Positions 1-64,000 of a stretch of 64,000 nucleotides of DNA are shown one piece after another. The translations under genes and the position numbers were made by a program. Positions within the stretch are counted from its first letter, which is position 1; each line of letters opens with the position of its first letter. Where the stretch lies: positions 186,001 to 250,000 of the forward strand of contig NZ_MRTH01000005.1 of assembly GCF_001956045.1 (NCBI RefSeq), written 5' to 3'. Below the pieces are notes generated by a model. That model did no database searches. It was not told where the DNA came from and was given only the letters and a program-made list of their open reading frames with translations. This stretch comes from Paenibacillus sp. FSL H7-0331. GTDB lineage: Bacteria > Bacillota > Bacilli > Paenibacillales > NBRC-103111.

Positions 1-1
1 G

Positions 2-523
2 ACACTCTCAGCGGCGACGGTTGCAGATATGGCACAGGCACTTGTCCAGCTTGGTTTGAGAGAGGCAATGAACATGGATGGCGGCGCCAGCTCTGGCTTG
101 TATGTCGAAGGGGCTATGAAGCGTACACCTGGAAGATTGCTGAGTAATGCTCTGATCGTGAAGCGTTATGAGGACCCACAGGTTCAGGTGTCCGTGAACG
201 GAAGCTTCGTGCATGAATTTCGTGGCTTCATTAAGAAGGATGTGACGATGGTACCGTTTCGCGGCATTTTTGAACGGATTGGTGCGGACTTCCATTGGAA
301 TGAGCAAGAACGGGTGTTGACGTCCAAACGTGGCTCCATCGAGCTCGTGCTCCGGCCGGATGTGCCTGAAGCGACAGTGAATGGCAAGTCTATCCAGCTC
401 GATCAGGCGCCGACTATTGTGGACGGACATATTTATATTCCGCTTCGCTTTGTCGGGGAGACGCTCGGAGCGAAGGTTGGCTGGGATCAGGGGCTGTATC
501 GCGCTACCTTGGATCTGAAGTAA
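2..523 (+). CDS. C-terminal part of a secreted phosphodiester glycosidase-like protein with a stalk domain (5' truncated by window)
   Basis: The reading frame is already open at the window edge, so only the last 173 or so residues are seen. The first 40 residues contain the NMDGGASSG motif, the typical end of the phosphodiester glycosidase (NAGPA/DUF2233) fold. The remainder (VSVNGSFVHEF, then TMVPFRGIFERIGADFHWNEQER, later IYIPLRFVGETLGAKVGWD) is a copper-amine-oxidase N-terminal-like 'stalk' module, which in Paenibacillus commonly ends surface or secreted proteins. The inferred role is hydrolysis of a sugar phosphodiester at the cell surface, but the signal peptide and most of the catalytic domain lie outside the window. 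The internal ATG at base 29 is not a real start because the glycosidase motif continues upstream of it. Confidence 0.8.
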   Translation, partial: TLSAATVADMAQALVQLGLREAMNMDGGASSGLYVEGAMKRTPGRLLSNALIVKRYEDPQVQVSVNGSFVHEFRGFIKKDVTMVPFRGIFERIGADFHWNEQERVLTSKRGSIELVLRPDVPEATVNGKSIQLDQAPTIVDGHIYIPLRFVGETLGAKVGWDQGLYRATLDLK

Positions 524-620
524 GTGCAAGGAATGCCAATGCTGACAAAAGCCAAGGAATGAATACAGCGATTTTGGCGCATCTTATGGGAGAAGTAACC
601 ACTGAAAGGATGTGCCCATA

Positions 621-938
621 ATGACTGAAGTCAATCAGCACCAGATGCCCCTGCGGCATGTAATCGACAATGCGGAGAAGGCAATTCAGGTTGCCAAGGA
701 TGCAGAAATGGCGGTACGCCACGCACAGATTGATTCCAATCCGCAGAAGCTGGCTAGCTCTATCGATCAGTTGGAGACGGCAATGCGTACTGTGCAGCAG
801 GCACAAAGCCAGATCCATATGCAGGAAATTGAGCCTAACCAGCAGGTGCTTAAGCAGGTTCAGGAGCAGCTGACGCAAGCCGAGCAAAGTCTGGATGTAG
901 TCCTTGGGAATTCAGAACAGCCCAAGCAGATGCGTTAA
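621..938 (+). CDS. Small helical hypothetical protein (105 aa)
   Basis: I do not recognise this protein. It is polar, alanine- and glutamine-rich and predicted by eye to be almost entirely helical, with heptad-like stretches (AEKAIQVAKDAEMAVRHAQ, then SIDQLETAMRTVQQAQSQI) suggesting a coiled coil. It has no signal peptide or membrane segment, so it is probably cytoplasmic. A GTG at 612 is in frame, but the GAAAGGA ribosome-binding site ends at 610, too close to it. ATG 621 has the right spacing of about 10 bases. A hairpin terminator follows at 1017-1053, so the gene is probably monocistronic or closes the preceding unit. Similar short coiled proteins occur in Paenibacillus without assigned function. 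Confidence 0.7.
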   Translation: MTEVNQHQMPLRHVIDNAEKAIQVAKDAEMAVRHAQIDSNPQKLASSIDQLETAMRTVQQAQSQIHMQEIEPNQQVLKQVQEQLTQAEQSLDVVLGNSEQPKQMR

Positions 939-1016
939 TCCGCATAGAAGAACGTTGTCAATCTGATCAGGGAGGGCGGCGGTTGATCCTCAGCTGCCGC
1001 ATCTCATTATGTATCC

Positions 1017-1053
1017 GCCCGAGAACACCGTCAATTTGGTGGTGTTCTCGGGC
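1017..1053 (+). terminator. Hairpin terminator after the 105-aa gene
   Basis: A perfect 13-bp stem (GCCCGAGAACACC at 1017-1029 with its complement at 1041-1053) encloses an 11-base loop. The following T stretch is short (TGTTTGA), so termination could be partly Rho-dependent. Confidence 0.65.
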
Positions 1054-1056
1054 TGT

Positions 1057-1087
1057 TTGACAATCTTTGTCGCAGCCGAAATTATAT
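1057..1087 (+). promoter_or_regulatory. Candidate sigma-A promoter for the methionine aminopeptidase gene
   Basis: A consensus TTGACA lies at 1057-1062, right after the hairpin. A TTATAT -10-like hexamer follows at 1082-1087 with a long 19-base spacer. The start codon is about 100 bases downstream. Confidence 0.4.
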
Positions 1088-1190
1088 GTTAACATTATGA
1101 CTACTTGCTGCATACGTATGGAAGATGTTTTATGCCTAAAGGGGCCGCTCACAAGGGGGCACCGAGAATTGTACTTGATGAGGTGAAGCT

Positions 1191-1937
1191 ATGATAATAA
1201 TAAAAAGCAAGCAGGAAATAGCTCAAATGAGAGAAGCCGGACTTATACTTGCACGCTGCCATCAGGAGATAGCCAAACGAATCAAGCCGGGAGTGACATC
1301 TTGGGAAATCGATCAGTTTGTCGAGAAGTTCCTTCAGGAGAATGGCGCCACACCTGAGCAAAAAGGCTTTCACGGATACGAGTACGCTACCTGCGCATCC
1401 GTTAATGATGTCATTTGCCACGGATTTCCCAAAAAAGAGCCGCTCCGTGATGGCGATATCGTCACCATCGATATGGTCGTTAATCTCGATGGATGGTTAG
1501 CCGATTCGGCATGGAGCTACAAGGTAGGCAATGTATCCGCAACAGCGGATAAGCTGCTGAGAGTAACCAAGGAAAGCCTGATGCGAGGTATTGAGCAAGC
1601 AAGAATCGGCAACCGTATGGGTGATGTGGGATATGCCATCCAATCCTATGCAGAAGCCGAGGGCTTCTCGGTTGTGCGTGATTTTGTCGGTCACGGGATC
1701 GGGCAATCCATGCATGAAGAACCACAGGTTCCTCATTATGGACATCAGGGCAAAGGGATTCGATTTACGGAGGGTATGGTCATTACGATTGAACCGATGA
1801 TTAATGAGTTTGCTTACCAATCGAAGACTGATCCCGATGGATGGACTGCGAGAACGTTGGATGGCGGTCTATCTGCTCAGTACGAACACACGATTGCGAT
1901 TACGAGTGAAGGACCGATTATATTAACACAACTTTAA
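1191..1937 (+). CDS. map: Methionine aminopeptidase, type I
   Basis: Removes the initiator methionine from nascent proteins in the cytoplasm using a dinuclear metal centre. The 248-aa length matches the bacterial type I enzyme. All metal ligands can be placed: Asp94 and Asp105 (VTIDMVV...WLADS), His168 (VGHGIGQSMHE), Glu201 (VITIEPMI) and Glu232 (QYEHTIAIT). His77 (VICHGFP) is the conserved substrate-binding histidine. ATG 1191 is preceded by GAGGTG. The gene stands alone between two terminators, not in the adk-map-infA ribosomal cluster, so it may be a second, YflG-like copy rather than the housekeeping map; that is inference from context only. Confidence 0.93.
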   Translation: MIIIKSKQEIAQMREAGLILARCHQEIAKRIKPGVTSWEIDQFVEKFLQENGATPEQKGFHGYEYATCASVNDVICHGFPKKEPLRDGDIVTIDMVVNLDGWLADSAWSYKVGNVSATADKLLRVTKESLMRGIEQARIGNRMGDVGYAIQSYAEAEGFSVVRDFVGHGIGQSMHEEPQVPHYGHQGKGIRFTEGMVITIEPMINEFAYQSKTDPDGWTARTLDGGLSAQYEHTIAITSEGPIILTQL

Positions 1938-1945
1938 CAGAATAG

Positions 1946-1989
1946 GCTGTGCTTGAGTCAAAAAAGACCAGAGCACAGCTTCTTTTTTA
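1946..1989 (+). terminator. Rho-independent terminator of map
   Basis: Stem GCTGTGCT (1946-1953) pairs with AGCACAGC (1972-1979) and is followed by TTCTTTTTT. Confidence 0.75.
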
Positions 1990-2031
1990 TGTTAAGCTGG
2001 AATCAAAAAAGTTGTTGGGTGGAGTGTAAAG

Positions 2032-3216
2032 ATGAAACGCGTGTCATGGCTTCATATATTGGCAGTCTCTTTTCAATTAGGGTTAACCTCGTTCGGAGGC
2101 CCCGCGGCGCATCTTGGTTATTTTCATGAGAAATACGTGAAACGCAAGCAGTGGATTGATGAGGAGAGCTATGCCGATTTGGTCGCTCTATGTCAATTTC
2201 TTCCTGGTCCGGCAAGCAGCAAGGTTGGCATCGGGATCGGCTTTATGCGCGGCGGGGTCATAGGGGCTATTATGGCATGGATCGGGTTTACACTGCCTTC
2301 AGCCGTGGTGCTCGCCCTCTTTGCCTATTGGTCTCAGGGCTGGGATGCGTCGAGTACAGGCTGGCTCCATGGACTTAAGCTGGCGGCTGTAGCCATTGTG
2401 GCGCAGGCCGTATGGGGAATGGGTAAAAGTCTGGCGCCGGACCGCGGAAGAGCAACGATAGCCATACTGACAACTGCAATAGCACTACTTTTTCCATCTA
2501 CCTATACTCAGTTAATTGTCATTATAGCGGCAGGTGTACTTGGTCTTATGATCTACAAGCAGAGCAGCACGGTAATGGAAAAGCCTGTGCAGGCTGTATC
2601 TCCTGCGTATCGGAGGCTTGCTATCGGCTCGTTGATTGCATTCGTCGCCTTGTTATTCCTGCTCCCCATGCTGCGAAGTTTGACCCCTAACATATGGGTG
2701 GCGATGATCGATAGCTTTTACCGTACAGGTGCACTTGTCTTTGGAGGCGGTCATGTAGTGCTGCCATTGCTGGAGCAGGAGATAATGCCTACGGGCTGGT
2801 TGAGTAAGGAACAGTTTCTGGCGGGTTATGGAGCATCGCAAGCAGTCCCAGGTCCTTTGTTTACGTTCGCTTCCTATTTGGGCTTTATGATCCACGGCTG
2901 GCTCGGTGCGGTTGTTGCGACGATAGCCATTTTCCTTCCCGCCTTTTTGCTGGTGCTAGGGGCTTTGCCCTTCTGGAACAAGCTGCGAAAACAGCCTCAA
3001 ACCCGAGGTGCGCTAACCGCTATTAACGCGGCTGTTGTCGGAATTCTGCTTGCTGCTCTCTACGATCCGGTATGGGTGAGTACAGTGCGAACACCCGGTG
3101 ACTTTGTGATGGTACTTGCTCTGTTCGGAGCTCTGTTATTCTGGAAGCTGCCATCATGGTGCATGGTGATTTTGTCAATTGGCGGCGGGATGCTGCTTGC
3201 GGTTTTCAATAGCTAA
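2032..3216 (+). CDS. chrA: Chromate transporter, two-domain ChrA family
   Basis: A 394-aa integral membrane protein made of two tandem CHR domains. The first (about residues 5-175) carries LGLTSFGGPAAHLGYF and CQFLPGPASSK; the second (about 205-390) carries GALVFGGGHVVLPLLE and GASQAVPGPLFTFASYLG. These repeated GG and PGP signatures define the long-chain CHR family, which exports chromate from the cytoplasm and is driven by membrane potential or proton flow. About ten hydrophobic segments are visible. The gene is preceded by GTGGAGTG and follows the map terminator. Substrate is inferred from the family; members that move other oxyanions are possible. Confidence 0.9.
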   Translation: MKRVSWLHILAVSFQLGLTSFGGPAAHLGYFHEKYVKRKQWIDEESYADLVALCQFLPGPASSKVGIGIGFMRGGVIGAIMAWIGFTLPSAVVLALFAYWSQGWDASSTGWLHGLKLAAVAIVAQAVWGMGKSLAPDRGRATIAILTTAIALLFPSTYTQLIVIIAAGVLGLMIYKQSSTVMEKPVQAVSPAYRRLAIGSLIAFVALLFLLPMLRSLTPNIWVAMIDSFYRTGALVFGGGHVVLPLLEQEIMPTGWLSKEQFLAGYGASQAVPGPLFTFASYLGFMIHGWLGAVVATIAIFLPAFLLVLGALPFWNKLRKQPQTRGALTAINAAVVGILLAALYDPVWVSTVRTPGDFVMVLALFGALLFWKLPSWCMVILSIGGGMLLAVFNS

Positions 3217-3264
3217 CCAAATAAAATGAACAAAATGGTCTTAAAATGCAACCTTTTTCAGTAA

Positions 3265-3304
3265 TTAAGGGTATATATGTTTAAGGATATATATGATGAT
3301 ATCC
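3265..3304 (+). promoter_or_regulatory. Direct repeat and inverted repeat in the leader of the LCP gene
   Basis: TTAAGGGTATATATG at 3265-3279 is repeated with one change (TTAAGGATATATATG) at 3281-3295, a 16-base period. The second copy overlaps an inverted pair GGATAT...ATATCC ending near 3304. A TATACT hexamer follows at 3307. The arrangement resembles a regulator-binding region upstream of the next gene; no factor can be named. Confidence 0.4.
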
Positions 3305-3332
3305 GGTATACTGATTGGAACGGAGCTTACAT

Positions 3333-4592
3333 ATGAAAAAGAAAATATGGATTATAGCTTGTCTGTGTGTGATTTTGCTAGCGGGTGTTACGGGCCTATA
3401 TACGTATTCTATTTATAGTCAGGCGGAAAAAGCATTAGATAAAATGAGCGCAGCTGTACCTGTCGTCGTGCCGATCAAGGAGTCAGCCAAGGTCAAGCCG
3501 CTTACCCTGCTGCTGATGGGAATTGACTACCGACCTGAATCCGCCAGCCTGAATTCGGATGTGATTATGGTGGTCACGTTGAATCCGGATAAAAAGTCGG
3601 CGACCCTCGTATCGCTGCCGCGCGATCTTCAGCTGGACCCGGAGGGTCTGGAAGCACGTAAAGCGAACTATTATTATCCTCATTTTATGCTGAAGGACAA
3701 GGAAACGGCGTTTGCCAATACGAAGCAAATCTTCAGTGACTTGTTGGGCATCCCGATCGATTATGCGGTGACGGTTGATTTTGACGGCTTCCGTAAGGTA
3801 GTTGATTTGATGGGTGGATTGACGATTGACGTCGATATGAATATGCGTTATGTGGATGATGAGGATGGAACCGATATTAATTTGAAAAAAGGGACGGCTT
3901 TGCTGAATGGCAAGCAGGTGCTCGACTTTGTCAGATACCGCAAGTCCAACCGTAATACAGAGGAATCGAGCGATCTGGAGCGGAATCAACGTCAACAGCA
4001 GGTGCTGAACGAGCTGCTCACTTCTCTAAAAAGTGTGGATGGCGTCACCAAGCTGGGTTCCATTATTGGCACGCTGGGTGATCACATTCGAACGGATGTG
4101 CCAGCTTCGCAGCTCCGTGATTTATTAAGCACTTATTATGATATTTCACCTGAAAAGGTGGAGTACATCCCATTGGACGGAGAGTGGGTCAGTCCGTATA
4201 TCGTAGTGTCGGATGAGGTGATCAATAAAGCACGTTTTGCACTGAAGCTGCAGCTGAATGGAGGCGTAATGCCGGAGTCAGATGTGGATTCGGAGTCTAT
4301 TATCGATTTTGGGAAGAACACTGAAAGTGCGGGCGTGGGAACAAGTACAGGAGCTGGTGAGGCATTACCTGGAAGAACTAATGAAGAACGAACCGGCACG
4401 CAGGGAGCAGTGGGATCAGGTAAGGGGACAGGTACGAGTGCAGGCACAGGGAAGACTGGCAGTGGTGGTACCAGCACAAGTCCACAAAGCAGCAAGCCAA
4501 CGAGCGGTACGACTGTAAGTCCGAAGCCGCCTGTAAATAGCGACAAAAATACGATCAGTAAGTCTACATATGAGGGCCGGACAGGTGAGTAA
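3333..4592 (+). CDS. LytR-CpsA-Psr (LCP) family cell-wall glycopolymer ligase
   Basis: LCP proteins transfer teichoic acid or other glycopolymers from a lipid carrier to peptidoglycan on the outer face of the membrane. This 419-aa protein has an N-terminal membrane anchor (residues 4-24) and an LCP domain at about 57-240. The domain shows the family core LLMGIDYRP (Asp65), LNSDVIMVVTLNP (Asp76) and LVSLPRDL (Arg98-Asp99), residues that bind pyrophosphate and magnesium. The last 100 or so residues are a Gly/Ser/Thr/Lys low-complexity tail that probably runs into the wall. The frame opens at TTG 3315, but ATG 3333 with CGGAG seven bases upstream is the likely start. It appears monocistronic. 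Confidence 0.92.
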   Translation: MKKKIWIIACLCVILLAGVTGLYTYSIYSQAEKALDKMSAAVPVVVPIKESAKVKPLTLLLMGIDYRPESASLNSDVIMVVTLNPDKKSATLVSLPRDLQLDPEGLEARKANYYYPHFMLKDKETAFANTKQIFSDLLGIPIDYAVTVDFDGFRKVVDLMGGLTIDVDMNMRYVDDEDGTDINLKKGTALLNGKQVLDFVRYRKSNRNTEESSDLERNQRQQQVLNELLTSLKSVDGVTKLGSIIGTLGDHIRTDVPASQLRDLLSTYYDISPEKVEYIPLDGEWVSPYIVVSDEVINKARFALKLQLNGGVMPESDVDSESIIDFGKNTESAGVGTSTGAGEALPGRTNEERTGTQGAVGSGKGTGTSAGTGKTGSGGTSTSPQSSKPTSGTTVSPKPPVNSDKNTISKSTYEGRTGE

Positions 4593-4675
4593 GCATTGAA
4601 GCAGGTTGTGTACTGAAGAAATATTGTCAGATTAAGCGTGACGACGATAGGAATAATCTTGTGTTGGTGATGGAA

Positions 4676-4689
4676 CGGTCATATGACCG
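4676..4689. promoter_or_regulatory. Perfect 14-bp palindrome
   Basis: CGGTCATATGACCG is its own reverse complement. It lies in the gap between the LCP gene and the 47-aa gene, about 110 bases before the latter's -10 element. It may be an operator; nothing else supports that. Confidence 0.3.
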
Positions 4690-4800
4690 CAATATTTGCA
4701 TTTAAAAGAATCCTCATCAAGCTTTTCTGAGCAACTTAGGGATCATTTGTTAATGCTGAGATTGTTAGCGATGATCTTAGTACGTAACTTACGGTCCGCA

Positions 4801-4806
4801 TATAAT
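4801..4806 (+). promoter_or_regulatory. Consensus -10 element for the 47-aa gene
   Basis: TATAAT at 4801-4806 lies about 50 bases before the start of the small gene at 4856. The -35 region is poor (TTAGTA at 4777-4782, 18-base spacer), which suggests activation or another sigma factor. Confidence 0.45.
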
Positions 4807-4855
4807 TTGCTGTATTGGAAAAAATATCCCTGAGACCTTAAGGAGGGATAGGCAT

Positions 4856-4999
4856 ATGCCCAATCAAAAAATCGAGATTGAAACAGATGGAAATCCCCAA
4901 ACCATCTATGAAGACACAGACGCACATGAACGAACAGGGTTTATGGTCGAAGATACAAAGCAAATTCGCGATGAGAATGCCAATGAAGTAGAATATTGA
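4856..4999 (+). CDS. Small acidic hypothetical protein (47 aa)
   Basis: This 47-codon gene is easily missed because of its size. The translation begins MPNQKIEIETDG and ends ENANEVEY; it is strongly acidic, hydrophilic and has no cysteine or membrane segment. Support for expression is strong: an almost perfect AAGGAGG ribosome-binding site (4840-4846) nine bases before ATG, a TATAAT element at 4801 and a factor-independent terminator directly after the stop (5017-5048). The function is unknown. Short acidic proteins of this kind are often stress- or sporulation-related in spore formers, but nothing here proves it. Confidence 0.75.
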   Translation: MPNQKIEIETDGNPQTIYEDTDAHERTGFMVEDTKQIRDENANEVEY

Positions 5000-5016
5000 T
5001 ACCATTACTTATCGGT

Positions 5017-5048
5017 AAAACAGCCTCCAAGATTATTGGAGGCTGTTT
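5017..5048. terminator. Bidirectional terminator between convergent genes
   Basis: A 12-bp stem, AAACAGCCTCCA (5018-5029) with TGGAGGCTGTTT (5037-5048), is flanked by A-rich and T-rich ends. It can serve both the 47-aa gene and the leftward beta-propeller gene ending at 5092. Confidence 0.8.
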
Positions 5049-5091
5049 GCTTGTGTACAAATGTTTCGCACGTTTGGCGATGTTAATTCCT

Positions 5092-6981
5092 TTAGTCCGT
5101 GTTGTCAGTATCCAGCTTGTGCAGCTCGGGAATGAATCTGAAGAATACATCCCGTCCATCGATATTGGCAAAGAAGGTCAGCTTTCCATGGTTCCAAAAA
5201 CGGGTATGAACTTGACTGGGCTGAGTACCTTGAATGATTTCAGAGAGTACCGTTTTTTCTTTGGTTTGCAGGTTATAGACGAAGCTATCGGTGTGATACT
5301 CGTTGTCCCTCCGTATGATGTCTACAGCGATGTATTTGGAATCTGGGTCTACAATTAGATTTTCAGATCGTACATCTGGGATCGTATCCATACGAATAAA
5401 TTGTCGTGTACTCATATTAAAGCCCATTACCTGCGTCCGCCAATCTTTATTGTAAGTCTGCTTGAGGGTGAACCAAATCATTTGTGCTGCTTCATTATAG
5501 GCTATATTGCTCAGAGAATCATGTATCCATGGCTCATCATTGGGTATCTCACTTATAGCAAACAAGGATTGCTTGCTTCCGTTATGAGTAAGGGTTACAG
5601 CCCCGGCTGCCTCACTGACCTCGATATTTTCCTTTTCGTCCATCGCAGCGATTTTGAAACCGCGGGGTCCATCGGCTAATGTATAATGCGTTTTTATGAT
5701 TTGATAATAAGGGTCCGCGGTATAGGATAAATAGGTTTCTGCATCGACAAATCGTTGTCCATTTTCCTGTCCGCTGCTTGTGATCCTGTAGCCAACCTGA
5801 CGCGGATTCGTTCCCTTGAGATAACCCGGATCATAATTGAAAAAACTGTGGGCATAGTTTTCATCCCGATAAATCAGCGCTTGTATGGACTTGGAAACGA
5901 CGTCTTCAGGAGTTGGTTGGGTCTGGGTAATATTGAATCGCATTAGCTTTTTCCATATTGTATTGCTATGAAAGACCTTGTACACAAACAAGCTTTGCGA
6001 ATCCTGACTCCAGGTTGGCTGTTCAAAGGTATTAAGCGCCTGCTGCTTTCCTTCCACCATTGTCCCTGTTAGTTGATCCCATGCATCAGAAAGACGATTG
6101 TCGGTCACCTGTTTCTTCGTTTTAAAATTCGTATCTGCAATCCATACATCCTCCATAACAGGCTCACCTTGCAATTTAACATAAGCCACGTAAGCTCCAT
6201 TCTGCGATACACTGGGATACTTTCCGCTATCGAGCACCGTTTCCTCGCCATTTGCAAGATTAATACGCACAATCTGATTGTTCCTCTCCGCAAACAACGT
6301 ATGTTGACCCGCTGCATATGAGGGACTCGTTCCTTCCCCGAGATTTCGCTGTGTTCCCTTTTCCAAATCGAGTTCCCAGATTTCACTGAGACCGCTTGGG
6401 ACTGTCTTTTTATTTACTAAGGCGATGCGCTTACCGTCAGGCGACCATGCAGGCGTTTCAACCTGATTGTGTGCTGTTACGCCTTGCAGCAGCTGTTGGC
6501 CTTTGTGCGTTGTCAGATCGTAAATAAATGCATTACCATCCTCTGTGTACACCAATTGCCGACTGTCAGGGGATACTCGGACATAATTGATATTGCCATC
6601 AATGAGCTTATGAAATTGTCCATTGCCATAGGCGTAAAGCCCTTTTCCCGGTAGAGGAAAATACAGTATTCCGTTACTTTCGGCCATGCCCGCACTATTT
6701 TCTGCTCCGAGCTGTTCCATTAAGGAAAACTGATCTGCAATATGAAGTGAAGCAGCCTCTGTTCGCAGGACCGCTTTTTCCGGCAGCAGCACGGTACTGA
6801 GCAGTAGAATACACAACACGGCAGCTACGGCCCCTGCCCACGTCCATGCTCGAGAATAAGCCCTATGCTTTCGCTTGATTACAAAAGCTTGCCTGAGCTC
6901 CTGTTTCAGCTCCTGATTAACGAGCAGGCTCATTCTGATATCATCCATCATTTCATCAAACTGAGATCGCGATTGCTGCAT
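5092..6981 (-). CDS. Membrane-anchored TolB-like beta-propeller protein, probable partner of the adjacent ECF sigma factor
   Basis: A 629-aa protein with a cytoplasmic N-terminus (residues 1-45), one membrane segment (about 46-66) and a large outer domain. The outer part contains repeated blades such as YVRVSPDSRQLVYTEDG and TPAWSPDGKRIALVNKK, typical of TolB/WD40-like beta-propellers. Its ATG lies two bases after the sigma factor stop, with GGAGGG inside the end of that gene, so the two are translationally coupled. By position and topology it is probably an anti-sigma or signal-receiving partner, although no classical zinc anti-sigma motif is visible in the short N-terminus. The ligand is unknown. 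Confidence 0.8.
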   Translation of the reverse strand: MQQSRSQFDEMMDDIRMSLLVNQELKQELRQAFVIKRKHRAYSRAWTWAGAVAAVLCILLLSTVLLPEKAVLRTEAASLHIADQFSLMEQLGAENSAGMAESNGILYFPLPGKGLYAYGNGQFHKLIDGNINYVRVSPDSRQLVYTEDGNAFIYDLTTHKGQQLLQGVTAHNQVETPAWSPDGKRIALVNKKTVPSGLSEIWELDLEKGTQRNLGEGTSPSYAAGQHTLFAERNNQIVRINLANGEETVLDSGKYPSVSQNGAYVAYVKLQGEPVMEDVWIADTNFKTKKQVTDNRLSDAWDQLTGTMVEGKQQALNTFEQPTWSQDSQSLFVYKVFHSNTIWKKLMRFNITQTQPTPEDVVSKSIQALIYRDENYAHSFFNYDPGYLKGTNPRQVGYRITSSGQENGQRFVDAETYLSYTADPYYQIIKTHYTLADGPRGFKIAAMDEKENIEVSEAAGAVTLTHNGSKQSLFAISEIPNDEPWIHDSLSNIAYNEAAQMIWFTLKQTYNKDWRTQVMGFNMSTRQFIRMDTIPDVRSENLIVDPDSKYIAVDIIRRDNEYHTDSFVYNLQTKEKTVLSEIIQGTQPSQVHTRFWNHGKLTFFANIDGRDVFFRFIPELHKLDTDNTD

Positions 6982-6982
6982 A

Positions 6983-7474
6983 CTAACCCTCCATACATAT
7001 CGTTATCAACGCTTCCATTTTTTGTTTGATCCGATGCGACTTGGTTTTGAGCCATTGTTCGGTTTTACTCATTATCGAACTGATTTCTTTATATTTCAGT
7101 CCCGCTATGTACTTCATGTTGATGATCTCCTGCTCATCAGGGGATAGCGTCAGGATCGATTGCTTCAGGCAATCATGGCGGAGCTCGGTTTCATCTAAAA
7201 GGGCTTTGGTCTGTGAATAACCAGCGACTTCGGGGTCCTGGCCATAGGGAATCTCTTTTCGTTTGCGATAAAAATCGATTACTGTATTTCGGGCTATGGT
7301 CATAAGCCAGGGTTTGATATGGGGATGTGTAACGGTATTAAATTTTTCAAAAGATTTTCGGAAAATCTCACTTACCAGATCATCTGTGTCCCATCGGTTA
7401 CCCGTCTTAAACAAAACAAAGCGATATACATCATCAAAATAGTGATCATACATCTCTAAAAACTTATCCTGCAC
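6983..7474 (-). CDS. ECF-type RNA polymerase sigma factor (163 aa)
   Basis: A sigma-70 family factor of the extracytoplasmic-function type. Region 2 lies at about residues 4-72 (MYDHYFDDVYRFVLFKTG, then DDLVSEIFRKSFEKF, PWLMTIARNTVIDFYRKRKE) and region 4 at about 105-155 (LTLSPDEQEIINMKYIAGLKYKEISSIM). The frame is open up to 7549, but GTG 7474 is preceded at good spacing by GGAGAGGGGG and places region 2 right at the N-terminus as usual. The downstream beta-propeller membrane protein is co-transcribed and probably controls it. The region 4 helix reads SKTEQWLKTKSHRIKQ, somewhat different from the usual GTVKSRLHRA pattern. Confidence 0.9.
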   Translation of the reverse strand: MQDKFLEMYDHYFDDVYRFVLFKTGNRWDTDDLVSEIFRKSFEKFNTVTHPHIKPWLMTIARNTVIDFYRKRKEIPYGQDPEVAGYSQTKALLDETELRHDCLKQSILTLSPDEQEIINMKYIAGLKYKEISSIMSKTEQWLKTKSHRIKQKMEALITICMEG

Positions 7475-7668
7475 GCCGATTCCCCCTCTCCATAACAAAT
7501 AACGAAGCTGCCGCTCAAAAGTGTCATGGGAATAAATATTTTTTTGCATAAGAAAAAGTCCAGCTGCAAGTACGCCAGCTTTCCGAGAAAAATCAAATAC
7601 AGGGACTCCTCATTTAAGGAAGCCCCTGCATGAATACAACGCATTTTGTAACCAGATTTCTGTTAGCT

Positions 7669-9252
7669 TTAAGCCAGCCTTAATCGAATATAAAAGATTA
7701 GCTCGCCATCCTTTTGCTCGACACCTATGGAACCATCGTGCGCTTCGACGATGCTTTTGGCTATAGCCAGCCCCAAACCGGAGCCCCCTGTGTCCGAGGA
7801 GCGCGAGGCATCGACCCTGAAAAATCGTTCGAATAGCTGCTCCAGCTCCTGCTCGGTCAGTTCGTCGGCTTTGTTGCCAATCCGAACGATGCCGTAGCGC
7901 TGCTCCTTGATCATACTGACCGTGATGACCCCGGGCTTGGGACTATACTTCAGCGCGTTGCCCAGCAGATTTTCGAATACACGGATCATCTGATCGACAT
8001 CGATGCTGACGAATAATTTTTCCTTGGGGATATGGCGCGAGAGGATAACCTGCTGCTCCTCGGCTGGTGTCACGAATTCCTCCAGCAGCTGCTCCAGCAG
8101 ATCATTGAGCGCGATGCCTTCTTTATTTAACGGGATATCCTGATGGGTCAGCTTCGTATACATAAATAGATCGTTAATGAGGGAATTGAGCTTCTCCGAT
8201 TTATTGTAAGCGATGCTGAGGTAAGTCCGAGCTTGCTGCTCCGTCTCATAATTACGGTCATTTAACAGTCGGAGATAACCGATAATAAGCGTAAGCGGTG
8301 TGCGCAGGTCATGAGAGACGTTCGTCACGAGCTCGTTTTTCAAACGCTCAGCCCGGCGCTCCTCTTCGATTTTCAGCTGCAGCTTCTCAGCCATCAGGTT
8401 CATATTTTTGGCAAGCGAGCCCAGCTCATCGTCACTTCGCTCCGGCACCCGGGAGTTCAGATTGCCCGTTGCAATTGTAATGAGCCCTCCGGCGAGCTCC
8501 TCAATGTAACGCATTTTTTTCTGGGTCACAAAGTAGAAGAGCACGATAAATAGGATAAACGCACCAACCATGGGAAAAGGACTTTCTCCTCGTTTGTAGC
8601 TGATATTCGGCTCAGGAATGCCGCTCACATACAGATAGGCGGGTTTCGTCTTATAAGTGACCGGATACAGGCTTGAAGCCTCCTGCCGCCGCGTCAAATT
8701 TTGCTGTCTGCGAGTGTCCATCGAGCTGCGGATCGTTTTATGAATATCGATGCTGGTTTCAGCCGTGTTCGGGCTTTTATATATGACCGTACCGGACAGG
8801 TCGGTAACCATAATTTTATAACGATTACTTGAACTTTCACGCTGTACCTGCTCCGTAAATTCCTGTTCGCGCTGCTTTTCAATCAGGGCCTGTGCTTCGG
8901 GACTTTGTTTCTCGGTCTCATTGTAGTGGTGGTAGTCATCGCTTAATATGTGAGCCATATTCTCGGCAGCATTATCGATACGCTGCACCCCGGATTCATA
9001 GTCAATCACAGGCTCCTGCTTGATGCCGCCGAATATGGCAGAGCTTAAGGAGTAGAAGATCAGCGAAGCAGCCAGACAGAAGGCAAAGGTGACCATCAAC
9101 TGCAGGCGCAGGCTGCGACCGACTTGTCCACTCAGCATACGAAACAGGTCCATAGCGAACAGGATCAAGCCGCGCAGCAGATTAAACGGGAACCAGGTAA
9201 AGGGAAAGCGGTTCAAACGAGACTGAGGATGGATATCCGAATATTTACTCAA
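7669..9252 (-). CDS. Sensor histidine kinase, VanS-like (527 aa)
   Basis: A membrane sensor kinase. From the chosen start, TM1 spans about residues 50-76, an extracytoplasmic sensor loop 77-225, TM2 227-244, then HAMP, the phospho-acceptor helix NVSHDLRTPLT (His314), the N-box FENLLGNALKYSP and the G2 box GGSGLGLAIAKSIVE. The G1 box lacks the usual DxGxG and reads RIGNKADELTEQE, as in VanS-type kinases. An in-frame ORF extends to 9456, but that part is the antisense-free alternative frame of the response regulator gene. TTG 9252, overlapping the regulator by eight bases, is the most plausible coupled start; ATG further in (FAMDLFRM) is the alternative. Confidence 0.88.
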   Translation of the reverse strand: MSKYSDIHPQSRLNRFPFTWFPFNLLRGLILFAMDLFRMLSGQVGRSLRLQLMVTFAFCLAASLIFYSLSSAIFGGIKQEPVIDYESGVQRIDNAAENMAHILSDDYHHYNETEKQSPEAQALIEKQREQEFTEQVQRESSSNRYKIMVTDLSGTVIYKSPNTAETSIDIHKTIRSSMDTRRQQNLTRRQEASSLYPVTYKTKPAYLYVSGIPEPNISYKRGESPFPMVGAFILFIVLFYFVTQKKMRYIEELAGGLITIATGNLNSRVPERSDDELGSLAKNMNLMAEKLQLKIEEERRAERLKNELVTNVSHDLRTPLTLIIGYLRLLNDRNYETEQQARTYLSIAYNKSEKLNSLINDLFMYTKLTHQDIPLNKEGIALNDLLEQLLEEFVTPAEEQQVILSRHIPKEKLFVSIDVDQMIRVFENLLGNALKYSPKPGVITVSMIKEQRYGIVRIGNKADELTEQELEQLFERFFRVDASRSSDTGGSGLGLAIAKSIVEAHDGSIGVEQKDGELIFYIRLRLA

Positions 9253-9940
9253 CTTTGTAGCCAACCCCCCAGATGGTTTTAATATATTTGGGCTTGCGCG
9301 GATTGGTTTCCATTTTCTCGCGAATTTTGCGGATATGGACCATGACCGTGTTGTCGGAATCAAAATAGGCTTCCTGCCAGACCGCTTCATAAATTTTTTC
9401 GATACTCCACACGATGCCGCGATGGCGGGCGAGCAGTTCCAATATGGCAAATTCACGAGGCGTCAGCTTAATGCTCCGTCCATCCAACTTCACTTCGTGA
9501 GTTTGTGTGTTGATAAGCAGCTCATCGACCTCGATTTCATGCTCTTTGTTTACAAGAGGGATATTGAGCCGAGTGTAGCGGCGCAGCTGTGATTTGATAC
9601 GGGCGATCAGCTCCAGTGGGTTGAAGGGTTTCGCGAGATAGTCGTCAGCGCCGCTGCTGAGTCCAATAATTTTGTCCATATCCTCTCCTTTGGCAGAGAG
9701 CATAATAATGGGCATGTTTTGCTGTTCACGGATTTTGAGACAAGCCTCTATCCCGTTCATTCGGGGCATCATAATGTCGAGCACGATCAAATCCACCTCT
9801 TCTTTTTGCAAAATATGTAGTGCGGCTTCTCCATCGGATGCGCGCAGCAATAGATAGCCTTCGTTCTTTAAATAAATTTCCAACAGATCGATAATTTCCT
9901 TCTCATCGTCGACAATAAGTATTGTTTTGGGAGCTGCGAT
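9245..9940 (-). CDS. Response regulator, OmpR/PhoB family, apparently initiated at an ATC codon
   Basis: Receiver domain with acidic pair Asp11-Asp12, phospho-acceptor Asp55 (LIVLDIMMP) and the conserved Lys in ADDYLAKPF, followed by a winged-helix DNA-binding domain (KLTPREFAILELLARHRG, VMVHIRKIREK, IKTIWGVGYKVE). It pairs with the downstream kinase. No ATG, GTG or TTG occurs in frame before the acidic pocket: the frame reads ATC-GCA-GCT-CCC-AAA from 9940, with AGGAGGAGG (9949-9957) eight bases upstream, and is closed by a TGA further up. TTG 9883, the first canonical start, would delete beta-strand 1 and both acidic residues. I therefore place the start at ATC 9940 (231 aa). A TATAAT is at 9979-9984. 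Confidence 0.87.
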   Translation of the reverse strand: MAAPKTILIVDDEKEIIDLLEIYLKNEGYLLLRASDGEAALHILQKEEVDLIVLDIMMPRMNGIEACLKIREQQNMPIIMLSAKGEDMDKIIGLSSGADDYLAKPFNPLELIARIKSQLRRYTRLNIPLVNKEHEIEVDELLINTQTHEVKLDGRSIKLTPREFAILELLARHRGIVWSIEKIYEAVWQEAYFDSDNTVMVHIRKIREKMETNPRKPKYIKTIWGVGYKVE

Positions 9941-9978
9941 ATGGGCTTCCTCCTCCTGACTATCCTGTGTATAGCCTC

Positions 9979-9984
9979 ATTATA
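9979..9984 (-). promoter_or_regulatory. Candidate -10 element of the two-component operon
   Basis: TATAAT on the minus strand lies about 22 bases before the ribosome-binding site of the response regulator. No good -35 is visible at the expected distance. Confidence 0.4.
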
Positions 9985-10051
9985 ATCGGTAGTTCTTAAT
10001 TAAATGGCAGGGTATATCTTAACAATTTCTTAAGCCGGAAATAACAAGAAG

Positions 10052-10076
10052 GCCTGCTGAGGAAGTCTCAACAGGC
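10052..10076 (-). terminator. Terminator for leftward transcription
   Basis: Stem GCCTGTTGAG/CTCAGCAGGC on the minus strand (one G-U pair, 5-base loop) followed by CTTCTTGTTATTT. It would end the transcript of the 107-aa gene after it has passed through repeat copy A. Confidence 0.55.
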
Positions 10077-10179
10077 TGCATACAAATAAGTGATAAGAAC
10101 AAGTACAAGTAAGATAAGCCAGATCGATGATCGGTGAGCAGCAGGTGCAACGGCTGTTTAGGTTAGCAATTCCCTTAGG

Positions 10180-10343
10180 AATTCTGTTGAATAAAGAGCG
10201 GAGCGACCGTGGTGTTCTGTAGATAGCGGAGCGGTGCCTTTGTTTCCGGAATTTTACCGCAAATTGTCTTATAAAATAAATCTGGAAACGACAGCAATCG
10301 GAAGAATACTTCGGTCGTGCAGCGGAACTTATTCACCAGAATT
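10180..10343. repeat. Intergenic inverted-repeat element, copy A (164 bp)
   Basis: The ends form a 15-bp inverted repeat with one mismatch: AATTCTGTTGAATAA (10180-10194) and TTATTCACCAGAATT (10329-10343). The left half shares AGCGACCGTGGTGTTCTG and flanking bases with copy B (34372-34430, opposite orientation). The right end shares GCAGCGGAACTTATTCACC with copy C (46499-46567). An internal inverted pair GTTTCCGGA/TCTGGAAAC may be a secondary insertion, which would explain the greater length. The remaining part of the 9941-10346 gap (10077-10179) holds nothing I can recognise. Confidence 0.75.
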
Positions 10344-10346
10344 GCC

Positions 10347-10670
10347 CTATTTTTTTAGGAACACGATCGTATACTGAATCGCTTCCAGCACCTGTTGGAC
10401 AAAAGCGACGTTTTCTTTTTCCCATTCATCGGGGTCATCAAGATAGTGCTCCTCCAGAAACTGCTCCAGCTGCTTGGTAGCTTCTTTAAGCTGTGCATCT
10501 CCTGCAGCAGGCTTGCCTCTGAGCACCTGAATGGCCAATCGCATCGATTTGCAGGCGTTTTTCACAGAAGGGTATTCATCCCGCTCCCAGGCCTCAGGCT
10601 CGTCCATCTCATAATAGGGAATCCATTTCTCAATCAGGCTTGCGGCCTGTTTATTGTCCATTGATGTCAA
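10347..10670 (-). CDS. Hypothetical protein of 107 aa
   Basis: I do not recognise the family. The protein is helical, acidic and tryptophan-containing (EKWIPYYEMDEPEAWERDEY, HYLDDPDEWEKENVAF), with no signal peptide or membrane segment except a mildly hydrophobic C-terminal helix (IQYTIVFLKK). GAGGG lies eight bases before TTG 10670, which favours that codon over ATG 10661. Its transcript would run into repeat copy A immediately after the stop and end at the hairpin at 10052-10076. Confidence 0.7.
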   Translation of the reverse strand: MTSMDNKQAASLIEKWIPYYEMDEPEAWERDEYPSVKNACKSMRLAIQVLRGKPAAGDAQLKEATKQLEQFLEEHYLDDPDEWEKENVAFVQQVLEAIQYTIVFLKK

Positions 10671-10781
10671 AGCGTGTGCCCTCTTTCATTATATCGTCGA
10701 TATGCTGTCATTAAATGTACCATTAATGTCCCGAATATCCAAGAGCCTGGTTCGGCAACTCATAAGTCTGAGCCAAGTAAA

Positions 10782-10809
10782 AAGGATACGGCAGCTGCGC
10801 CATATCCTT
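10782..10809 (-). terminator. Terminator of the 32-aa membrane protein gene
   Basis: On the minus strand an imperfect stem AAGGATA(T)GGC/GCC(G)TATCCTT around CAGCTG is followed by a run of T. It lies downstream of the small gene at 10902-11000. Confidence 0.6.
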
Positions 10810-10844
10810 GAAGATGAAGCCAGAGCAGCTCCACTATGATGGGA

Positions 10845-10883
10845 AGATGAATCGTCCAGACTGCTGGTATCGACGATTCATCT
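10845..10883. repeat. 12-bp perfect inverted repeat
   Basis: AGATGAATCGTC (10845-10856) and GACGATTCATCT (10872-10883) form a hairpin with a 15-base loop just after the stop of the 32-aa gene. It lacks a T tract, so it may stabilise the mRNA end rather than terminate. Confidence 0.55.
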
Positions 10884-10901
10884 CCAATTATTTGTTTAAC
10901 A

Positions 10902-11000
10902 TTACAGGGATTGAATACATTGGTAGGTAATGATGAGAACGAACGTGAGGAGTGTAGCTCCAGTGGCATAAGTGAAGCGTCGGTGGGAAAGTGTCGTCAT
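10902..11000 (-). CDS. Small single-pass membrane protein (32 aa)
   Basis: A 32-codon gene starting MTTLSHRRFTY with one hydrophobic helix, ATGATLLTFVLIITY (about residues 12-26), and a short CIQSL tail. The N-terminus is basic, giving an N-in orientation. AAGGAGAG lies about eight bases before ATG 11000. A -35/-10 pair with 17-base spacing is found at 11080-11108, and a hairpin and a terminator follow. Together these make a complete monocistronic unit, so I consider it a real gene although nothing about its function can be said. Confidence 0.65.
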   Translation of the reverse strand: MTTLSHRRFTYATGATLLTFVLIITYQCIQSL

Positions 11001-11079
11001 AATTAGTTCTCTCCTTTATGATGAGTTAGCGTAGTAACAGGTAGTTGATGACTATCGTGTACGCCTCTGTTTATATTTT

Positions 11080-11108
11080 ATAATATCATAATTGTTTCTA
11101 GTGTTAAA
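11080..11108 (-). promoter_or_regulatory. Candidate sigma-A promoter of the 32-aa gene
   Basis: On the minus strand TTTAAC (11103-11108) and TATTAT (11080-11085) are separated by exactly 17 bases. The start codon of the small gene is about 80 bases downstream. Confidence 0.45.
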
Positions 11109-11148
11109 ATTTTGTGAAGTGAAGGCCGATATCGACGTGTGAAGCGGC

Positions 11149-12387
11149 TCAACGCTTCATTTTTTTCAATTGCTCCAGCACATAAAAGGTACCTCGCCAA
11201 TGAATACCGCCCTGACGCAGCGTTAGCCATACGGAACGTGTGACGACATAGCTGAGCAAACATACGGTAGCGGGGAACACGAGCAGCTCCTTGCCGATCT
11301 TGCCAATCAACGATTGAATCAGCAGGCTGTAAACGGATAACATCAGTACAATGGAAAGTACATAACTCCAGAACACCCAGCCGTCCAGCACGAAGATCGC
11401 GACAAAAGGGAAGAAAAACAACAGCAATTGTCCAATCACGCCAGCGGCAGCAGGCAGCACGCGATATTGAAAACCGGAAAAAATATTTTTCTCCAGGCCT
11501 TGCACAGCCTCACGCAGACTCTTGTACCATTCCACCGCTAACTGCGTCCGACCTGAGGCCAACCGCTGGCGCAGACCTGCTTGCTTAACCCGCATGCCAA
11601 GCTGCAAATCATCGTCAGGGCGAAATGCGAACGCCTGGTGGGTGCCGATCCTATCATACGCCTGCCGGGTAATCATATTGAAAGCACCTACGCCCATCCC
11701 ATGCTTGTGCTGACTGTCGATGTTGGCGCGCCAAGGTCGGATATATAAAGATAAGGCAAAGAAGAAATATTGCACGAACGCGCTCAGCCAAAAGCTGTTA
11801 ACAACGATCTTGGGTGTCAATGTCAGATGGTCAGCATCGGTTTCCTTCATATAGTGCACCGCATCGGCAAGAGCGTGCGGCTGAAACAGCACATCCGCAT
11901 CAGTAAATAAAATAACTTGTCCGCGCGCCTGCAGGAAGCCTTGATACAGCGCGTGGTTTTTGCCAAGCCAGCCAGCGGGGAGTGTTGTAACATGGATGAT
12001 GGTCAACGGTACCTCTACCTGCCGTTTGCCTTGTGACCATTTGCGCAGCTCCTCCAGCTTGTGACCAGTGCCGTCTTGCGAACGGTCATTAACCGCTATG
12101 ATTTCGAACCTAGGATACGTTTGATTAAGCAAATGCTTAACGGTTTCGGTGATCGAGGCCTCTTCTTCCTTGGCAGCTATGATGACAGATACGAGTGGGA
12201 GCTCTTTCGCTGTAGTACCGCGTGGCTGCGCCAGGCCTGCGGATGCGAAGGATCCCGTGGAAGCGGAGCCTCCCGGCTTGGGACTTGCAGGCAGCTGCCG
12301 CATCAGCTTGCGTGCCCACAGCGTATCACCAAGCATCATGATCCAGTAACCGAGCGTCAGGATGACCAGCAGCTTGAAAATGAACAT
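11149..12387 (-). CDS. Membrane-associated family 2 glycosyltransferase (412 aa)
   Basis: A GT-A fold transferase using nucleotide-sugars at the inner face of the membrane. Motifs in order: N-terminal membrane helix (FIFKLLVILTLGYWIM), VIIAAKEEEASI, the nucleotide-binding AVNDRSQDGTG, the DxD motif LFTDADV, and the acceptor-side FRPDDDLQLGMRVKQAG. Three C-terminal hydrophobic segments follow. The open frame extends to 12465, but ATG 12387 with GGGAGGG eight bases upstream gives a normal N-terminus. The layout resembles carotenoid or lipid glucosyltransferases of the CrtQ type, but no carotenoid genes are nearby, so the acceptor is unknown. It is divergent from yyaC. Confidence 0.87.
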   Translation of the reverse strand: MFIFKLLVILTLGYWIMMLGDTLWARKLMRQLPASPKPGGSASTGSFASAGLAQPRGTTAKELPLVSVIIAAKEEEASITETVKHLLNQTYPRFEIIAVNDRSQDGTGHKLEELRKWSQGKRQVEVPLTIIHVTTLPAGWLGKNHALYQGFLQARGQVILFTDADVLFQPHALADAVHYMKETDADHLTLTPKIVVNSFWLSAFVQYFFFALSLYIRPWRANIDSQHKHGMGVGAFNMITRQAYDRIGTHQAFAFRPDDDLQLGMRVKQAGLRQRLASGRTQLAVEWYKSLREAVQGLEKNIFSGFQYRVLPAAAGVIGQLLLFFFPFVAIFVLDGWVFWSYVLSIVLMLSVYSLLIQSLIGKIGKELLVFPATVCLLSYVVTRSVWLTLRQGGIHWRGTFYVLEQLKKMKR

Positions 12388-12532
12388 GGATGATCCCTCC
12401 CACGAAGCGCTTTTTTTAGCATTATAGCATTGGCAGCCCGCATTGAACAAATGGATCAGAGCCATCTCATAATTTTTGTGCTACAATAAATACATTCATG
12501 ATTGTATAAGAGCAACCGCTAGGAGGAGTCTG

Positions 12533-13099
12533 ATGAAAGAGGCATTCCCGATCATACGTAAAAGAATCAAGGGACCCGAGCTTGGCGAATTTATGCTTTC
12601 CATACGGAGGAGCGGGGTAAGGACGGAGGATCTGGTGTTTCTATGCATCGGTACTGACCGTTCGACTGGGGATTCGCTCGGTCCGCTGGTAGGCACGATG
12701 CTGGAGGAGGCGGGCTATACCCAGGTGCTGGGTACCTTGGAATTCCCGCTGGATGCAAGCAATATGATTCATCGACTGACCAGCCTGCCGCTGATGAAAT
12801 CCGGTAAATCATTTATCGCTATCGATGCCTGTCTCGGGCAGTCTTCTTCCATAACCAGCTATCAGGTGTCCAATCAGCCGATGGAGCCTGGCAAGTCGGT
12901 GGGGCGGATGCTGCCGCCTGTAGGAAATTATTCAATTGCCGCTATTGTTAATCATAATGAAGGGAATCAATATGCGATCTTGCAGGGTACCTCGTTGTAT
13001 CGGATTATGACAATGGCCAAGGAAATCACAGCCAGCATCATGGACGTATTTCCATTGGAGTCGGCTGCAGGGTTAACAGCGGAGGGAGAATTAGGATGA
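12533..13099 (+). CDS. yyaC: Spore protease YyaC (GPR-related fold, DUF1256)
   Basis: A 188-aa protein with the YyaC core VFLCIGTDRSTGDSLGPLVGTML, the segment GTLEFPLDASNM, IAIDACLG and VGRMLPPVGNYSIAAIVNH. In spore formers this family is made in the developing spore; it shares the fold of the germination protease GPR. ATG 12533 has AGGAGGAG six bases upstream; the longer frame from 12476 lacks a ribosome-binding site. The stop overlaps the start of the following ABC exporter by four bases (ATGA), which is unusual since yyaC is normally expressed on its own. A GCATT-18-CATCTCA sequence upstream is only a weak match to a sigma-G promoter. Confidence 0.9.
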   Translation: MKEAFPIIRKRIKGPELGEFMLSIRRSGVRTEDLVFLCIGTDRSTGDSLGPLVGTMLEEAGYTQVLGTLEFPLDASNMIHRLTSLPLMKSGKSFIAIDACLGQSSSITSYQVSNQPMEPGKSVGRMLPPVGNYSIAAIVNHNEGNQYAILQGTSLYRIMTMAKEITASIMDVFPLESAAGLTAEGELG

Positions 13100-14916
13100 G
13101 CATGAGAGAAGGTGGAGGCGGCTGGGAAGGTGGAAGCAAGCAAACCTTACAAAGCAGAGGTAAAGCCACCTTGAAGGAAGTATCGCTGCGGCGGATTTAC
13201 GGCTTGTTTCGCGGATACCGTGTGCAACTGGTCATTATTATTTTACTGGCATTAGGTGCCGCATTAATTGGACTTATACCGCCGCTCGTGATGAAGGAAA
13301 TTATAGATACAGCGATCCCACAGGGTGACAAAAGGAAACTGATCGAATTGATCGGATTGATGGTGCTGCTGCCTGTGAGCAGCGGCTTACTCAGTGTATG
13401 GCAAAATCACCAGAACACCAAAGTCGGTCAGGGCGTGATGCGCGATTTAAGACGCTCGTTGTTTGCCAATTTACAACGGCAGTCCATGAGCTTCTTCACG
13501 GACGCCAAGTCAGGGGAGATTATTCAGCGGCTAACTGGCGATGTGCTAGCGGTGCAAAATGTAGTGACAACCCTCGTTGTATCAGCTGTCACACAGGGTG
13601 TTATTGTGATCACGACGATCGTTATTTTATTCGTATTGGATTGGCGCCTGGCGATATTGGCTACGGTTATTTTACCCTTATTTATATTGCCTGTTCGTAA
13701 GGTATCTCAGATTCGCAAGCGGCTGCGGGGCGAAACGCAGCGGGTACGCGGCGAGATGTCATCCCAGCTTGGGGAAATTTTTGGTGTATCCGGTGCATTA
13801 TTAACAAGGATTTTCCAGCAGGAACGCAAGCAGGAGCAGGATTTTGACGTGCTGAACCAGCGGGTTATGGATTTGGAGCTGAAGCTCAATCTGGTCGGTC
13901 GGTGGTATGGGATGGTGCTCGGTGTATTGGGACCGCTCGGCACGGCATTGATATATTTGTACGGTGGTTGGAATGTGGTCGAGGGATCGATGACGATAGG
14001 CGGTATCGTAGCTTTTGCTGCTTATTTGGGACGATTGTACGGTCCGATTGGCACGCTGTTGAATCTTCAGGTGGAGGTTCAGACGGCACTTGGCGTTTTT
14101 CAGCGGATATTCGAATACGAGGATATGGAGCCTGATGTTAAAGATTTGACTGGGGCGAAGGCGCTGTCTTCCGTACAGGGGCAGGTTGGGTTTCACCATG
14201 TTTCGTATGCCTATCAGCCAGGTCAATATGCATTGCAGGAGGTTACCTTTACAGCGCTTCCGGGCGAGGTTGTAGCTATAGTAGGGCCAAGTGGTGCCGG
14301 AAAGTCGACACTGATCGGCATGCTGGCCAGATTGTACGATCCGACTGAAGGGATTGTGACGATTGATGGTCATAATGCTGCGTCCGTCACATTGTCATCG
14401 CTGCGCGAGCAGGTGGCCTTCGTTACACAGGAATCATTCCTGTTCCATGCGTCGGTTCGTGATAATTTGTTGTTTGCCAAGCTTGACGCAACAGATGAAG
14501 AATTGGAGAAGGCCTGTCGGCAAGCTTATATTCATGAGACGATTGCGGCAATGCCAAATGGCTATGATACGATGGTTGGAGAACGTGGTCATCGGCTGTC
14601 AGGTGGAGAAAGGCAGCGTCTGGCTATTGCCAGAGCGATTCTCAAGAATCCGCGCATTCTTGTGCTGGATGAAGCTACCTCGCATCTGGACTCCGAATCA
14701 GAGGCTTATGTACAGACGGCGCTGGATTCCTTAATGCACGGACGCACGACGCTCGTGATTGCCCACCGGCTGTCAACGATTTTGGCGGCGGATCGGATCA
14801 TCGTGCTTGAGGCTGGACGTGTGCTGGAGTCGGGGCGCCATACCGAGCTGCTGGATCAGGACGGCTTGTATGCGCGACTGTATCGGACCCAGTTCGAAAA
14901 GGCAGCATTAAGCTAG
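13096..14916 (+). CDS. ABC transporter, fused permease and ATPase (exporter type, 606 aa)
   Basis: A half-transporter that should work as a homodimer or heterodimer. The membrane domain occupies about residues 35-330, with six hydrophobic helices, after a glycine-rich basic N-terminal tail. The ATPase domain has Walker A GPSGAGKST, Q-loop FVTQESFLF, signature LSGGERQR, Walker B ILVLDEAT and the H-loop IAHRLST. The family moves lipids, peptides or drugs outward. Start ATG 13096 overlaps the yyaC stop, so both share a transcript. The TetR gene lies tail-to-tail 29 bases beyond its end. Substrate cannot be deduced. Confidence 0.93.
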   Translation: MSMREGGGGWEGGSKQTLQSRGKATLKEVSLRRIYGLFRGYRVQLVIIILLALGAALIGLIPPLVMKEIIDTAIPQGDKRKLIELIGLMVLLPVSSGLLSVWQNHQNTKVGQGVMRDLRRSLFANLQRQSMSFFTDAKSGEIIQRLTGDVLAVQNVVTTLVVSAVTQGVIVITTIVILFVLDWRLAILATVILPLFILPVRKVSQIRKRLRGETQRVRGEMSSQLGEIFGVSGALLTRIFQQERKQEQDFDVLNQRVMDLELKLNLVGRWYGMVLGVLGPLGTALIYLYGGWNVVEGSMTIGGIVAFAAYLGRLYGPIGTLLNLQVEVQTALGVFQRIFEYEDMEPDVKDLTGAKALSSVQGQVGFHHVSYAYQPGQYALQEVTFTALPGEVVAIVGPSGAGKSTLIGMLARLYDPTEGIVTIDGHNAASVTLSSLREQVAFVTQESFLFHASVRDNLLFAKLDATDEELEKACRQAYIHETIAAMPNGYDTMVGERGHRLSGGERQRLAIARAILKNPRILVLDEATSHLDSESEAYVQTALDSLMHGRTTLVIAHRLSTILAADRIIVLEAGRVLESGRHTELLDQDGLYARLYRTQFEKAALS

Positions 14917-14945
14917 CATCAATCCGAGCCTGGCAGCTCACGAGT

Positions 14946-15533
14946 TTAAGGCTGAATGGTTGAAATACCCTGCCAGTACATCCGCCAGACGCTATGCATC
15001 CGCTGCTCAAAGTGATCAGGCAAATAGTAAAATTGCTGAATAAAAGCACCATCCAGCATGCAATAATAGGAGGCAATCAAATCTGTGATTTGCTCGCTGC
15101 GAATGATGCCTTGCCGCATGCCTTCTGCAAAAATATGGGTCAACGCCGTCGACAGCGTGTTCTCGGATGCAGTAAACCGGGCTCTCAGCTCCTCCTGTAA
15201 AGTGATGGGCGGAAAGAGCATAGCTCTTTTTATAAAGGTCATGTTGATTTCACTTAACAAATACGTCCGGCATGTATCCTGCCAGATACCAAACAACTGA
15301 TCGTGGACCGAGTCGTCACGAATTTCGTTAATAAGGGCTTTAATACGCTGCTGCTGCTCGCTCAGCACATCTTCGAATACAGCCCGGAACAAATCATCTT
15401 TGCTGGGGAAATGAGCATACAGGGAAGGTGTCTTGATTCCTACCTCTTTGGCAATCTCGGATAAGGGTGCTGCATCATAGCCGTTTTGCGCAAACAAGCG
15501 CAGAGCGGCTGTTTTTATTTTACTTGCCGTCAT
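14946..15533 (-). CDS. TetR family transcriptional regulator (195 aa)
   Basis: The N-terminal helix-turn-helix is clear: IKTAALRLFAQNGYDAAPLSEIAKEVGIKTPSLYAHFPSK. The rest is the variable ligand-binding domain. The frame opens at 15566, but ATG 15533 has AGGGGTGG at the right distance and gives the usual MTASKIK-type N-terminus. It converges on the ABC exporter gene, and TetR regulators often control such pumps, though nothing in the exporter's own promoter region demonstrates it. A split inverted repeat just upstream (15556-15594) may be its own operator. Confidence 0.9.
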   Translation of the reverse strand: MTASKIKTAALRLFAQNGYDAAPLSEIAKEVGIKTPSLYAHFPSKDDLFRAVFEDVLSEQQQRIKALINEIRDDSVHDQLFGIWQDTCRTYLLSEINMTFIKRAMLFPPITLQEELRARFTASENTLSTALTHIFAEGMRQGIIRSEQITDLIASYYCMLDGAFIQQFYYLPDHFEQRMHSVWRMYWQGISTIQP

Positions 15534-15555
15534 CGGACATCCACCCCTTATAAAG

Positions 15556-15594
15556 GTAACTAACATGTAGCTCTCCTAATCAACGTTAGGTTAC
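15556..15594. promoter_or_regulatory. Candidate TetR autoregulatory operator
   Basis: GTAACTAAC (15556-15564) and GTTAGGTTAC (15585-15594) form an inverted repeat with one unpaired base, separated by 20 bases. It lies 23-61 bases before the tetR start codon, where such regulators usually bind. Confidence 0.4.
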
Positions 15595-15802
15595 TTTATT
15601 TTATTATATATGACCGCTTATTACAATAATAGCGATTTCTTGGTGAAATCGATCGAATCGATGTTAATCCAATGGTGTGACCTAATTTGGTTAATTTCAT
15701 CGACCTGTCGAAAAAGGATGGATTATGTTACCTATCAATAATATAATATTCAGTAGTTATTAGTGGTGGACATCAGATCGCCAATAAGAGAGGACGAACC
15801 GC

Positions 15803-18800
15803 ATGCAATGGATTAAGAATGCACGAATAAATAGCAAGTTGCTCTTCATGATCGTACTTCCCATGCTTGGGCTGTTGTACTTCTCTGTCAATACGATTTA
15901 TGAAAAAGTGAATGAATTGTCTGAGATTAACAAGCTTCAGGTGTTGGTTACGGCCGAGGTTTCCATGAATGATTTAATTCATGAATTTCAGAAGGAACGT
16001 GGTCTCGTCACCGGATACTACGGGGATAAAACCGTTAACCGCCTCAATATGCTGATAGCACAGCGCAAGCCGACGGATGAGAAAATCATCGCGATCCAGC
16101 AGCAGCTGCGCGCGACGGATTCGGATATCCTGGGGGAAAAGTTTTATAAGGACTTCTCGGATACGGTAGCGAAGCTTGATAAAATTACGGCTCTTCGCAC
16201 CCAGATCGATCAGGATAAAATCAAGGATACCGAGGCGCAGGCCTATTACATAGATGTTGTCGGCAGTTTTTTTACAATGATGGAAAATATGAATCAATCA
16301 GGCTCGAACAAACAAATTTCCAATATGCTGTCCTCCTATATTCAATTCTCCCGCAGCAAGTCTGCGGTCAGCAAGGAGAGGGCGGTGATCTACAGCGCCC
16401 TTACAGAAAGAAGCCTTGAGCTCAGTGATGTGACCCAGATCAATCTACTGGAGAACGAGCAGAAGCTTTATTATACGGTGTCCGCGACGTCTGCGACCGC
16501 TGATGCACGCAGCTTGTATCAGAACACGATCAAAGGTCCTTCCATTGACGAAGCCAATCGGTATATTCAACAGATCCTGAAGCTTGAGCCTGGTAAGACG
16601 CTTGGTATCGATCCTGAGAGATGGTACGCAGTTTCCACGGATCGTATTGATCTGCTCAAGCAGGTCGAAGACGGACTTTCCAAAGAATTGCTGCAAACGA
16701 TGGATACGATTCGAAAAAATACGACAAAATCATTAATTAATGCCATTATTTTAAATATTATTATTATTGTTGTCTCCGTTCTGGTCATTGTCGTGATTTC
16801 AAGAATGATGGTTGGGCAAATTCGCACTCTCAAGAATTCGACGGAGCTGATATTACTGGGTGAGACGGATGTACATCTTCATGTAGACTCCAAAGATGAA
16901 TTCGGCGAACTCATGAATGCTTTTAACCAGATGGTACTTAGTTATCGTGAGGTTATTACGCAGGCAGATCGGATTTCTTTGGGCGAATATGAGCAAACGA
17001 TTGTTCCGCGTTCAGACCGCGATCAACTGAGCGTAGCCTTGATCAGGATGCTTGCTTCTTTAAAGCATACGACTGAGCAAAATGAACAGCAATTCTGGCT
17101 CAAAACACAGCTAGCCCACATTACAGGTATGGCCCAAGGTGTGATTAGTCTGCAGCAGCTGGTCAATGAGCTTATTTCGGAAATATCAAAGCTGGTCAAG
17201 GCGGGTCAGGGTGTATTTTATGTGAAAGAAACGAATAAAAACGACCCGTATTACGGCGAATATGTACTGCTCGGCAGCTATGCGCATAAAGAAAGAAAAA
17301 GCATATCGAACCGGATCCAGTCGGGAGAAGGGTTAGTGGGCCAAAGCATTCTTGAAAAAAAACCGATATTGCTAACGGATGTGCCCGCTGATTATATCCA
17401 GATTAACTCGGGACTTGGGGAGCATAAGCCACTGCAAATTATGGTGCTTCCTATCCTCTTCGAGGATGAAGTGCTCGCGGTAATCGAGCTTGCCTCATTC
17501 AGAGCTTTCACCGCCATTGAGCATGACCTGCTGGAGCAGTTGGCTGCATCACTGGGAGTTGTGATTCATAGTGTGAACAGCCGTCAGCGTACCGAGCAAT
17601 TGCTGCATGAATCCCAGCTGCTGACCGAAGAGCTTCAAACCCAGCAGGAGGAATTGCGAACTGCGAATGAAGAGCTGGAGGAGCAGACCCGGATGCTCAA
17701 GCAATCCGAGGACAAGATGAGGATCCAAAGCGAAGAACTGCAGGCGATTAACGAGGAATTGGAAGAGAAATCGAATTACCTGGAGCTGCAGAAAGCCGGA
17801 ATTGAGAAGCAAAATCAATTCATTCAATTATCCAAGCAGGAATTGGAAGAAAAGGCAAAAGAGCTGGAGCTGGCGAGCAAATATAAATCCGAATTCCTCG
17901 CCAATATGTCGCATGAGCTGCGCACGCCGCTGAACAGCTTGCTCATTTTGGCCAAATCGTTAGCTGCCAACGATGAGAACAATTTGTCCGATGACCAGAT
18001 TGAGTCAGCTAAGATTATTCACAGCGGAGGTCTGGATCTGCTAAGGCTGATTAATGATATTCTGGATTTGTCCAAGGTGGAAGCAGGCAAATTAGACGTT
18101 CAGCAAGAAGAAGTCACGATCGATACGGTGCTTCAATCGCTGCAGATTCAATTTAATCCTGTTGCCAAAGAAAGAGGTCTGCAGTTTGAGCTGATTCGTG
18201 AGAACAACGTTCCGAATAAAATCATTACGGACGGGCAGCGAGCCGAGCAAATTTTGAAAAACCTGCTGTCCAATGCGCTCAAATTCACTTCTTCCGGTTC
18301 GGTTACGCTAAGGATCGCACTGGCAGACACTCAGGCTTCCTATCACAACAGCGATCTGTCCGCCAACGGAGTTCTTGCCTTATCGGTCACAGATACCGGA
18401 ATCGGAATTCCTGCCAATAAGCAAAAAGCGATATTCGAGGCGTTCCAGCAGGCCGATGGTACAACGAGCCGCAAATATGGGGGAACAGGTCTCGGGTTAA
18501 CGATATCCAGAGAACTCGCCAAGCTGCTGGGCGGCGAGATTCATATGCAGAGTAAGGAAGGTAAGGGAAGCACCTTCACCTTGTACCTGCCACTGAGTGG
18601 GGCGGTTATACCAAGTGTGGAGGTTTTGGAAGCACGCAGCCAACCTGCGATCCGAAGTGCGGTACCAGAGTCCGAGCTACCAAGCAGTGAGACGCAGGCA
18701 GCCAGTGCACTTGAGGATGATTTTGTACCGCAAATCAAAGTGTTTTTGCCTGATGACCGCGAGCTGCTGCAAATTCCGGTTCAGGAAAAAACGATTTTGA

Positions 18801-19957
18801 TCGTTGAGGATGATCGTCAGTTTGCGAAAATCATGATGGATATGTCACGAAAAAAAGGTTTCAAATGTTTGGCAGCAGGTGATGGCTTCAGTGCCCTGCA
18901 AATTGCCAAACAGTATATCCCAAGTGCGATTTTGCTCGATCTAGGCCTTCCCGATATGGATGGACTAAAGGTATTGGACCATTTGAAATATCACAATGAA
19001 ACCCGCCATATTCCGGTTCACATTATTTCGGGAAGAGATAAAAACTCGGATTCCTTGCAGCGTGGAGCCATCGGTTTTCTGTCCAAGCCTTTGGATTCGG
19101 ACGACTTTGATACCGTATTTGCCAAAATTGAAAATGTGCTGCACGAACGTATCCAGCAGGTGCTGGTCGTTGAAGATGATTACAACAATCAAAAGGCAAT
19201 CCGTGAGCTGTTGAAACATAAGAAGGTCGAAATTCATAGTGTGTATACCGGCAAGGAAGGTCTGGAGCGGATGCGGGCTGAGACTTTTGATTGTGTGATT
19301 CTGGACCTGACGCTGCCGGATATGACGGGATTTGAGATGCTGCAGGAACTGGTCAAGGATATGGAGAACCCGGTGCCTCCAATCATTATCAACACGGGTA
19401 AAGAGCTCAGCCAGGAGGAATTTAAGGAGCTGAATCGCTTTACGGACAGCATTGTCATTAAAGGCGTTAATTCTTCAGACCGTTTATTGGACGAGGTATC
19501 GTTATTCCTGCATAGCATCCATAAGCTACTGCCTCCAGAGCAGAAGGAAATGATTCGGATGGTGCGTGACTCCGATGAGACGCTGAAAGGGCGTAAAGTG
19601 CTGCTTGTGGATGATGATCTTCGGAACACATTTGCCTTGTCCAAGATTTTGAAGAAACACGGGCTGGAAGTGATCATGGCCGATAACGGTAAGCTGGCTT
19701 TGGACAAGCTGGACAGCGAGAATGGCATAGAGCTCGTCATTATGGATATTATGATGCCCGTGATGGACGGCTATGAAGCGATCAGCCGAATACGTGAAAT
19801 ACCGAAGTTTCAATCGCTTCCCATCATTGCGCTGACCGCCAAGGCGATGACGGGTGATCGGGAAAAATGTATAGAAAGGGGAGCCAACGATTATATGACC
19901 AAGCCTGTGGATACCGACAAATTATTGTCATTAATCAGAGTATGGCTCTTTCAATAA
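15803..19957 (+). CDS. Hybrid sensor kinase: NIT sensor, HAMP, GAF, histidine kinase and three receiver domains (1384 aa)
   Basis: First gene of a chemosensory-like operon. Domain order: TM1 (about 13-30); an outer NIT-type nitrate/nitrite-sensing helical domain (contains FQKERGLVTGYYGD, a NIT signature) to about 310; TM2 (about 313-333); HAMP; GAF at about 435-590; a long coiled coil rich in EELxxxNEELEE; HisKA with NMSHELRTPLNS (His704); HATPase with NLLSNALKFT, DTGIGIP and GGTGLGLTIS; then receivers near 995, 1119 and 1264 (LIVEDDRQF, LVVEDDYNN, LLVDDDLRN). All three keep their phosphorylatable Asp in LDLG, LDLT and MDIM contexts. The NIT ligand is inferred from family knowledge. The output probably passes through the CheR/CheB and kinase partners encoded next. 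Confidence 0.93.
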   Translation: MQWIKNARINSKLLFMIVLPMLGLLYFSVNTIYEKVNELSEINKLQVLVTAEVSMNDLIHEFQKERGLVTGYYGDKTVNRLNMLIAQRKPTDEKIIAIQQQLRATDSDILGEKFYKDFSDTVAKLDKITALRTQIDQDKIKDTEAQAYYIDVVGSFFTMMENMNQSGSNKQISNMLSSYIQFSRSKSAVSKERAVIYSALTERSLELSDVTQINLLENEQKLYYTVSATSATADARSLYQNTIKGPSIDEANRYIQQILKLEPGKTLGIDPERWYAVSTDRIDLLKQVEDGLSKELLQTMDTIRKNTTKSLINAIILNIIIIVVSVLVIVVISRMMVGQIRTLKNSTELILLGETDVHLHVDSKDEFGELMNAFNQMVLSYREVITQADRISLGEYEQTIVPRSDRDQLSVALIRMLASLKHTTEQNEQQFWLKTQLAHITGMAQGVISLQQLVNELISEISKLVKAGQGVFYVKETNKNDPYYGEYVLLGSYAHKERKSISNRIQSGEGLVGQSILEKKPILLTDVPADYIQINSGLGEHKPLQIMVLPILFEDEVLAVIELASFRAFTAIEHDLLEQLAASLGVVIHSVNSRQRTEQLLHESQLLTEELQTQQEELRTANEELEEQTRMLKQSEDKMRIQSEELQAINEELEEKSNYLELQKAGIEKQNQFIQLSKQELEEKAKELELASKYKSEFLANMSHELRTPLNSLLILAKSLAANDENNLSDDQIESAKIIHSGGLDLLRLINDILDLSKVEAGKLDVQQEEVTIDTVLQSLQIQFNPVAKERGLQFELIRENNVPNKIITDGQRAEQILKNLLSNALKFTSSGSVTLRIALADTQASYHNSDLSANGVLALSVTDTGIGIPANKQKAIFEAFQQADGTTSRKYGGTGLGLTISRELAKLLGGEIHMQSKEGKGSTFTLYLPLSGAVIPSVEVLEARSQPAIRSAVPESELPSSETQAASALEDDFVPQIKVFLPDDRELLQIPVQEKTILIVEDDRQFAKIMMDMSRKKGFKCLAAGDGFSALQIAKQYIPSAILLDLGLPDMDGLKVLDHLKYHNETRHIPVHIISGRDKNSDSLQRGAIGFLSKPLDSDDFDTVFAKIENVLHERIQQVLVVEDDYNNQKAIRELLKHKKVEIHSVYTGKEGLERMRAETFDCVILDLTLPDMTGFEMLQELVKDMENPVPPIIINTGKELSQEEFKELNRFTDSIVIKGVNSSDRLLDEVSLFLHSIHKLLPPEQKEMIRMVRDSDETLKGRKVLLVDDDLRNTFALSKILKKHGLEVIMADNGKLALDKLDSENGIELVIMDIMMPVMDGYEAISRIREIPKFQSLPIIALTAKAMTGDREKCIERGANDYMTKPVDTDKLLSLIRVWLFQ

Positions 19958-19959
19958 CA

Positions 19960-20790
19960 ATGAGCGACAAAATATCGGAAAAGATCGAGATCGATCTTCT
20001 CCTGGATGCGATCTTTCTGCGGCACGGGTATGATTTTCGCAATTATGCCCGTTCCTCCTTGATGAGAAGATTGCACTATATCAAACAAAAAAATGGCCTG
20101 ACGTACATTTCCGATATGATTCCAAAGGTGCTGTATGATGAAGCTTTTACCAACCAACTGCTGTTGGATTTATCGGTGACCGTTACCGAAATGTTCAGGG
20201 ACCCGGAGTTTTTTGCGGAGCTGCGCAAGCAGGTTATCCCGCTGCTCATGACGTATCCTTTCGTGAAAATCTGGCATGCCGGATGTGCGACTGGTGAAGA
20301 GGTATATTCGATGGCGATCTTGCTTGAAGAAGAAGGCTTCTATGATCGTGTTCAGATCTACGCAACCGATATTAATCAGGAGTCACTGCACATTGCCCAG
20401 GAAGGCATTTATTCTCTGGAGAACATTCGTAAGTTTACTTCAAATTATCAAAAAAGCGGAGGCAAGTCCTCCTTTTCAGATTACTACCATGCCAAATATC
20501 AGATGGGTAAAATCAACGAGGATTTAAAAAGGAATATTGTGTTCTCCCAGCACAATTTGGCTACGGATCAAGCCTTTGGCGAGATGCATTTGATCGTTTG
20601 CCGTAATGTGCTGATCTATTTTGATAAGCAGCTGCAAAATCAGGTCTTTCGTCTTTTTAACAGCAGTCTCGTTTCTCGCGGATTTTTGTGTATCGGCAGC
20701 AAGGAATCGATCGAATTTTCAGATATTCATTCAGATTTTGAGACGCTTTCATGCAAGTGGAGAATTTTTCGAAAGCAATTACCTAAGTAG
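19960..20790 (+). CDS. CheR-type protein glutamate methyltransferase
   Basis: A 276-aa S-adenosylmethionine-dependent methyltransferase of the CheR family. The N-terminal helical domain contains FLRHGYDFRNYARSSLMRR and the VTVTEMFRDPEFF motif; the catalytic part has WHAGCATGEEVYSMAI, the SAM-binding loop, then YATDIN and VCRNVLIYFD. ATG 19960 starts two bases after the kinase stop and gives the family's normal N-terminus; ATG 19942 overlaps the kinase and is an alternative. Classical CheR acts on chemoreceptors, but none is encoded here, so the substrate is likely one of the kinases in the operon or an unlinked receptor. Confidence 0.92.
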   Translation: MSDKISEKIEIDLLLDAIFLRHGYDFRNYARSSLMRRLHYIKQKNGLTYISDMIPKVLYDEAFTNQLLLDLSVTVTEMFRDPEFFAELRKQVIPLLMTYPFVKIWHAGCATGEEVYSMAILLEEEGFYDRVQIYATDINQESLHIAQEGIYSLENIRKFTSNYQKSGGKSSFSDYYHAKYQMGKINEDLKRNIVFSQHNLATDQAFGEMHLIVCRNVLIYFDKQLQNQVFRLFNSSLVSRGFLCIGSKESIEFSDIHSDFETLSCKWRIFRKQLPK

Positions 20791-20825
20791 CTTGATCAGA
20801 CACCTGGAAAGGAAGTCACAAGGTT

Positions 20826-21401
20826 ATGAATCAATTGGAAGCAGTCGTTGTTGGTGTATCTGCAGGGGGACTTAAGGCTTTGGTAACCATACTGGCTTAT
20901 CTCCCGGCGGATTATCACCTCCCCGTCATCATTGTTCAGCATCTGCTAGAGGGCAGCGACAGCTTTCTTGTCGATTATTTGAATGAACAGGTCAGCATCT
21001 GTGTCAAAGAAGCGGCAGATAAAGAAGCGATCCGTCCCGGTTATGTTTATGTGGCCCCACCCGGCTATCACCTGCTGATTGAGGATGAACGCATGTTTAG
21101 TCTTTCGATGGACCCCAAGGTGAATTATTCCCGTCCATCGATTGATGTGCTATTTGATAGTGCTGCATTTGTTTTTCAAGAGAAGTGTCTCGGCATCGTT
21201 CTAACGGGAGCTAATCGCGATGGCAGTGAGGGGCTGCGTAACATTAAGATGAACGGAGGTCAGGCCATCATACAGGACCCGGCAACAGCGGAGTACAATA
21301 TTATGCCGCTCGCGGCAATGAGTGTGGTCAAGGTCGATCATATTTTAGCCTTGGACGAAATTGGGAAATACCTGCTGGAGCTGCAGCCTTCCAACCGATG
21401 A
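20826..21401 (+). CDS. CheB-type protein-glutamate methylesterase without receiver domain
   Basis: A 191-aa stand-alone CheB catalytic domain. The triad is visible: Ser12 (GVSAGG), His39 (VQHLLEG) and Asp132 (GANRDGSEG). The regulatory receiver of classical CheB is missing, so control must come from elsewhere. A ribosome-binding site GGAAAGGAAG precedes ATG 20826. The stop overlaps an upstream start of the next gene. It should reverse the methylation set by the adjacent CheR. Confidence 0.92.
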   Translation: MNQLEAVVVGVSAGGLKALVTILAYLPADYHLPVIIVQHLLEGSDSFLVDYLNEQVSICVKEAADKEAIRPGYVYVAPPGYHLLIEDERMFSLSMDPKVNYSRPSIDVLFDSAAFVFQEKCLGIVLTGANRDGSEGLRNIKMNGGQAIIQDPATAEYNIMPLAAMSVVKVDHILALDEIGKYLLELQPSNR

Positions 21402-21430
21402 TTCATAATGAATACAATGAGGAGGAGCCT

Positions 21431-22567
21431 ATGAACAGTCGAAATGATAAAAGCCAAACATTAAAAATATTGGTAGTCGATGACCGCAAGGAAAATTTAA
21501 TTGCGATGCAAAAAATATTACGCGTGCTGGATTGTGAGATATTCATCGTTGAATCAGGCAATGAAGCGTTATCGTTTACGCTCAGGCATGATTTTGCGCT
21601 TATTTTATTGGATGTCAATATGCCGGAGATGGATGGATTCGAGCTCGCAGAGCTGCTGCGCAGTAACGACGAGACGAGCCAGATTCCGATCATTTTTGTA
21701 ACGGCCAGCGATACGGAGGACCAAAGTGTATTCAAAGGCTACGAGAGTGGCGCCGTCGATTATTTGTTCAAGCCGGTAAATCCGGATATTTTGTTAAGCA
21801 AAGTACGGGTATTCCTGGAATTGAACCTGAGGAAGATCGAGCTGGAATCGATGCAAACCGAACTGAAGCGAAGCAATGAGAGCTTGATGGAATTTGCTCA
21901 GGTCGTTTCCCACGATCTCAAAAATCCATTGAATGTGATTACGGGTCTCAGTGAGCTTCTACTCGCCCGACACAGCTCGGAATTGAGTATGAAGGGACAG
22001 GGATATATTTCGAAAATTTCGGTGACGGCAGAGAGGATGAACCATCTGATCACGGATTTGCTGTCTTACGCACAATTAAATGCCAATGCCTCCTCTTATA
22101 CCGAAGTGGATCTTAATGAGGTTATCAACCATGTGATCACGGATTTAAGCAGTACCATTGAACAGAACAAGGGTCAGATCATTGTCAGCCATACATTGCC
22201 GATCATTCAAGCGGATGCGACACAAATGTATCAGTTATTTCAAAATATTATAGGTAATGGCATTAAATACCATCGCACTGAAGTCACGCCGATTATCCAG
22301 ATCTCGCTGGTAGACAATGAAGAGGATGGCGCTTTTACGGTGCTGATTGAGGATAACGGTATCGGGATGAGAAGCGAGGATATTCCCCACATCTTCACCG
22401 CCTTCAAAAGGCTCGATAATGCCAAAGGTTATGAAGGCAACGGAATTGGGATGGCTACCGTCAAAAAAATTATCGATCGGCATCAAGGCTCGATAGAAGT
22501 CACAAGTGAACTTGGGCAGGGGACTGCATTTTTGATTAAAATGTACGAATCGCAGGAAGAGATTTAG
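21431..22567 (+). CDS. Receiver-histidine kinase fusion protein (378 aa)
   Basis: Cytoplasmic protein with an N-terminal receiver (LVVDDRKENL, Asp61 in ILLDVNMPEMDG, and the Lys of YLFKPVNP), a short coiled linker, HisKA with VVSHDLKNPLN (His161) and HATPase with NIIGNGIKYH, DNGIGM and GNGIGMATVKK. The architecture is phytochrome-kinase-like without an input sensor. AGGAGG lies six bases before ATG 21431; ATG 21398, overlapping the cheB stop, is an alternative. As the last gene of the operon it probably receives phosphate from the NIT kinase, or transmits it onward; no DNA-binding output domain is encoded in the operon. Confidence 0.92.
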   Translation: MNSRNDKSQTLKILVVDDRKENLIAMQKILRVLDCEIFIVESGNEALSFTLRHDFALILLDVNMPEMDGFELAELLRSNDETSQIPIIFVTASDTEDQSVFKGYESGAVDYLFKPVNPDILLSKVRVFLELNLRKIELESMQTELKRSNESLMEFAQVVSHDLKNPLNVITGLSELLLARHSSELSMKGQGYISKISVTAERMNHLITDLLSYAQLNANASSYTEVDLNEVINHVITDLSSTIEQNKGQIIVSHTLPIIQADATQMYQLFQNIIGNGIKYHRTEVTPIIQISLVDNEEDGAFTVLIEDNGIGMRSEDIPHIFTAFKRLDNAKGYEGNGIGMATVKKIIDRHQGSIEVTSELGQGTAFLIKMYESQEEI

Positions 22568-22662
22568 AATAGCATAATCTCTGAGGCGTGATCCGCCCGC
22601 TTTTGCATCAACTTGTTCAACGGACTTTTATACATAGGATGGAGACGCGACCTATATCCAAA

Positions 22663-22702
22663 AAGAGCCTTTCCGCCATTTTACTCAGCGGCCAAGGCTC
22701 TT
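22663..22702. terminator. Bidirectional terminator between convergent operons
   Basis: Stem AAGAGCCTT (22663-22671) with AAGGCTCTT (22694-22702), and an inner CCGC/GCGG pair. On the minus strand it ends in a T run, so it mainly serves the leftward RDD gene. Confidence 0.7.
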
Positions 22703-22723
22703 CTCATTTCCAACTATATAAAA

Positions 22724-23197
22724 TTATTTATTTACCTTCACTACACGAGTTGCAAACATCCTATCATGAAGTGCACGTTTTTTACCATCCCAGCCTGCCA
22801 TCATATAACCGACACATAGAATAATACTGGATACAAATTTACCGATAGTCTCTCTTAAAATAATGATTCCCCAAGTATTTGGAGTTCCATCATTACGAAT
22901 GACTTTGATGCCTGTAGCCATCTTGCCTAAGGTTTGTCCCCAGATCACAGTCATTACAATATAATAAACGCCGGCTAGTAACGACTCGATCAAAGAAACA
23001 GCAGACGGTGGCTCCAGTAAACTGTAGCCAAGTAATAAATGAACAATAATGAATACGGTTTGTAAACAAACTCCATCCAACAGAGTAGCCCCGCATCGAA
23101 TCCAGAACCCTGCGTATCTTCTTTCAGTGCCAATGGTTTCTGAATAAGAAGTTTTCCCCCCTGAATATAATGGTTCTGATCTTGTTTCGCTTTCCAT
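22724..23197 (-). CDS. RDD family membrane protein (157 aa)
   Basis: Contains the RDD-family core: AGFWIRCGATLLDGVCLQ near the first membrane helix, WGQTLGKMATGIKVIRNDG and REIIGKF-like RETIGKF. Three to four hydrophobic segments are present. The biochemical role of RDD proteins is poorly defined; some act in ion or osmotic homeostasis. It is the last gene of the leftward operon, 23 bases after sppA, and neighbouring sppA and RDD genes are common in Bacillota. Confidence 0.88.
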   Translation of the reverse strand: MESETRSEPLYSGGKTSYSETIGTERRYAGFWIRCGATLLDGVCLQTVFIIVHLLLGYSLLEPPSAVSLIESLLAGVYYIVMTVIWGQTLGKMATGIKVIRNDGTPNTWGIIILRETIGKFVSSIILCVGYMMAGWDGKKRALHDRMFATRVVKVNK

Positions 23198-23220
23198 CCC
23201 TCTTCACTCCCTCTAAGAAA

Positions 23221-24189
23221 TTAATATTTAAAAAGGTACATAAGTCGAGGACCTATGGATACTTCTGGTAGTACTTCTTGCAACACCTGCGCCGCAGGAG
23301 ATGCCGATTGATTCATCGCACCGCCGAATAAATCCGATAAAGAGGGCTCCTTTACATAACGGACCACCTTTGGATTGGCAATTCCTGTTTTTTCTGATGC
23401 ATAGGCAGTAGCTACCTCCATAGTTCCGAATGCGTCGATCAGACCTAAGGCTTTAGCTTGTTGCCCTGAATAGATACGTCCGTCTGCAAGCTTCAGTACC
23501 GTCTCTCGCGGCAGCTTACGCCCTTTTTCAATAACTGTAACGAACTGTTGATAACTCTCATCTACCAGCTTTTGAAATATTTCTCTCTCTTCTGGTTTCA
23601 TCTCCCGAAGTGGACTTGCGATATCTTTGTATGCGCCACTTGTGATTGTATTTTCCTTGTAACCAAGCCACTCAGCTGCTTTCTCATAATTGGCTATAGA
23701 GAAAATAACGCCCAAACTGCCTGTTAAAGTTGCAGGATTAGCAAATATATAATCTGCTGGAGCCGAGATATAATAACCTCCTGAAGCAGCCATCGAGCCC
23801 ATACTCACAATAACCGGCTTCCCGCTTTCCTTCAGCTCCACAATTTTGGAATGAATCTCGTCTGAAGCTACTACCTCTCCCCCCGGACTGTTTACCCGGA
23901 TCACAACAGCTTTTACATCTTTATCCTTGCGAGCCTGCTCCAGCTGGGTAATGTAGCTGCCTGCATTTAAACCGCTTGAGAAGCTCCCGCTTTTTTCAGT
24001 AATAGCACCTTCTACAAACAGCTGGACTACTTTATCATTGCCTTTACCTTGAACGGTTTCTTCATTCCACTTTTGCTTACCTCCCATTACATTCCCACTC
24101 ATTAGCGAGTCAGACTTCGTAATAAGAATTACTACCAAGCTTACAAATAATACGCCTACAATTAACCAGGCCCATCCCTTTCGTCCCAT
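23221..24189 (-). CDS. sppA: Signal peptide peptidase SppA
   Basis: Membrane-bound serine/lysine-dyad protease that degrades leftover signal peptides. A single N-terminal membrane helix (about residues 7-24) is followed by the protease domain with VIRVNSPGGEVVASDEI, the nucleophile Ser136 in GSMAASGGYY and the general base Lys188 in SGAYKDI. The 52-residue distance between the two equals that in Bacillus SppA. At 322 aa it is the short Gram-positive form. It sits fourth in the leftward operon after the ABC ATPase. Confidence 0.94.
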   Translation of the reverse strand: MGRKGWAWLIVGVLFVSLVVILITKSDSLMSGNVMGGKQKWNEETVQGKGNDKVVQLFVEGAITEKSGSFSSGLNAGSYITQLEQARKDKDVKAVVIRVNSPGGEVVASDEIHSKIVELKESGKPVIVSMGSMAASGGYYISAPADYIFANPATLTGSLGVIFSIANYEKAAEWLGYKENTITSGAYKDIASPLREMKPEEREIFQKLVDESYQQFVTVIEKGRKLPRETVLKLADGRIYSGQQAKALGLIDAFGTMEVATAYASEKTGIANPKVVRYVKEPSLSDLFGGAMNQSASPAAQVLQEVLPEVSIGPRLMYLFKY

Positions 24190-24256
24190 TGATGCTTCCT
24201 CCCCATTGAAATGAGCTATATATATATATAAAATTAATTATAGCTATAAGTTCCTC

Positions 24257-24973
24257 TTATACTTTTCTCTTCATCCATTCAACTAATCCAACGTTATATT
24301 CACCATGAATTCGACTGACCTCTTCATAACCAACTAGTCTTCCATCGTTAATCAGCATTACTCTATCCAACAAGGATTCAATCTCATCTACCTCATGAGT
24401 AGTCATAACCAAAGTCTGTTTCTGTGGATCGATTAATGCTATAACGCTGCGGATAATATCCTCTCGTACCAAGGGGTCCAGGCCTGATAACGGCTCATCC
24501 ATCACTATTAAAGGCACCTGTCGTGCTAGAGTCAATGCTAATTTCAATCGGGCGCGTTGTCCTTTCGATAATTGAGAGGCTTTCTGCTCTATATCCAATT
24601 GAAAGGTTTGAACCACCTCTAACGCCTTATCCCCATCAAAATCTTCAAACATCTCATCGTAGAATTGCAGTGCTTTTTTCACAGTATGGAACGGATAATA
24701 CACATCAGCCTCCGGCAAAAAAGCAACCTCTCTAGAGCTTAGTCGCTCCGGGGCGCGGCCATTCAGCAGCACACGACCCGCACTCGGTTTTTGCAATCCG
24801 GCCATTAATTTAAGAACGGTGGATTTACCGCTGCCGTTTCTCCCTATAACCCCAATTATTTCACCTCTTGGAATGGTAAAGCTCACCTTATCTATAGCTA
24901 TTTTACCGAAGAACCTTTTCTCCACTTGATCAAAAATGATAATAGGCTCTGACTTCGCAGTTTCTATGCCCAT
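24257..24973 (-). CDS. ABC transporter ATP-binding protein, YtrB-like (238 aa)
   Basis: Complete ATPase domain: Walker A GRNGSGKST, the Q-loop equivalent AFLPEADVYY, signature LSKGQRARL, Walker B LIVMDEPLSGLDP and the H-loop TTHEVDE. The LSKGQ signature is typical of the Ytr/Ecs-type ABC-2 systems. Its partner is presumably the membrane protein encoded two genes upstream, with the GntR regulator between them. Such systems respond to cell-wall antibiotics in Bacillus. Confidence 0.9.
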   Translation of the reverse strand: MGIETAKSEPIIIFDQVEKRFFGKIAIDKVSFTIPRGEIIGVIGRNGSGKSTVLKLMAGLQKPSAGRVLLNGRAPERLSSREVAFLPEADVYYPFHTVKKALQFYDEMFEDFDGDKALEVVQTFQLDIEQKASQLSKGQRARLKLALTLARQVPLIVMDEPLSGLDPLVREDIIRSVIALIDPQKQTLVMTTHEVDEIESLLDRVMLINDGRLVGYEEVSRIHGEYNVGLVEWMKRKV

Positions 24974-24999
24974 CTGAACCCCTCCTCCACTTAGTAAGT

Positions 25000-25371
25000 C
25001 TACTTGTTTTTACTTTCCAAAAATGCCTTTACCCCAGCAATTATTTCCTTTTCGGAATAGCCCAATTGCCTCATCTCATCTGCAAAACGAGTAATTTGCT
25101 CTTCCTTCAGCTGCTCTCTCAACAAAGCTAGCCTTGAGCTGTCTTCTGTCACGTAGATACCCTGTCCCCTTCGACTTTCAACAATTTTCATCCGTTCTAA
25201 CTCCATATTCACTCGTTGTACGGTATTTGGATTTACTCCATATATGACCGCCAGATCACGTACAGAGGGTAATTTCTCACCAGGTTGTACCTCCCGTCGA
25301 ACAATTTGTCGGCATATACGCTGCACCAGTTGCAAATAAATCGGTTGTGTGTTCGAAAATTGTTCAACCAT
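25000..25371 (-). CDS. GntR family regulator, YtrA subfamily (123 aa)
   Basis: Short GntR protein: a winged-helix domain (PIYLQLVQRICRQIVRREVQPGEKLPSVRDLAVIYGVNPNTVQRV) followed by a small C-terminal dimerisation helix pair, the hallmark of the YtrA subfamily. It lies between the permease and ATPase genes. The palindrome at 26195-26218 upstream of the operon resembles the AGTGTA-N-TACACT sites recognised by YtrA, so it probably represses its own operon until a wall-active compound is present. Confidence 0.9.
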   Translation of the reverse strand: MVEQFSNTQPIYLQLVQRICRQIVRREVQPGEKLPSVRDLAVIYGVNPNTVQRVNMELERMKIVESRRGQGIYVTEDSSRLALLREQLKEEQITRFADEMRQLGYSEKEIIAGVKAFLESKNK

Positions 25372-25374
25372 ACC

Positions 25375-26157
25375 CTACACCTCCACTTTGCGATCCAAGA
25401 GCCATGCCGATAAGTACAAACATACCGCCATATTCAACCATACCCACAGTTGTTCACCAAAAGAGTTGAATAAGCTTCCTGCCCCGTCGACAGACGGATT
25501 ACCCCAGTGGAAAAGATAACGATATACGGCAGTTTGCTCAAAGAAATATTCCAAGGTTGAAACGGCTAGAAGGAACAATACAGCCAGAGGCCAGTTCCAG
25601 CGTCCAAATCGGTTTCTTAACGCAGAAGCAGTAAGATACAGCAGTACTAATGTAATCGCCAGCGCAAAGGATATGGAGATAAACTCCATAACAAGGGAAA
25701 TATTAAAACTATTGAATACGCCCAATATTTTCTGAGCTTCAACATTAATTTCAATTCGATTCTCTTCCCCGCTTAACCATACAACTCCAGATTTTTCAAC
25801 AGCTTGCACCCATAAGAAAAAAGCGGTTGAAACCAATAAGCCAGAAATGAATTCAACTAATGCAGCTGCATACTTCGCCGCTAACAGCTTCCAGCCAGGT
25901 AATGGCAATTGCAACCAAAAGGGGTCCAGCTTACGTTCCTTTCTCAAGCTTATCAACATATATGCGGCGGGAGCAAAAAAATGGAGATACATAATAAACA
26001 GCCATAAATTACTAAACAATCCAGATTGAAAGCGATATGAGAAAAAGACGGATAAGCCCCCCAAAATTAATACAACGCTTAAATAAATCCATATAGGCCC
26101 TGACCATCTTGTACCGAAGGCCAACTCCTTCTTGAACAAACTCCACCAAACCTTCAA
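25375..26157 (-). CDS. ABC-type integral membrane protein (260 aa)
   Basis: First gene of the leftward operon. Six or so hydrophobic segments are visible (IWIYLSVVLILGGLSVFF, FIMYLHFFAPAAYMLISL, FISGLLVSTAFFLW, LVMEFISISFALAITLVLLYL, LAVLFLLAVSTLEYFF, LNMAVCLYLSAWLLD), and a charged linker WSGEENRIEINVE lies outside. It has no enzymatic motif and fits the permease of the YtrB-like ATPase encoded downstream. The start at 26157 (TTG) follows GGGGGAACTGCAG. Confidence 0.75.
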   Translation of the reverse strand: MKVWWSLFKKELAFGTRWSGPIWIYLSVVLILGGLSVFFSYRFQSGLFSNLWLFIMYLHFFAPAAYMLISLRKERKLDPFWLQLPLPGWKLLAAKYAAALVEFISGLLVSTAFFLWVQAVEKSGVVWLSGEENRIEINVEAQKILGVFNSFNISLVMEFISISFALAITLVLLYLTASALRNRFGRWNWPLAVLFLLAVSTLEYFFEQTAVYRYLFHWGNPSVDGAGSLFNSFGEQLWVWLNMAVCLYLSAWLLDRKVEV

Positions 26158-26194
26158 CTGCAGTTCCCCCTAAAAATGCAAAAGATACAAAACT

Positions 26195-26218
26195 AGTGTA
26201 CTACCACAATAGTACACT
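26195..26218. promoter_or_regulatory. YtrA-type operator of the ABC/sppA operon
   Basis: AGTGTACTA (26195-26203) and TAGTACACT (26210-26218) are exact inverted copies with a 6-base spacer. The outer AGTGTA...TACACT halves match the type of site known for YtrA in Bacillus. The site overlaps the -10 element of the promoter, so binding should repress. Confidence 0.8.
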
Positions 26219-26237
26219 CATTCAATAGTTGTGTCAA
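26209..26237 (-). promoter_or_regulatory. Sigma-A promoter of the ABC/gntR/sppA operon
   Basis: On the minus strand TTGACA (26232-26237) is followed after exactly 17 bases by TACTAT (26209-26214). The start codon of the first gene is about 50 bases downstream. The remaining stretch to 26414 shows nothing else recognisable. Confidence 0.75.
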
Positions 26238-26414
26238 TATGTTCCAATAAATTGAGTTTTCAATTAAATACAATAAGAAAAGCCTTCAGAACGTTTAGAT
26301 ATAAATAATAAATCCGTTGTTCTCACCCTTCGATTACAATAAACTGGTTTCAAGAAGGTATGACGCTTTTAAGACGATTCCTTTACCTGTTATAAAGAAA
26401 GGTTGTGATTTCAA

Positions 26415-26969
26415 TTGAATTTGGAGACGTTCCCGTTATTGGAGACTGAACGCTTTGTATTGCGTCAAATGACGCTTGAAGATGCACCTACCGTATTTGA
26501 AATATTTTCGGATGGTGATGTTACAAAAGATATGGGGGAGGATCCATTCACCAGTATTCAGCAGGCAGAAGGTTTAATAACATTTATGAACAACTTGTTT
26601 CATCAAAATAAAGCCTTCAGATGGGGAATTATATTAAAAGAGAATAATACCCTGGTAGGTACTTGTGGATACAACGGTTGGGAAACCCATCGAGGTTCCC
26701 GTGGAGAAATTGGTTATGATTTGGGCAAAAAGTATTGGCGGCAAGGTTACATGACGGAAGTTTTAAAAAGCGTCATTGCTTTTGGTTTTGAAACGATGGA
26801 ATTCAATCGGATAGAAGCATTTACCAACCTGGATGCTGAACCATCGATGCTTTTATTAAAAAAGCTTGGTTTTAACGAGGATGGTATTTTACGTGGATAT
26901 GCTTCCTTTCATGGAGAATACGTTGATCAACGCTGTTACTCTCTATTACAACGAGAATGGTTGTCATGA
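26415..26969 (+). CDS. GNAT family N-acetyltransferase (RimJ/RimL-like)
   Basis: A 184-aa acetyl-CoA-dependent transferase. The N-terminal TERFVLRQMTLEDAPTVFEIFSD, the beta-4/acetyl-CoA loop around IGYDLGKKYWRQGYMTEVLKSVIAFGFE and the motif NRIEAFTNLDAEPSMLLLKKLGFNEDG place it in the Acetyltransf_3 group, which modifies ribosomal-protein N-termini, or small amines in resistance proteins. TTG 26415 follows a weak GAAAGG. It is monocistronic, closed by the terminator at 27017. Substrate unknown. Confidence 0.9.
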   Translation: MNLETFPLLETERFVLRQMTLEDAPTVFEIFSDGDVTKDMGEDPFTSIQQAEGLITFMNNLFHQNKAFRWGIILKENNTLVGTCGYNGWETHRGSRGEIGYDLGKKYWRQGYMTEVLKSVIAFGFETMEFNRIEAFTNLDAEPSMLLLKKLGFNEDGILRGYASFHGEYVDQRCYSLLQREWLS

Positions 26970-27016
26970 TTTTAAGGCAAAATTACAGTACCGTGGAAAG
27001 GCACACAAATAAAAAT

Positions 27017-27055
27017 AAACAACCACACCTCGCTTCAGCGACATGTGGTTGTTTT
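27017..27055. terminator. Bidirectional terminator
   Basis: AAACAACCACA (27017-27027) pairs with TGTGGTTGTTT (27044-27054), with A- and T-rich flanks, between the convergent acetyltransferase and stalk-protein genes. Confidence 0.8.
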
Positions 27056-27060
27056 CATTG

Positions 27061-28524
27061 TTAATATAATTGAGTCATCAATTCATAATCCCACCAATAT
27101 TTGGACGAATTCGTCGTTATGTTGGTAAGGCGGTTTGTCATCCCGTCCATCAGATATAGGCTACGGCTTGCGTCAACATAATAATCACCAGGCAAATAAG
27201 GGTACAGCTTGGCTGCAGGTTTATTTCCATCTAACGTATAGATGCCGTCCGTTTCCTTGATTTGTTGGGGCGGTAATAAGTCGCTGTAAGCTCTAACTAT
27301 TAAAGCGCCCTGATCAACATACAGTAGATCAAGGTTATCGGCCTGAGTCTGATTGTTCATGGATGTCGTTGTACCGTCAGAAGAAACATGCAGAACCTGG
27401 CCGCGAAGTCTGGCAGTACGAGCAGACATGGAGGAGGGAGCTTGGCTAATGAACCAACTGGAACCGTCCTTATTGGGTATCACATAATTCGGTCTTTGAT
27501 TGAATTCGGGAACCGGTACCGCTCGTCCGTCTTTTACAATGAACGTAAAGCTGTCTTGTGGGGTGTAAATATCCCGATCCGCGTAATAAACAGTGAGATG
27601 CACAAAACTGATGTCATTGTTTACAGGTAGAACTATACTTTCAAACGAATGGACCTTGTTGCGCAAGGCAATAGGCATTACGTTCGATTTTGTCTTATCC
27701 TTCTGTTTATCCTCCGTACTGGACGAAAATGACAGCAATTCGAGCTGTTTATATATAATCGTCTGGTCTTTCAATTCAACTTTTTCGTTTATGTTTTCAA
27801 AATTGGCAGCCTGATAAGGTTGAAAGCGGTCCTTTTCATGCTTAGCGATCTTATCAGCGGCATCCTTAGCAAGTCGGACCGGTGTCTCTTCCAGCGATTT
27901 ATTTATTTGATATATATCATTTTGGTTGCCGTACGCATAGAGGAAATCACCCTCATCATAAAACAGATGGTAAAGCACTTTATGCTGAATGGTCGCTAAT
28001 TTGAACCCTGCTTTATTATCCCAGCTCGTATCCCATTCAAATTCATCATGGGTAAAGCGCCAGGTCATAGGGAAATAAGTGATATCGCGGAACTGCAGAA
28101 TCGGATATGGCTCATTAGCATTATCGATATTTTTCCAGTTGACGTTGATCGGATAGTCAGCAACTGTTGCCGTGTAATCATGGCTCGGATCATTGTTAAA
28201 TCCCAGACTTTGCTGTGGCTTTTGCCGGAACTGGTTGTTTCGCAATATACTCAATCCGCTTTCCTGATCCCAGTTAACGGACAAGCTTAAGGCACGGCTG
28301 TAATCCCAGGTCATAGGAAAATAAGTGACATCGTTATAAACCAGCAAAGGATACTTCTGGTGCTCGTTATCAATCAGGACTCCATTGAGCTCAACGTTAA
28401 ACGCAGGCATATGTACTTTCACTTGTTTGGGAGCTGCTGATGCTTGATCAGTTGCATGGATAATTGATACAAACAAAAGCACGAGGCTAACAACACATTT
28501 AATAAGACGATTGAGGAAGGACAT
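27061..28524 (-). CDS. Secreted protein with two stalk (copper-amine-oxidase-like) repeats (487 aa)
   Basis: Signal peptide at residues 1-30 (LIKCVVSLVLLFVSIIHATDQASA). Two related segments, YPLLVYNDVTYFPMTWDYSRALSLSVNW and YPILQFRDITYFPMTWRFTHDEFEWDTSW, are copper-amine-oxidase N-terminal-like modules, which in Paenibacillus are adhesion or spacer domains and bind no copper. The remaining 350 residues are beta-rich with DUF5050-like or propeller character (DEGDFLYAYGNQNDIYQINK, KYPYLPGDYYVDASRSLYLMDG). RBS AAAGGAG precedes ATG 28524. It is divergent from the ECF sigma operon at 28770 and may be its target; that is only positional inference. Confidence 0.8.
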   Translation of the reverse strand: MSFLNRLIKCVVSLVLLFVSIIHATDQASAAPKQVKVHMPAFNVELNGVLIDNEHQKYPLLVYNDVTYFPMTWDYSRALSLSVNWDQESGLSILRNNQFRQKPQQSLGFNNDPSHDYTATVADYPINVNWKNIDNANEPYPILQFRDITYFPMTWRFTHDEFEWDTSWDNKAGFKLATIQHKVLYHLFYDEGDFLYAYGNQNDIYQINKSLEETPVRLAKDAADKIAKHEKDRFQPYQAANFENINEKVELKDQTIIYKQLELLSFSSSTEDKQKDKTKSNVMPIALRNKVHSFESIVLPVNNDISFVHLTVYYADRDIYTPQDSFTFIVKDGRAVPVPEFNQRPNYVIPNKDGSSWFISQAPSSMSARTARLRGQVLHVSSDGTTTSMNNQTQADNLDLLYVDQGALIVRAYSDLLPPQQIKETDGIYTLDGNKPAAKLYPYLPGDYYVDASRSLYLMDGMTNRLTNITTNSSKYWWDYELMTQLY

Positions 28525-28769
28525 GAGGGTTCTCCTTTATAGGCTATTTTATAATTAGACGTGAGGGTTTTGGAAAAAGTTTCTAATGTGGAACGTAATG
28601 ATTTACCATTAAAGTAGATTATTAAATCTGAAGAGAACATGAAAAGGCTTCTCGATCAAGTAATAAATATAATTTATATAAATAATCCCTGTTATAGAGA
28701 TATTGAATCGAACTTCTTGACGGTTGATAGCATATTTACTACGAGTGTAAGGGAAGGGAGGAAAAGTCT

Positions 28770-29306
28770 TTGAGGGGATTACCCATAACTGAAGAGCAAG
28801 CGAAAAAGATGTATGAGGAGCATGTCCCATATGTATATGGAATTGCACTTATGATGACGAAATCAAGGGCACTAGCCGATGATATCGCGCAGGAAGCATT
28901 CCTTCGTGCCTTTCACAAATATCATTTGTACGATCTATCGAAACCTTTGCGACCGTGGTTATTCAGAATCACGTTGAATCTGATCAGAGGTACACTGCGA
29001 AAGCAGCGATGGCTTACCTGGATGGGACAAGTACCGGAGACGGCAGCATCTGAATCGCTAGAAGATCTCATCATGCAGAATGAACGGGAACAGGAATTGT
29101 GGATGGCTGTTAATTTATTATCCGGGAAAAGACGAGAGGTCATCATTATGCACTATTATACCGGACTGTCTCTGCGAGAAACCGCGGCTGTGCTAGGAAT
29201 CCAGGAAGGGACTTGCAAATCCAGGCTTCATGCCGCTTTGAAACAATTGCGAACGGACAGCAAGGAACATCATCTTTTCATCGGGGTAAAGGAGAATGTG
29301 AAATGA
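28770..29306 (+). CDS. ECF-type RNA polymerase sigma factor (178 aa)
   Basis: Region 2: EHVPYVYGIALMMTKSRALADDIAQEAFLRAFHKYHLYD and PWLFRITLNLIRGTLRKQRW. Region 4: LLSGKRREVIIMHYYTGLSLRETAAVLGIQEGTCKSRLHAALKQLR. Both are canonical. The start is TTG 28770, well placed after GGGAGG. The stop overlaps the start of the next gene by four bases, coupling it to its predicted anti-sigma factor. Confidence 0.93.
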   Translation: MRGLPITEEQAKKMYEEHVPYVYGIALMMTKSRALADDIAQEAFLRAFHKYHLYDLSKPLRPWLFRITLNLIRGTLRKQRWLTWMGQVPETAASESLEDLIMQNEREQELWMAVNLLSGKRREVIIMHYYTGLSLRETAAVLGIQEGTCKSRLHAALKQLRTDSKEHHLFIGVKENVK

Positions 29307-30706
29307 CACTGGATTCCCAATCTAGACAGAACCTTGGCATGGATCTACCGCCTGAAGTAGCCGATGCTGTTCAGAACCGCATGAGCCATCTTCGACTATC
29401 CGACTCTTTTGAGACTTTGTGGCAACGATACCAGAAGTACGCTCCCCATGATCCGAAGGGTCATCAGCCTGGATTCAAGCATGTACGCAGAAAATGGCTT
29501 TTGGTTGCCAACGCCTTGATTTTATGTACGGTTATCGTTGCCGGAGCGTGGCTTCTCTCTCCATCAGTAGGTGCCGCTCTTCAAAAGTCGAAATTTATAG
29601 AGCTGCTGTATAAGAGCTCAGGTGCCAGCTTTGACAACGGACTTGAGCAAATTGAACAACAAAACCTGAGCACCCAGACTAATATTGCAATCATAGATAA
29701 AGACATCCGTTTGACGATAGCCAATGCTTTTTATGACGGTGTTCAAATTGTGGTTAATTATGAGGTGGAATTCCTTAAAGGCAAGAAAAGCTTGACCTCT
29801 GACGATGCTGCTGTGTATTACAAGCTTAAGATAGAGGATGCTCAACCTACGATGATGTCGACCCACGTGTTCACGATTACAGGAGATCATACCTTTGTGG
29901 GAACGACATTGATTAATACCTCAGTGCTGCCTGAGCATCCGAAATTGACGATGCTCGTTGAGCGAATTGGCAGCATTCAGGGTAATTGGAACGTCACGAT
30001 CCCGTTATCGACTGAGAAAACAGAGCTTTTGACTTCCAAATTTCGGCCCCAGATTTCAGGCACCTATCAGGATAAGCATTTTACTGTGGATGAAATTATT
30101 TTCACGCCGGTATCTACACAATTAGTCGTCAAAAACGATGATTTGGATCACAAACTGTTTTATTGGATCAAAGATGATCTGGAAACCCAATTTGATTCTG
30201 CTGGCGGGCAGGGTGGTAATGGAGAGGCTCGTATGAACTTTGGTCCCCTGTCTGAGATTAATCCGAAGCCGCCGTTCGTAACGATGATGATTAATGGTAT
30301 TCAAATGGAGCCAGGCGATTGGTCTAACAGAGACGTACTTGCAGATTATACAGGCACAGTTCCGATCGTCCTCGATGGAAATAACGGGGGAACCATTAAG
30401 ATCACAGGTGTTCAGTTTCTGAATGATACAACGATAGTAGATTATGAATCGAGTGATGCGGTGAACCAACTTCCAACCCTCATGCTGGAGGATTCCGCCG
30501 GCAAAAGGATATGGCCAAGCAAGCGTGCTGTTCGTGTAGCGAGGGACAAGTACGCCTACAGCGTGCAGTTCCCAAAACTGGAGTCAGGGTCCCTAACCCG
30601 CTTTGTCAATATGATCGAAGAATACGTTAAGGAGCCGCCGAAGCCGATGGAAGTCAGGATTCCGCTGGACTGGGATCATCCGAGGACCACCCCAACAAGT
30701 CCATAA
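29303..30706 (+). CDS. Probable anti-sigma factor with DUF4179 domain (467 aa)
   Basis: Type II membrane protein: cytoplasmic N-terminal region of about 70 residues, one membrane helix (WLLVANALILCTVIVAGAWLL, about 71-91) and a large outer domain beginning with the DUF4179-type LIELLY-like KFIELLYKSSGASFDNGLEQIEQQ and TLTIANAFYDGVQIVVNYEVEF. DUF4179 proteins next to ECF sigma genes act as anti-sigma factors in Bacillota. ATG 29303 overlaps the sigma stop (ATGA) and has GGAG upstream; the longer frame from 29213 lies inside the sigma gene. A terminator follows at 30720. Confidence 0.88.
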   Translation: MTLDSQSRQNLGMDLPPEVADAVQNRMSHLRLSDSFETLWQRYQKYAPHDPKGHQPGFKHVRRKWLLVANALILCTVIVAGAWLLSPSVGAALQKSKFIELLYKSSGASFDNGLEQIEQQNLSTQTNIAIIDKDIRLTIANAFYDGVQIVVNYEVEFLKGKKSLTSDDAAVYYKLKIEDAQPTMMSTHVFTITGDHTFVGTTLINTSVLPEHPKLTMLVERIGSIQGNWNVTIPLSTEKTELLTSKFRPQISGTYQDKHFTVDEIIFTPVSTQLVVKNDDLDHKLFYWIKDDLETQFDSAGGQGGNGEARMNFGPLSEINPKPPFVTMMINGIQMEPGDWSNRDVLADYTGTVPIVLDGNNGGTIKITGVQFLNDTTIVDYESSDAVNQLPTLMLEDSAGKRIWPSKRAVRVARDKYAYSVQFPKLESGSLTRFVNMIEEYVKEPPKPMEVRIPLDWDHPRTTPTSP

Positions 30707-30719
30707 ACATCTATATTGA

Positions 30720-30750
30720 GAACAGGCGGCCCATGGGGCGTCTGTTCATT
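30720..30750 (+). terminator. Terminator of the sigma/anti-sigma operon
   Basis: GAACAGGCGGCCC pairs imperfectly with GGGGCGTCTGTTC around CAT, followed by ATTTTGTTGTT. Confidence 0.7.
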
Positions 30751-30822
30751 TTGTTGTTGGTGTATAAAAAATCCGGCTCTACGCACACTGAGTGAAAGAA
30801 GTTATGGTTAGGGGGATCTTAA

Positions 30823-32496
30823 ATGGATACTGTAGGTAATAAACTAGCTATTGCAGCCTTGGGTGGCGTTAATGAAATTGGCAAAAATATGTATCTCATT
30901 CAATTCGAAGATGATATCGTAGTCATCGACTGCGGCTCCAAGTTTCCCGATGAAAGCTTATTAGGGATAGACTTAATCATTCCAGATATTTCCTATTTGT
31001 TGGAAAACAGAGATAAAGTTCGGGCTTTGATTATTACACATGGACACGAAGATCATATAGGTGGCGTCCCCTATATATTGAAGCAATTGAATATGCCGAT
31101 TTATGCAACACGACTAACGCTTGGGTTAATTCAGGGTAAATTAAAAGAGGCTGGACTGCTTGCTGAAGCTAACCTGATACAAATCCATTCTGATTCCAGT
31201 GTTGAGTTGGGTTCCATGTCTGCAACCTTTTTTAAAACCAATCACAGTATTCCTGATTGTCTGGGCGTAGTATTTCATACACCTGAAGGCACAGTTGTAC
31301 ATACAGGAGATTTTAAATTCGATTTGACGCCAGTCAATGAGCAGTATCCGGACTTCCATCAGATGGCACAAATCGGAAAAAATGGCGTATTAGCTTTATT
31401 ATCCGAAAGCACCAATGCGGAACGTCCCGGATTTACTCCGTCTGAACGTATTGTAGGTGAGCACATCGAAGAAGCCTTCAAAAGGGCTACGCAAAAAGTG
31501 TTTCTCTCCACCTTCGCATCCAACGTCCATCGGCTGCAGCAAGTGGTAGATGCGGCATTGGTAACGAATCGAAAGCTGGCCTTGCTCGGTCGAAGTATGA
31601 TCAATGTAGTCAATATTGCTTCGGAGCTCGGGTATATCAATATTCCTGAAGGCATGCTGATCGAAGCGGCAGATATTAATAAACTGGCTTCTGATCGAAT
31701 TGCAATCCTGTGTACCGGAAGCCAGGGCGAACCTATGGCTGCTTTATCCCGGTTGGCCAGCTCCAACTATCGACATGCCGAAATTGTAGCCGGAGACACT
31801 GTCATAATAGCCGCAACACCCATACCTGGAAATGAACGAAATGTTGCACGAATCGTAGATAATTTATTTCGTATCGGAGCTAAAGTGATCTATGGCTCTG
31901 GAACGGTAACGGGGATGCATGTATCTGGCCATGCCAGCCAGGAAGAGCTCAAATTAATGCTGACTTTGATGAAACCCCAATATTTTATACCCATTCACGG
32001 CGAATTCCGCATGCTTCATCAGCATAAATGGCTGGCTGAATCGGTTGGGGTCGACAAGGACAACATCTTTATCATTGATAACGGTGAAGTCGTGGACATT
32101 GAGAATCAAGTGGCCCGCCAAACTCGAAAAATACCATCAGGCAATACCCTTGTAGATGGCTGGGGCATCGGTGATGTGGGAAATATCGTATTGCGCGACC
32201 GCAAGCATCTATCGGAGGATGGAATCCTTGTTGTCGTGGTTACACTTAGCAAAATGGACGGTAAAATTTTATCCGGGCCCGATATCATTTCCCGCGGCTT
32301 CGTCTATGTTCGTGAGTCTGAGGATTTGATGGAGGAAGCCAGTGCTATTGTCAAAAACACAATAAACCAATTGCAGGCGCAACATATGAATCAATGGAAT
32401 TCGCTTAAAGTCAATGTGAAGGCCGTGCTAGGACGCTTTTTATATGAGCAGACGGGAAGGCGACCCGTCATTCTACCGATCATTATGGAGATTTAA
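30823..32496 (+). CDS. rnj: Ribonuclease J
   Basis: Metallo-beta-lactamase/beta-CASP nuclease with endonuclease and 5'-exonuclease activity, central to mRNA decay and maturation in Bacillota. The 557-aa length equals RNase J1/J2. Zinc ligands are present: His73, His75, Asp77 and His78 in ITHGHEDHIGG, the later HTGDFKFD and the C-terminal IPIHGEFRMLHQH. The intact HxHxDH motif favours a J1-like, catalytically active copy. It is monocistronic, closed by a strong terminator. Whether it is the main or an additional copy cannot be judged from one window. Confidence 0.94.
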   Translation: MDTVGNKLAIAALGGVNEIGKNMYLIQFEDDIVVIDCGSKFPDESLLGIDLIIPDISYLLENRDKVRALIITHGHEDHIGGVPYILKQLNMPIYATRLTLGLIQGKLKEAGLLAEANLIQIHSDSSVELGSMSATFFKTNHSIPDCLGVVFHTPEGTVVHTGDFKFDLTPVNEQYPDFHQMAQIGKNGVLALLSESTNAERPGFTPSERIVGEHIEEAFKRATQKVFLSTFASNVHRLQQVVDAALVTNRKLALLGRSMINVVNIASELGYINIPEGMLIEAADINKLASDRIAILCTGSQGEPMAALSRLASSNYRHAEIVAGDTVIIAATPIPGNERNVARIVDNLFRIGAKVIYGSGTVTGMHVSGHASQEELKLMLTLMKPQYFIPIHGEFRMLHQHKWLAESVGVDKDNIFIIDNGEVVDIENQVARQTRKIPSGNTLVDGWGIGDVGNIVLRDRKHLSEDGILVVVVTLSKMDGKILSGPDIISRGFVYVRESEDLMEEASAIVKNTINQLQAQHMNQWNSLKVNVKAVLGRFLYEQTGRRPVILPIIMEI

Positions 32497-32506
32497 AAGC
32501 CCTAAT

Positions 32507-32560
32507 GGAAAAACAAATATCCCATTCCACCTTCATGTGGTTTGGGATGTTTGTTTTTCC
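32507..32560. terminator. Strong bidirectional terminator after RNase J
   Basis: GGAAAAACAAA and ATCCCA pair with TGGGAT and TTTGTTTTTCC in an 18-bp stem with one mismatch, 18-base loop. It separates rnj from the leftward end of the tubulin/GTPase locus. Confidence 0.85.
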
Positions 32561-32568
32561 AAGCTCCT

Positions 32569-34338
32569 CTAAGGGGCTAACTCCAACACGGTTACCCTGT
32601 ATTCGGTCACGGGAGCTGGTGTCTTCTTCACTTCCTCACTGCCTGTGTAAATGCCAGTAATCGTCGTGGGCCCCTTCTTGAAGCGAACATTGCCGGTCAA
32701 CAGCACATAGCCGTTATTAAGCTGAATCATTGCATGGTTATCATCAACCGAGGTGATCGTGCCCTGAAAACGGATTTTTTCGTTCTTGTGGCTTATCATC
32801 TCCGTCAATGGAATATCCAGTGGAGCTCCACCCAGCTTCGTATCGGCCATCGTTTTGACAAAGGCATAGCGGCCATTACGATACTCGTAAACAGCCTTCT
32901 GTCCGGCACCATCACCTGTCGGGTTATCCATAATAATTGCTCCCGTGGGATCGTAATCTATTTTATCAGCTTCAACATCGAGAACTTTAAAAAGCTCAGG
33001 TGTATTGACCTCATAGGCAAGATAACGAACCTTGCGGGTTTTGGAGGCGGCTTCGATCAGCAAAGAAGAGATCTCCTTTTTTTTGCCAATCTGGTCTGAC
33101 CACTGAATCGATTTTACTGTGATGCCTTGATCGATAGCGGTTCGTGACATTTCGATCTTCTGATCGGCAAGCAGGCGGGCCAGCACAAGGGTTTTATTAT
33201 CGAGCACACCTACAGCGGTCAGCTTGGCTCCAGCCTGCCCCTTGTTACTGATTACATTGGTAAAGGTAAGCTCAGTGCCTGCCGCCTTGCGCAGCAATTG
33301 CTGCGGATCGGCTTCGAGCCAGCGCTGATCGAGCTCACTCACTTCCTTATTCGTGTCCTTGTATTCGTTCAACACCTTATATAAAGCTACGGCATCTGCG
33401 AACTTTTGGGTGGTAGCGAGCTGTTCAGCGCGCTCGAATTGCTTGCGGATCGTCGTTTGAATGTAGGTATTTATTTTAGATGAAGGACCTCCCAGCTCAC
33501 TGGACGTCTGGAATAGCAGGGCGGCTGCAATAAAGCCTTTTAAATCATTTTTTTCCAGCTTGGACAACGTCGCTTGCGCATAGCTCTCGAGCTTCGGCTG
33601 CAGCCAGGCGGCCTCAACGTGGTTAGTGTCATAGAATTTGCGGATACCCGCAACCTCCTTTAACACCTCTCCGATTGATTTGGTTTTGCTGCTGGTATCC
33701 AATCGGGCTTGATCGTAGCGCTCTAGCAGCTTATTCAGCTCCAGCTTTTTAGTATTTTCATCCTTATAGTAAGCGGCAGGCAGCTGCAGCAAATAAGCGA
33801 TATTGTTGTCTCCATTAAAAGTCTTCTTGCTGATATCGCTCTCCAAACTTTTGACCAGCAGCTGCTTGGCGTATGCGAACGCATTGTTAAAACGTTCCTC
33901 CATTTGCTCGGAGGCCGACATTTCGGCAAAACGTTTTTGCGAGGCTTCGTCCAGCACCGCGATCTCTGAGGCCTTAGTCTGATACGTGTTGTAGGTTTTC
34001 AGCAGCAGGGTGATATCGTTCACGTTTTCGGCCGCCTTCAGGTCCGTGGAAAGGGAAGTGAACCAGCTCTTAAGTGCAGTAGCGGGATTCAAGGAAGCCA
34101 GCGCCGCGGCGGTTTCCTTCTCCTTATAGTCAATGATGCGAATTTGTTGGGCTTTGGAGTAGGCTCGCTGAGCCTCAAGCTCGTTTCCTGCAGCTTGCAG
34201 TTCCACACCTTTGGCGTACAGATCTGTCTTTTGCCAGCTGATATAGCCTTTGTATCCGGTCAGGCACAACACTGCCGCCAGTACAATAGCAGCTGCATTG
34301 CGAGTTCGTTTCGAACGTTTGTACATGAAAGATGCCAA
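32569..34338 (-). CDS. Single-pass membrane protein with large outer helical domain (589 aa)
   Basis: I do not recognise a named family. A basic N-terminus (residues 1-13) and one hydrophobic helix (about 14-32, AAAIVLAAVLCLTGYKGY) anchor the protein with the rest outside. Residues 33-400 are helical with tetratricopeptide-like spacing (AKGVELQAAGNELEAQRAYSKAQQIR; EQLATTQKFADAVALYKVLNEYKDTNKEV); the last 190 residues are beta-rich and end in TGIYTGSEEVKKT. TTG 34338 has AGGAGG nine bases upstream. It lies downstream of the zinc-ribbon membrane gene with repeat copy B between them. Context makes it an outer component of the tubulin/GTPase locus. Confidence 0.7.
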   Translation of the reverse strand: MASFMYKRSKRTRNAAAIVLAAVLCLTGYKGYISWQKTDLYAKGVELQAAGNELEAQRAYSKAQQIRIIDYKEKETAAALASLNPATALKSWFTSLSTDLKAAENVNDITLLLKTYNTYQTKASEIAVLDEASQKRFAEMSASEQMEERFNNAFAYAKQLLVKSLESDISKKTFNGDNNIAYLLQLPAAYYKDENTKKLELNKLLERYDQARLDTSSKTKSIGEVLKEVAGIRKFYDTNHVEAAWLQPKLESYAQATLSKLEKNDLKGFIAAALLFQTSSELGGPSSKINTYIQTTIRKQFERAEQLATTQKFADAVALYKVLNEYKDTNKEVSELDQRWLEADPQQLLRKAAGTELTFTNVISNKGQAGAKLTAVGVLDNKTLVLARLLADQKIEMSRTAIDQGITVKSIQWSDQIGKKKEISSLLIEAASKTRKVRYLAYEVNTPELFKVLDVEADKIDYDPTGAIIMDNPTGDGAGQKAVYEYRNGRYAFVKTMADTKLGGAPLDIPLTEMISHKNEKIRFQGTITSVDDNHAMIQLNNGYVLLTGNVRFKKGPTTITGIYTGSEEVKKTPAPVTEYRVTVLELAP

Positions 34339-34371
34339 TGGGCAATCCTCCTTTCTTGATGATTTTAGTGT

Positions 34372-34430
34372 GGTGAATATTACGCTACGCTATCTCCAGA
34401 ACACCACGGTCGCTCCGATGTTTATTCACT
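34372..34430. repeat. Intergenic inverted-repeat element, copy B (59 bp)
   Basis: Bounded by GGTGAATA (34372-34379) and TTATTCAC (34422-34429), inverted relative to each other. On the minus strand it matches the left half of copy A (10180-10230) over about 49 bases with seven differences, including identical AGCGACCGTGGTGTTCTG. It separates two genes of the leftward operon and could fold into a hairpin in their mRNA. Confidence 0.75.
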
Positions 34431-34436
34431 ATACTT

Positions 34437-35375
34437 TTAAATGATTCCCTGGAGCTCAGGATCGGACTCGTACTTTTGCTTCAGAAGAGTTGTTAGCTTT
34501 GAGTACAGCTGTGGAAAATCATCCGGGCCTTCAGCGACCAAATGACACAGTCGAATCAAACGTTCACGCGGCAGCTCCTCGATAAAATCGGCGATTTGAT
34601 CCTGGTACTGGAGCACATAAGCCTTTACCCGCAGCGCGGCTGTAAATACGAGCGCGAGCGCAATATGTCCACCCGGCAGGGCTTCGATTTCTGTACGGTA
34701 GCGAATGGTATAATCAATAGCATCCCGTTTGACCAGCTCAGGGTTCACCTTGCTCACCTCAAACAAATACAGCACAAAATCAATATCGAAGGCTTCGGGC
34801 AGCAGCGTGCTGAGCTCGAGGTCCATATCCTTACGCAGATTAAAATGATTCAGACAGATGATCTTGAGAATTTTCACTTGATTGCCGGTAAATAAATAAC
34901 CAATTTCCCGCAGCTTTTCATAAGCTTGTTTATAATCCTCGGCCTTCAAATCGGCAGCCGCATCCTCGGTATCCAGCAGCAATCCTTCGCGAATCGTACG
35001 ATTTTCACTCTGCAGCAGCTCGTTGAGCAAGCTTTTCTCCAGATAGGGCGTATATTTTTTGCGCAGCAGGAGATACAGCACAATAAGCGCTATTCCTGCC
35101 AGCAGCGAAATCAGCATTTCCGTCAAATTTTTGCTCAGCACTATAGCTGCAAGGGCTCCTGTACCGACAATCAATACGTCTCTTTGGGCATGGCGTTTCA
35201 TAATCGTCTGCAGTAAAGGCAATAACGGAGTGAATTTTCCATCTGCCCCGCAATACAGACATGTATCTTCCCACAATGAAGAGTAGCTGCCGCAACCTTT
35301 GCATTGCTTCAAACGTTCATAGGTATGGCTGGTTCGACGACTGGGTCGAAAATGGGCAGCGATTTTATTTTTCAT
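34437..35375 (-). CDS. Membrane protein with N-terminal zinc ribbon (312 aa)
   Basis: Four cysteines in two pairs, QCKGCGS and TCLYCGA (Cys25, Cys28, Cys39, Cys42), form a rubredoxin-type zinc ribbon in the cytoplasm. Two membrane helices follow (about residues 66-110: VLIVGTGALAAIVL, LISLLAGIALIVLYLLL), then about 200 residues of helical, HEAT-like sequence that would be cytoplasmic too. No enzyme motif is seen. The start is uncertain: GTG 35384, ATG 35381 and ATG 35375 are all in frame and overlap the end of the small upstream gene; AGGGTG fits ATG 35375 best. Neighbouring zinc-ribbon GTPase and TM genes suggest a joint complex. Confidence 0.72.
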   Translation of the reverse strand: MKNKIAAHFRPSRRTSHTYERLKQCKGCGSYSSLWEDTCLYCGADGKFTPLLPLLQTIMKRHAQRDVLIVGTGALAAIVLSKNLTEMLISLLAGIALIVLYLLLRKKYTPYLEKSLLNELLQSENRTIREGLLLDTEDAAADLKAEDYKQAYEKLREIGYLFTGNQVKILKIICLNHFNLRKDMDLELSTLLPEAFDIDFVLYLFEVSKVNPELVKRDAIDYTIRYRTEIEALPGGHIALALVFTAALRVKAYVLQYQDQIADFIEELPRERLIRLCHLVAEGPDDFPQLYSKLTTLLKQKYESDPELQGII

Positions 35376-35517
35376 GAGCATCACCCTGGTTTAATTGACT
35401 TTTGAAATCGGCATCAATGCGGTCCAGGGAAAGCTCATTTTGTTTGCTTTTATGAAACTGGGTCCACCTGAACAGAATGAAAATAACGGCTAGCGCCAGC
35501 AAGGTATAGGTTAGCAT
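35365..35517 (-). CDS. Small membrane-anchored protein (50 aa)
   Basis: A 50-codon gene not obvious from ORF length. It begins MLTYTLLALAVIFILFRW, a single membrane helix, followed by a basic and then acidic cytoplasmic tail (FHKSKQNELSLDRIDADFKS). GGAGGTG lies seven bases before ATG 35517, a near-perfect ribosome-binding site. Its stop lies inside the start of the zinc-ribbon gene, so the two are translationally coupled. It is the first gene of the leftward half of the tubulin/GTPase locus, divergent from the VWA gene at 35733. Function unknown. Confidence 0.75.
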   Translation of the reverse strand: MLTYTLLALAVIFILFRWTQFHKSKQNELSLDRIDADFKSQLNQGDAHEK

Positions 35518-35732
35518 CCAATGCACCTCCATTGTATCGACCACAAGGCTCAGGTTGAAACGCTCGGCGTATTTGGACTTGTCCGACTGCGCTCATTTCC
35601 TCTTCGATATGTGGGCTGTAAGTAACCTTAAGAATATCATAAGAAATGGGACAGTGGAATTTTATGCTCTAAAAGATTAAGATGGTGAGTAGATAGTCTA
35701 TTTGTATATGAATGTTTTGGAGGATTAACAAC

Positions 35733-37514
35733 GTGAAGAATAATAGAACACTTATAAGGATCGCTGCCGCCATGCTTGCGTTGGTGCTGGCTTTCCCGCT
35801 CTATACGCTGGCAGCGGGCAGCGACACGAAGATCGATGCTGTGCTTTCGGTGGATGTCAGTACCTCCATGAACGAAAGCGATGTGAACAAGGTAAGCAAT
35901 GAAGCTATGAAAATGTTCATTGATATGGCATCTGTCCAAGGCGACAAGATCGGTGTGGTGGCGTATACGGATCAAATTTTACGGGAAAAGGCGCTGCTGA
36001 AGATAGGCAGTGCAGCCGACAAACAGAGCTTGAAAACGTTCATCGATCAGCTGACGAGAGGGCCTTATACCGATATAGCTGTTGGAGTCAATGAAGCCGT
36101 AAAAATCCTTGAATCCGGCGGCAGCGAGCCCGGACATGTTCCGTTGATCGTTCTGATGACCGATGGCAATAATTCACTGAATGCCGGTAAGAGCCAGCAG
36201 CAGTCCGATCAGGTGCTGAATGAGGCCGTGAAGAAAGCCAAGGACAAAGGCATTCCGATCTACACGATTGGCTTGAATGCAGACGGCACCTTGAACAAGG
36301 ATGTTTTGGAGCGGATTTCGACAGAAACTGGCGGCAAGCTGTTCATTACCTCGACGGCCGACAAGCTGCCGCAAATATTAAGTGAAATTTATGCGAGCCA
36401 CCTCAAGCTCAAGGTTGTACCGCTCACAGGCATTACGGCGAACGGTCAATTCCAGGATGTGACAATTAACATTCCCAATGCGAGCGTGCTGGAAGCGAAC
36501 ATTTCAATGATGTCGTCCAAGCCGGTAGAAGCGAAGCTGATCAACCCTGCGGGCCAACAGCAAACGATCCCTTCCGACAAAGTTATTTATACTGCTTCCT
36601 CCGCTTATACGCTAATTAAGCTGATAAGTCCGGTGCAAGGCGATTGGAAGCTGCAAATTAAAGGCGTACCGAAAGAAAAAATCGACATTAATTTAATTTA
36701 TAACTACGATGTGCAGGTGTCGATGGAGGTTTTGTCGTCTAATTCTTATAAGCCTGGAGACACAGTGCCGATTAAAGCATTTTTGGAGTCGAATGGTGCC
36801 AAGATAACGGATGCCGATTTATACAAAAATCTCAAGGCCGCTCTGGTCATAACCGATCTTGATACGAAAAAAACGTCGGAAACACCACTAACGGCTTCGG
36901 TACAAGGTATAGAAGGAACCTTCAAGATCCCTGAGGCGCATGACTATGAAATCAAAGTCAAGGCAGAGGATGCGAGCTTCGTTCGCGAATCACAGCCAGT
37001 GACCGTTTCCGCCAAAAAAGCCGGAGCTAGCACACCTGTACCACCCCCAACCACTGGCAGCAATGAGGCGACTGCGGGAAGTACTTCGGCTCTGGTTGGC
37101 CCTATAGCATGGATTGTGGGGATTTTGCTCGTATTGATCGCAGCCGCATTGTTCGCATTATCCCGATGGAAAAAGGCGAATAAAGGCTTTTACGGACAAA
37201 TGGTCGTTGAAATCAAGGATGAGGACACCGGAGAGCGAACAACCCCGCAGTACCGCAAGCTGAATGCCTTCAAAGGCAAAGTGGAGCTTCACCAATTGCT
37301 GCAGCTGGCGCCGGAATTTGCCGAAACGAAGCAGATCGTGTTTAAGCCGGGCCCTGGCGACACGGTCGTTCTGTACAACCAATCGGGTTGTGTTATCGAA
37401 AAGGGCGGTCGTTTATTCGACGCAGTAAACGGCAAGGAGCTTAAAAATAACGATCGTATCAAAATTTTATTGCAAAATATTAATAAATCGATCACGGTTG
37501 AATTTATCAAATAA
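35733..37514 (+). CDS. Extracellular VWA-domain membrane protein with cytoplasmic FHA-like tail (593 aa)
   Basis: Signal peptide or anchor (about residues 7-28, IRIAAAMLALVLAFPLYTLAAG). VWA domain at about 33-220 with an intact MIDAS metal site: Asp41-x-Ser43-x-Ser45 (SVDVSTSMNE), the Thr of RGPYTDIAVG and VLMTDGNNS. A beta-rich outer region follows to about 450, then a Thr/Pro/Ser linker, a membrane helix (about 453-477) and a 115-residue cytoplasmic tail. The tail (VVLYNQSGCVIEKGGRLFDAVNGKELKNNDRIKIL) has the spacing of an FHA-like beta-sandwich. GTG 35733 follows TTGGAGG. Domains of this kind bind protein ligands through a metal ion. It starts the rightward operon. Confidence 0.85.
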   Translation: MKNNRTLIRIAAAMLALVLAFPLYTLAAGSDTKIDAVLSVDVSTSMNESDVNKVSNEAMKMFIDMASVQGDKIGVVAYTDQILREKALLKIGSAADKQSLKTFIDQLTRGPYTDIAVGVNEAVKILESGGSEPGHVPLIVLMTDGNNSLNAGKSQQQSDQVLNEAVKKAKDKGIPIYTIGLNADGTLNKDVLERISTETGGKLFITSTADKLPQILSEIYASHLKLKVVPLTGITANGQFQDVTINIPNASVLEANISMMSSKPVEAKLINPAGQQQTIPSDKVIYTASSAYTLIKLISPVQGDWKLQIKGVPKEKIDINLIYNYDVQVSMEVLSSNSYKPGDTVPIKAFLESNGAKITDADLYKNLKAALVITDLDTKKTSETPLTASVQGIEGTFKIPEAHDYEIKVKAEDASFVRESQPVTVSAKKAGASTPVPPPTTGSNEATAGSTSALVGPIAWIVGILLVLIAAALFALSRWKKANKGFYGQMVVEIKDEDTGERTTPQYRKLNAFKGKVELHQLLQLAPEFAETKQIVFKPGPGDTVVLYNQSGCVIEKGGRLFDAVNGKELKNNDRIKILLQNINKSITVEFIK

Positions 37515-37542
37515 AATCCATGTGCAAACGATGAAACAGGAT

Positions 37543-37590
37543 GCGACAATATGTCGCAGCAGGGAGACTAGCCTTCGACAGGTGTCGAAG
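37543..37590 (+). repeat. Two short hairpins between the VWA and tubulin-like genes
   Basis: GCGACA/TGTCGC (37543-37557, 3-base loop) is followed by CTTCGACA/TGTCGAAG (37573-37590, 2-base loop). Both share the GACA/TGTC core. They may modulate read-through or mRNA stability in the operon. Confidence 0.45.
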
Positions 37591-37652
37591 ACATGCTTCC
37601 TTAACCTGAACATTCACGATTTGGACAAGGCATCATATAGGAGGCCATCAAT

Positions 37653-40600
37653 ATGAAAGCAGTTGTCAGAGAGCATATTCAACAGCTGGATGTGTCATTG
37701 GGCGGAGGCATTATCAGCGACAAAATTCGTGTCGATACGATAGACAATCCGATGCTCGTTATTGGGCTTGGCGGTACAGGAATTGACGCGCTGCTGCGTC
37801 TGAAATACCAGATCAACCGCAGATTCAAGCTTCCTGAGGATCCATTCACGAAGAAGAAAAAGGAGAAGCCGGCCAACGTCGAATTTCTCGCACTGGAAAC
37901 GAATGAGCATGACCGCAACAAAAAATATAAAGGCATTGGTCTGGATCCGCTAACCGAGTTCGTGCTGCTCTCCAATGCCGAAATCGGCAGCGTCCTGCAA
38001 AACCGCAGCATTCTTGAGCCTTACATTCGCGAATGGCTGTCACCCGAGCTGACAATTACAGATGGCATTAATGGTGCATCAGGTGTCAGACAGGCCGGAC
38101 GTCTGCTGCTGTTTACGAAGATCGTACAGGTTGTGCAAACGATCGAACGGAAAATCAAATCGTTATCTGTCGGCACGAACAAAAAGCTGATGGTATTCGT
38201 GCTGACGGGCCTCGCCGGAGGTACAGGTAGCGGCTGCTTCCTCGATATCGCCTATATCGTACGGGGTATCATGGAGCGCGATTACGGTTCCGCAGGGGTA
38301 GATAAGGTCAATATACTTGGTTACTTGTTCACGCCTGACGTTAATTTGGCGAACAAAAGCCTGACTGAGCATTCACGCGAATATATTAAAAAGAACGGCT
38401 ATGCGGCGATGAAGGAACTCGACTACTGGATGAATGTCGATGAGCGTACTGAGCGGTTCAAGCAGCAATATGCGAGCATCCTGAACGTTAATTCGCCGAT
38501 GCCTCCATTTAATTTGGCACATCTCATATCTGCTACGAATCTCGAAGGCAAGCTGCTGGAAAATGCCTATGACTACTGTATGAATGTAACGGCGGAGAAT
38601 ATCACCAACTTTATGGCCAGCGAGGACAAAAGCTCCGGCGAGGAATTCGCGATCCATGATTATATCAGCAACATCCGCACGAATATTAACCAGATGCCGA
38701 AAACGTATGCCGCCAACTATCAGTACAATATTTTGGGTGCGTCCTCTGCGGTGCTGCCAATTGAGGAAATGACGACTTACTTGGCCTACAAGGTGTTCCA
38801 GCGCATGGAAAAGATGTTCGACGCCGGACCCACACAGGAAGAAGTGGAAAAGCTGGCGCACAAGCTGGGTATCGATCCTGACTCTGTGCATCGCGAGTTC
38901 GACAAGCGTGTTCCCGAGCCGATTCCCGGTTATCAGAACAGCGAGCGGTTAAGCTATAACAACGTCATCAAGCAGCAGGTCGTCAATATCGATACAGAGC
39001 TGGAGCAAAGCTTCCTGTCGCGTGCCCGTGAGGAATATATCAAGAGCCGCAAGCAGCTGCCCGGTCAGATCAAGGAAAATTTCACCGAGCAGATGACGAA
39101 AATTTTCGGCAATCCCGAGCAGGGACCGTTTTACGTGTCGAGGATTATTTTGCAGGACAAGGGCTTTTGTCTGCTTAAGCTGATCTCCTCCTATATAGAA
39201 GCACTGCGTGAAAGCATCTACCGTATCCCGCGTGATGTAGAATCTGCAGAAGAGCAGTCGGTTCAGAAAATGACCGAGGCCCGCAGCGCGTTCATCTCCA
39301 AGGACAAGAAGAAAGATGCTTTTATCGAGTCCAAAATCCAGGAATATCTGCTGCACGCAGACCGCGAGCGGATGGAGCAGATGGTCGAGTTTTATGAGGA
39401 TTTATATAAATTGATCAATGATGAAAATTCGCGGATTTATCAGGTGTTTTCCGAGCTGTTGAATGAGCTGAATAAAATATTCGAAAAGAACGGCCGGATT
39501 CTGACCAACGGTGAAGAAGCAGTCGATCACAAGGGGAACCGTACCTATTATTGGAACGTTGTTAGCATCCCGGATATTGCCTCGCTTGTTGGTGAAGTGA
39601 CGAATGAGAAGAACGTCAATGAATTGATCCGTGACTTTACGAGCGAGCTGCTGGCCAAATCAAACCAGTGGATCAAAGAGCAGGAAGTGGACGTAATCAG
39701 CTCGATATCCGAGTTTTTGACTGATCACTTTGGCGATTTGATCACCAAATCGATGGAAGATTATTTGATCATCAAGTATGGACATGAGGATTCGATTGAG
39801 AAGCTTGTGGAGCAGCGAATTGCGAGCCGCCTTTATGAAGAAGCGAAGCCGGTGTTTCATTTGAGCAATAGCTCAGGGCATTTTAATTTCCCTTCGTGGG
39901 GTTTTGTTTCAGTACCTTTCAAAGCACCAAGTATTTTCAAAGGTATTCGTAATTTTCAGGATAACGCGATTGCCAATTCACGCTTTACGATCAAGGAAAG
40001 TCAGGTGAAAAACCGCATATTCTGGTTGAACACCCAAAATGGGATTCCGTTGTTCCTTTATACGCCTATGAAGGTATACGAGGAAAGTTATGAGCGTACC
40101 ATTCTTGAGCCGGAGGGCGTCGGCCGCCATTTGGTGCAGACGGATAAGGTCAATTGGACTTACCTGCCATCACCGATTCCGGAAAAATCATGGGGTGACA
40201 CATATCAGAATGGACGAGTGAAAAGCTACAATGCCGAGGTGCGGTTTTCCTTCGAGCGCGCGCTGACACTCCATGTTATCCGTCAAAAAGGAGTCGACAG
40301 CGGGACGATTAACCGTTACGAATGTATGTTTACGCAGCCTTTTGACCTGAACCGTTATTTGGAGGCTTACTCCTTACAGCTTGCAGCATCCAGACCGAAT
40401 CTGGGAGAGCTGCAGCGCTGCGTAGGCGATTTGAAGCAGCTGCTTGAAAACGGTCTTGAAGTTGAACGGACGAAGGATATTTTTGGCAGTGTAAATTCGG
40501 ATATGGCCAAGGAAAACCTGATCCGTTCTCCTGAGCTGCTGAAGCTGGTTAAGGATGAGCTGAGCAAGTACGACCGGATTTCCGGGAAAATTGCCGAGTT

Positions 40601-41042
40601 CGAAAAGCTGCTGAACGCCCATAAGGACGAGGAAAAGCTGATCACCAATTTCATTGAAGCCATCTACACCTCGACCATTACTAAAAAAGGTGCGTTGTAC
40701 GTCTATGATCACGACGCTGACGAAGATCCATGGGAGCCGTTCGTTAATTTAATGAAGGTTAATAAATTTGTTGATTTCGAAATTTACAGCAAGCTTCGCG
40801 AACTGGACGAGAAACGGCAAAATCTGCTGCAGCGCAAAGCGTCCCGACGCAGCCAAAGCCTGACTGCATCGGATGATATCAAGCTGCTGGTCGAAACCTT
40901 GCGTCAGATGGCCGAATCGTATCAGGAGTCGAAAAATGAGCTCGACTACGAACGCGCCGAGCTGGCTAACGGCGAAGCGATGTACCAGTTCTATAAGCAG
41001 GTGTCGAGCAGAGTGAACGATATCTTGAAAAGTTTAAGATAA
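37653..41042 (+). CDS. Tubulin-like GTP-binding protein (Tubulin_2-type, 1129 aa)
   Basis: The N-terminal third resembles the FtsZ/tubulin fold: a first glycine loop VIGLGGTGIDALLRLKYQ (residues 36-53), a strand ending FLALETNEHD, and then the tubulin signature LAGGTGSGCF (residues 187-196) after MVFVLTG. The T-loop GGTGSG is intact, so nucleotide binding is expected. The family is annotated as tubulin-like in bacteria and is mostly known from comparative genomics. The remaining 800 residues are largely helical with coiled-coil character. RBS AGGAGG, ATG 37653. Second gene of the rightward operon and directly upstream of a second, divergent family member. No membrane segment; it should be cytoplasmic. 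Confidence 0.85.
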   Translation: MKAVVREHIQQLDVSLGGGIISDKIRVDTIDNPMLVIGLGGTGIDALLRLKYQINRRFKLPEDPFTKKKKEKPANVEFLALETNEHDRNKKYKGIGLDPLTEFVLLSNAEIGSVLQNRSILEPYIREWLSPELTITDGINGASGVRQAGRLLLFTKIVQVVQTIERKIKSLSVGTNKKLMVFVLTGLAGGTGSGCFLDIAYIVRGIMERDYGSAGVDKVNILGYLFTPDVNLANKSLTEHSREYIKKNGYAAMKELDYWMNVDERTERFKQQYASILNVNSPMPPFNLAHLISATNLEGKLLENAYDYCMNVTAENITNFMASEDKSSGEEFAIHDYISNIRTNINQMPKTYAANYQYNILGASSAVLPIEEMTTYLAYKVFQRMEKMFDAGPTQEEVEKLAHKLGIDPDSVHREFDKRVPEPIPGYQNSERLSYNNVIKQQVVNIDTELEQSFLSRAREEYIKSRKQLPGQIKENFTEQMTKIFGNPEQGPFYVSRIILQDKGFCLLKLISSYIEALRESIYRIPRDVESAEEQSVQKMTEARSAFISKDKKKDAFIESKIQEYLLHADRERMEQMVEFYEDLYKLINDENSRIYQVFSELLNELNKIFEKNGRILTNGEEAVDHKGNRTYYWNVVSIPDIASLVGEVTNEKNVNELIRDFTSELLAKSNQWIKEQEVDVISSISEFLTDHFGDLITKSMEDYLIIKYGHEDSIEKLVEQRIASRLYEEAKPVFHLSNSSGHFNFPSWGFVSVPFKAPSIFKGIRNFQDNAIANSRFTIKESQVKNRIFWLNTQNGIPLFLYTPMKVYEESYERTILEPEGVGRHLVQTDKVNWTYLPSPIPEKSWGDTYQNGRVKSYNAEVRFSFERALTLHVIRQKGVDSGTINRYECMFTQPFDLNRYLEAYSLQLAASRPNLGELQRCVGDLKQLLENGLEVERTKDIFGSVNSDMAKENLIRSPELLKLVKDELSKYDRISGKIAEFEKLLNAHKDEEKLITNFIEAIYTSTITKKGALYVYDHDADEDPWEPFVNLMKVNKFVDFEIYSKLRELDEKRQNLLQRKASRRSQSLTASDDIKLLVETLRQMAESYQESKNELDYERAELANGEAMYQFYKQVSSRVNDILKSLR

Positions 41043-41084
41043 GTCTTTGTGGGGATAGTGGGGGAGAGGGTAGGTCAGGGATCG

Positions 41085-41260
41085 GTGAATATGGATTCAT
41101 TGTGCGGTTATTCCGAGAAAGCGAAGGTATTCCACCGCTGTTGAAGTTCAAGTTGTTTTTATTATATTTTTTTAGGTTACAACTCGAACTTCAAAGGCGG
41201 CCGTTACACTTTCCATACCATTCCCTTTCCCTCCATAACCTCCATGAATCCATATTCACC
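41085..41260. repeat. Nested-palindrome element (about 175 bp)
   Basis: The outer ends are an exact 17-bp inverted repeat: GGTGAATATGGATTCAT (41085-41101) and its complement (41244-41260). In the centre TTGAAGTTCAAGTTGT (41140-41155) pairs with ACAACTCGAACTTCAA (41184 region) with one mismatch, around a T-rich loop, and the flanking CCGC/GCGG extends the pairing. The two halves also show looser similarity between these stems. The structure is MITE-like; no coding potential is seen. Confidence 0.7.
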
Positions 41261-41310
41261 TGATCAACCCCTCAACAGCCTTCTTTAGTGCGAGGGTAGA
41301 AGGGCGACTG

Positions 41311-41336
41311 TAACCCCGCCCGCAGGGCAGGGGTTA
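41311..41336 (+). repeat. GC-rich hairpin
   Basis: TAACCCCGCCC (41311-41321) pairs with GGGCAGGGGTTA (41325-41336) with one bulged A around a GCA loop. It lies in the 539-base gap between the two tubulin-like genes and has no T tract. Confidence 0.5.
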
Positions 41337-41410
41337 AGCGTCCAGGTCCTTTAAGCTCAGGGGCTTCAGAGCTGACCTTAGCACTACCAAATTCTCCCAT
41401 ACCATCTCAA

Positions 41411-41528
41411 GTAAGCGTGTCCCGCAGGGAAAATAAGCGGCCCGAGAAACAAACCGTAAGCATACGGCAAAGGGAATCCAGAGGGCAGCGCCCTTTGGGG
41501 CCCTCCCTATAGGGAGGGTTTGGGAGGG
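41411..41528. repeat. Dispersed repeat module, first copy (shared with 44329-44440)
   Basis: The 57-bp core 41472-41528 (GGGAATCCAGAGGGCAGCGC, then GGGGCCCTCCCTATAGGGAGGG) is nearly identical to 44386-44440. It folds into AGGGC/GCCCT and CCCTCCC/GGGAGGG stems. Upstream bases 41411-41471 (GCGTGTCCCGCAGGGA...GGCCCGAGAAACA) are a degenerate single unit of the tandem array found at 44022-44382. Confidence 0.75.
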
Positions 41529-41581
41529 TAGCTTCCCCTATGGATAGGGTTATGTAAAAGGTAAAAGGAGGATGTTGTACA

Positions 41582-43936
41582 GTGAATTTACGCGAAAAGC
41601 TGCTCTCATTCGCGAATGCATATTCCGCGGAAATGGATCACACAGGTATCGATGATGATGAGCTGCGCAGCATCAACCATCCAATTGTTTTTGTATTTCT
41701 GGGTGATCAGTCCGTAGAGGCCTTGGAGGCAGTTCATGCCTTAAACAGCACGAAGTGGAATAACTCCGCAGGTGTTGTTTATCTGCATATAGGCACGAAG
41801 GCTCACGCGGCGCGGGATAACGTATATGGCTGGAGCTTACCGACCTCGTCAGAGGACAAGCGCAGCCTCCGTCCTTCGATTCATGAGCAATTTTATGCTG
41901 ATGAAACGAAGCTGCTCGAGTTGAACGTCACTTTACGCAGGATGAATAGCCGAATCTCTGAGTTTGGACGGATGTACACCCATCTGCAGCGCTTGAACAT
42001 TGCCGTAGTGACCTGTCTGGACGATCCGTCCAATGTACTGCTTCCGGAAATTTCCGTTTTGATGCAAACCATCTTCGGAGAGCAATTCCGTTCCGTCGCC
42101 ATTGATCTGTATGGCTTGCTTGAAGAAAAAGCGGTAGGGGAGCAGTTTGCGCTGCAGGCCTCGTTGGGAGTCAGTTTTTTGCGAGAGCTGGATGTGTATC
42201 AGAGCAGGGATTACCAGTTTGACGGGATGCTGCAGGTGACGGGTGAAGGTGTTCGTCTGCCTGTTGTTCACTCGCCATCGCCACTGTTCGATGTGGTCTA
42301 TTTGTTGAGCGATAAGGATGAACGGGGAATATTCGCTGATCATGGGATGCAGGGCAGCTATGAAACGATTTGCAACCTCAACCTGTTGAAAAACCGCAAA
42401 ACCATGAACGAGCTGGACCCGAAGCATGGTGCGTACAATAATCAGCATTTTAAGCAAAATGCGACCCCGCCGGATGGAGACGGACGAGTTTATGCGTCTG
42501 CTGGTTTTTCCAAGGTGAAGCGGCCGAATCCGGCAATAGCGCTGACCGTTCTTTATCATATGTACAGACACCTGCTGGAGCGGATGAAGGAGAATGCGGA
42601 ACTGGGCACAGGATTTGTTCAGGAGCTGCTTGATCTGGAGCCGCAGCGGTGGGATCACGATATTCGCTCGTTATTGCCGGATCGTGAGCGAGCCGTAGCC
42701 GGAATGTTTGGTCTTTTGCACGATAATGTTTCCTTGTCTGATCTGCAGTCGATGACGCTTCGTCAGGCAGAGTCGGCTTTGTATGGAGGGAACGCACAAT
42801 TCTTTTTTGATACCAACATTGTCCGAGTGCTGGATAAAGCTTTTGTAGACCGGGATTTTGGCGGAGGGCTGAAGAAAAAACTGGATAACCGGATCATTGA
42901 TCACCCGTTGTACGGATTTTACGCTGCCTATCTGTTTTCTGCGGATGGTATGAGCAGCAATTTGATCCATGAGCTTCAGGAATACGTGAAGGAGGCTGCC
43001 AAGCTGCTGGAGCAAGGACAAGAAGAGCTGGAGCAGCTGTATGCGGATCGTATGGAGGATCAGCCTTTTGCCAAAGTGTCGTTCTGGGGCCGGATTACGA
43101 ACAAAACCTCAGTCAAAAGCCTCAGTCGTCCTTTGCTCGAATTGATCTATGGGATGAAGCTGGATTTGCTGCTGCAGGAGATGAAGCTGAAGCTATTGAA
43201 GCTATACCTGCATGAGCTTGAGAACCTACATGAGCGGGCGAAACCTTTTGTAGCGCGGCTGCATCAAATGGAGAAAACGTTACAGGATGCAAGCCGTGGT
43301 AGTATTTCAATGACCAGTGACTATCTAAGCCGCAACATTAATGAGTATTACAGACATGGGGTAGAGCAGATTGTAACGGAGTTGGAGAACCGCCGTGGTG
43401 CGCAGTTTTATTTTGAGGAGCGGCAAATGGGCAACGTTTCGCAGCTGCTGGTTCAGGGGGAGGACCATCTGCTGGAGCGGTTGATTGGGATGGCGCGCCG
43501 GGAAGTATTTGTGCAGCCTTTGTTTCAAAAAACTTTCGAAGATGAGCTCTTGGAGCGGGCTAACGTAGCTGCCAGCTATGATAACCGAGAGGTGCTCTCC
43601 AAAGAAGACCTGTTCCGTGATTTATACAGCACACTCGAAAATGAGGCTGCAATACGCGTTGATGTTTATCATTCAACACATAAACACCGTCATATCGAAA
43701 AATATTTTTTTGGTGATTATGAAAGTGAATTTATTCGCTATGCATTTGCTATCGATCAGGGCAGCCGTGCTTATAAGCTGGGTTGTGTTCAGGAAATGAA
43801 GCACAGCGGAATTGAAAAGCTCAATATTATGGGCGGCTTCCGGATCGAGGACTTGATGTATTACCGAAATGGCAAACGTTATTACGATACGTATTTGCAG
43901 AATGGTTTTGTGTTCCATAGTATGGACAATGTTTGA
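41582..43936 (+). CDS. Probable second tubulin-like subunit without the GTP-binding loop (784 aa)
   Basis: No named family is recognised, but the order of elements parallels its upstream neighbour. HPIVFVFLGDQSVEALEAVHAL (residues 33-54) aligns with NPMLVIGLGGTGIDALLRLKYQ (32-53) of the 1129-aa protein. NIAVVTCLDDPSNVLLPEISVLM (139-161) occupies the place of the GGTGSG signature but lacks all its glycines. PLFDVVYLLSDKDERGIFAD and ASAGFSKVKRPNPAIALTVLYHMYRHLLERM match PPFNLAHLISATNLEGKLLEN and GASSAVLPIEEMTTYLAYKVFQRMEKM. I infer a nucleotide-binding-dead paralogue that pairs with the active one. GTG 41582 follows AAAGGAGG. No membrane segment. Confidence 0.75.
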   Translation: MNLREKLLSFANAYSAEMDHTGIDDDELRSINHPIVFVFLGDQSVEALEAVHALNSTKWNNSAGVVYLHIGTKAHAARDNVYGWSLPTSSEDKRSLRPSIHEQFYADETKLLELNVTLRRMNSRISEFGRMYTHLQRLNIAVVTCLDDPSNVLLPEISVLMQTIFGEQFRSVAIDLYGLLEEKAVGEQFALQASLGVSFLRELDVYQSRDYQFDGMLQVTGEGVRLPVVHSPSPLFDVVYLLSDKDERGIFADHGMQGSYETICNLNLLKNRKTMNELDPKHGAYNNQHFKQNATPPDGDGRVYASAGFSKVKRPNPAIALTVLYHMYRHLLERMKENAELGTGFVQELLDLEPQRWDHDIRSLLPDRERAVAGMFGLLHDNVSLSDLQSMTLRQAESALYGGNAQFFFDTNIVRVLDKAFVDRDFGGGLKKKLDNRIIDHPLYGFYAAYLFSADGMSSNLIHELQEYVKEAAKLLEQGQEELEQLYADRMEDQPFAKVSFWGRITNKTSVKSLSRPLLELIYGMKLDLLLQEMKLKLLKLYLHELENLHERAKPFVARLHQMEKTLQDASRGSISMTSDYLSRNINEYYRHGVEQIVTELENRRGAQFYFEERQMGNVSQLLVQGEDHLLERLIGMARREVFVQPLFQKTFEDELLERANVAASYDNREVLSKEDLFRDLYSTLENEAAIRVDVYHSTHKHRHIEKYFFGDYESEFIRYAFAIDQGSRAYKLGCVQEMKHSGIEKLNIMGGFRIEDLMYYRNGKRYYDTYLQNGFVFHSMDNV

Positions 43937-44021
43937 CGGCAATTCCTATAGCATGTACAAAATACAAAACGCACGTTCAAAGAACCACCAACTTTTGGTA
44001 TGATAGACTCATCTGCAAACC

Positions 44022-44382
44022 AGCACCACACCAAAAGCAAAGCTTGTCCCGAAGAGACGAAAGCGCCCCGAGAGCACATAAGTCAAGCTCGCCAGCAGCA
44101 CCACACCAAAAGTTGAGCTTGTCCCGAAGGGACGAAAGCGCCCCGAGAACACATAGTCACACACACAAGCACCACACCATAAACCAAGCGTGTCCCAAAG
44201 GGACGAAAGCGCCCCGAGAACACATAGTCACGCACACGAGCACCACACCAAAAAGTCGAGCTTGTCCCGAAGGGGCCAAAGCGCCCCGAGAACACATAGT
44301 CATGCACATCAGCACACACCAAAGCCAAGCGTGTCCCGAAGGGATGGAAAGCGCCCCGAGAACACATAAGTTTCGCACACAG
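44022..44382. repeat. Tandem repeat array, five units of 71-75 bp
   Basis: Units start at 44022, 44097, 44168, 44239 and 44311, each opening with AGCACCACACC or a close variant and containing TGTCCCGAAGGGACG (a 6-bp hairpin) and AAAGCGCCCCGAGAACACAT. Units differ at a few positions, mostly in the CA-rich stretch between hairpins. All three frames stay open in places, giving repetitive peptides on both strands that are not genes. The array fills most of the 515-base gap between the 784-aa gene and the second VWA gene. Confidence 0.85.
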
Positions 44383-44385
44383 TAA

Positions 44386-44440
44386 GGGAGTCCAGAGGGC
44401 AGCGCCCTTTGGGGCCCTCCCTTGGGAGGGTTTGGGAGGG
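44386..44440 (+). repeat. Dispersed repeat module, second copy
   Basis: Shares CCAGAGGGCAGCGCCCTTTG and the CCCTCCC...GGGAGGGTTTGGGAGGG tail with 41472-41528. Its final GGGAGGG (44434-44440) is the only Shine-Dalgarno-like sequence in front of the next gene (ATG 44453). Confidence 0.8.
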
Positions 44441-44452
44441 AGATTATTTTTT

Positions 44453-45730
44453 ATGCGTAAATGGAACGGACTATTAACTTTATTCAGCTTAATCAGCGGG
44501 ATTATCGGATTTGTAATCGGAGAATACATCCTTGACCGCTGGGATGGAACGATTCACGAAACGTTACTGATGGGCCTGTACTTCGGCCAATTTGCATTGG
44601 TGGTAGGTTTGGGCTGCCTGCTGGCCGAGATCATTTCGCCACAGCTGAACGGGAAAAACTGGAGGCTGCGTTATGCCAATGAGGGCTGGAAATTTCTCGT
44701 TCCGGCGACACTAGTACTGTTGTTTGCTGCGGGAGCCCTGTTCCAATGGGGTTATGGTTTACAATTAGGTAACAACGACAAACCGCAGGATTATGTCCTG
44801 CTTATTGATATGTCGGAAAGTATGAAGACCAGTGATCCTCAGAAGCAAAGTATTCAAGCTGCGCAAGCCTTGATCAATAAGATGGACGATGGGAAGCAGG
44901 TCGCGGTGTTCACATTTAATGAACAAACCCAATTGATTGCGCCGTTGACCAAGCTTAAGGATCCGGCAGCGAGAGCACAGCTTACAGCGAAGCTGAGCGC
45001 GATCGGAGCGCCTATAGGCCAAACGGATATCGGCAGAGCGCTGGATACAGCGATGGAGCATCTGACCAAGGAACGAATAGCCAACCGTAAGGCGGCCGTA
45101 ATCCTGATCTCCGACGGATACAGCGATATGAATGAGGTCAAGGTTCTTACTCCCTATCAGCAGCAGCGAACCCAGATCCATACCGTGGGGATTGATTCCA
45201 CACAGGTAGAGGGTAATCAACTGCTGCAGCGTATTGCAGCGCAAACAAACGGCACCTTTCATGATGTGAAGCGGGTGGAAGGCGTCGCCAACGCATTCGA
45301 TCAAATATACCAAAATGGGCAACGTTGGCATTTGGCGAACGAGCGTGCAGGTACAGCGGCAGATGGGTATCACGGCTGGCTGCGGATCCTATTGATTCTC
45401 CTGATAGGCGCACTTCTCGGCCTGGCACTCGGTATCGTATTTGACAATCGTTTCCTGGCGAAATGTTTTGCCATTGGAGGGGCTTTGGGAGGCCTGATCG
45501 CAGGCGTTATACTGGAAACCGGATTACAGGGATCCGTTGAACCTTTTATCGTCCGTGCTTTCGCTGATGTGGCACTTGCTTTGGTGCTCTCATTATCTAC
45601 GGTACTGATAGCGGTAGGTGGCCCAGGTGGCTCTGGAACGGGAAGAAATGGATTTCGCAAAACAGCTTTGGAGCAGCCGATTCGTGGCGAACGCCAAGGC
45701 GGTGAGACGATACGCAAGCAATTCCGTTAA
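44453..45730 (+). CDS. Multi-pass membrane protein with VWA domain (425 aa)
   Basis: Three N-terminal membrane helices (about 7-24, 38-60, 81-100) precede a VWA domain at about 112-300 with the MIDAS motif Asp119-x-Ser121-x-Ser123 (LLIDMSESM) and VILISDGYSD. Three more helices close the protein (LLILLIGALLGLALGIVF, FAIGGALGGLIAGVILE, FADVALALVLSLSTVLIAV), followed by a basic tail. With three helices before it, the VWA domain lies outside if the N-terminus is inside. ATG 44453 is preceded 12 bases upstream by GGGAGGG from the repeat module; the longer frame from 44432 starts within that repeat. Confidence 0.85.
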   Translation: MRKWNGLLTLFSLISGIIGFVIGEYILDRWDGTIHETLLMGLYFGQFALVVGLGCLLAEIISPQLNGKNWRLRYANEGWKFLVPATLVLLFAAGALFQWGYGLQLGNNDKPQDYVLLIDMSESMKTSDPQKQSIQAAQALINKMDDGKQVAVFTFNEQTQLIAPLTKLKDPAARAQLTAKLSAIGAPIGQTDIGRALDTAMEHLTKERIANRKAAVILISDGYSDMNEVKVLTPYQQQRTQIHTVGIDSTQVEGNQLLQRIAAQTNGTFHDVKRVEGVANAFDQIYQNGQRWHLANERAGTAADGYHGWLRILLILLIGALLGLALGIVFDNRFLAKCFAIGGALGGLIAGVILETGLQGSVEPFIVRAFADVALALVLSLSTVLIAVGGPGGSGTGRNGFRKTALEQPIRGERQGGETIRKQFR

Positions 45731-45812
45731 GCAGCTCTTGCGGCGAATTCGGGTCTTATGCTTGGGGATTCATGGTTTTAATGAAGTTATTAAAATGGGG
45801 GGCTGATTTCTT

Positions 45813-46448
45813 TTGCAGTGGGAAGAGCCTGAAATGCAATACCGAATTGTAAAGGCAGCCAGTCAGGCTCTGGACGGGGAAAGTGTTGTCACCTGGCAGT
45901 GGCCGAAGCATGTGGAGGCCGTATATGTATACAGCTTCCCGGATGGTACAGAGCAGGAGCCAGAGGGACTGGAATCGAAGCGACTGAAGCTGTTCACCCG
46001 GGAGGAATATAAAACAAGGTCCGGCTATCGGGAGCGCATCGAGCATATCGGTGTGCAGGGTTATCGGATATTTCCTTGCCTGATTCGAGGCGGTCAGCCA
46101 GTACCATTAAAGCAGATCGATCGTGAAAATTATACACGTGTCAGTGGGGGAAAGGCCAAGCTGAGTTACTCTATTAAATATGGAAATAAATGGTTTAGTA
46201 AATATAAATCGGTGCAGATTCAGCTATTTTGTGAAATGGCGGTTCCGCAGAACGCGCTGTGTTATGTGAAGAAGGAAGGGGCGTCCCCTGTGAACAAGGA
46301 GGATGGGATTGCTTACCCGTTCCTTAATGATTTTGCCGCAGGCAATCATCGGCTTCCCGAGATTGAGATTGGGAAAAATGAGTTTATCCGACTATTTTTT
46401 ACCGATGGTAAAGCTTTTGGGGAGCTTTATGAGTTGATTGCCGAGTAG
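45813..46448 (+). CDS. Beta-rich hypothetical protein of the GTPase locus (211 aa)
   Basis: I do not recognise the family. Alternating hydrophobic strands (VVTWQWPKHVEAVYVYSF, VQGYRIFPCLIRGG, AKLSYSIKYGN, VQIQLFCEMAVPQNALCYVKKEG) suggest a beta-sandwich similar to fibronectin or other Ig-like adaptor folds. There is no signal peptide or membrane segment, so it should be cytoplasmic. TTG 45813 is the frame's first start with GGGGGG at a long distance; ATG 45834, preceded by GGGAAGAG, is equally likely and would give 204 aa. It sits between the membrane VWA gene and the GTPase gene and may link them. Confidence 0.7.
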   Translation: MQWEEPEMQYRIVKAASQALDGESVVTWQWPKHVEAVYVYSFPDGTEQEPEGLESKRLKLFTREEYKTRSGYRERIEHIGVQGYRIFPCLIRGGQPVPLKQIDRENYTRVSGGKAKLSYSIKYGNKWFSKYKSVQIQLFCEMAVPQNALCYVKKEGASPVNKEDGIAYPFLNDFAAGNHRLPEIEIGKNEFIRLFFTDGKAFGELYELIAE

Positions 46449-46498
46449 CGATGGCTTATGATGGCTTGCGAAGTCAAGTTCTGATAATTTTGCAGTCA

Positions 46499-46567
46499 GG
46501 TGAAAAATGAGCGGAGCGGCAAAGTGTTCTGAGGAGTCCATTGGACGCGCAGCGGAACTTATTCACC
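46499..46567. repeat. Intergenic inverted-repeat element, copy C (69 bp)
   Basis: Starts GGTGAAAAATGAGCGGAGCG and ends GCAGCGGAACTTATTCACC, imperfectly inverted. The last 19 bases are identical to the right end of copy A, and GTGTTCTG in the middle is shared with A and B. GCAGT flanks both ends (left GCAGTCA, right GCAGTAG), possibly a target duplication. It lies 44 bases before the GTPase gene. Confidence 0.7.
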
Positions 46568-46610
46568 GCAGTAGCATATTTTCCATAAAAGATTGAAGGA
46601 GGGAAGGTCC

Positions 46611-47876
46611 ATGTTGGATTTTTTCAAAAAAATGTTTGATAAAAAGCCGCCTGTCAAGGAACGGCCTCCATATTACAGTATTGTGTGCCCGCATTGCTTC
46701 AGCAAGTTTGAGCCGGACGAAGTCGTATTCCGCGCAAGTCATGTCAAGGAGCATGATGATGATTTTATGCTGCAGGAGGATCGCAAGCTTGCTGATTGGC
46801 GGCGCAAATTCAATCTATCGCAGGTGGATATGGAAGCGATCATTGATCCTCTCACGATACCCGACGAGAATAAAACCTACATCCAGAACGTGCTGGTAGC
46901 CGTGACCGACCGTTACGGTGAAGAAACCAGAAGACGTCTGTGCCCGGACTGCCATAACGAGCTGCCGATTTCGGCTGGCAAGGTTCCGAGTAATATCATC
47001 TCAATCGTTGGTGCCTCACAGGTGGGCAAGTCGGTCTATATGACGTCTTTGATCCATACGCTGCAAAATACGACAGCTTCCAACTTCAACGCAGCCTGCA
47101 TGCCGCTGAGCGCAGAAATCAGCCGCAAGTTCAGGCAAAATTACCACGAGCCGATATTCGAGCGCGGCAGCATGCTGCAATCGACGAATCCCAATGAGCA
47201 GCAGGAGCCGTTCATTTTTCAATTTGTATTCAAGGATGAGCGGGAAGCGCCGCTGACGCTTGTGTTTTTCGATGTGGCTGGAGAGGGCATGGTGGAGCGT
47301 GACTACCTGGACATCTACGCGGCGCATGTCAAGAATTCCTCGGGAATTTTGTTTCTGGTCGATCCGCTGCAGATCCGGAGTATTCGCGATAAAGCGCGTA
47401 TCCATATCGGGGAAGAGGAAGGCGAGTTTGCCAACCGCTATGACGAGCCGCGCGAGGTCGTGATCAGCCTGTTTGAAAATTTTATCGCTCACCAGCATAA
47501 TAGCAAAACCGATATTCCGACGGCGATTGTCCTGACCAAAAGCGATATGCTGACCCATTTGATGGAAGAGGACAGTGAATACATCAGGCCGAACAGCAAT
47601 GTCTTCCGTAATGTAGTGCACAAGGGATTTTTGAACAAGACAGAATTTGAAAATATTAACGGGGAAATCAGTCGTTTTATCGAAAAGGTAGATAGGCCGT
47701 TTAAGGATGCGATTGATGTGTACTTCAAAAACACGGCTTTTTTCGCGGTGTCGGCATTGGGCGCAAATCCGGTTAAAAGCCAAATCACCGGGGTGATTAA
47801 TCCGATTCGGGTTGATGAGCCTTTTATATGGCTTTTGTACCAGCTTGATTATGTGGCTAGGAGAGATGCAACGTGA
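46611..47876 (+). CDS. Zinc-ribbon P-loop GTPase (double-GTPase-like, 421 aa)
   Basis: Cysteine pairs VCPHCF (Cys26, Cys29) and LCPDCH (Cys111, Cys114) frame a treble-clef or ribbon insert. The GTPase core follows: Walker A GASQVGKS (134-141), switch II FFDVAGEG (Asp221-x-x-Gly224) and the guanine-specificity element VLTKSD (309-312), a TKxD variant of NKxD. The order and spacing fit a TRAFAC-class GTPase, and the neighbourhood matches the 'DO-GTPase' group described by comparative genomics (from memory). AAGGAGGG precedes ATG 46611. The stop overlaps the next gene by up to four bases, so GTPase and partner are made together. No membrane helix. Confidence 0.85.
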   Translation: MLDFFKKMFDKKPPVKERPPYYSIVCPHCFSKFEPDEVVFRASHVKEHDDDFMLQEDRKLADWRRKFNLSQVDMEAIIDPLTIPDENKTYIQNVLVAVTDRYGEETRRRLCPDCHNELPISAGKVPSNIISIVGASQVGKSVYMTSLIHTLQNTTASNFNAACMPLSAEISRKFRQNYHEPIFERGSMLQSTNPNEQQEPFIFQFVFKDEREAPLTLVFFDVAGEGMVERDYLDIYAAHVKNSSGILFLVDPLQIRSIRDKARIHIGEEEGEFANRYDEPREVVISLFENFIAHQHNSKTDIPTAIVLTKSDMLTHLMEEDSEYIRPNSNVFRNVVHKGFLNKTEFENINGEISRFIEKVDRPFKDAIDVYFKNTAFFAVSALGANPVKSQITGVINPIRVDEPFIWLLYQLDYVARRDAT

Positions 47877-50764
47877 TGGATTCGCGTAAACCGATACAGC
47901 AGCAATATTTTACACGGGATCGCGAAGGGGTTTTCCGAACGAATGAGGGCTTCGATACGGTAGCCAAATCGGATGGACTGGATTCAGCATTTATCAAAAC
48001 CACCTTGAACCCCTTCTGCGTCTATAAAGCACCCAAGGAGCTGATGGGAAGGAACGAGGAGAACGTTGCTCTGTATCCGGTATCTCTTGTCGTCTTTCAC
48101 GCCGATAATGGGGATATGGTTTTAAGCCGCAGCTGTTATGTAGGGGCTGATTTTACAGGGCAGCGCAGCGCGTCGTTCACGCATCAGTTCGTGGTGCCGA
48201 AGGAACGGAAGGAAGCTTTCCTACGCGAGCCGGAGCGAATTTTGCAAATTGACAGCTTTCAGAGCGCTTATGATATCCGAGAGGGCAAGGTGCTTCCGGA
48301 GCTTGATGATATCGGGTACAACAAAGCTGTCCGCAGCCGCAGCATTGATCGAACGGAGTTGCTGCTGTCCCGGCTCGGCATTGATCAAATTCGTTACCAG
48401 CAGCTCGTTTACGCTGTAATGGCATCTGTAGCCAACAAGAAAAAGAACTATATCGTGCTGGATACGGATGTTACCGATAGCGCCGAGCTCGCCAAAGATT
48501 TGCTGGATTTGATCTACCGAAGCATTCCTTATTCAACACGCCGTCATCTGGGCTTTATGACCTTCAGCAGCGAGCCAGAGGGCAAGCAGGGCTTACATAT
48601 AGTTTTTGTGGAAAAGGGCGGTATTCGCCAGCCGGACCGAAATGTAGAGCGAGAGCACTTATTTGATTTTTCCAATCAGCGATTCATTAACACTGAGCTT
48701 CCGGCGCAGGAGCATTTCCTTCTGGATACGATCTGGAAGCAGCGGCATACATTAGATCAGCTTGATCCTTTATTTGAATTCATTGAAGAAGCGTTGCAGG
48801 GAACACATAATCAAGCGGCAGTAAAGGTGCAGACATATTATGACCTCCACACCTTGTATGAAATCGAACAGGGCAATGAAGCGCTGTATGAGGCTAATCG
48901 TGATACTGCGCTGCAAGGAATTATTTCCTATGTGAACGCAGAGACCGTGGGCAGCAAGGTAAGGCTGAACCAGTTATTCGTCTCGCTGCTGCGCAGAGAC
49001 CTGATGAACGGCGATTTTTTGCCATCATCGGATTATGTTAAATATCTGCTGCAATATTTCGCATTCGCCGATGAGGGCGTCAAATCCCTGCTGAATTCCT
49101 GCTTTATCATCTTGATCAGCCGGGCTGCCAATCGTTCTGAAGAAGGCATGAGCGAAGCCGCGCAAATCTTTGATCAACTGCTTGGACGGGATTCATTGTT
49201 TGATTCGGTGATGAGTGGATTGTACACCCAGCAGGCCGGAACGGCGGAGCGTTATGTTGCTTACCGTATGGCGAAGGCAGTAACGGTCAATGCACTTATG
49301 GAGGAGATCCGATCCTGGATACAGCATGGTGAAAGCATCGTGCAGCAGCGTTTTTTTGCCAATGAGGTACTGAAAAAGGTGAAAAAGCTGCTGCAAACGG
49401 ACTCCGTTCATAAGCGGCTGGAAGCAGCCAATGTCTTGTATCGGTATTTTGACGAACTGCCTGAGCGATCGGGCAAGCAGCAGTATGAGGATTTTTGCGG
49501 CCAGCTGAAGCTTGAGATTCGCCTCGATCTGCTGGATACTCTACAGCCGGGCAATCTGGAGTTCGAGGATATCGTACAGCTGGGCTTTATGCTGGAAAAG
49601 GTCGACCAGGAGCTGAACAGTCATCTGGACAAACGTCAGAAGCAGACGGTCCACCTGCTCAGTACGATTTACAAGGTGCTGTTGATGTCCAAAAGAGAGG
49701 ACTCCGAGCTTGTGAAAGCTATCGACAGGCTGGATACGCTGGATCTCGAAAGAATACAGGAATATTTGAAAAAGCTGCTGTTTACACGTGTCGGTCCTGA
49801 GCATTTTAGTAAAATCGCCTATGCCTTCTATCGCCCCAGTCTGGGACATGCCTCAGGCTATGAAGCAGAATTTGATTATTATGGGTTGCTGGAATATATC
49901 TCCTCGACGACCCACGGCTCTCATACGATCTATGATTTCCTGGTTTGGTCTGCGGAAGACACACGATTTTTAAATATGAGACAAGTGATGGATGCGAATT
50001 ACAAGGCTGCGGTCAGCAAATATTTTGATAATCATGATCCCCGGGCGTTCAGGGATAAAGAAGTTAAACAAAAGCTGCTGGCGACTCCGAATGAAAGCTT
50101 TGTCACTTTTTTCAAAGCAGTCAAGCTTCGGCAGTCAGGCAAGCTGGTTCGTTTTGCTGTCAAAAATAGACGTAAGCTTGTCAGGAGCGGGCTTGTTATC
50201 GCCGCACTTGTCATCCTGCTGGTCGTGTTCCGTAACCCCATTTCGATGATGATCGCTTATTTGGGACCAGCGCCTGTGATTGTGGTGGAGGCACTACCTG
50301 CGGAAGCCACTGCCTCTACAGTGACCTTGCAAGCGAGTGCGAATAACGCCGATCCGGAGATCAAGCTGTATGTCAATGAGCAGTTGATCGGAAGCGGTAA
50401 AATCAGTACAACCGTTGATCTGCAGGATGGTGTCAATGTATTTGAATTCAAGGCAGTGAACCGCGGCGGCAAGTCCTCCGAGGTTATCAAGAAGCAGGTT
50501 TCGTATGCGATGCCAGCGCCTATCGTAACCATTGAAGCTACGCCTGACACTACACGCAACAGCTCCATCCAGCTTAAGGTAGGTGCCGCGGATATACATG
50601 ATCCGAGTCCAACCATCTTTATAAACGGACAGGCTGTCGGGCAAACCAGCGTGAGTAAATCTGTTGAGCTGAAGACCGGAGAGAATATAATTGAAATTAA
50701 AGCAGCGAACAAGCAGGGCAAAATGAGTGAACCGATTCTGAAAAAAATTAAATATGAGAAATAA
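47873..50764 (+). CDS. GTPase-associated protein (GAP1-like) with membrane anchor and two outer Ig-like domains (963 aa)
   Basis: The N-terminus QQQYFTRDREGVFRTNEGFDTVAKSDGLD, then TLNPFCVYKAPKEL and SRSCYVGADFTGQRSASFTHQFVV, has the pattern of the N-terminal domain of GTPase-associated protein 1 (identification from memory). Residues 100-760 are mostly helical and cytoplasmic. A basic stretch and a membrane helix follow (about 770-795, LVRSGLVIAALVILLVVF). Outside are two related Ig-like repeats of about 80 residues (LPAEATASTVTLQASANNADPEIKLYVNEQ and TPDTTRNSSIQLKVGAADIHDPSPTIFINGQ). Start GTG 47873 or ATG 47876, overlapping the GTPase stop. The protein could couple the cytoplasmic GTPase to an external ligand. 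Confidence 0.82.
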   Translation: MMDSRKPIQQQYFTRDREGVFRTNEGFDTVAKSDGLDSAFIKTTLNPFCVYKAPKELMGRNEENVALYPVSLVVFHADNGDMVLSRSCYVGADFTGQRSASFTHQFVVPKERKEAFLREPERILQIDSFQSAYDIREGKVLPELDDIGYNKAVRSRSIDRTELLLSRLGIDQIRYQQLVYAVMASVANKKKNYIVLDTDVTDSAELAKDLLDLIYRSIPYSTRRHLGFMTFSSEPEGKQGLHIVFVEKGGIRQPDRNVEREHLFDFSNQRFINTELPAQEHFLLDTIWKQRHTLDQLDPLFEFIEEALQGTHNQAAVKVQTYYDLHTLYEIEQGNEALYEANRDTALQGIISYVNAETVGSKVRLNQLFVSLLRRDLMNGDFLPSSDYVKYLLQYFAFADEGVKSLLNSCFIILISRAANRSEEGMSEAAQIFDQLLGRDSLFDSVMSGLYTQQAGTAERYVAYRMAKAVTVNALMEEIRSWIQHGESIVQQRFFANEVLKKVKKLLQTDSVHKRLEAANVLYRYFDELPERSGKQQYEDFCGQLKLEIRLDLLDTLQPGNLEFEDIVQLGFMLEKVDQELNSHLDKRQKQTVHLLSTIYKVLLMSKREDSELVKAIDRLDTLDLERIQEYLKKLLFTRVGPEHFSKIAYAFYRPSLGHASGYEAEFDYYGLLEYISSTTHGSHTIYDFLVWSAEDTRFLNMRQVMDANYKAAVSKYFDNHDPRAFRDKEVKQKLLATPNESFVTFFKAVKLRQSGKLVRFAVKNRRKLVRSGLVIAALVILLVVFRNPISMMIAYLGPAPVIVVEALPAEATASTVTLQASANNADPEIKLYVNEQLIGSGKISTTVDLQDGVNVFEFKAVNRGGKSSEVIKKQVSYAMPAPIVTIEATPDTTRNSSIQLKVGAADIHDPSPTIFINGQAVGQTSVSKSVELKTGENIIEIKAANKQGKMSEPILKKIKYEK

Positions 50765-50852
50765 ATTAATTTAACAAAAAAGATTCATACATTTAACATT
50801 TGGTTTATATACTAATAGAATGTTGGATACCTTACTTGAAAGGATGAATCTT

Positions 50853-51140
50853 ATGGAAATTATTAATCATATTAATTATACGGACCAGAATGATCACATA
50901 TACTGCTGTTTACGCAATCGGGTTGTGAAGCTAAATCAAGAGCAGCAGGAGCAATTTTGCCAGAGCTGCAAAATGTTCGCTGGTACCGCAGGCGGACGTG
51001 GAGTTGAGTGCGCTTGGGAGGATGTTCGCAATGTCAGCAACCCTCATGTGGTTATCGATCCGGCGAAAGAGTTTATTTCAAACCAGAGACGTGTTGTGTT
51101 TCAGGACAATTGGACTCAACGTGCTTCCTATTGCGGATGA
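50853..51140 (+). CDS. Cysteine-containing hypothetical protein (95 aa)
   Basis: Not recognised. Cysteines in HIYCCLRNR, FCQSCKMFAG, VECAW and ASYCG could form a small metal-binding or disulfide-linked domain; FCQSC is a CxxC pair. AAAGGA lies nine bases before ATG 50853, which I prefer to the earlier ATG 50820 that has no ribosome-binding site. A TATACT hexamer at about 50807 and the terminator at 51171 suggest a monocistronic unit separate from the GTPase operon. Confidence 0.68.
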   Translation: MEIINHINYTDQNDHIYCCLRNRVVKLNQEQQEQFCQSCKMFAGTAGGRGVECAWEDVRNVSNPHVVIDPAKEFISNQRRVVFQDNWTQRASYCG

Positions 51141-51170
51141 TATCGATAAGGAACCTCCATATAAAACTAT

Positions 51171-51221
51171 AAAAGCGATGTCGGCCCTCTTCTGATGAAG
51201 GGTGTTGGACATCGCTTTTTT
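51171..51221. terminator. Bidirectional terminator
   Basis: AAAAGCGATGTC (51171-51182) pairs perfectly with GACATCGCTTTT (51208-51219), followed by T's, between the 95-aa gene and the leftward permease gene. Confidence 0.85.
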
Positions 51222-51283
51222 ATGTACTTACTGGAATACACAACACAAGGGAGGATTTTGACATATATTGTCGAAATACGTAA

Positions 51284-52057
51284 TTACAATATCGAAGAGA
51301 TCAGATCATAGAGCTGTTTGCCAATCAGAAGGGTCGTAACTGCGATAAAGAGCGGTTTAACATAACTGGCACCATGACGGATCGCTAGACGAGAGCCGAC
51401 AAGCGCACCCGCAATCATGGCAACGCCCATGGGAAGACCATAACCAATATGAACCGAACCGAGCAGCCAGAAGGCTAACAGGCTCGCTACATTGCTGGCC
51501 AGATTCAATACCTTGGCATTGCCCGAGGCACCAACAAAATCAAAGCCGAGCAGCAGGAACAGGAACAGCAGGAAGGAGCCGGTTCCGGGGCCAAAGAAGC
51601 CATCATAGAAGCCAAGAGCGAATGCGCATAAAGCCGTTGCCAGCTTGATCGTCGGTGTCATCGGACGCGGTGACATGAGTGCTCCCCAGTTTTTGCGCAT
51701 TAAGGTGTAGATGAGCAGCAGCACCAGCATGCAAACTACGAGCGGTCTTAAGAATGCGGATGGAACCAGATGCACCGTATAAGTTCCAAGCATGGCGCCA
51801 ATGAACGATAGAGGAAATAAAGCAAGCGTCAGCTTTCCATTAATTTTTCCGGAAAATAAGAAGGACAGTGTGCTGGTGATCGAAGCCAAGGTGCCTCCCA
51901 GCTTGTTCGTTCCAAGTACCATACTTGGAGGTAGACCCGTGAGCAGAAGTGCGGGCACGGCAATGAGTCCGCCACCGCCAACCACGGAATCAATGAATGC
52001 TGCGATAAAGCCCGCGGCGAGTAAAAACAATAACATATCGGTCGAAGGAAATTCCAT
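51284..52057 (-). CDS. TauE/SafE family (TSUP) permease (257 aa)
   Basis: Integral membrane protein with about eight helices and the duplicated family motifs GGGGLIAVPALLLTGLPPSMVLGTNKL and FYDGFFGPGTGSFLLFLFLLLGFDFVGASGNAKVLNLASN. Members export or import small organo-sulfur anions such as sulfite or sulfoacetate. The gene is monocistronic and divergent from the diguanylate cyclase at 52184. Substrate cannot be predicted. Confidence 0.9.
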   Translation of the reverse strand: MEFPSTDMLLFLLAAGFIAAFIDSVVGGGGLIAVPALLLTGLPPSMVLGTNKLGGTLASITSTLSFLFSGKINGKLTLALFPLSFIGAMLGTYTVHLVPSAFLRPLVVCMLVLLLIYTLMRKNWGALMSPRPMTPTIKLATALCAFALGFYDGFFGPGTGSFLLFLFLLLGFDFVGASGNAKVLNLASNVASLLAFWLLGSVHIGYGLPMGVAMIAGALVGSRLAIRHGASYVKPLFIAVTTLLIGKQLYDLISSIL

Positions 52058-52183
52058 GGTCGTACTCCTCTGTCAGTTGTTAATTCTTGAGATTGATAAA
52101 TCCGTGTTGAACAACCTTTATAACCAAGTATAGGTAAAGTTCTATAGCTGCACAATACCCATTCCAAAGCAGGTGAACAGAAG

Positions 52184-53806
52184 ATGTTATCCAAATTCCG
52201 ATCACGCACAATTAAGCAGCATTTTCTGATTTGGTCGGTAACGATAATTGTTATATTTGGTTTATTTATTAATGCGGCATTTTATTGGATCTATACGAAC
52301 AATATTCATGAGGAGGTCAACGAACAGCTAGCCGAAAAGCTGACATTGCAATCCCTCTACATCAACCGTTGGCTGGATGAGAGATCAGCCGATATTTATC
52401 AGATGTCTCAAAAACAAGACGTAAAAGAAGTGAATATTGACCATATGCAAAATGACTTTGTGACCTTTATTAACAATCAGTCCGAGTTCGGGAATCTTGG
52501 TTTTGTGAATAAGGACGGTGATATCCTCGTCAGTGCAATGCGCCAGCAAACGAGAATGAATGTCAAGAACCAGGTTTTTTTTGAGCAGGCGATCCAGGGG
52601 AAAATGTATATTTCCAAAGTTGTATTCCCGAGAATAACAGGTGATCCGATCATCGTCTTCTCCTCACCTGTCTATAATGTCGACAATGAGCTGCAGGGGC
52701 TGATTTATGGATCGGTCAAGCTGGGAACGATTTCAAGGACGGTACAATCGGTGCATTTTGGACGAGCGGGTGAGCAATATTTGATTGACGACTCAGGTAT
52801 GCTCATAACGGAAGCACGCTTGGATATGCAGAAAGTATACGGAAGGGATAAGATTGATACGGAAATTTTGCAAAGAGCGTTGGCGGATTCCAAAGAGGAC
52901 TCGATCTATACCAATTATCGAGGGGAAGAGGTAATCGGTTCCTATCAATGGACGAAGGATCGGCGCTGGATTATTGTAGCGGAGCTGAAGACCAGTGAAG
53001 TGTTTGCTGCACGCTCTGATATCATGTGGGTTTTTGTACTTATCACTTTGTGCATATTGATTGCCGGCTTGTATGGCATTGTCCTGGTAACACGGCGTGT
53101 GGAGAGACCTCTGGAATTTTTGCTGCAGGGTACCAAGGTACTGAAGGAAGGGCACTATGATTATCGGATTGACCCGAGTGTATTCAAACATGCGCCTGTC
53201 GAGCTGAAGGAATTGTGTGATACCTTCAATATGATGAGCCTTAAATTAAAAAGCACAGTAAGGCTTCTTGAGGATTACGCGTTGATTGATGCGCTGACTG
53301 AGCTGCATAATCGTCGATATCTGGCACAGGAGGGCAGTAAAATCATTGAGAAATGTATCGAAACGCAGCAGCCCTGTGCGATCATGATGATTGATGTCGA
53401 TTATTTCAAAAAAGTGAATGATACCTACGGCCATCAGGTTGGAGATCGCGTTCTGCTCCATATAGCCAAAATTCTAAAGCTGCAAACCCGACAGACCGAT
53501 TTGGTAGCGCGGTACGGAGGCGAAGAGTTTACGGTGCTGGCACAGCAAACCGATTTGGAACAGGCGATCCTTATAGGTGATGCAATCCGTAAGGAAATTG
53601 AAAATAAGCCCTACATTGAAGATGAGCTGCATATTCCTCTCACGGCCAGTGTAGGTATCGCCCTGCTGCCGTTTGTTGCGGAAGCGGATTTGACGGTGGA
53701 TACCCGATTGAGCAGTCTCGCAGAAGCTGCTGACCGTGCACTATATAGAGCGAAGCAGAGTGGGCGCAATCGTATAGAGACTAACACAGATTGGATACCC
53801 GCCTAG
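52184..53806 (+). CDS. Membrane diguanylate cyclase with extracellular Cache sensor (540 aa)
   Basis: TM1 (about 19-38), an outer double-Cache type sensor at about 40-275 (SLYINRWLDERSADIYQMSQ, FVNKDGDILVSAM, VYNVDNELQGLIYGSVKL), TM2 (about 283-303), HAMP, and a GGDEF domain at about 365-525 with an active-site RYGGEEF and the substrate residues DVDYFKKVNDTYGHQVGD. It should make cyclic di-GMP. There is no RxxD inhibitory site visible just before the GGEEF motif (the place reads TRQTDLVARYGG, which could supply RQTD). AGGTGAACAG precedes ATG 52184. Confidence 0.93.
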   Translation: MLSKFRSRTIKQHFLIWSVTIIVIFGLFINAAFYWIYTNNIHEEVNEQLAEKLTLQSLYINRWLDERSADIYQMSQKQDVKEVNIDHMQNDFVTFINNQSEFGNLGFVNKDGDILVSAMRQQTRMNVKNQVFFEQAIQGKMYISKVVFPRITGDPIIVFSSPVYNVDNELQGLIYGSVKLGTISRTVQSVHFGRAGEQYLIDDSGMLITEARLDMQKVYGRDKIDTEILQRALADSKEDSIYTNYRGEEVIGSYQWTKDRRWIIVAELKTSEVFAARSDIMWVFVLITLCILIAGLYGIVLVTRRVERPLEFLLQGTKVLKEGHYDYRIDPSVFKHAPVELKELCDTFNMMSLKLKSTVRLLEDYALIDALTELHNRRYLAQEGSKIIEKCIETQQPCAIMMIDVDYFKKVNDTYGHQVGDRVLLHIAKILKLQTRQTDLVARYGGEEFTVLAQQTDLEQAILIGDAIRKEIENKPYIEDELHIPLTASVGIALLPFVAEADLTVDTRLSSLAEAADRALYRAKQSGRNRIETNTDWIPA

Positions 53807-53922
53807 AGCAGCTAGCTTTTTTCGATTGCACAATCCCTTCGGACATGGTATTCTTCATGCGTAACCTGCACAAGCGGGTGCGCCGCAGGCGAATTATATA
53901 ACTTGGAAAGGTGTTGTTCACG

Positions 53923-54309
53923 TTGATTCACAAGCTGGAGCATATTGGCGTTATGGTAAAGGATATGGATGCCTCGATCCGTTTTTATACCGAGGTATTG
54001 GGATTGAAGCTGGTCAAGCGTAAGGCGCTGGCTGATGGAGTGGAGCTGGGTTTCTTATCTTTTCCTGACTCGGACCAAGTGGAGATCGAATTAATCGGAC
54101 GCGGTCATGACGGCCTTCCGGACAATGGCATTGTTCATCATATTGCATTTACTGTGAGTGATATTCAAGTGGAGATCGACCGTCTGAAAAGCCACGGAGT
54201 CCGATTAATGGACGAAACTCCTCGAACGATCCTGGATGGCGATCTTATCGCTTTTTTCTTTGGTCCTGATGGCGAACGACTGGAATTCTTTCAGCCTGCT
54301 GCCAAATAA
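53923..54309 (+). CDS. VOC (glyoxalase/bleomycin-resistance) family protein (128 aa)
   Basis: A single vicinal-oxygen-chelate domain: KLEHIGVMVKDMDASIRFYTEVLGLKLVKRK, then VHHIAFTVSDIQVEIDRLKSHGVRL and FFFGPDGERLEFFQP. The metal ligands expected for a glyoxalase-like site are His6, Glu55 region, His79 and Glu122. Activity could be glyoxalase I or methylmalonyl-CoA epimerase-like. The frame begins at GTG 53911 directly abutting GGAAAG; TTG 53923 gives the usual domain start but at long spacing, so the start is uncertain. Confidence 0.85.
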   Translation: MIHKLEHIGVMVKDMDASIRFYTEVLGLKLVKRKALADGVELGFLSFPDSDQVEIELIGRGHDGLPDNGIVHHIAFTVSDIQVEIDRLKSHGVRLMDETPRTILDGDLIAFFFGPDGERLEFFQPAAK

Positions 54310-54336
54310 TTATTTTTTTAACTATTTATTTATACC

Positions 54337-54374
54337 AAACCGTCCGGAGTTCAGTATTCATGGGCGGTTTTTTT
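54337..54374 (+). terminator. Terminator of the VOC gene
   Basis: AAACCGTCC (54337-54345) pairs with GGGCGGTTT (54362-54370) with one G-U, followed by a T run. Confidence 0.75.
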
Positions 54375-54537
54375 ATATTCCATTTTTTGTTGATTTTTTT
54401 CGCTGTTTCAGAAAGCACACAAGGTGTAAATAAAAAGGAAGGTCTGATTACTTAGACACGTAACTGCATATTTTGTCGCAATTCATCTTCGGATCAGTTT
54501 ATAATAGAAGTATATTTTTTGGAATGGAGGGTTTCGT

Positions 54538-57171
54538 GTGGCGAAGGCACAAGTGGATGATCATTCGTTTTTTGAACATGCATATACATCTGCACCTGTG
54601 GGAATTGCAATCGTGTCCATTCAAGGCGAATGGTTAAAAGTGAATCCTGCCCTGTGCAGCATCCTTGGATATCATGAGCAAGAATTAATGAATCGACCCT
54701 CTAACGAAGTAGGGTATAACGACCATACATTCTTAGACGATCACCAGGTTCAACCATTATTATCTGGAGCCGCGGCATCTTTTGAAAGTGAGAAACAGTT
54801 GGTCCGCAAGGATGGCAGCATCGTTTGGGCATCGCTGCACGTTTCCCTCGTACGAGATGAGCAAGAAGGCACACCGCTTTATTTCATTACGCATCTGAGT
54901 GATGTGACCGACAAAAAAGTGAAAGAGCAAAGTTTGCTGAAAATCGAGCAGCTGTATACGATGATCTCCGAAAATGCCCAGGATTTGATTTCTTATGCAA
55001 CCCCTGACGGGATTATACGCTACTGCTCGCCTTCTATTACTGATTTGCTGGGCTACAGGGCGGATGAGATTGAAGGCAGTGCCAATTTGGAATTGTACCA
55101 TCCTGACGATGTGTTGATGTTGCAGGAGAGTACCTTTTCTGACGAGGATACCTTAACTTACCGAATTCTGCACAAAAACGGCAAGTATTTGTGGTTCGAA
55201 ACTTCATATAAAAAAGTTCGGGATGAACAAGGCGAAATCAAGTGGGTTCTCGGTATTGGTCGTGATATTACGGAGCGCAAGAAGCATGAGGATAATCTGG
55301 CGGAGGCGCACCGTATAGCATTATTGGGCAGCTGGGAGCTGGATATAGTCAACGAAGAATTGATGTTATCCGATGAAATCTACAACATGTACAATTTGAC
55401 CCGCGATCCGCGGCCAAACCGCCTATCCCAGTTTATTAATCTGATTCACCCTCTGGATCAACAGCAGTTTATAGAACAACTGGAGTATACGAAGAAAGGG
55501 CATGAATTAGATAAAGAATTCCGGCATTTGCATTTGGATGGAACGGTCAAATATTTGCATGTGCGTGGTTTTCCAACGATGGACAGCAACGGCTCACCGG
55601 TGAAATTAAACGGTACTGTTCAGGATATTACCGAGCATAAGCTTGTTGAGCTCAAGCTGCAGGAAAGTATAGAACGTTACACGTCACTGAAGAAGTATAA
55701 CCATGATGCGGTATTTTCGCTCGATTTGGAAGGTAATATTATTAATACGAATCAAAAGGCGGAGCAAATTACCGGTTTTGTTGTATCAGAGATGGCAGGA
55801 CGGAACTTTTCCAGATTTATTGGCAGCGTTAATCTCAAGAGGAAGCTTTCCGCTTTAGTGGAAAATGGCAACTCTGAGAAGGTTATCGATAAGATTACCC
55901 ATAAAACTGGACTAATTATAGAAGTGTTAACAACCGTTGCACCTATCATCGTGAATGAGGCGACTGTCGGTTACTATATTATTGCCAAAGATATTACGGA
56001 ACAGAAGAAACTGTTGGTCGCCAAGGAAGCCGCAGAAAAAACAAACAAGGCTAAAAGTGAGTTTTTAGCCATGATGAGCCATGAAATACGTACGCCCATG
56101 AACGGAGTTATCGGGATGACGCATCTACTGCAGGACACGACAGAGCTGGATGCCCAGCAAGAAGTGTATGTCGATATTATCCGAAAAAGCGGTAACTCCC
56201 TGCTGGCGATCATCAATGATATTTTGGATTTTTCCAAAATCGAATCGGGTAAGACAGATCTGGTAGAAGCTCCACTGGATATACGTGAATGCATCGCTGA
56301 AACACTTGACGTTCTCTCCTCCAAAGCGGCTGAGAAGCGTCTGGAAATGACCTATTCGGTTCATTCTCATGTGCCGAGCGTGCTTGTTGGTGATGCTGAC
56401 CGCCTTAAGCAGGTGCTGATGAATCTCATTGGGAATGGGGTTAAATTCACATACTCGGGAGGTGTCTCCGTAACTGTTGAGAAATGGCTGCACACTTCGA
56501 ATTCCTTGCATCTTCGCTTTACGATCCGAGATAGTGGTATAGGGATTCCTGAAGACAAAGTGAGTCAGCTGTTCCAGCCCTTTTATCAATTAGATCATTA
56601 TATGACGCGTAAATCGGAAGGTACGGGGCTAGGGCTTGCGATCAGCAAGAAGCTGATTGAAAAAATGGGTGGAGATATCTGGATAGAACCAACGCCTGGC
56701 CCGGGTGCGACCTTTGTATTTACGGTTGCGCTTAAAGAAGAGAAGCCGAATGCAGATGTTGGTCCCTGTGAGTTGGTAAAGGAAGAGAAGGCTGTACAAA
56801 GATCCTTAAAAATTCTAGTGGCTGAAGATCACGAAATTAATCAACTGGTATTAAGAAAAATGCTGGAGAAGATGGGCCATACCGTAACGGTAGTGGAAAA
56901 TGGCAAAGAGGTTATTGAAGCCGTGACCTTTGAAGAGTTTGACCTGATTTTTATGGATGTGCAAATGCCTCATATGAACGGCTTGGATGCTACCAAAGCA
57001 TTAAAAAGCATTCCGATGCGGGGAACCTTACCTGTTATTATTGCGGTTACGGCGAACGCCCTCACGGGGGATCGGGAGAAATGTATGGAAGCCGGCATGG
57101 ACGATTACATTAGCAAGCCCTTCAAGCGCGAGATGATTTCAGACAAGATAAGTAAGTATTTTCCGAATTAG
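54538..57171 (+). CDS. Multi-PAS hybrid histidine kinase (877 aa)
   Basis: Soluble hybrid kinase. Four PAS domains in the first 485 residues (FFEHAYTSAPVGIAIVSIQGEWLKVNPALCSILGY; MISENAQDLISYATPDGIIRYCSPSITDLLGY; a third around LGSWELDIVNEELMLSDE; a fourth around NHDAVFSLDLEGNIINTNQKAEQITGF), each with PAC-type ends (DVTDKK, DITERKK, DITEHK, DITEQKK). HisKA MMSHEIRTPMNGV (His515), HATPase NLIGNGVKFT, DSGIGIP and GTGLGLAISKK, and a C-terminal receiver with Asp807 (IFMDVQMPHMNG). GTG 54538 follows GGAGGG. The oxidoreductase gene follows 12 bases later. Signal and output are unknown. Confidence 0.93.
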   Translation: MAKAQVDDHSFFEHAYTSAPVGIAIVSIQGEWLKVNPALCSILGYHEQELMNRPSNEVGYNDHTFLDDHQVQPLLSGAAASFESEKQLVRKDGSIVWASLHVSLVRDEQEGTPLYFITHLSDVTDKKVKEQSLLKIEQLYTMISENAQDLISYATPDGIIRYCSPSITDLLGYRADEIEGSANLELYHPDDVLMLQESTFSDEDTLTYRILHKNGKYLWFETSYKKVRDEQGEIKWVLGIGRDITERKKHEDNLAEAHRIALLGSWELDIVNEELMLSDEIYNMYNLTRDPRPNRLSQFINLIHPLDQQQFIEQLEYTKKGHELDKEFRHLHLDGTVKYLHVRGFPTMDSNGSPVKLNGTVQDITEHKLVELKLQESIERYTSLKKYNHDAVFSLDLEGNIINTNQKAEQITGFVVSEMAGRNFSRFIGSVNLKRKLSALVENGNSEKVIDKITHKTGLIIEVLTTVAPIIVNEATVGYYIIAKDITEQKKLLVAKEAAEKTNKAKSEFLAMMSHEIRTPMNGVIGMTHLLQDTTELDAQQEVYVDIIRKSGNSLLAIINDILDFSKIESGKTDLVEAPLDIRECIAETLDVLSSKAAEKRLEMTYSVHSHVPSVLVGDADRLKQVLMNLIGNGVKFTYSGGVSVTVEKWLHTSNSLHLRFTIRDSGIGIPEDKVSQLFQPFYQLDHYMTRKSEGTGLGLAISKKLIEKMGGDIWIEPTPGPGATFVFTVALKEEKPNADVGPCELVKEEKAVQRSLKILVAEDHEINQLVLRKMLEKMGHTVTVVENGKEVIEAVTFEEFDLIFMDVQMPHMNGLDATKALKSIPMRGTLPVIIAVTANALTGDREKCMEAGMDDYISKPFKREMISDKISKYFPN

Positions 57172-57183
57172 GAGGCTTGGCTG

Positions 57184-57870
57184 GTGGGGAAAACAGCGAT
57201 TGTCGCAGGAGCTACAGGGCTGATAGGGACTGAGCTTGTTGCATATCTCATGAAGGACCCCTCCTATGATCGGGTGGTGGTTGTGGTCAGGCGGAAGCTG
57301 CAGATCGTACATCCCAAATGCATACAGGTGATAACCGATTACGAGCAGCTTGAAGATGAGCTTAAAGCCTATGTGGCTGATTCCGACGTTTTTTGCTGTT
57401 TGGGCACTACGATTAAGAAGGCCAGAACCAAGGAGCAATTCCGCAAGGTCGATCTTGAATATCCAATGAGGCTGGGTCAGCTGGCCCAGACGTATCATGC
57501 AGCCTATTTTGGAATCGTTACAGCTATGGGGGCGAATGCCGATTCTTCTATTTTCTACAATCAGGTAAAAGGGCAGGTGGAGGATGGACTTGATCGGCTG
57601 CAGTTGGCTTCTTTACATATATTTCGGCCTTCCTTGCTGCTTGGACATCGGGCCGATGCCCGCACTGGTGAAAGGATTGGAGCTGTCTTATTCGCAGCCG
57701 CGGCGCCCTTGCTCATAGGTGGCTTACAAAAGTATAAAGCAATTCATGTAAAAACTGTCGCCAAAGCGATGCTTCAATCTGCTATATTGGGTAATAAAGG
57801 CTTACATAGGTATTCATACAAGCAGATCGAAGAGCTAGCCGCTACATACACATGCGAAGCACTTTGTTAA
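57184..57870 (+). CDS. NAD(P)-binding Rossmann protein, HTATIP2/TIP30-like (228 aa)
   Basis: Atypical short-chain dehydrogenase. The dinucleotide loop GATGLIGTELV lies at the N-terminus; VFCCLGTTIKKARTKEQFRKVDLEYPMRLG and YNQVKGQVEDGLDRLQLASLHIFRPSLLLGHR are typical of the oxidoreductase HTATIP2 family and the related YbjT-like proteins; the catalytic Tyr-x-x-x-Lys is YNQVK. GTG 57184 follows GGAGG. It probably shares a transcript with the hybrid kinase before it and the dehydrogenase after it. Substrate unknown. Confidence 0.87.
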   Translation: MGKTAIVAGATGLIGTELVAYLMKDPSYDRVVVVVRRKLQIVHPKCIQVITDYEQLEDELKAYVADSDVFCCLGTTIKKARTKEQFRKVDLEYPMRLGQLAQTYHAAYFGIVTAMGANADSSIFYNQVKGQVEDGLDRLQLASLHIFRPSLLLGHRADARTGERIGAVLFAAAAPLLIGGLQKYKAIHVKTVAKAMLQSAILGNKGLHRYSYKQIEELAATYTCEALC

Positions 57871-57889
57871 ATGCTAAGGAGGAATCAGG

Positions 57890-58846
57890 ATGGCACGCAA
57901 GATTGTCTTTGTTCAGGAAATCAACGAAACCCATGAAAAGCAGATCCGCAGTATTGCTCGCGATTGGGAGTTAATCAGTGGTAAGGATCGTGAGCTGTGG
58001 CTTCCTCATCTGGCAGATGCAGAGATTGTGGCCGGTTGGAATTCGACCGCAACAAAGGAGTGTCTGCAACAGGACACCATGCTGCGTTGGGTGCAAAGCT
58101 GGGGAGCTGGCGTAGATAGAATGCCGTTAACTGCACTAAGCGAATATGGGGTATTGCTAACCAATTCCAGTGGTGTACACCCGAACCCGATTTCGGAATC
58201 GATCTTTGCTATGATGCTCGGACTAACACGTCAGCTGCAGCGGTCGATCCGCAATCAGCTTCAACACAAGTGGGAGCAGTTGAATGGCTTGGGCGAAATT
58301 CATGGAAAAACAATCGGCATTCTTGGCGTCGGATCGATAGGCTTGGAAGTAGCCAAGATATCCAAAGTATTCGGGATGACGGTACTAGGTGTTAAACGAA
58401 CCTTGTCGGAATCGGTATACGTGGATCGAATGGTTAAGATGGATAGCTTGGATGAGGTGCTGCGAGAGAGTGATTACATCGTGAATACACTGCCGCACAC
58501 CTCCGAAACCAACCATGTGATGGGACGCGCCCAGTTTGCAGCTATGAAGGCATCGGCATTTTATATCAATATCGGCCGAGGCGGAACGACAGACACGGAA
58601 GCATTAATCGAAGCGCTGCAGCAGGGTACCATTGCGGGAGCAGGTCTTGATGTATTCGAAGTAGAACCGCTGCCAGCAGACAATGTGCTGTGGGATATGG
58701 ATAATGTTATCATCTCCGCTCATAATACAGGGATTACGGAATATTACCAGGAGCGGGCCATGCACATTTTTCTGCGTAATTTGAAAGATTATGTGGAAGG
58801 CAGAGAGCCACAGCTCAATCGGGTTAATCTGGAGCAGCAATACTAG
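57890..58846 (+). CDS. D-2-hydroxyacid dehydrogenase (318 aa)
   Basis: NAD(P)-dependent reductase of the D-isomer 2-hydroxyacid family, converting 2-keto acids such as glyoxylate, hydroxypyruvate or phenylpyruvate to D-hydroxy acids. Visible are the cofactor loop GILGVGSIGLEVAK, the catalytic Arg in NIGRGGTTD, Glu in VFEVEPLP and His in ISAHNTG (replacing the more usual PHxxG). AGGAGG lies eight bases before ATG 57890. The terminator at 58868 closes the operon. Confidence 0.92.
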   Translation: MARKIVFVQEINETHEKQIRSIARDWELISGKDRELWLPHLADAEIVAGWNSTATKECLQQDTMLRWVQSWGAGVDRMPLTALSEYGVLLTNSSGVHPNPISESIFAMMLGLTRQLQRSIRNQLQHKWEQLNGLGEIHGKTIGILGVGSIGLEVAKISKVFGMTVLGVKRTLSESVYVDRMVKMDSLDEVLRESDYIVNTLPHTSETNHVMGRAQFAAMKASAFYINIGRGGTTDTEALIEALQQGTIAGAGLDVFEVEPLPADNVLWDMDNVIISAHNTGITEYYQERAMHIFLRNLKDYVEGREPQLNRVNLEQQY

Positions 58847-58867
58847 AAGCTTATACGGCATGAAAGC

Positions 58868-58899
58868 ATCCCAAGCTGTCACTATTAGCAGCTTGGGAT
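58868..58899. terminator. Bidirectional terminator
   Basis: ATCCCAAGCTG (58868-58878) pairs perfectly with CAGCTTGGGAT (58889-58899) around a 10-base loop, between convergent genes. It lacks a clear T tract. Confidence 0.7.
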
Positions 58900-58915
58900 A
58901 TTGGTGTGTCTCCGA

Positions 58916-59971
58916 TTAGTGTTGCATGGCTGCTTGTCTTTTGAAGTGATCCTCCAGTACGAGACAAGCCATGGCTTCGATAACAGGAACAATCCTGGGA
59001 CAGATGCAGGGGTCATGCCTGCCTTCGGTAACAATGGATTGCTCTTCACCGCTGACGTTTATCGTCTGCTGCGGGACTGATATCGAGGACGTAGGCTTTA
59101 CCGCAACCCGGAATATGATGTCCTCTCCGGTGCTGATTCCTCCAATAATCCCGCCTGCGTGATTACTTATAAACCCTGCTGCCTGCATCTGATCATTATG
59201 CTCGCTGCCAAGCATTTCCGCGGCTGCGAAGCCAGCACCGAATTCAATGCCTTTGACCGCCCCAATCGACAGCATCGCGCGTGCCAGCTCAGCGTCCAGC
59301 TTATCAAACACGGGCTCCCCTATGCCAGGCAGCACCCCGCGGATTCGGCACTCCACGATGCCCCCACAGCTATTTCCGACAGCAGCCAACGCTTCAATCT
59401 TCGCAACCATAGCTGCCGCGGCATTGGGATCGCAGGCCCGTACGGCATTACGCTCAATCTCTTGCTCATCAAACGTCTCACAGTGGATGCCGCCGATGGC
59501 TTTCGTATAGGCTACGAGACTGACTCCTCTATGTTCAAGCAGCTTGCGAGCTACAGCTCCTGCTGCAACCCTGCCCGCTGTTTCCCGTCCCGAAGCTCTC
59601 CCGCTTCCCCGATGATCCCGAATTCCGTATTTTTGCAAATAGGTGAAGTCAGCGTGCCCCGGACGAAAAGCATGCTGGATATCGTTATAGGCTGAAGACT
59701 GCATATCGTGATTATGCATCATCATGCAGAGGGGCGTTCCTGTAGTTTTCCCTTCATATATGCCTGAGAGAATATGCACAATGTCCGATTCCTTGCGGGG
59801 TGAAGTGACAGTAGATTGTCCGGGCTTCCTGCGATCCAATTGAATTTGGATATAGGCTTCATCGATTTCAAAGCCTGGTGTGACGCCATCTACAATAACG
59901 CCAACCGCGGGTCCGTGGGATTCCCCGAAAGTTGTTATTTTGAAAACCTGACCAAATGAATTTCCTGCCAT
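58916..59971 (-). CDS. aroC: Chorismate synthase (short form, 351 aa)
   Basis: Last enzyme of the shikimate pathway, eliminating phosphate from EPSP to give chorismate with reduced FMN. Signatures: FGESHGPAVGVIVDG, the flavin/EPSP region FRPGHADFTYLQKYGIRDHRGSGRASGRETAGRVAAGAVA, and GNSCGGIVECRIRGVLPG. The 351-aa length and the sequence GESHGPAVGVI are those of the form common in Gram-negative bacteria; Bacillus-type AroC is nearer 390 aa and lies with aroB/aroH. No other aromatic genes are nearby, so it may be a second copy. AGGAGG precedes ATG 59971. Confidence 0.94.
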   Translation of the reverse strand: MAGNSFGQVFKITTFGESHGPAVGVIVDGVTPGFEIDEAYIQIQLDRRKPGQSTVTSPRKESDIVHILSGIYEGKTTGTPLCMMMHNHDMQSSAYNDIQHAFRPGHADFTYLQKYGIRDHRGSGRASGRETAGRVAAGAVARKLLEHRGVSLVAYTKAIGGIHCETFDEQEIERNAVRACDPNAAAAMVAKIEALAAVGNSCGGIVECRIRGVLPGIGEPVFDKLDAELARAMLSIGAVKGIEFGAGFAAAEMLGSEHNDQMQAAGFISNHAGGIIGGISTGEDIIFRVAVKPTSSISVPQQTINVSGEEQSIVTEGRHDPCICPRIVPVIEAMACLVLEDHFKRQAAMQH

Positions 59972-60060
59972 GATTAAAACCTCCTGATATACTAGCTGCT
60001 GCTCGATAATGTGATAGCCTTTATTATAATTTCGCTTAAGGAATAAATATAATTGAAATT

Positions 60061-60096
60061 TTAACGACTAGACATAGATAAATTCTATGCCGTTAA
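60061..60096. promoter_or_regulatory. Two-part inverted repeat between aroC and the MFS gene
   Basis: TTAACG (60061) / CGTTAA (60091-60096) enclose CATAGA (60073) / TCTATG (60084-60089) with a TAAAT centre. A TATAAT-like symmetric sequence is at 60023-60030. It may be an operator for the divergent pair. The rest of the 59972-60213 gap shows only the aroC ribosome-binding site. Confidence 0.35.
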
Positions 60097-60213
60097 CAGA
60101 GGTAGAAGCTGTAAAGTGGATAGCTCAATAGTTGTTAGTCACAGACTGGGCATGACGCTGCAAGCCAATCTATGTTAACATGGAAGAAAATCAGAATAGG
60201 GAGGATACTCGGC

Positions 60214-61383
60214 ATGCCCAGCAAAAATGTTACAATCCTGGCGATATTTTATGCCTTTGTTTATATGAGTATCGGGACTTTCTCATCGTATATCGGCATT
60301 TATATGACAGAAGCGGGGATTGGACACTCGGAAATCGGGATTCTTACCTCAATAGGAGCTGTTATCGGGTTAGTTGCACAGCCGATATGGGGAGTACTAA
60401 GCGACAGGGCCAAGACCAAAAATCAAATCTTGATGATCTGTACGTTGTGTGCCAGCTTGGCCGTATGGCTCATCCCGTGGGCAGGCAATATGTTTGTGCC
60501 ACTGCTGATTGCAATGGCCTTATTCAGTCTGTTCCAGATTGCGATTAATCCGCTTAGCGACGCGATTACACTTGAGCTTTCCTCCAAAGGCGTCGTGCGT
60601 TTCTCCAGCATTCGAACCTTCGGCTCAGTTGGCTATGCGATTGTTTCAGTGGCGGCGGGCTGGTTGTTCGCAGAGCATCTGAACACGATATTTTTGATTA
60701 CCTCGCTCATAATGTTTGGCTGCTTTTTGCTATCGCTCGGTATTCCGAAGGTGGCTGGTCACCAAAGCGGCGGCAAGAAAGTAAATCTGGTCAGTATTTT
60801 CAAAAACAGACAATTGGTTATTTTGTATGCGTACACGCTATCCTTGTCCATCGCGATGGGCTTTTTATTTTCATTCCAGGCCATTTATAGTAAAGAACAG
60901 GGTATCAGTATGGAGGTTATCGGGATTGGGCTTGCGATTGGCTCGTTCAGTCAATTTCCGTTTATGATCTTTTTTCAACGGTTCTATGATCGGTTTGGTA
61001 TTCGCAATATTTTGCTGTTCTCGGGACTTATTCATACATTAAGATGGTGTTTGTATGCGTTCGCATTAACACCGTTTACCTACATATTAAGCTGGGTGCT
61101 TCATGGCGGGACGTATATTTTGTTTTACATGTGTTTGGCCGAGTATGTGAATACTTACGTAGTTAAGGAATTAAAAGCATCCGGACAAATGCTGAATTCT
61201 CTCATTCAGTTAAGTGTCGGCAAAATTATTGGCGGTATGCTTGGCGGTGTCTATGCAGCCCACTTCGGGTTTCAAAGCGCTTTTCTGGTGCTGGCGGTAA
61301 TGGGCGGACTCTCAACGGTGGCCTTTTATATGGTGGATCGGCGTTACGGCGTATTTGCGAAGCTGGATAGTAGTCAACTGTAA
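60214..61383 (+). CDS. Major facilitator superfamily permease (389 aa)
   Basis: Twelve hydrophobic segments with the MFS loop signature GVLSDRAKTKNQIL between helices 2 and 3 and RFSSIRTFGSVGYAIVSV, a motif seen in the LacY/nucleoside-symporter-like MFS_1 branch (PUP/YcxA type sugars or aromatics). GGGAGG lies ten bases before ATG 60214; the longer frame from 60172 has no such site. It is divergent from aroC and monocistronic. Substrate not deducible. Confidence 0.88.
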   Translation: MPSKNVTILAIFYAFVYMSIGTFSSYIGIYMTEAGIGHSEIGILTSIGAVIGLVAQPIWGVLSDRAKTKNQILMICTLCASLAVWLIPWAGNMFVPLLIAMALFSLFQIAINPLSDAITLELSSKGVVRFSSIRTFGSVGYAIVSVAAGWLFAEHLNTIFLITSLIMFGCFLLSLGIPKVAGHQSGGKKVNLVSIFKNRQLVILYAYTLSLSIAMGFLFSFQAIYSKEQGISMEVIGIGLAIGSFSQFPFMIFFQRFYDRFGIRNILLFSGLIHTLRWCLYAFALTPFTYILSWVLHGGTYILFYMCLAEYVNTYVVKELKASGQMLNSLIQLSVGKIIGGMLGGVYAAHFGFQSAFLVLAVMGGLSTVAFYMVDRRYGVFAKLDSSQL

Positions 61384-61441
61384 GGTGAGGGGGATTATGA
61401 CTTGGGCATAGTCCCTTTTCTCATGGAGAAGGCAAATACCA

Positions 61442-62557
61442 TTACTTCATCGCACCCATTGCCTGAATTTTCGCCAGTACGTTCACTCGCACTTCTGCTT
61501 TCGACAAGGCTTCGCCCCACTTATCCTGAACTTCTTTCCATTCGGAATACTCATAGGCCCTCGCATACAGGCCGAGTCCAATCGGATCGATATTAGCGTT
61601 TTGGATTTTCTTGAGCAATTGTGAAAATTGCTTTTGAAGCTCTTCCTGAATTTGTTTTTCCAATTCAGGCGCTTTCCGTTTGACGTCAAAGGGAAAAAGT
61701 CGCTCTTTCATGGCAATTCGCATCTTAACCCCGATATCGAATATAAACTTGTTATCTTTGTAATTCGTTTTTGTTTTGACAGAAATGGCCTCAGGCACAA
61801 AACTCATCATATTTTCATGGAAAATACCATCATCCGACTGCTGCGGAAGATGAATCGTAAAGGTAAACTGCCCATCCGTTTGATTCTGCATAATTCTCAA
61901 CAGTTGGGTTTCATCAGCATTAAGGGACAATTTGTATTTTCCAGACCGATCCAAAAGAGCCGTACCGGTCACTTTAATTTCACCATCCTTTTTAAGCTCC
62001 GTAATGCTGGGAGACAATCCTCTATCCGAAAATTGACGATGAAGCTCTTGAAGCGACGTAATAACTGTAATATTTCGTTGATGAGCGGTATCAAGCAGCT
62101 TCGTCAAATATAAAGGTAGACGCGGTTTGTCTTTATGTTTAAACAGGAGGATGTCTGAAACCGGACCGTCTACAAGAACGACACGGGTCATAACTGTATC
62201 TTTGCTATCTCTATAGAAGGAATCAAGTATTGGGAACCAATCTTTGTGTTGAAGAACACGTTTGCCAATGAGCAGCACTTGGAGCTTCCCCCTGCTTGTT
62301 AAGGCATTGATCGTGGCGTCAAATTGTTGTCTTGAATGGCGAAGTGTAGTGGTTTTGACAACCGTGTTCTCCTCCTTCTCTTTCGCTTCTGTATTAAAAA
62401 CCGGACTGGAAGAGGAAATAAGAAGTTGGTTCTCTTTATCAAGATCAATTCCTACTAACAAGGATAGCGAGATGTCCTCGATATTGATTCGATCTCTGCA
62501 ACCTGAAAGGAGTGAAATCGACAGCAGCAGGCTCAATAGACAAACGTGTTTGATCAG
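61442..62557 (-). CDS. gerC: Spore germination lipoprotein, Ger(x)C family, probably starting at CTG
   Basis: C subunit of a GerA-type germinant receptor, a lipoprotein on the outside of the inner spore membrane. Characteristic are the N-terminal lipobox LLSGC, the segment RDRINIEDISLSLLVGIDLD, and the C-terminal PIGLGLYARAYEYSEWKEVQDKWGEALSKAEVRVNVLAKI. The first canonical start, TTG 62536, would give a signal sequence with no positive charge. CTG 62557 gives MIKHVCLLSLLLSISLLSGC, a normal lipoprotein signal, has AGGAG (62564-62568) six bases upstream, and overlaps the gerB stop as CTGA. I therefore choose CTG (371 aa). Confidence 0.9.
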   Translation of the reverse strand: MIKHVCLLSLLLSISLLSGCRDRINIEDISLSLLVGIDLDKENQLLISSSSPVFNTEAKEKEENTVVKTTTLRHSRQQFDATINALTSRGKLQVLLIGKRVLQHKDWFPILDSFYRDSKDTVMTRVVLVDGPVSDILLFKHKDKPRLPLYLTKLLDTAHQRNITVITSLQELHRQFSDRGLSPSITELKKDGEIKVTGTALLDRSGKYKLSLNADETQLLRIMQNQTDGQFTFTIHLPQQSDDGIFHENMMSFVPEAISVKTKTNYKDNKFIFDIGVKMRIAMKERLFPFDVKRKAPELEKQIQEELQKQFSQLLKKIQNANIDPIGLGLYARAYEYSEWKEVQDKWGEALSKAEVRVNVLAKIQAMGAMK

Positions 62558-63651
62558 GATTCACTCCTACGAAATCGACTATATACTTGAATGTATAGGT
62601 AAAGAAATAATGGAAATACATACGCGTACCCTATTCCTATTTTACTGCCGAATTGCTGCCATTGTTGGACCAGATTCCACGAAGGGTGTACAACGATAAC
62701 GATTGTAATGACCACTAGGAACAATATAGCGGCATAGGGTGGGGGAGCTTCTTTTCCTAACAAGTGGCCTGTACTAAAGATAGCTACAAACGAATAAGGC
62801 AGCCAAGCTGTTGAAATGACAAACAGGTAAAGAACCAAAAAGATCATATCAAATCGTTCGAGAAAACGAAATTCGATTGTTTTCAACAAGTTTAGTAGAG
62901 GTTGATTGTAGCTCGTGATATCGTCAGGGCTAAAATAAGCGAAGCAAATCAAGGTGACTCCCAGGTAAACGATCAACGTCAGCGTGTTGGCAATAACGAC
63001 TCCACGAATAGCCAACTGCTTTTTCTGTAAAAACGGATATAAAAAAAATACGATTTCAAAACCAAGATAAGAATATATAGTCGTTTGTAATCCATTAAAG
63101 ACCGGCATCCATCCTTCTTTCAAAAGCGGAAGAAAATGAATCCAATGACTGTCTTTTAGAGGGATCAACAGGATAAAAGGCATCCATAGCATCATATAAA
63201 AAACGAGTTCACAGTATCGACCCAATACGCGCAAGCCGTTGCGAGCAACAAAGTACCCAGGAATGATGAGTAATATCATGACCAAATAGTCCTGAGTCAG
63301 TGGCAAAAACCAGTGCTTGACGAAGAGCATCGTGGAGGAAAGTAGGATACAGACAAAAAATGCATGATAAGCTGTGATTGGGATGATAAGAAGCTTCCCT
63401 ATTAGCTTGCCACACAGACGGATCAACAGATCCGGTAATGTATCGTTGGGGTACTTCTTGAAAGTTAGCACAATCAGAATACTTGCGATGATGTTACAGC
63501 ACCAGGCGAGGATAACGGATATCCAACCGTCTGATCCTGCTTTTTCAGCTACGTCCATGGGGAGAGAGAATATCCCTGCTCCTACTTGAGCACCGTGAAT
63601 GATAAAAATAAACTGCATCAGAGTAATTTCGTTAGACGCGTACTTTTTCAT
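62554..63651 (-). CDS. gerB: Spore germination permease, GerAB family
   Basis: B subunit of the germinant receptor, an amino acid-polyamine-choline type transporter homologue with ten membrane helices, probably holding the germinant-binding site. Shows the family start ITLMQFIFIIHGAQVGAGIFSLP and the later YLGFEIVFFLYPFLQ. The 365-aa length is typical. The start overlaps the gerA stop by four bases (ATGA) and the stop overlaps the gerC start, so all three are translationally coupled. Confidence 0.94.
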   Translation of the reverse strand: MKKYASNEITLMQFIFIIHGAQVGAGIFSLPMDVAEKAGSDGWISVILAWCCNIIASILIVLTFKKYPNDTLPDLLIRLCGKLIGKLLIIPITAYHAFFVCILLSSTMLFVKHWFLPLTQDYLVMILLIIPGYFVARNGLRVLGRYCELVFYMMLWMPFILLIPLKDSHWIHFLPLLKEGWMPVFNGLQTTIYSYLGFEIVFFLYPFLQKKQLAIRGVVIANTLTLIVYLGVTLICFAYFSPDDITSYNQPLLNLLKTIEFRFLERFDMIFLVLYLFVISTAWLPYSFVAIFSTGHLLGKEAPPPYAAILFLVVITIVIVVHPSWNLVQQWQQFGSKIGIGYAYVFPLFLYLYIQVYSRFRRSES

Positions 63652-64000
63652 GGGTCCTCCCTTTCACGAGAATGGCCTTGTTTGTCTGATTGCGCTGATT
63701 TTGTACCTTTGGGTCGATTGCCCATTGTCCATAGTGGCATACGGATGAATACATCTTTCATATCGGCAAATCTCCATGGCGCCAGTGGGCTGCTATATGG
63801 AGTGCCTAACGATTCAAGCGAAACGAAATGTCCAACCAAGGCTATCGCTCCACAAACTATGCCCACAATTCCAAACATTGAAGCCAGCAGCATCATTGGA
63901 AACCGAAGAAGCCGAATGGATGCGCCCATGTCGTAATTAGGAATAATAAAAGAAGCGATAGCGGTAGAGGCAACGACAATCACCATAATATTGCTGACGA
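63648..64000 (-). CDS. gerA: Spore germination protein, GerAA family (C-terminal part, 5' end outside window)
   Basis: Only the last 117 residues are visible. They contain the end of the membrane domain (FIIPNYDMGASIRLLRFPMMLLASMFGIVGIVCGAIALVGHFVSLESLGTPYSSPLAPW) and the charged cytoplasmic tail of GerA-type A subunits, ending REREDP. The frame stays open to the window edge. It is the first of the gerA-gerB-gerC operon, whose promoter lies outside. Confidence 0.92.
   Translation of the reverse strand, partial: VSNIMVIVVASTAIASFIIPNYDMGASIRLLRFPMMLLASMFGIVGIVCGAIALVGHFVSLESLGTPYSSPLAPWRFADMKDVFIRMPLWTMGNRPKGTKSAQSDKQGHSREREDP

What the first reader, a model, noticed from the sequence alone, without database searches (positions are those of the whole stretch)
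32569..50764. Envelope-spanning tubulin-like / VWA / zinc-ribbon GTPase gene system
Ten genes in two divergent groups encode what look like parts of one machine. Cytoplasm: an active-looking tubulin-like protein, a second tubulin-like protein, a P-loop GTPase and a beta-rich adaptor. Membrane: a multi-pass VWA protein, a zinc-ribbon membrane protein and a 50-aa anchor. Outside: a VWA domain with intact metal site, a large helical domain and two Ig-like domains. Coupled overlaps (35365/35375, 47873/47876) support joint production. Related sets (tubulin-like, VWA, DO-GTPase, GAP1) have been listed by comparative genomics as possible conflict systems, but I know of no experimental description of this combination. 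An outside-in sensing device that drives filament assembly would fit.
Basis: partly seen in the sequence, partly recalled or inferred. Interest (0 to 1): 0.92.

Follow-up and report, generated by a model that had tools for sequence, protein, structure and literature searches.

The report
Envelope-spanning tubulin, VWA and GTPase system
The region holds a ten-gene set, conserved in many Paenibacillus-type bacteria, that looks like a machine linking the outside of the cell to tubulin-like filaments inside; the kind was predicted by computer before, I found no experiment on it, and its evolution looks more like cell-envelope upkeep than virus defence.

Summary
In detail: ten genes in two divergent groups (32569-50764). 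They form a member of the Firmicutes 'tubulin theme' of GAP1-N2 GTPase-centric systems (Kaur et al. 2020), overlapping the FtsZ-like-1/VWA/GTPase operons of Makarova and Koonin 2010: a known, experimentally undescribed kind.

Function remains untested.

The parts
32569..34338 (-). A: membrane-anchored protein, predicted outside, helical ectodomain, beta-rich C-terminus; accessory
   Evidence: One N-terminal hydrophobic segment; orthologue in 54 of 80 loci, remnants in 2 of the other 26; bacterial SH3 (SH3_3) at the C-terminus of 4 of 25 orthologues scanned, 3 of them above cut-off, all Brevibacillus
34437..35375 (-). B: N-terminal zinc ribbon, hydrophobic stretch of about two helices, C-terminal domain
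   Evidence: CxxC pairs in 80 of 81 aligned sequences; present in 80 of 80 loci
35365..35517 (-). C: 50-aa single-pass membrane anchor, overlapping B
   Evidence: 77 of 80 loci by the strict filter, the other 3 by a relaxed search; overlaps B in 74 of 78; start read off
35627..35645 (+). Direct-repeat promoter box CTTAAGAATATCATAAGAA in the divergent promoter
   Evidence: exact 18-mer found once in G001 and once in G009, both at this locus
35733..37514 (+). D: signal peptide, external VWA with MIDAS, MG2-like domain, one TM, conserved cytosolic domain of about 110 aa
   Evidence: Pfam; MIDAS DxSxS in 81 of 81; VWA 69% and cytosolic domain 64% mean pairwise identity
37653..41042 (+). E (Tub1): Tubulin_2 / FtsZl1 protein with intact T1-like (GLGGTG) and T4-like (GGTGSG) loops
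   Evidence: GGTGSG in 81 of 81, G.GG.G in 81 of 81
41582..43936 (+). F (Tub2): tubulin fold with a helical insertion, GTP-binding loop absent
44453..45730 (+). G: polytopic membrane protein with an apparently external VWA, MIDAS intact
   Evidence: MIDAS in 81 of 81, one of which, L064, is probably D's VWA; six segments in 53 of 81
45813..46448 (+). H: soluble protein, probably beta-rich, candidate for the FNIII component of Kaur et al.
   Evidence: 79 of 80 loci (the 80th, L064, ends earlier); no useful Pfam match in 27 members; fold not tested
46611..47876 (+). I: zinc-ribbon DO-GTPase
   Evidence: DO-GTPase2 E 2.3e-9; P-loop GKS in 80 of 80, TKSD in 79 of 80, CxxC pairs in 80 of 80
47873..50764 (+). 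J: GAP1-N2/GAP1-M protein, TM, two Ig/cadherin-like domains predicted outside; overlaps I
   Evidence: overlap with I in 74 of 76; found in all 79 loci that reach it, 4 of them cut by the end of the stretch

Best explanation
A stably inherited envelope machine. Outside, the MIDAS-bearing VWA domain of D, the VWA of G, the Ig-like tail of J and, where present, the ectodomain of A contact the cell wall or another conserved envelope ligand (inferred). D carries the signal through one TM to its conserved cytosolic domain (topology predicted). Inside, the zinc-ribbon DO-GTPase I and its membrane-anchored partner GAP1 (J), made from overlapping genes, act as the switch (inferred from motifs and gene coupling). 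The switch gates membrane-proximal assembly of Tub1, which keeps the GTP-binding loops, with Tub2, a tubulin fold without the T4 loop, as partner, cap or nucleator (fold predicted, assembly inferred). B and C anchor the complex. Output: local remodelling or stabilising of the envelope, probably under stress.
For: Fixed core and order. GAP1-N2 in 17 and a full-length Tubulin_2 in 17 of 151 class genomes, the same 17, and both together in 47 of 104 family genomes. Tub2 tubulin fold. Motifs kept. Purifying selection, low omega in D's ectodomain. Distances track rpoB, r 0.84-0.94 for eight of ten genes. SH3_3 on A in Brevibacillus. Promoter box resembling published OmpR-family sites, with orthologous sites beside response-regulator genes.
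Against: No experiment. The Tub1 model was poor (pLDDT 60.4), so its filament interfaces are untested. No complex was modelled. A is not seen in 26 of 80 loci (one of these runs off its contig), and the set is absent from about half the family genomes, so it is dispensable. G's VWA domain (45% mean identity) is less conserved than G's membrane parts (55-60%), and J's Ig domains and A diverge fast, which a conserved ligand does not predict. The two-component link rests on three related genomes; sites with up to 2 mismatches are not enriched over the reversed control, and no further sites above control level were seen in the window's own lineage.
Confidence: 0.42

Rival explanations
1. A biological-conflict (anti-phage or abortive) system, as proposed for the whole class by Kaur et al.: a sensing module releases the GTPase switch, and tubulin polymers contain the invader or kill the cell.
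For: Authors' comparative argument and association with multicellular habit; patchy presence, 47 of 104 family genomes; fast-diverging GAP1-C, Ig domains and A; A lost or decayed in a third of loci; copies with cut frames exist (G264, G255).
Against: Predicted hallmarks were not seen in this lineage: no swapped effector inside the core in 80 loci (what lies in A's place was listed, not classified); the candidate sensor H is under purifying selection (omega 0.05-0.19); vertical descent; no GAP1 match in 72,556 plasmid records and no close relative of Tub1 in viral contigs; PADLOC gave one marginal hit.
Confidence: 0.2
2. A specific wall-antibiotic or peptide stress module: an OmpR-type two-component system induces it and the filaments reinforce or repair damaged membrane (a narrower form of the best explanation).
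For: CTTAAGA-N4-CTTAAG box at the D promoter, the only exact copy in three genomes; orthologous relaxed sites beside a regulator/kinase pair with an ABC transporter, a second regulator/kinase pair and a D-Ala-D-Ala carboxypeptidase/regulator pair.
Against: Few genomes; motif chosen from the same data; the reversed exact pattern also occurs once in G195 and once in G001; no control for the expected number of orthologous sites; two further orthologous sites without such genes in view; no enrichment.
Confidence: 0.2
3. A general membrane-remodelling or vesicle machine without a sensing role, as predicted for FtsZl1 operons by Makarova and Koonin.
For: Same core (FtsZl1, VWA, GTPase, membrane proteins).
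Against: External MIDAS domains and a D cytosolic domain kept at 64% mean identity suggest ligand-gated signalling.
Confidence: 0.13
4. A TubZ-like partition filament for DNA.
For: Foldseek ranks CetZ first and TubZ third for Tub2.
Against: Not found on plasmids at useful coverage; on the main contig of three single-contig genomes; membrane partners throughout.
Confidence: 0.02

Closest known systems
[quoted passage not shown] computational)
   Same: DO-GTPase with zinc ribbons, GAP1-N2/GAP1-M, two tubulin genes, two VWA genes (one polytopic), GAP1 with TM and cadherin-like tail
   Different: No swapping effectors in the core, no mobility signal, candidate sensor H not hypervariable; the divergent A-B-C group is not mentioned in the passages that I read; the helical region of Tub2 appears inserted rather than C-terminal
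FtsZ-like 1 (FtsZl1)/VWA/GTPase operons (Makarova and Koonin 2010, PMC2875224; computational)
   Same: Tubulin_2 protein with VWA and GTPase in one neighbourhood; proposed membrane remodelling
   Different: For FtsZl1 proteins they could not confidently place the T6-H7 elements nor find similarity of the C-terminal domain to known tubulins; the model of the divergent member Tub2 matches tubulins to its end; Tub1 itself is untested
BtubA/B, CetZ, TubZ and tubulin
   Same: Fold of Tub2
   Different: Tub2 lacks the T4 GTP-binding loop and carries a helical insertion of roughly 350 residues; membrane partners
Integrins (by analogy only; recalled)
   Same: External MIDAS VWA domain, one TM, internal filament system
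   Different: No homology beyond the VWA domain was tested or is claimed

Membership tests
GAP1-N2 GTPase-centric system, Firmicutes tubulin theme | DO-GTPase with two N-terminal zinc ribbons and conserved Glu at Walker B | tested here: met
   DO-GTPase2 above cut-off; CxxC at 32 and at 117 in 80 of 80, DVAGE in 80 of 80; Pfam zinc-ribbon hits only below cut-off
GAP1-N2 GTPase-centric system, Firmicutes tubulin theme | GAP1 with N2 and M domains encoded just downstream of the GTPase | tested here: met
GAP1-N2 GTPase-centric system, Firmicutes tubulin theme | Two tubulin-domain genes | tested here: met
   Tub1 by Pfam; Tub2 by model and profile
GAP1-N2 GTPase-centric system, Firmicutes tubulin theme | Two VWA genes, one fused to YtkA, one polytopic with external VWA | tested here: inconclusive
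   Two VWA genes and a polytopic one are there; the fused domain hits MG2 below cut-off, YtkA itself was not hit
GAP1-N2 GTPase-centric system, Firmicutes tubulin theme | A rapidly evolving FNIII-repeat component | tested here: inconclusive
   H is the candidate; no FNIII hit in 27 members; it is not among the fast-evolving genes
GAP1-N2 GTPase-centric system, Firmicutes tubulin theme | Tubulin domain with C-terminal coiled coil | tested here: inconclusive
   Helical region present, but in Tub2 the tubulin match ends beyond it (ranges only); Tub1 untested
Biological conflict system in general (Kaur et al.) | Mobile neighbourhoods with variable effector components | tested here: not met
   In this lineage; site shared within clades only
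FtsZl1/VWA/GTPase operon | Tubulin_2 protein with VWA and GTPase genes beside it | tested here: met
Known anti-phage systems in PADLOC-DB 2.0.0 | Convincing match of a component to a model | tested here: not met
   One marginal hit, MTase_II E 0.0096 to J; none for the other nine at E 0.01
TubZ partition systems | Plasmid or phage location | tested here: not met
   No plasmid or phage place covers 80% of Tub1
Filament-forming tubulin | GTP-dependent polymerisation | not testable with these tools
   Tub1 model pLDDT 60.4; no solved relative by sequence

The most novel reading that the evidence does not exclude
A bacterial outside-in cytoskeletal device: a MIDAS-type VWA receptor reads the state of the cell wall, a GTPase/GAP1 switch relays it, and a heteromeric tubulin filament made of one GTP-binding and one degenerate subunit, each with a long helical spoke inserted in the tubulin fold, assembles under the membrane, the whole being induced by an OmpR-type two-component system.
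Probability: 0.18. Interest if true: 0.88.

Novelty: new member of a known kind. Interest (0 to 1): 0.52.

Why it matters
Two published predictions (membrane remodelling, 2010; anti-invader conflict system, 2020) exist for this class, and the searches made here found no experiment on either. The tests favour an envelope role over an arms-race role in this lineage, suggest a corrected domain picture of the second tubulin, show that nine genes form the constant core, and name a promoter box, so the question can be put to the bench in a laboratory strain. If true, bacteria have a transmembrane link from wall to tubulin filaments.

Tried and rejected
Tub1 structure: the AlphaFold2 model from 45 sequences was poor (pLDDT 60.4, pTM 0.34); it was not searched or used. 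The first hhalign comparison of Tub1 and Tub2 with small alignments gave only probability 20; larger alignments gave probability 85, E 6e-6, over 180 columns. Fold of D's cytosolic domain, H and A by sequence: no convincing solved relative and no useful Pfam hit for H and the D domain.

Promoter box as a genome-wide regulon: with up to 2 mismatches the three genomes have fewer sites (14+14, 17+14, 11+13) than the reversed control (28+37, 26+30, 22+15); in G001, G009 and G007 sites (3+2, 2+2, 2+3) are at control level (3+5, 5+3, 4+2). Only the orthologous sites are kept, as a lead without a chance control. Motif statistics used a motif chosen from the same sequences, 20 shuffles by letter swaps, and 43 clusters of the intergenic stretches; stretches under 80 bases were dropped. 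In one search exact sites not at this locus: G009 two places, G192 one, G193 one of two; G001 and G191 had none; the reversed pattern hit once (both strands) in G001 and in G195.

G (r 0.25 against rpoB) is, I think, an artefact: G013's stretch ends before G and D's VWA was probably picked up; C gave no value. A count of the T4 loop with a wrong pattern gave zero for both tubulins and was replaced. A long gene in A's place in two loci (L068, L071) was checked as a divergent A: no profile match, and for L071 no hhalign match (probability 0.2). CmoA, a VWA protein for colony movement in Paenibacillus sp. NAIST15-1 (PMC5072692, passages), is a different protein by its description. The RNase J-type neighbour gave no plasmid match. 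Rfam and tRNA scans of the window gave nothing.

Considered and rejected: frame 43933-44385 as a gene (repeat DNA); gene 50820-51140 as a member (seen in 5 of 18 stretches, each also with the window's right-hand neighbour tauE).

Full report
What is there. The window holds ten genes in two divergent groups at the stated places. Leftwards: A (32569-34338), B (34437-35375) and C (35365-35517). Rightwards: D (from 35733), E/Tub1 (37653-41042), F/Tub2 (41582-43936), G (from 44453), H (45813-46448), I (from 46611) and J (47873-50764). Pfam gives VWA plus a sub-threshold MG2 for D, Tubulin_2 (E 6e-78) for E, VWA for G, DO-GTPase2 for I, and GAP1-N2, GAP1-M and Ig/cadherin-like domains for J. NCBIfam gave only VWA-type matches below cut-off. 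PADLOC gave one marginal hit, MTase_II E 0.0096 on J. Hydropathy: D with signal peptide and one TM (two segments in 77 of 81); G with six segments in 53 of 81; J with one TM in 68 of 76 (two in the window's); A with one segment in 49 of 55; C with one in 75 of 78; B with one or two in 76 of 81; E none in 76 of 81, F none in 78 of 80, H none in 78 of 80, I none in 80 of 80.

Is it one unit? Of 40 relatives, 18 had a Tubulin_2 match, 17 of them long and G025 weak. In the 18 stretches around these, 13 showed all ten genes in the same order and orientation (in G012 matches to F, I and J were partial). G014 and G034 lacked a C match, G017 lacked A and C, G013 ran off its contig after E, and G025 showed none of the ten. 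A scan of one genome for each of 84,980 species found 309 relatives of Tub1, of which the tool kept the best 80 (Paenibacillus, Gorillibacterium, Brevibacillus and one record named Bacillus). In those 80 by a strict length and score filter: B 80, C 77, D 80, E 80, F 79, G 80, H 79, I 79, J 75, A 54; all ten in order in 48 of 80, only A missing in 25 of 80. A relaxed check found C in the three loci where it was missed (in L080 in one frame with B) and the start of J, cut by the end of the stretch, in four of five; the fifth, L064, is a contig that ends after E, and its G match is probably D's VWA. So the nine core genes are there wherever the stretches reach. Of the 26 loci without A, L099 runs off its contig, and L090 and L119 keep a remnant (E 1.5e-15 and 1.9e-6); the other 23 showed nothing better than E 0.03. 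No order variant was seen. Overlaps I/J (74 of 76) and C/B (74 of 78) are conserved.

Co-occurrence. Among 151 genomes of the class, 17 have GAP1-N2 and 20 a Tubulin_2 match. The 17 with the full-length match are the same 17, on the same contig and strand 8.2 to 10.3 kb apart; the other three matches are short or weak. Among 104 family genomes, 48 have GAP1-N2 and 49 a Tubulin_2 match, 47 of them long. All 47 have GAP1-N2; G250 has GAP1-N2 alone; G025 and G256 have only weak Tubulin_2 matches. G264 (both genes in pieces) and G255 (Tub1 frame of 556 aa) are counted in the 47 but look broken, by mutation or by sequencing error. In the nearest genus 12 of 13 genomes carry it.

Other motifs. MIDAS DxSxS is intact in D and G in 81 of 81 each. 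In I, GKS is in 80 of 80, and TKSD in 79 of 80. A ends in a bacterial SH3 domain in four of 25 orthologues scanned, all Brevibacillus, three above the cut-off; for the Paenibacillus A only a weak similarity of the family profile to solved SH3-like domains was seen there (best E 0.23; that these are SH3 domains is recalled).

How it evolves. Pairwise distances of the genes against rpoB, in the 16 or 17 genomes that gave each gene, correlate at 0.84-0.94 for A, B, D, E, F, H, I and J; G gave 0.25, which I take for an artefact of one genome, and C gave no value. Related genomes share flanking genes, distant ones do not, so the site is stable within clades only; I had no control operon. Omega in five close pairs is 0.006-0.231 for all genes but C (about 50 codons, up to 0.80, few sites). 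D's ectodomain has omega 0.04-0.10 (four pairs), and its VWA domain is 69% identical on average over 81 sequences, the highest figure outside Tub1 and the GTPase. Against a uniformly conserved outside: G's VWA is 45%, the Ig domains of J 20-23% and A 30-34%; GAP1-C is 31%. These too show omega well under 1 (highest 0.28, Ig part, one pair). No close relative of Tub1 was found in viral contigs (two peptide patterns), no plasmid record matched GAP1, and the five plasmid matches and one phage match to Tub1 cover at most 34% at under 28% identity.

Promoter. Between C and D many lineages have a direct repeat TTAAGA-N5-TTAAGA: 12 of 43 sequence clusters with at most one mismatch against 1.45 in shuffles, 6 against 0.1 with none; the motif was chosen after looking. 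In G190, G194 and G195 (the genomes of L079, L088, L098) the exact CTTAAGA-N4-CTTAAG occurs once, at this locus (position worked out); in G193 (L115) one of two copies is here. In L079 the box ends 14 bases before a TATAAT (read off), where an activator of the OmpR family could sit (recalled). Orthologous relaxed sites shared by two or three of these genomes form five groups besides this locus: beside an OmpR-type regulator/kinase pair and its ABC transporter, a second regulator/kinase pair, and a D-Ala-D-Ala carboxypeptidase/regulator pair, and two without such genes in view. The box resembles CiaR (TTTAAG-5bp-TTTAAG; PMC9241815 passages) and PmrA sites (CTTAAG, 5 bp, XTTAAT; PMC3973317 passages). 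Against it: no genome-wide enrichment. It is a lead only.

Known or new. The set fits the Firmicutes tubulin theme of Kaur et al. 2020 (abstract, section 27 and passages of other sections seen) and the FtsZl1 operons of Makarova and Koonin 2010 (abstract and section 3). I found no experiment: paper searches (open-licence PubMed Central only) listed these two and others; of the others I looked at passages of four (PMC9871819; PMC11237479; PMC5072692; none describes an experiment on this set), the rest I saw as listings. Of the hallmarks on which the conflict reading rests, swapping effectors, mobility and a hypervariable sensor were tested and not seen in this lineage, though H as the sensor is only a candidate and its FNIII nature is unproved. 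Therefore the identity is firm, the envelope-machine reading is my best estimate, and the defence reading is weakened but not excluded.

Noticed in passing
window 44015-44380: Tandem array of about five 71-bp units with a small GTCCC-GAA-GGGAC hairpin, between F and G; it reads as a spurious 150-aa frame (43933-44385).
   Followed up: partly
window 41481-41507 and 44395-44421: Two exact copies of a 27-bp palindrome-rich element (GAGGGCAGCGCCCTTTGGGGCCCTCCC) bracketing Tub2; it may be a dispersed repeat.
   Followed up: no
window 28770-32496: Sigma-70-family (ECF-like) factor and DUF4179 gene, then an RNase J-type gene, directly left of the set; found in this place only in G001 and G009 of 18 stretches.
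   Followed up: partly
window 50820-51140: 106-aa protein of unknown family just after J, kept in 5 of 18 stretches.
   Followed up: no
G264, G255, G250: Cut frames in two genomes and GAP1-N2 without a Tubulin_2 match in one: losses, partial sets or sequencing errors.
   Followed up: no
L080:6615-7766: The C profile matches inside the same open frame as B, a possible C-B fusion.
   Followed up: no
P0095: A cluster 70% identical to Tub1 carries a Gram-negative pathogen's name, evidently a contaminated or wrong label.
   Followed up: no
L209, L192, L198: A conserved relaxed box also lies near a sulfatase-like gene in three genomes, about 12 kb from the ABC/two-component site.
   Followed up: no
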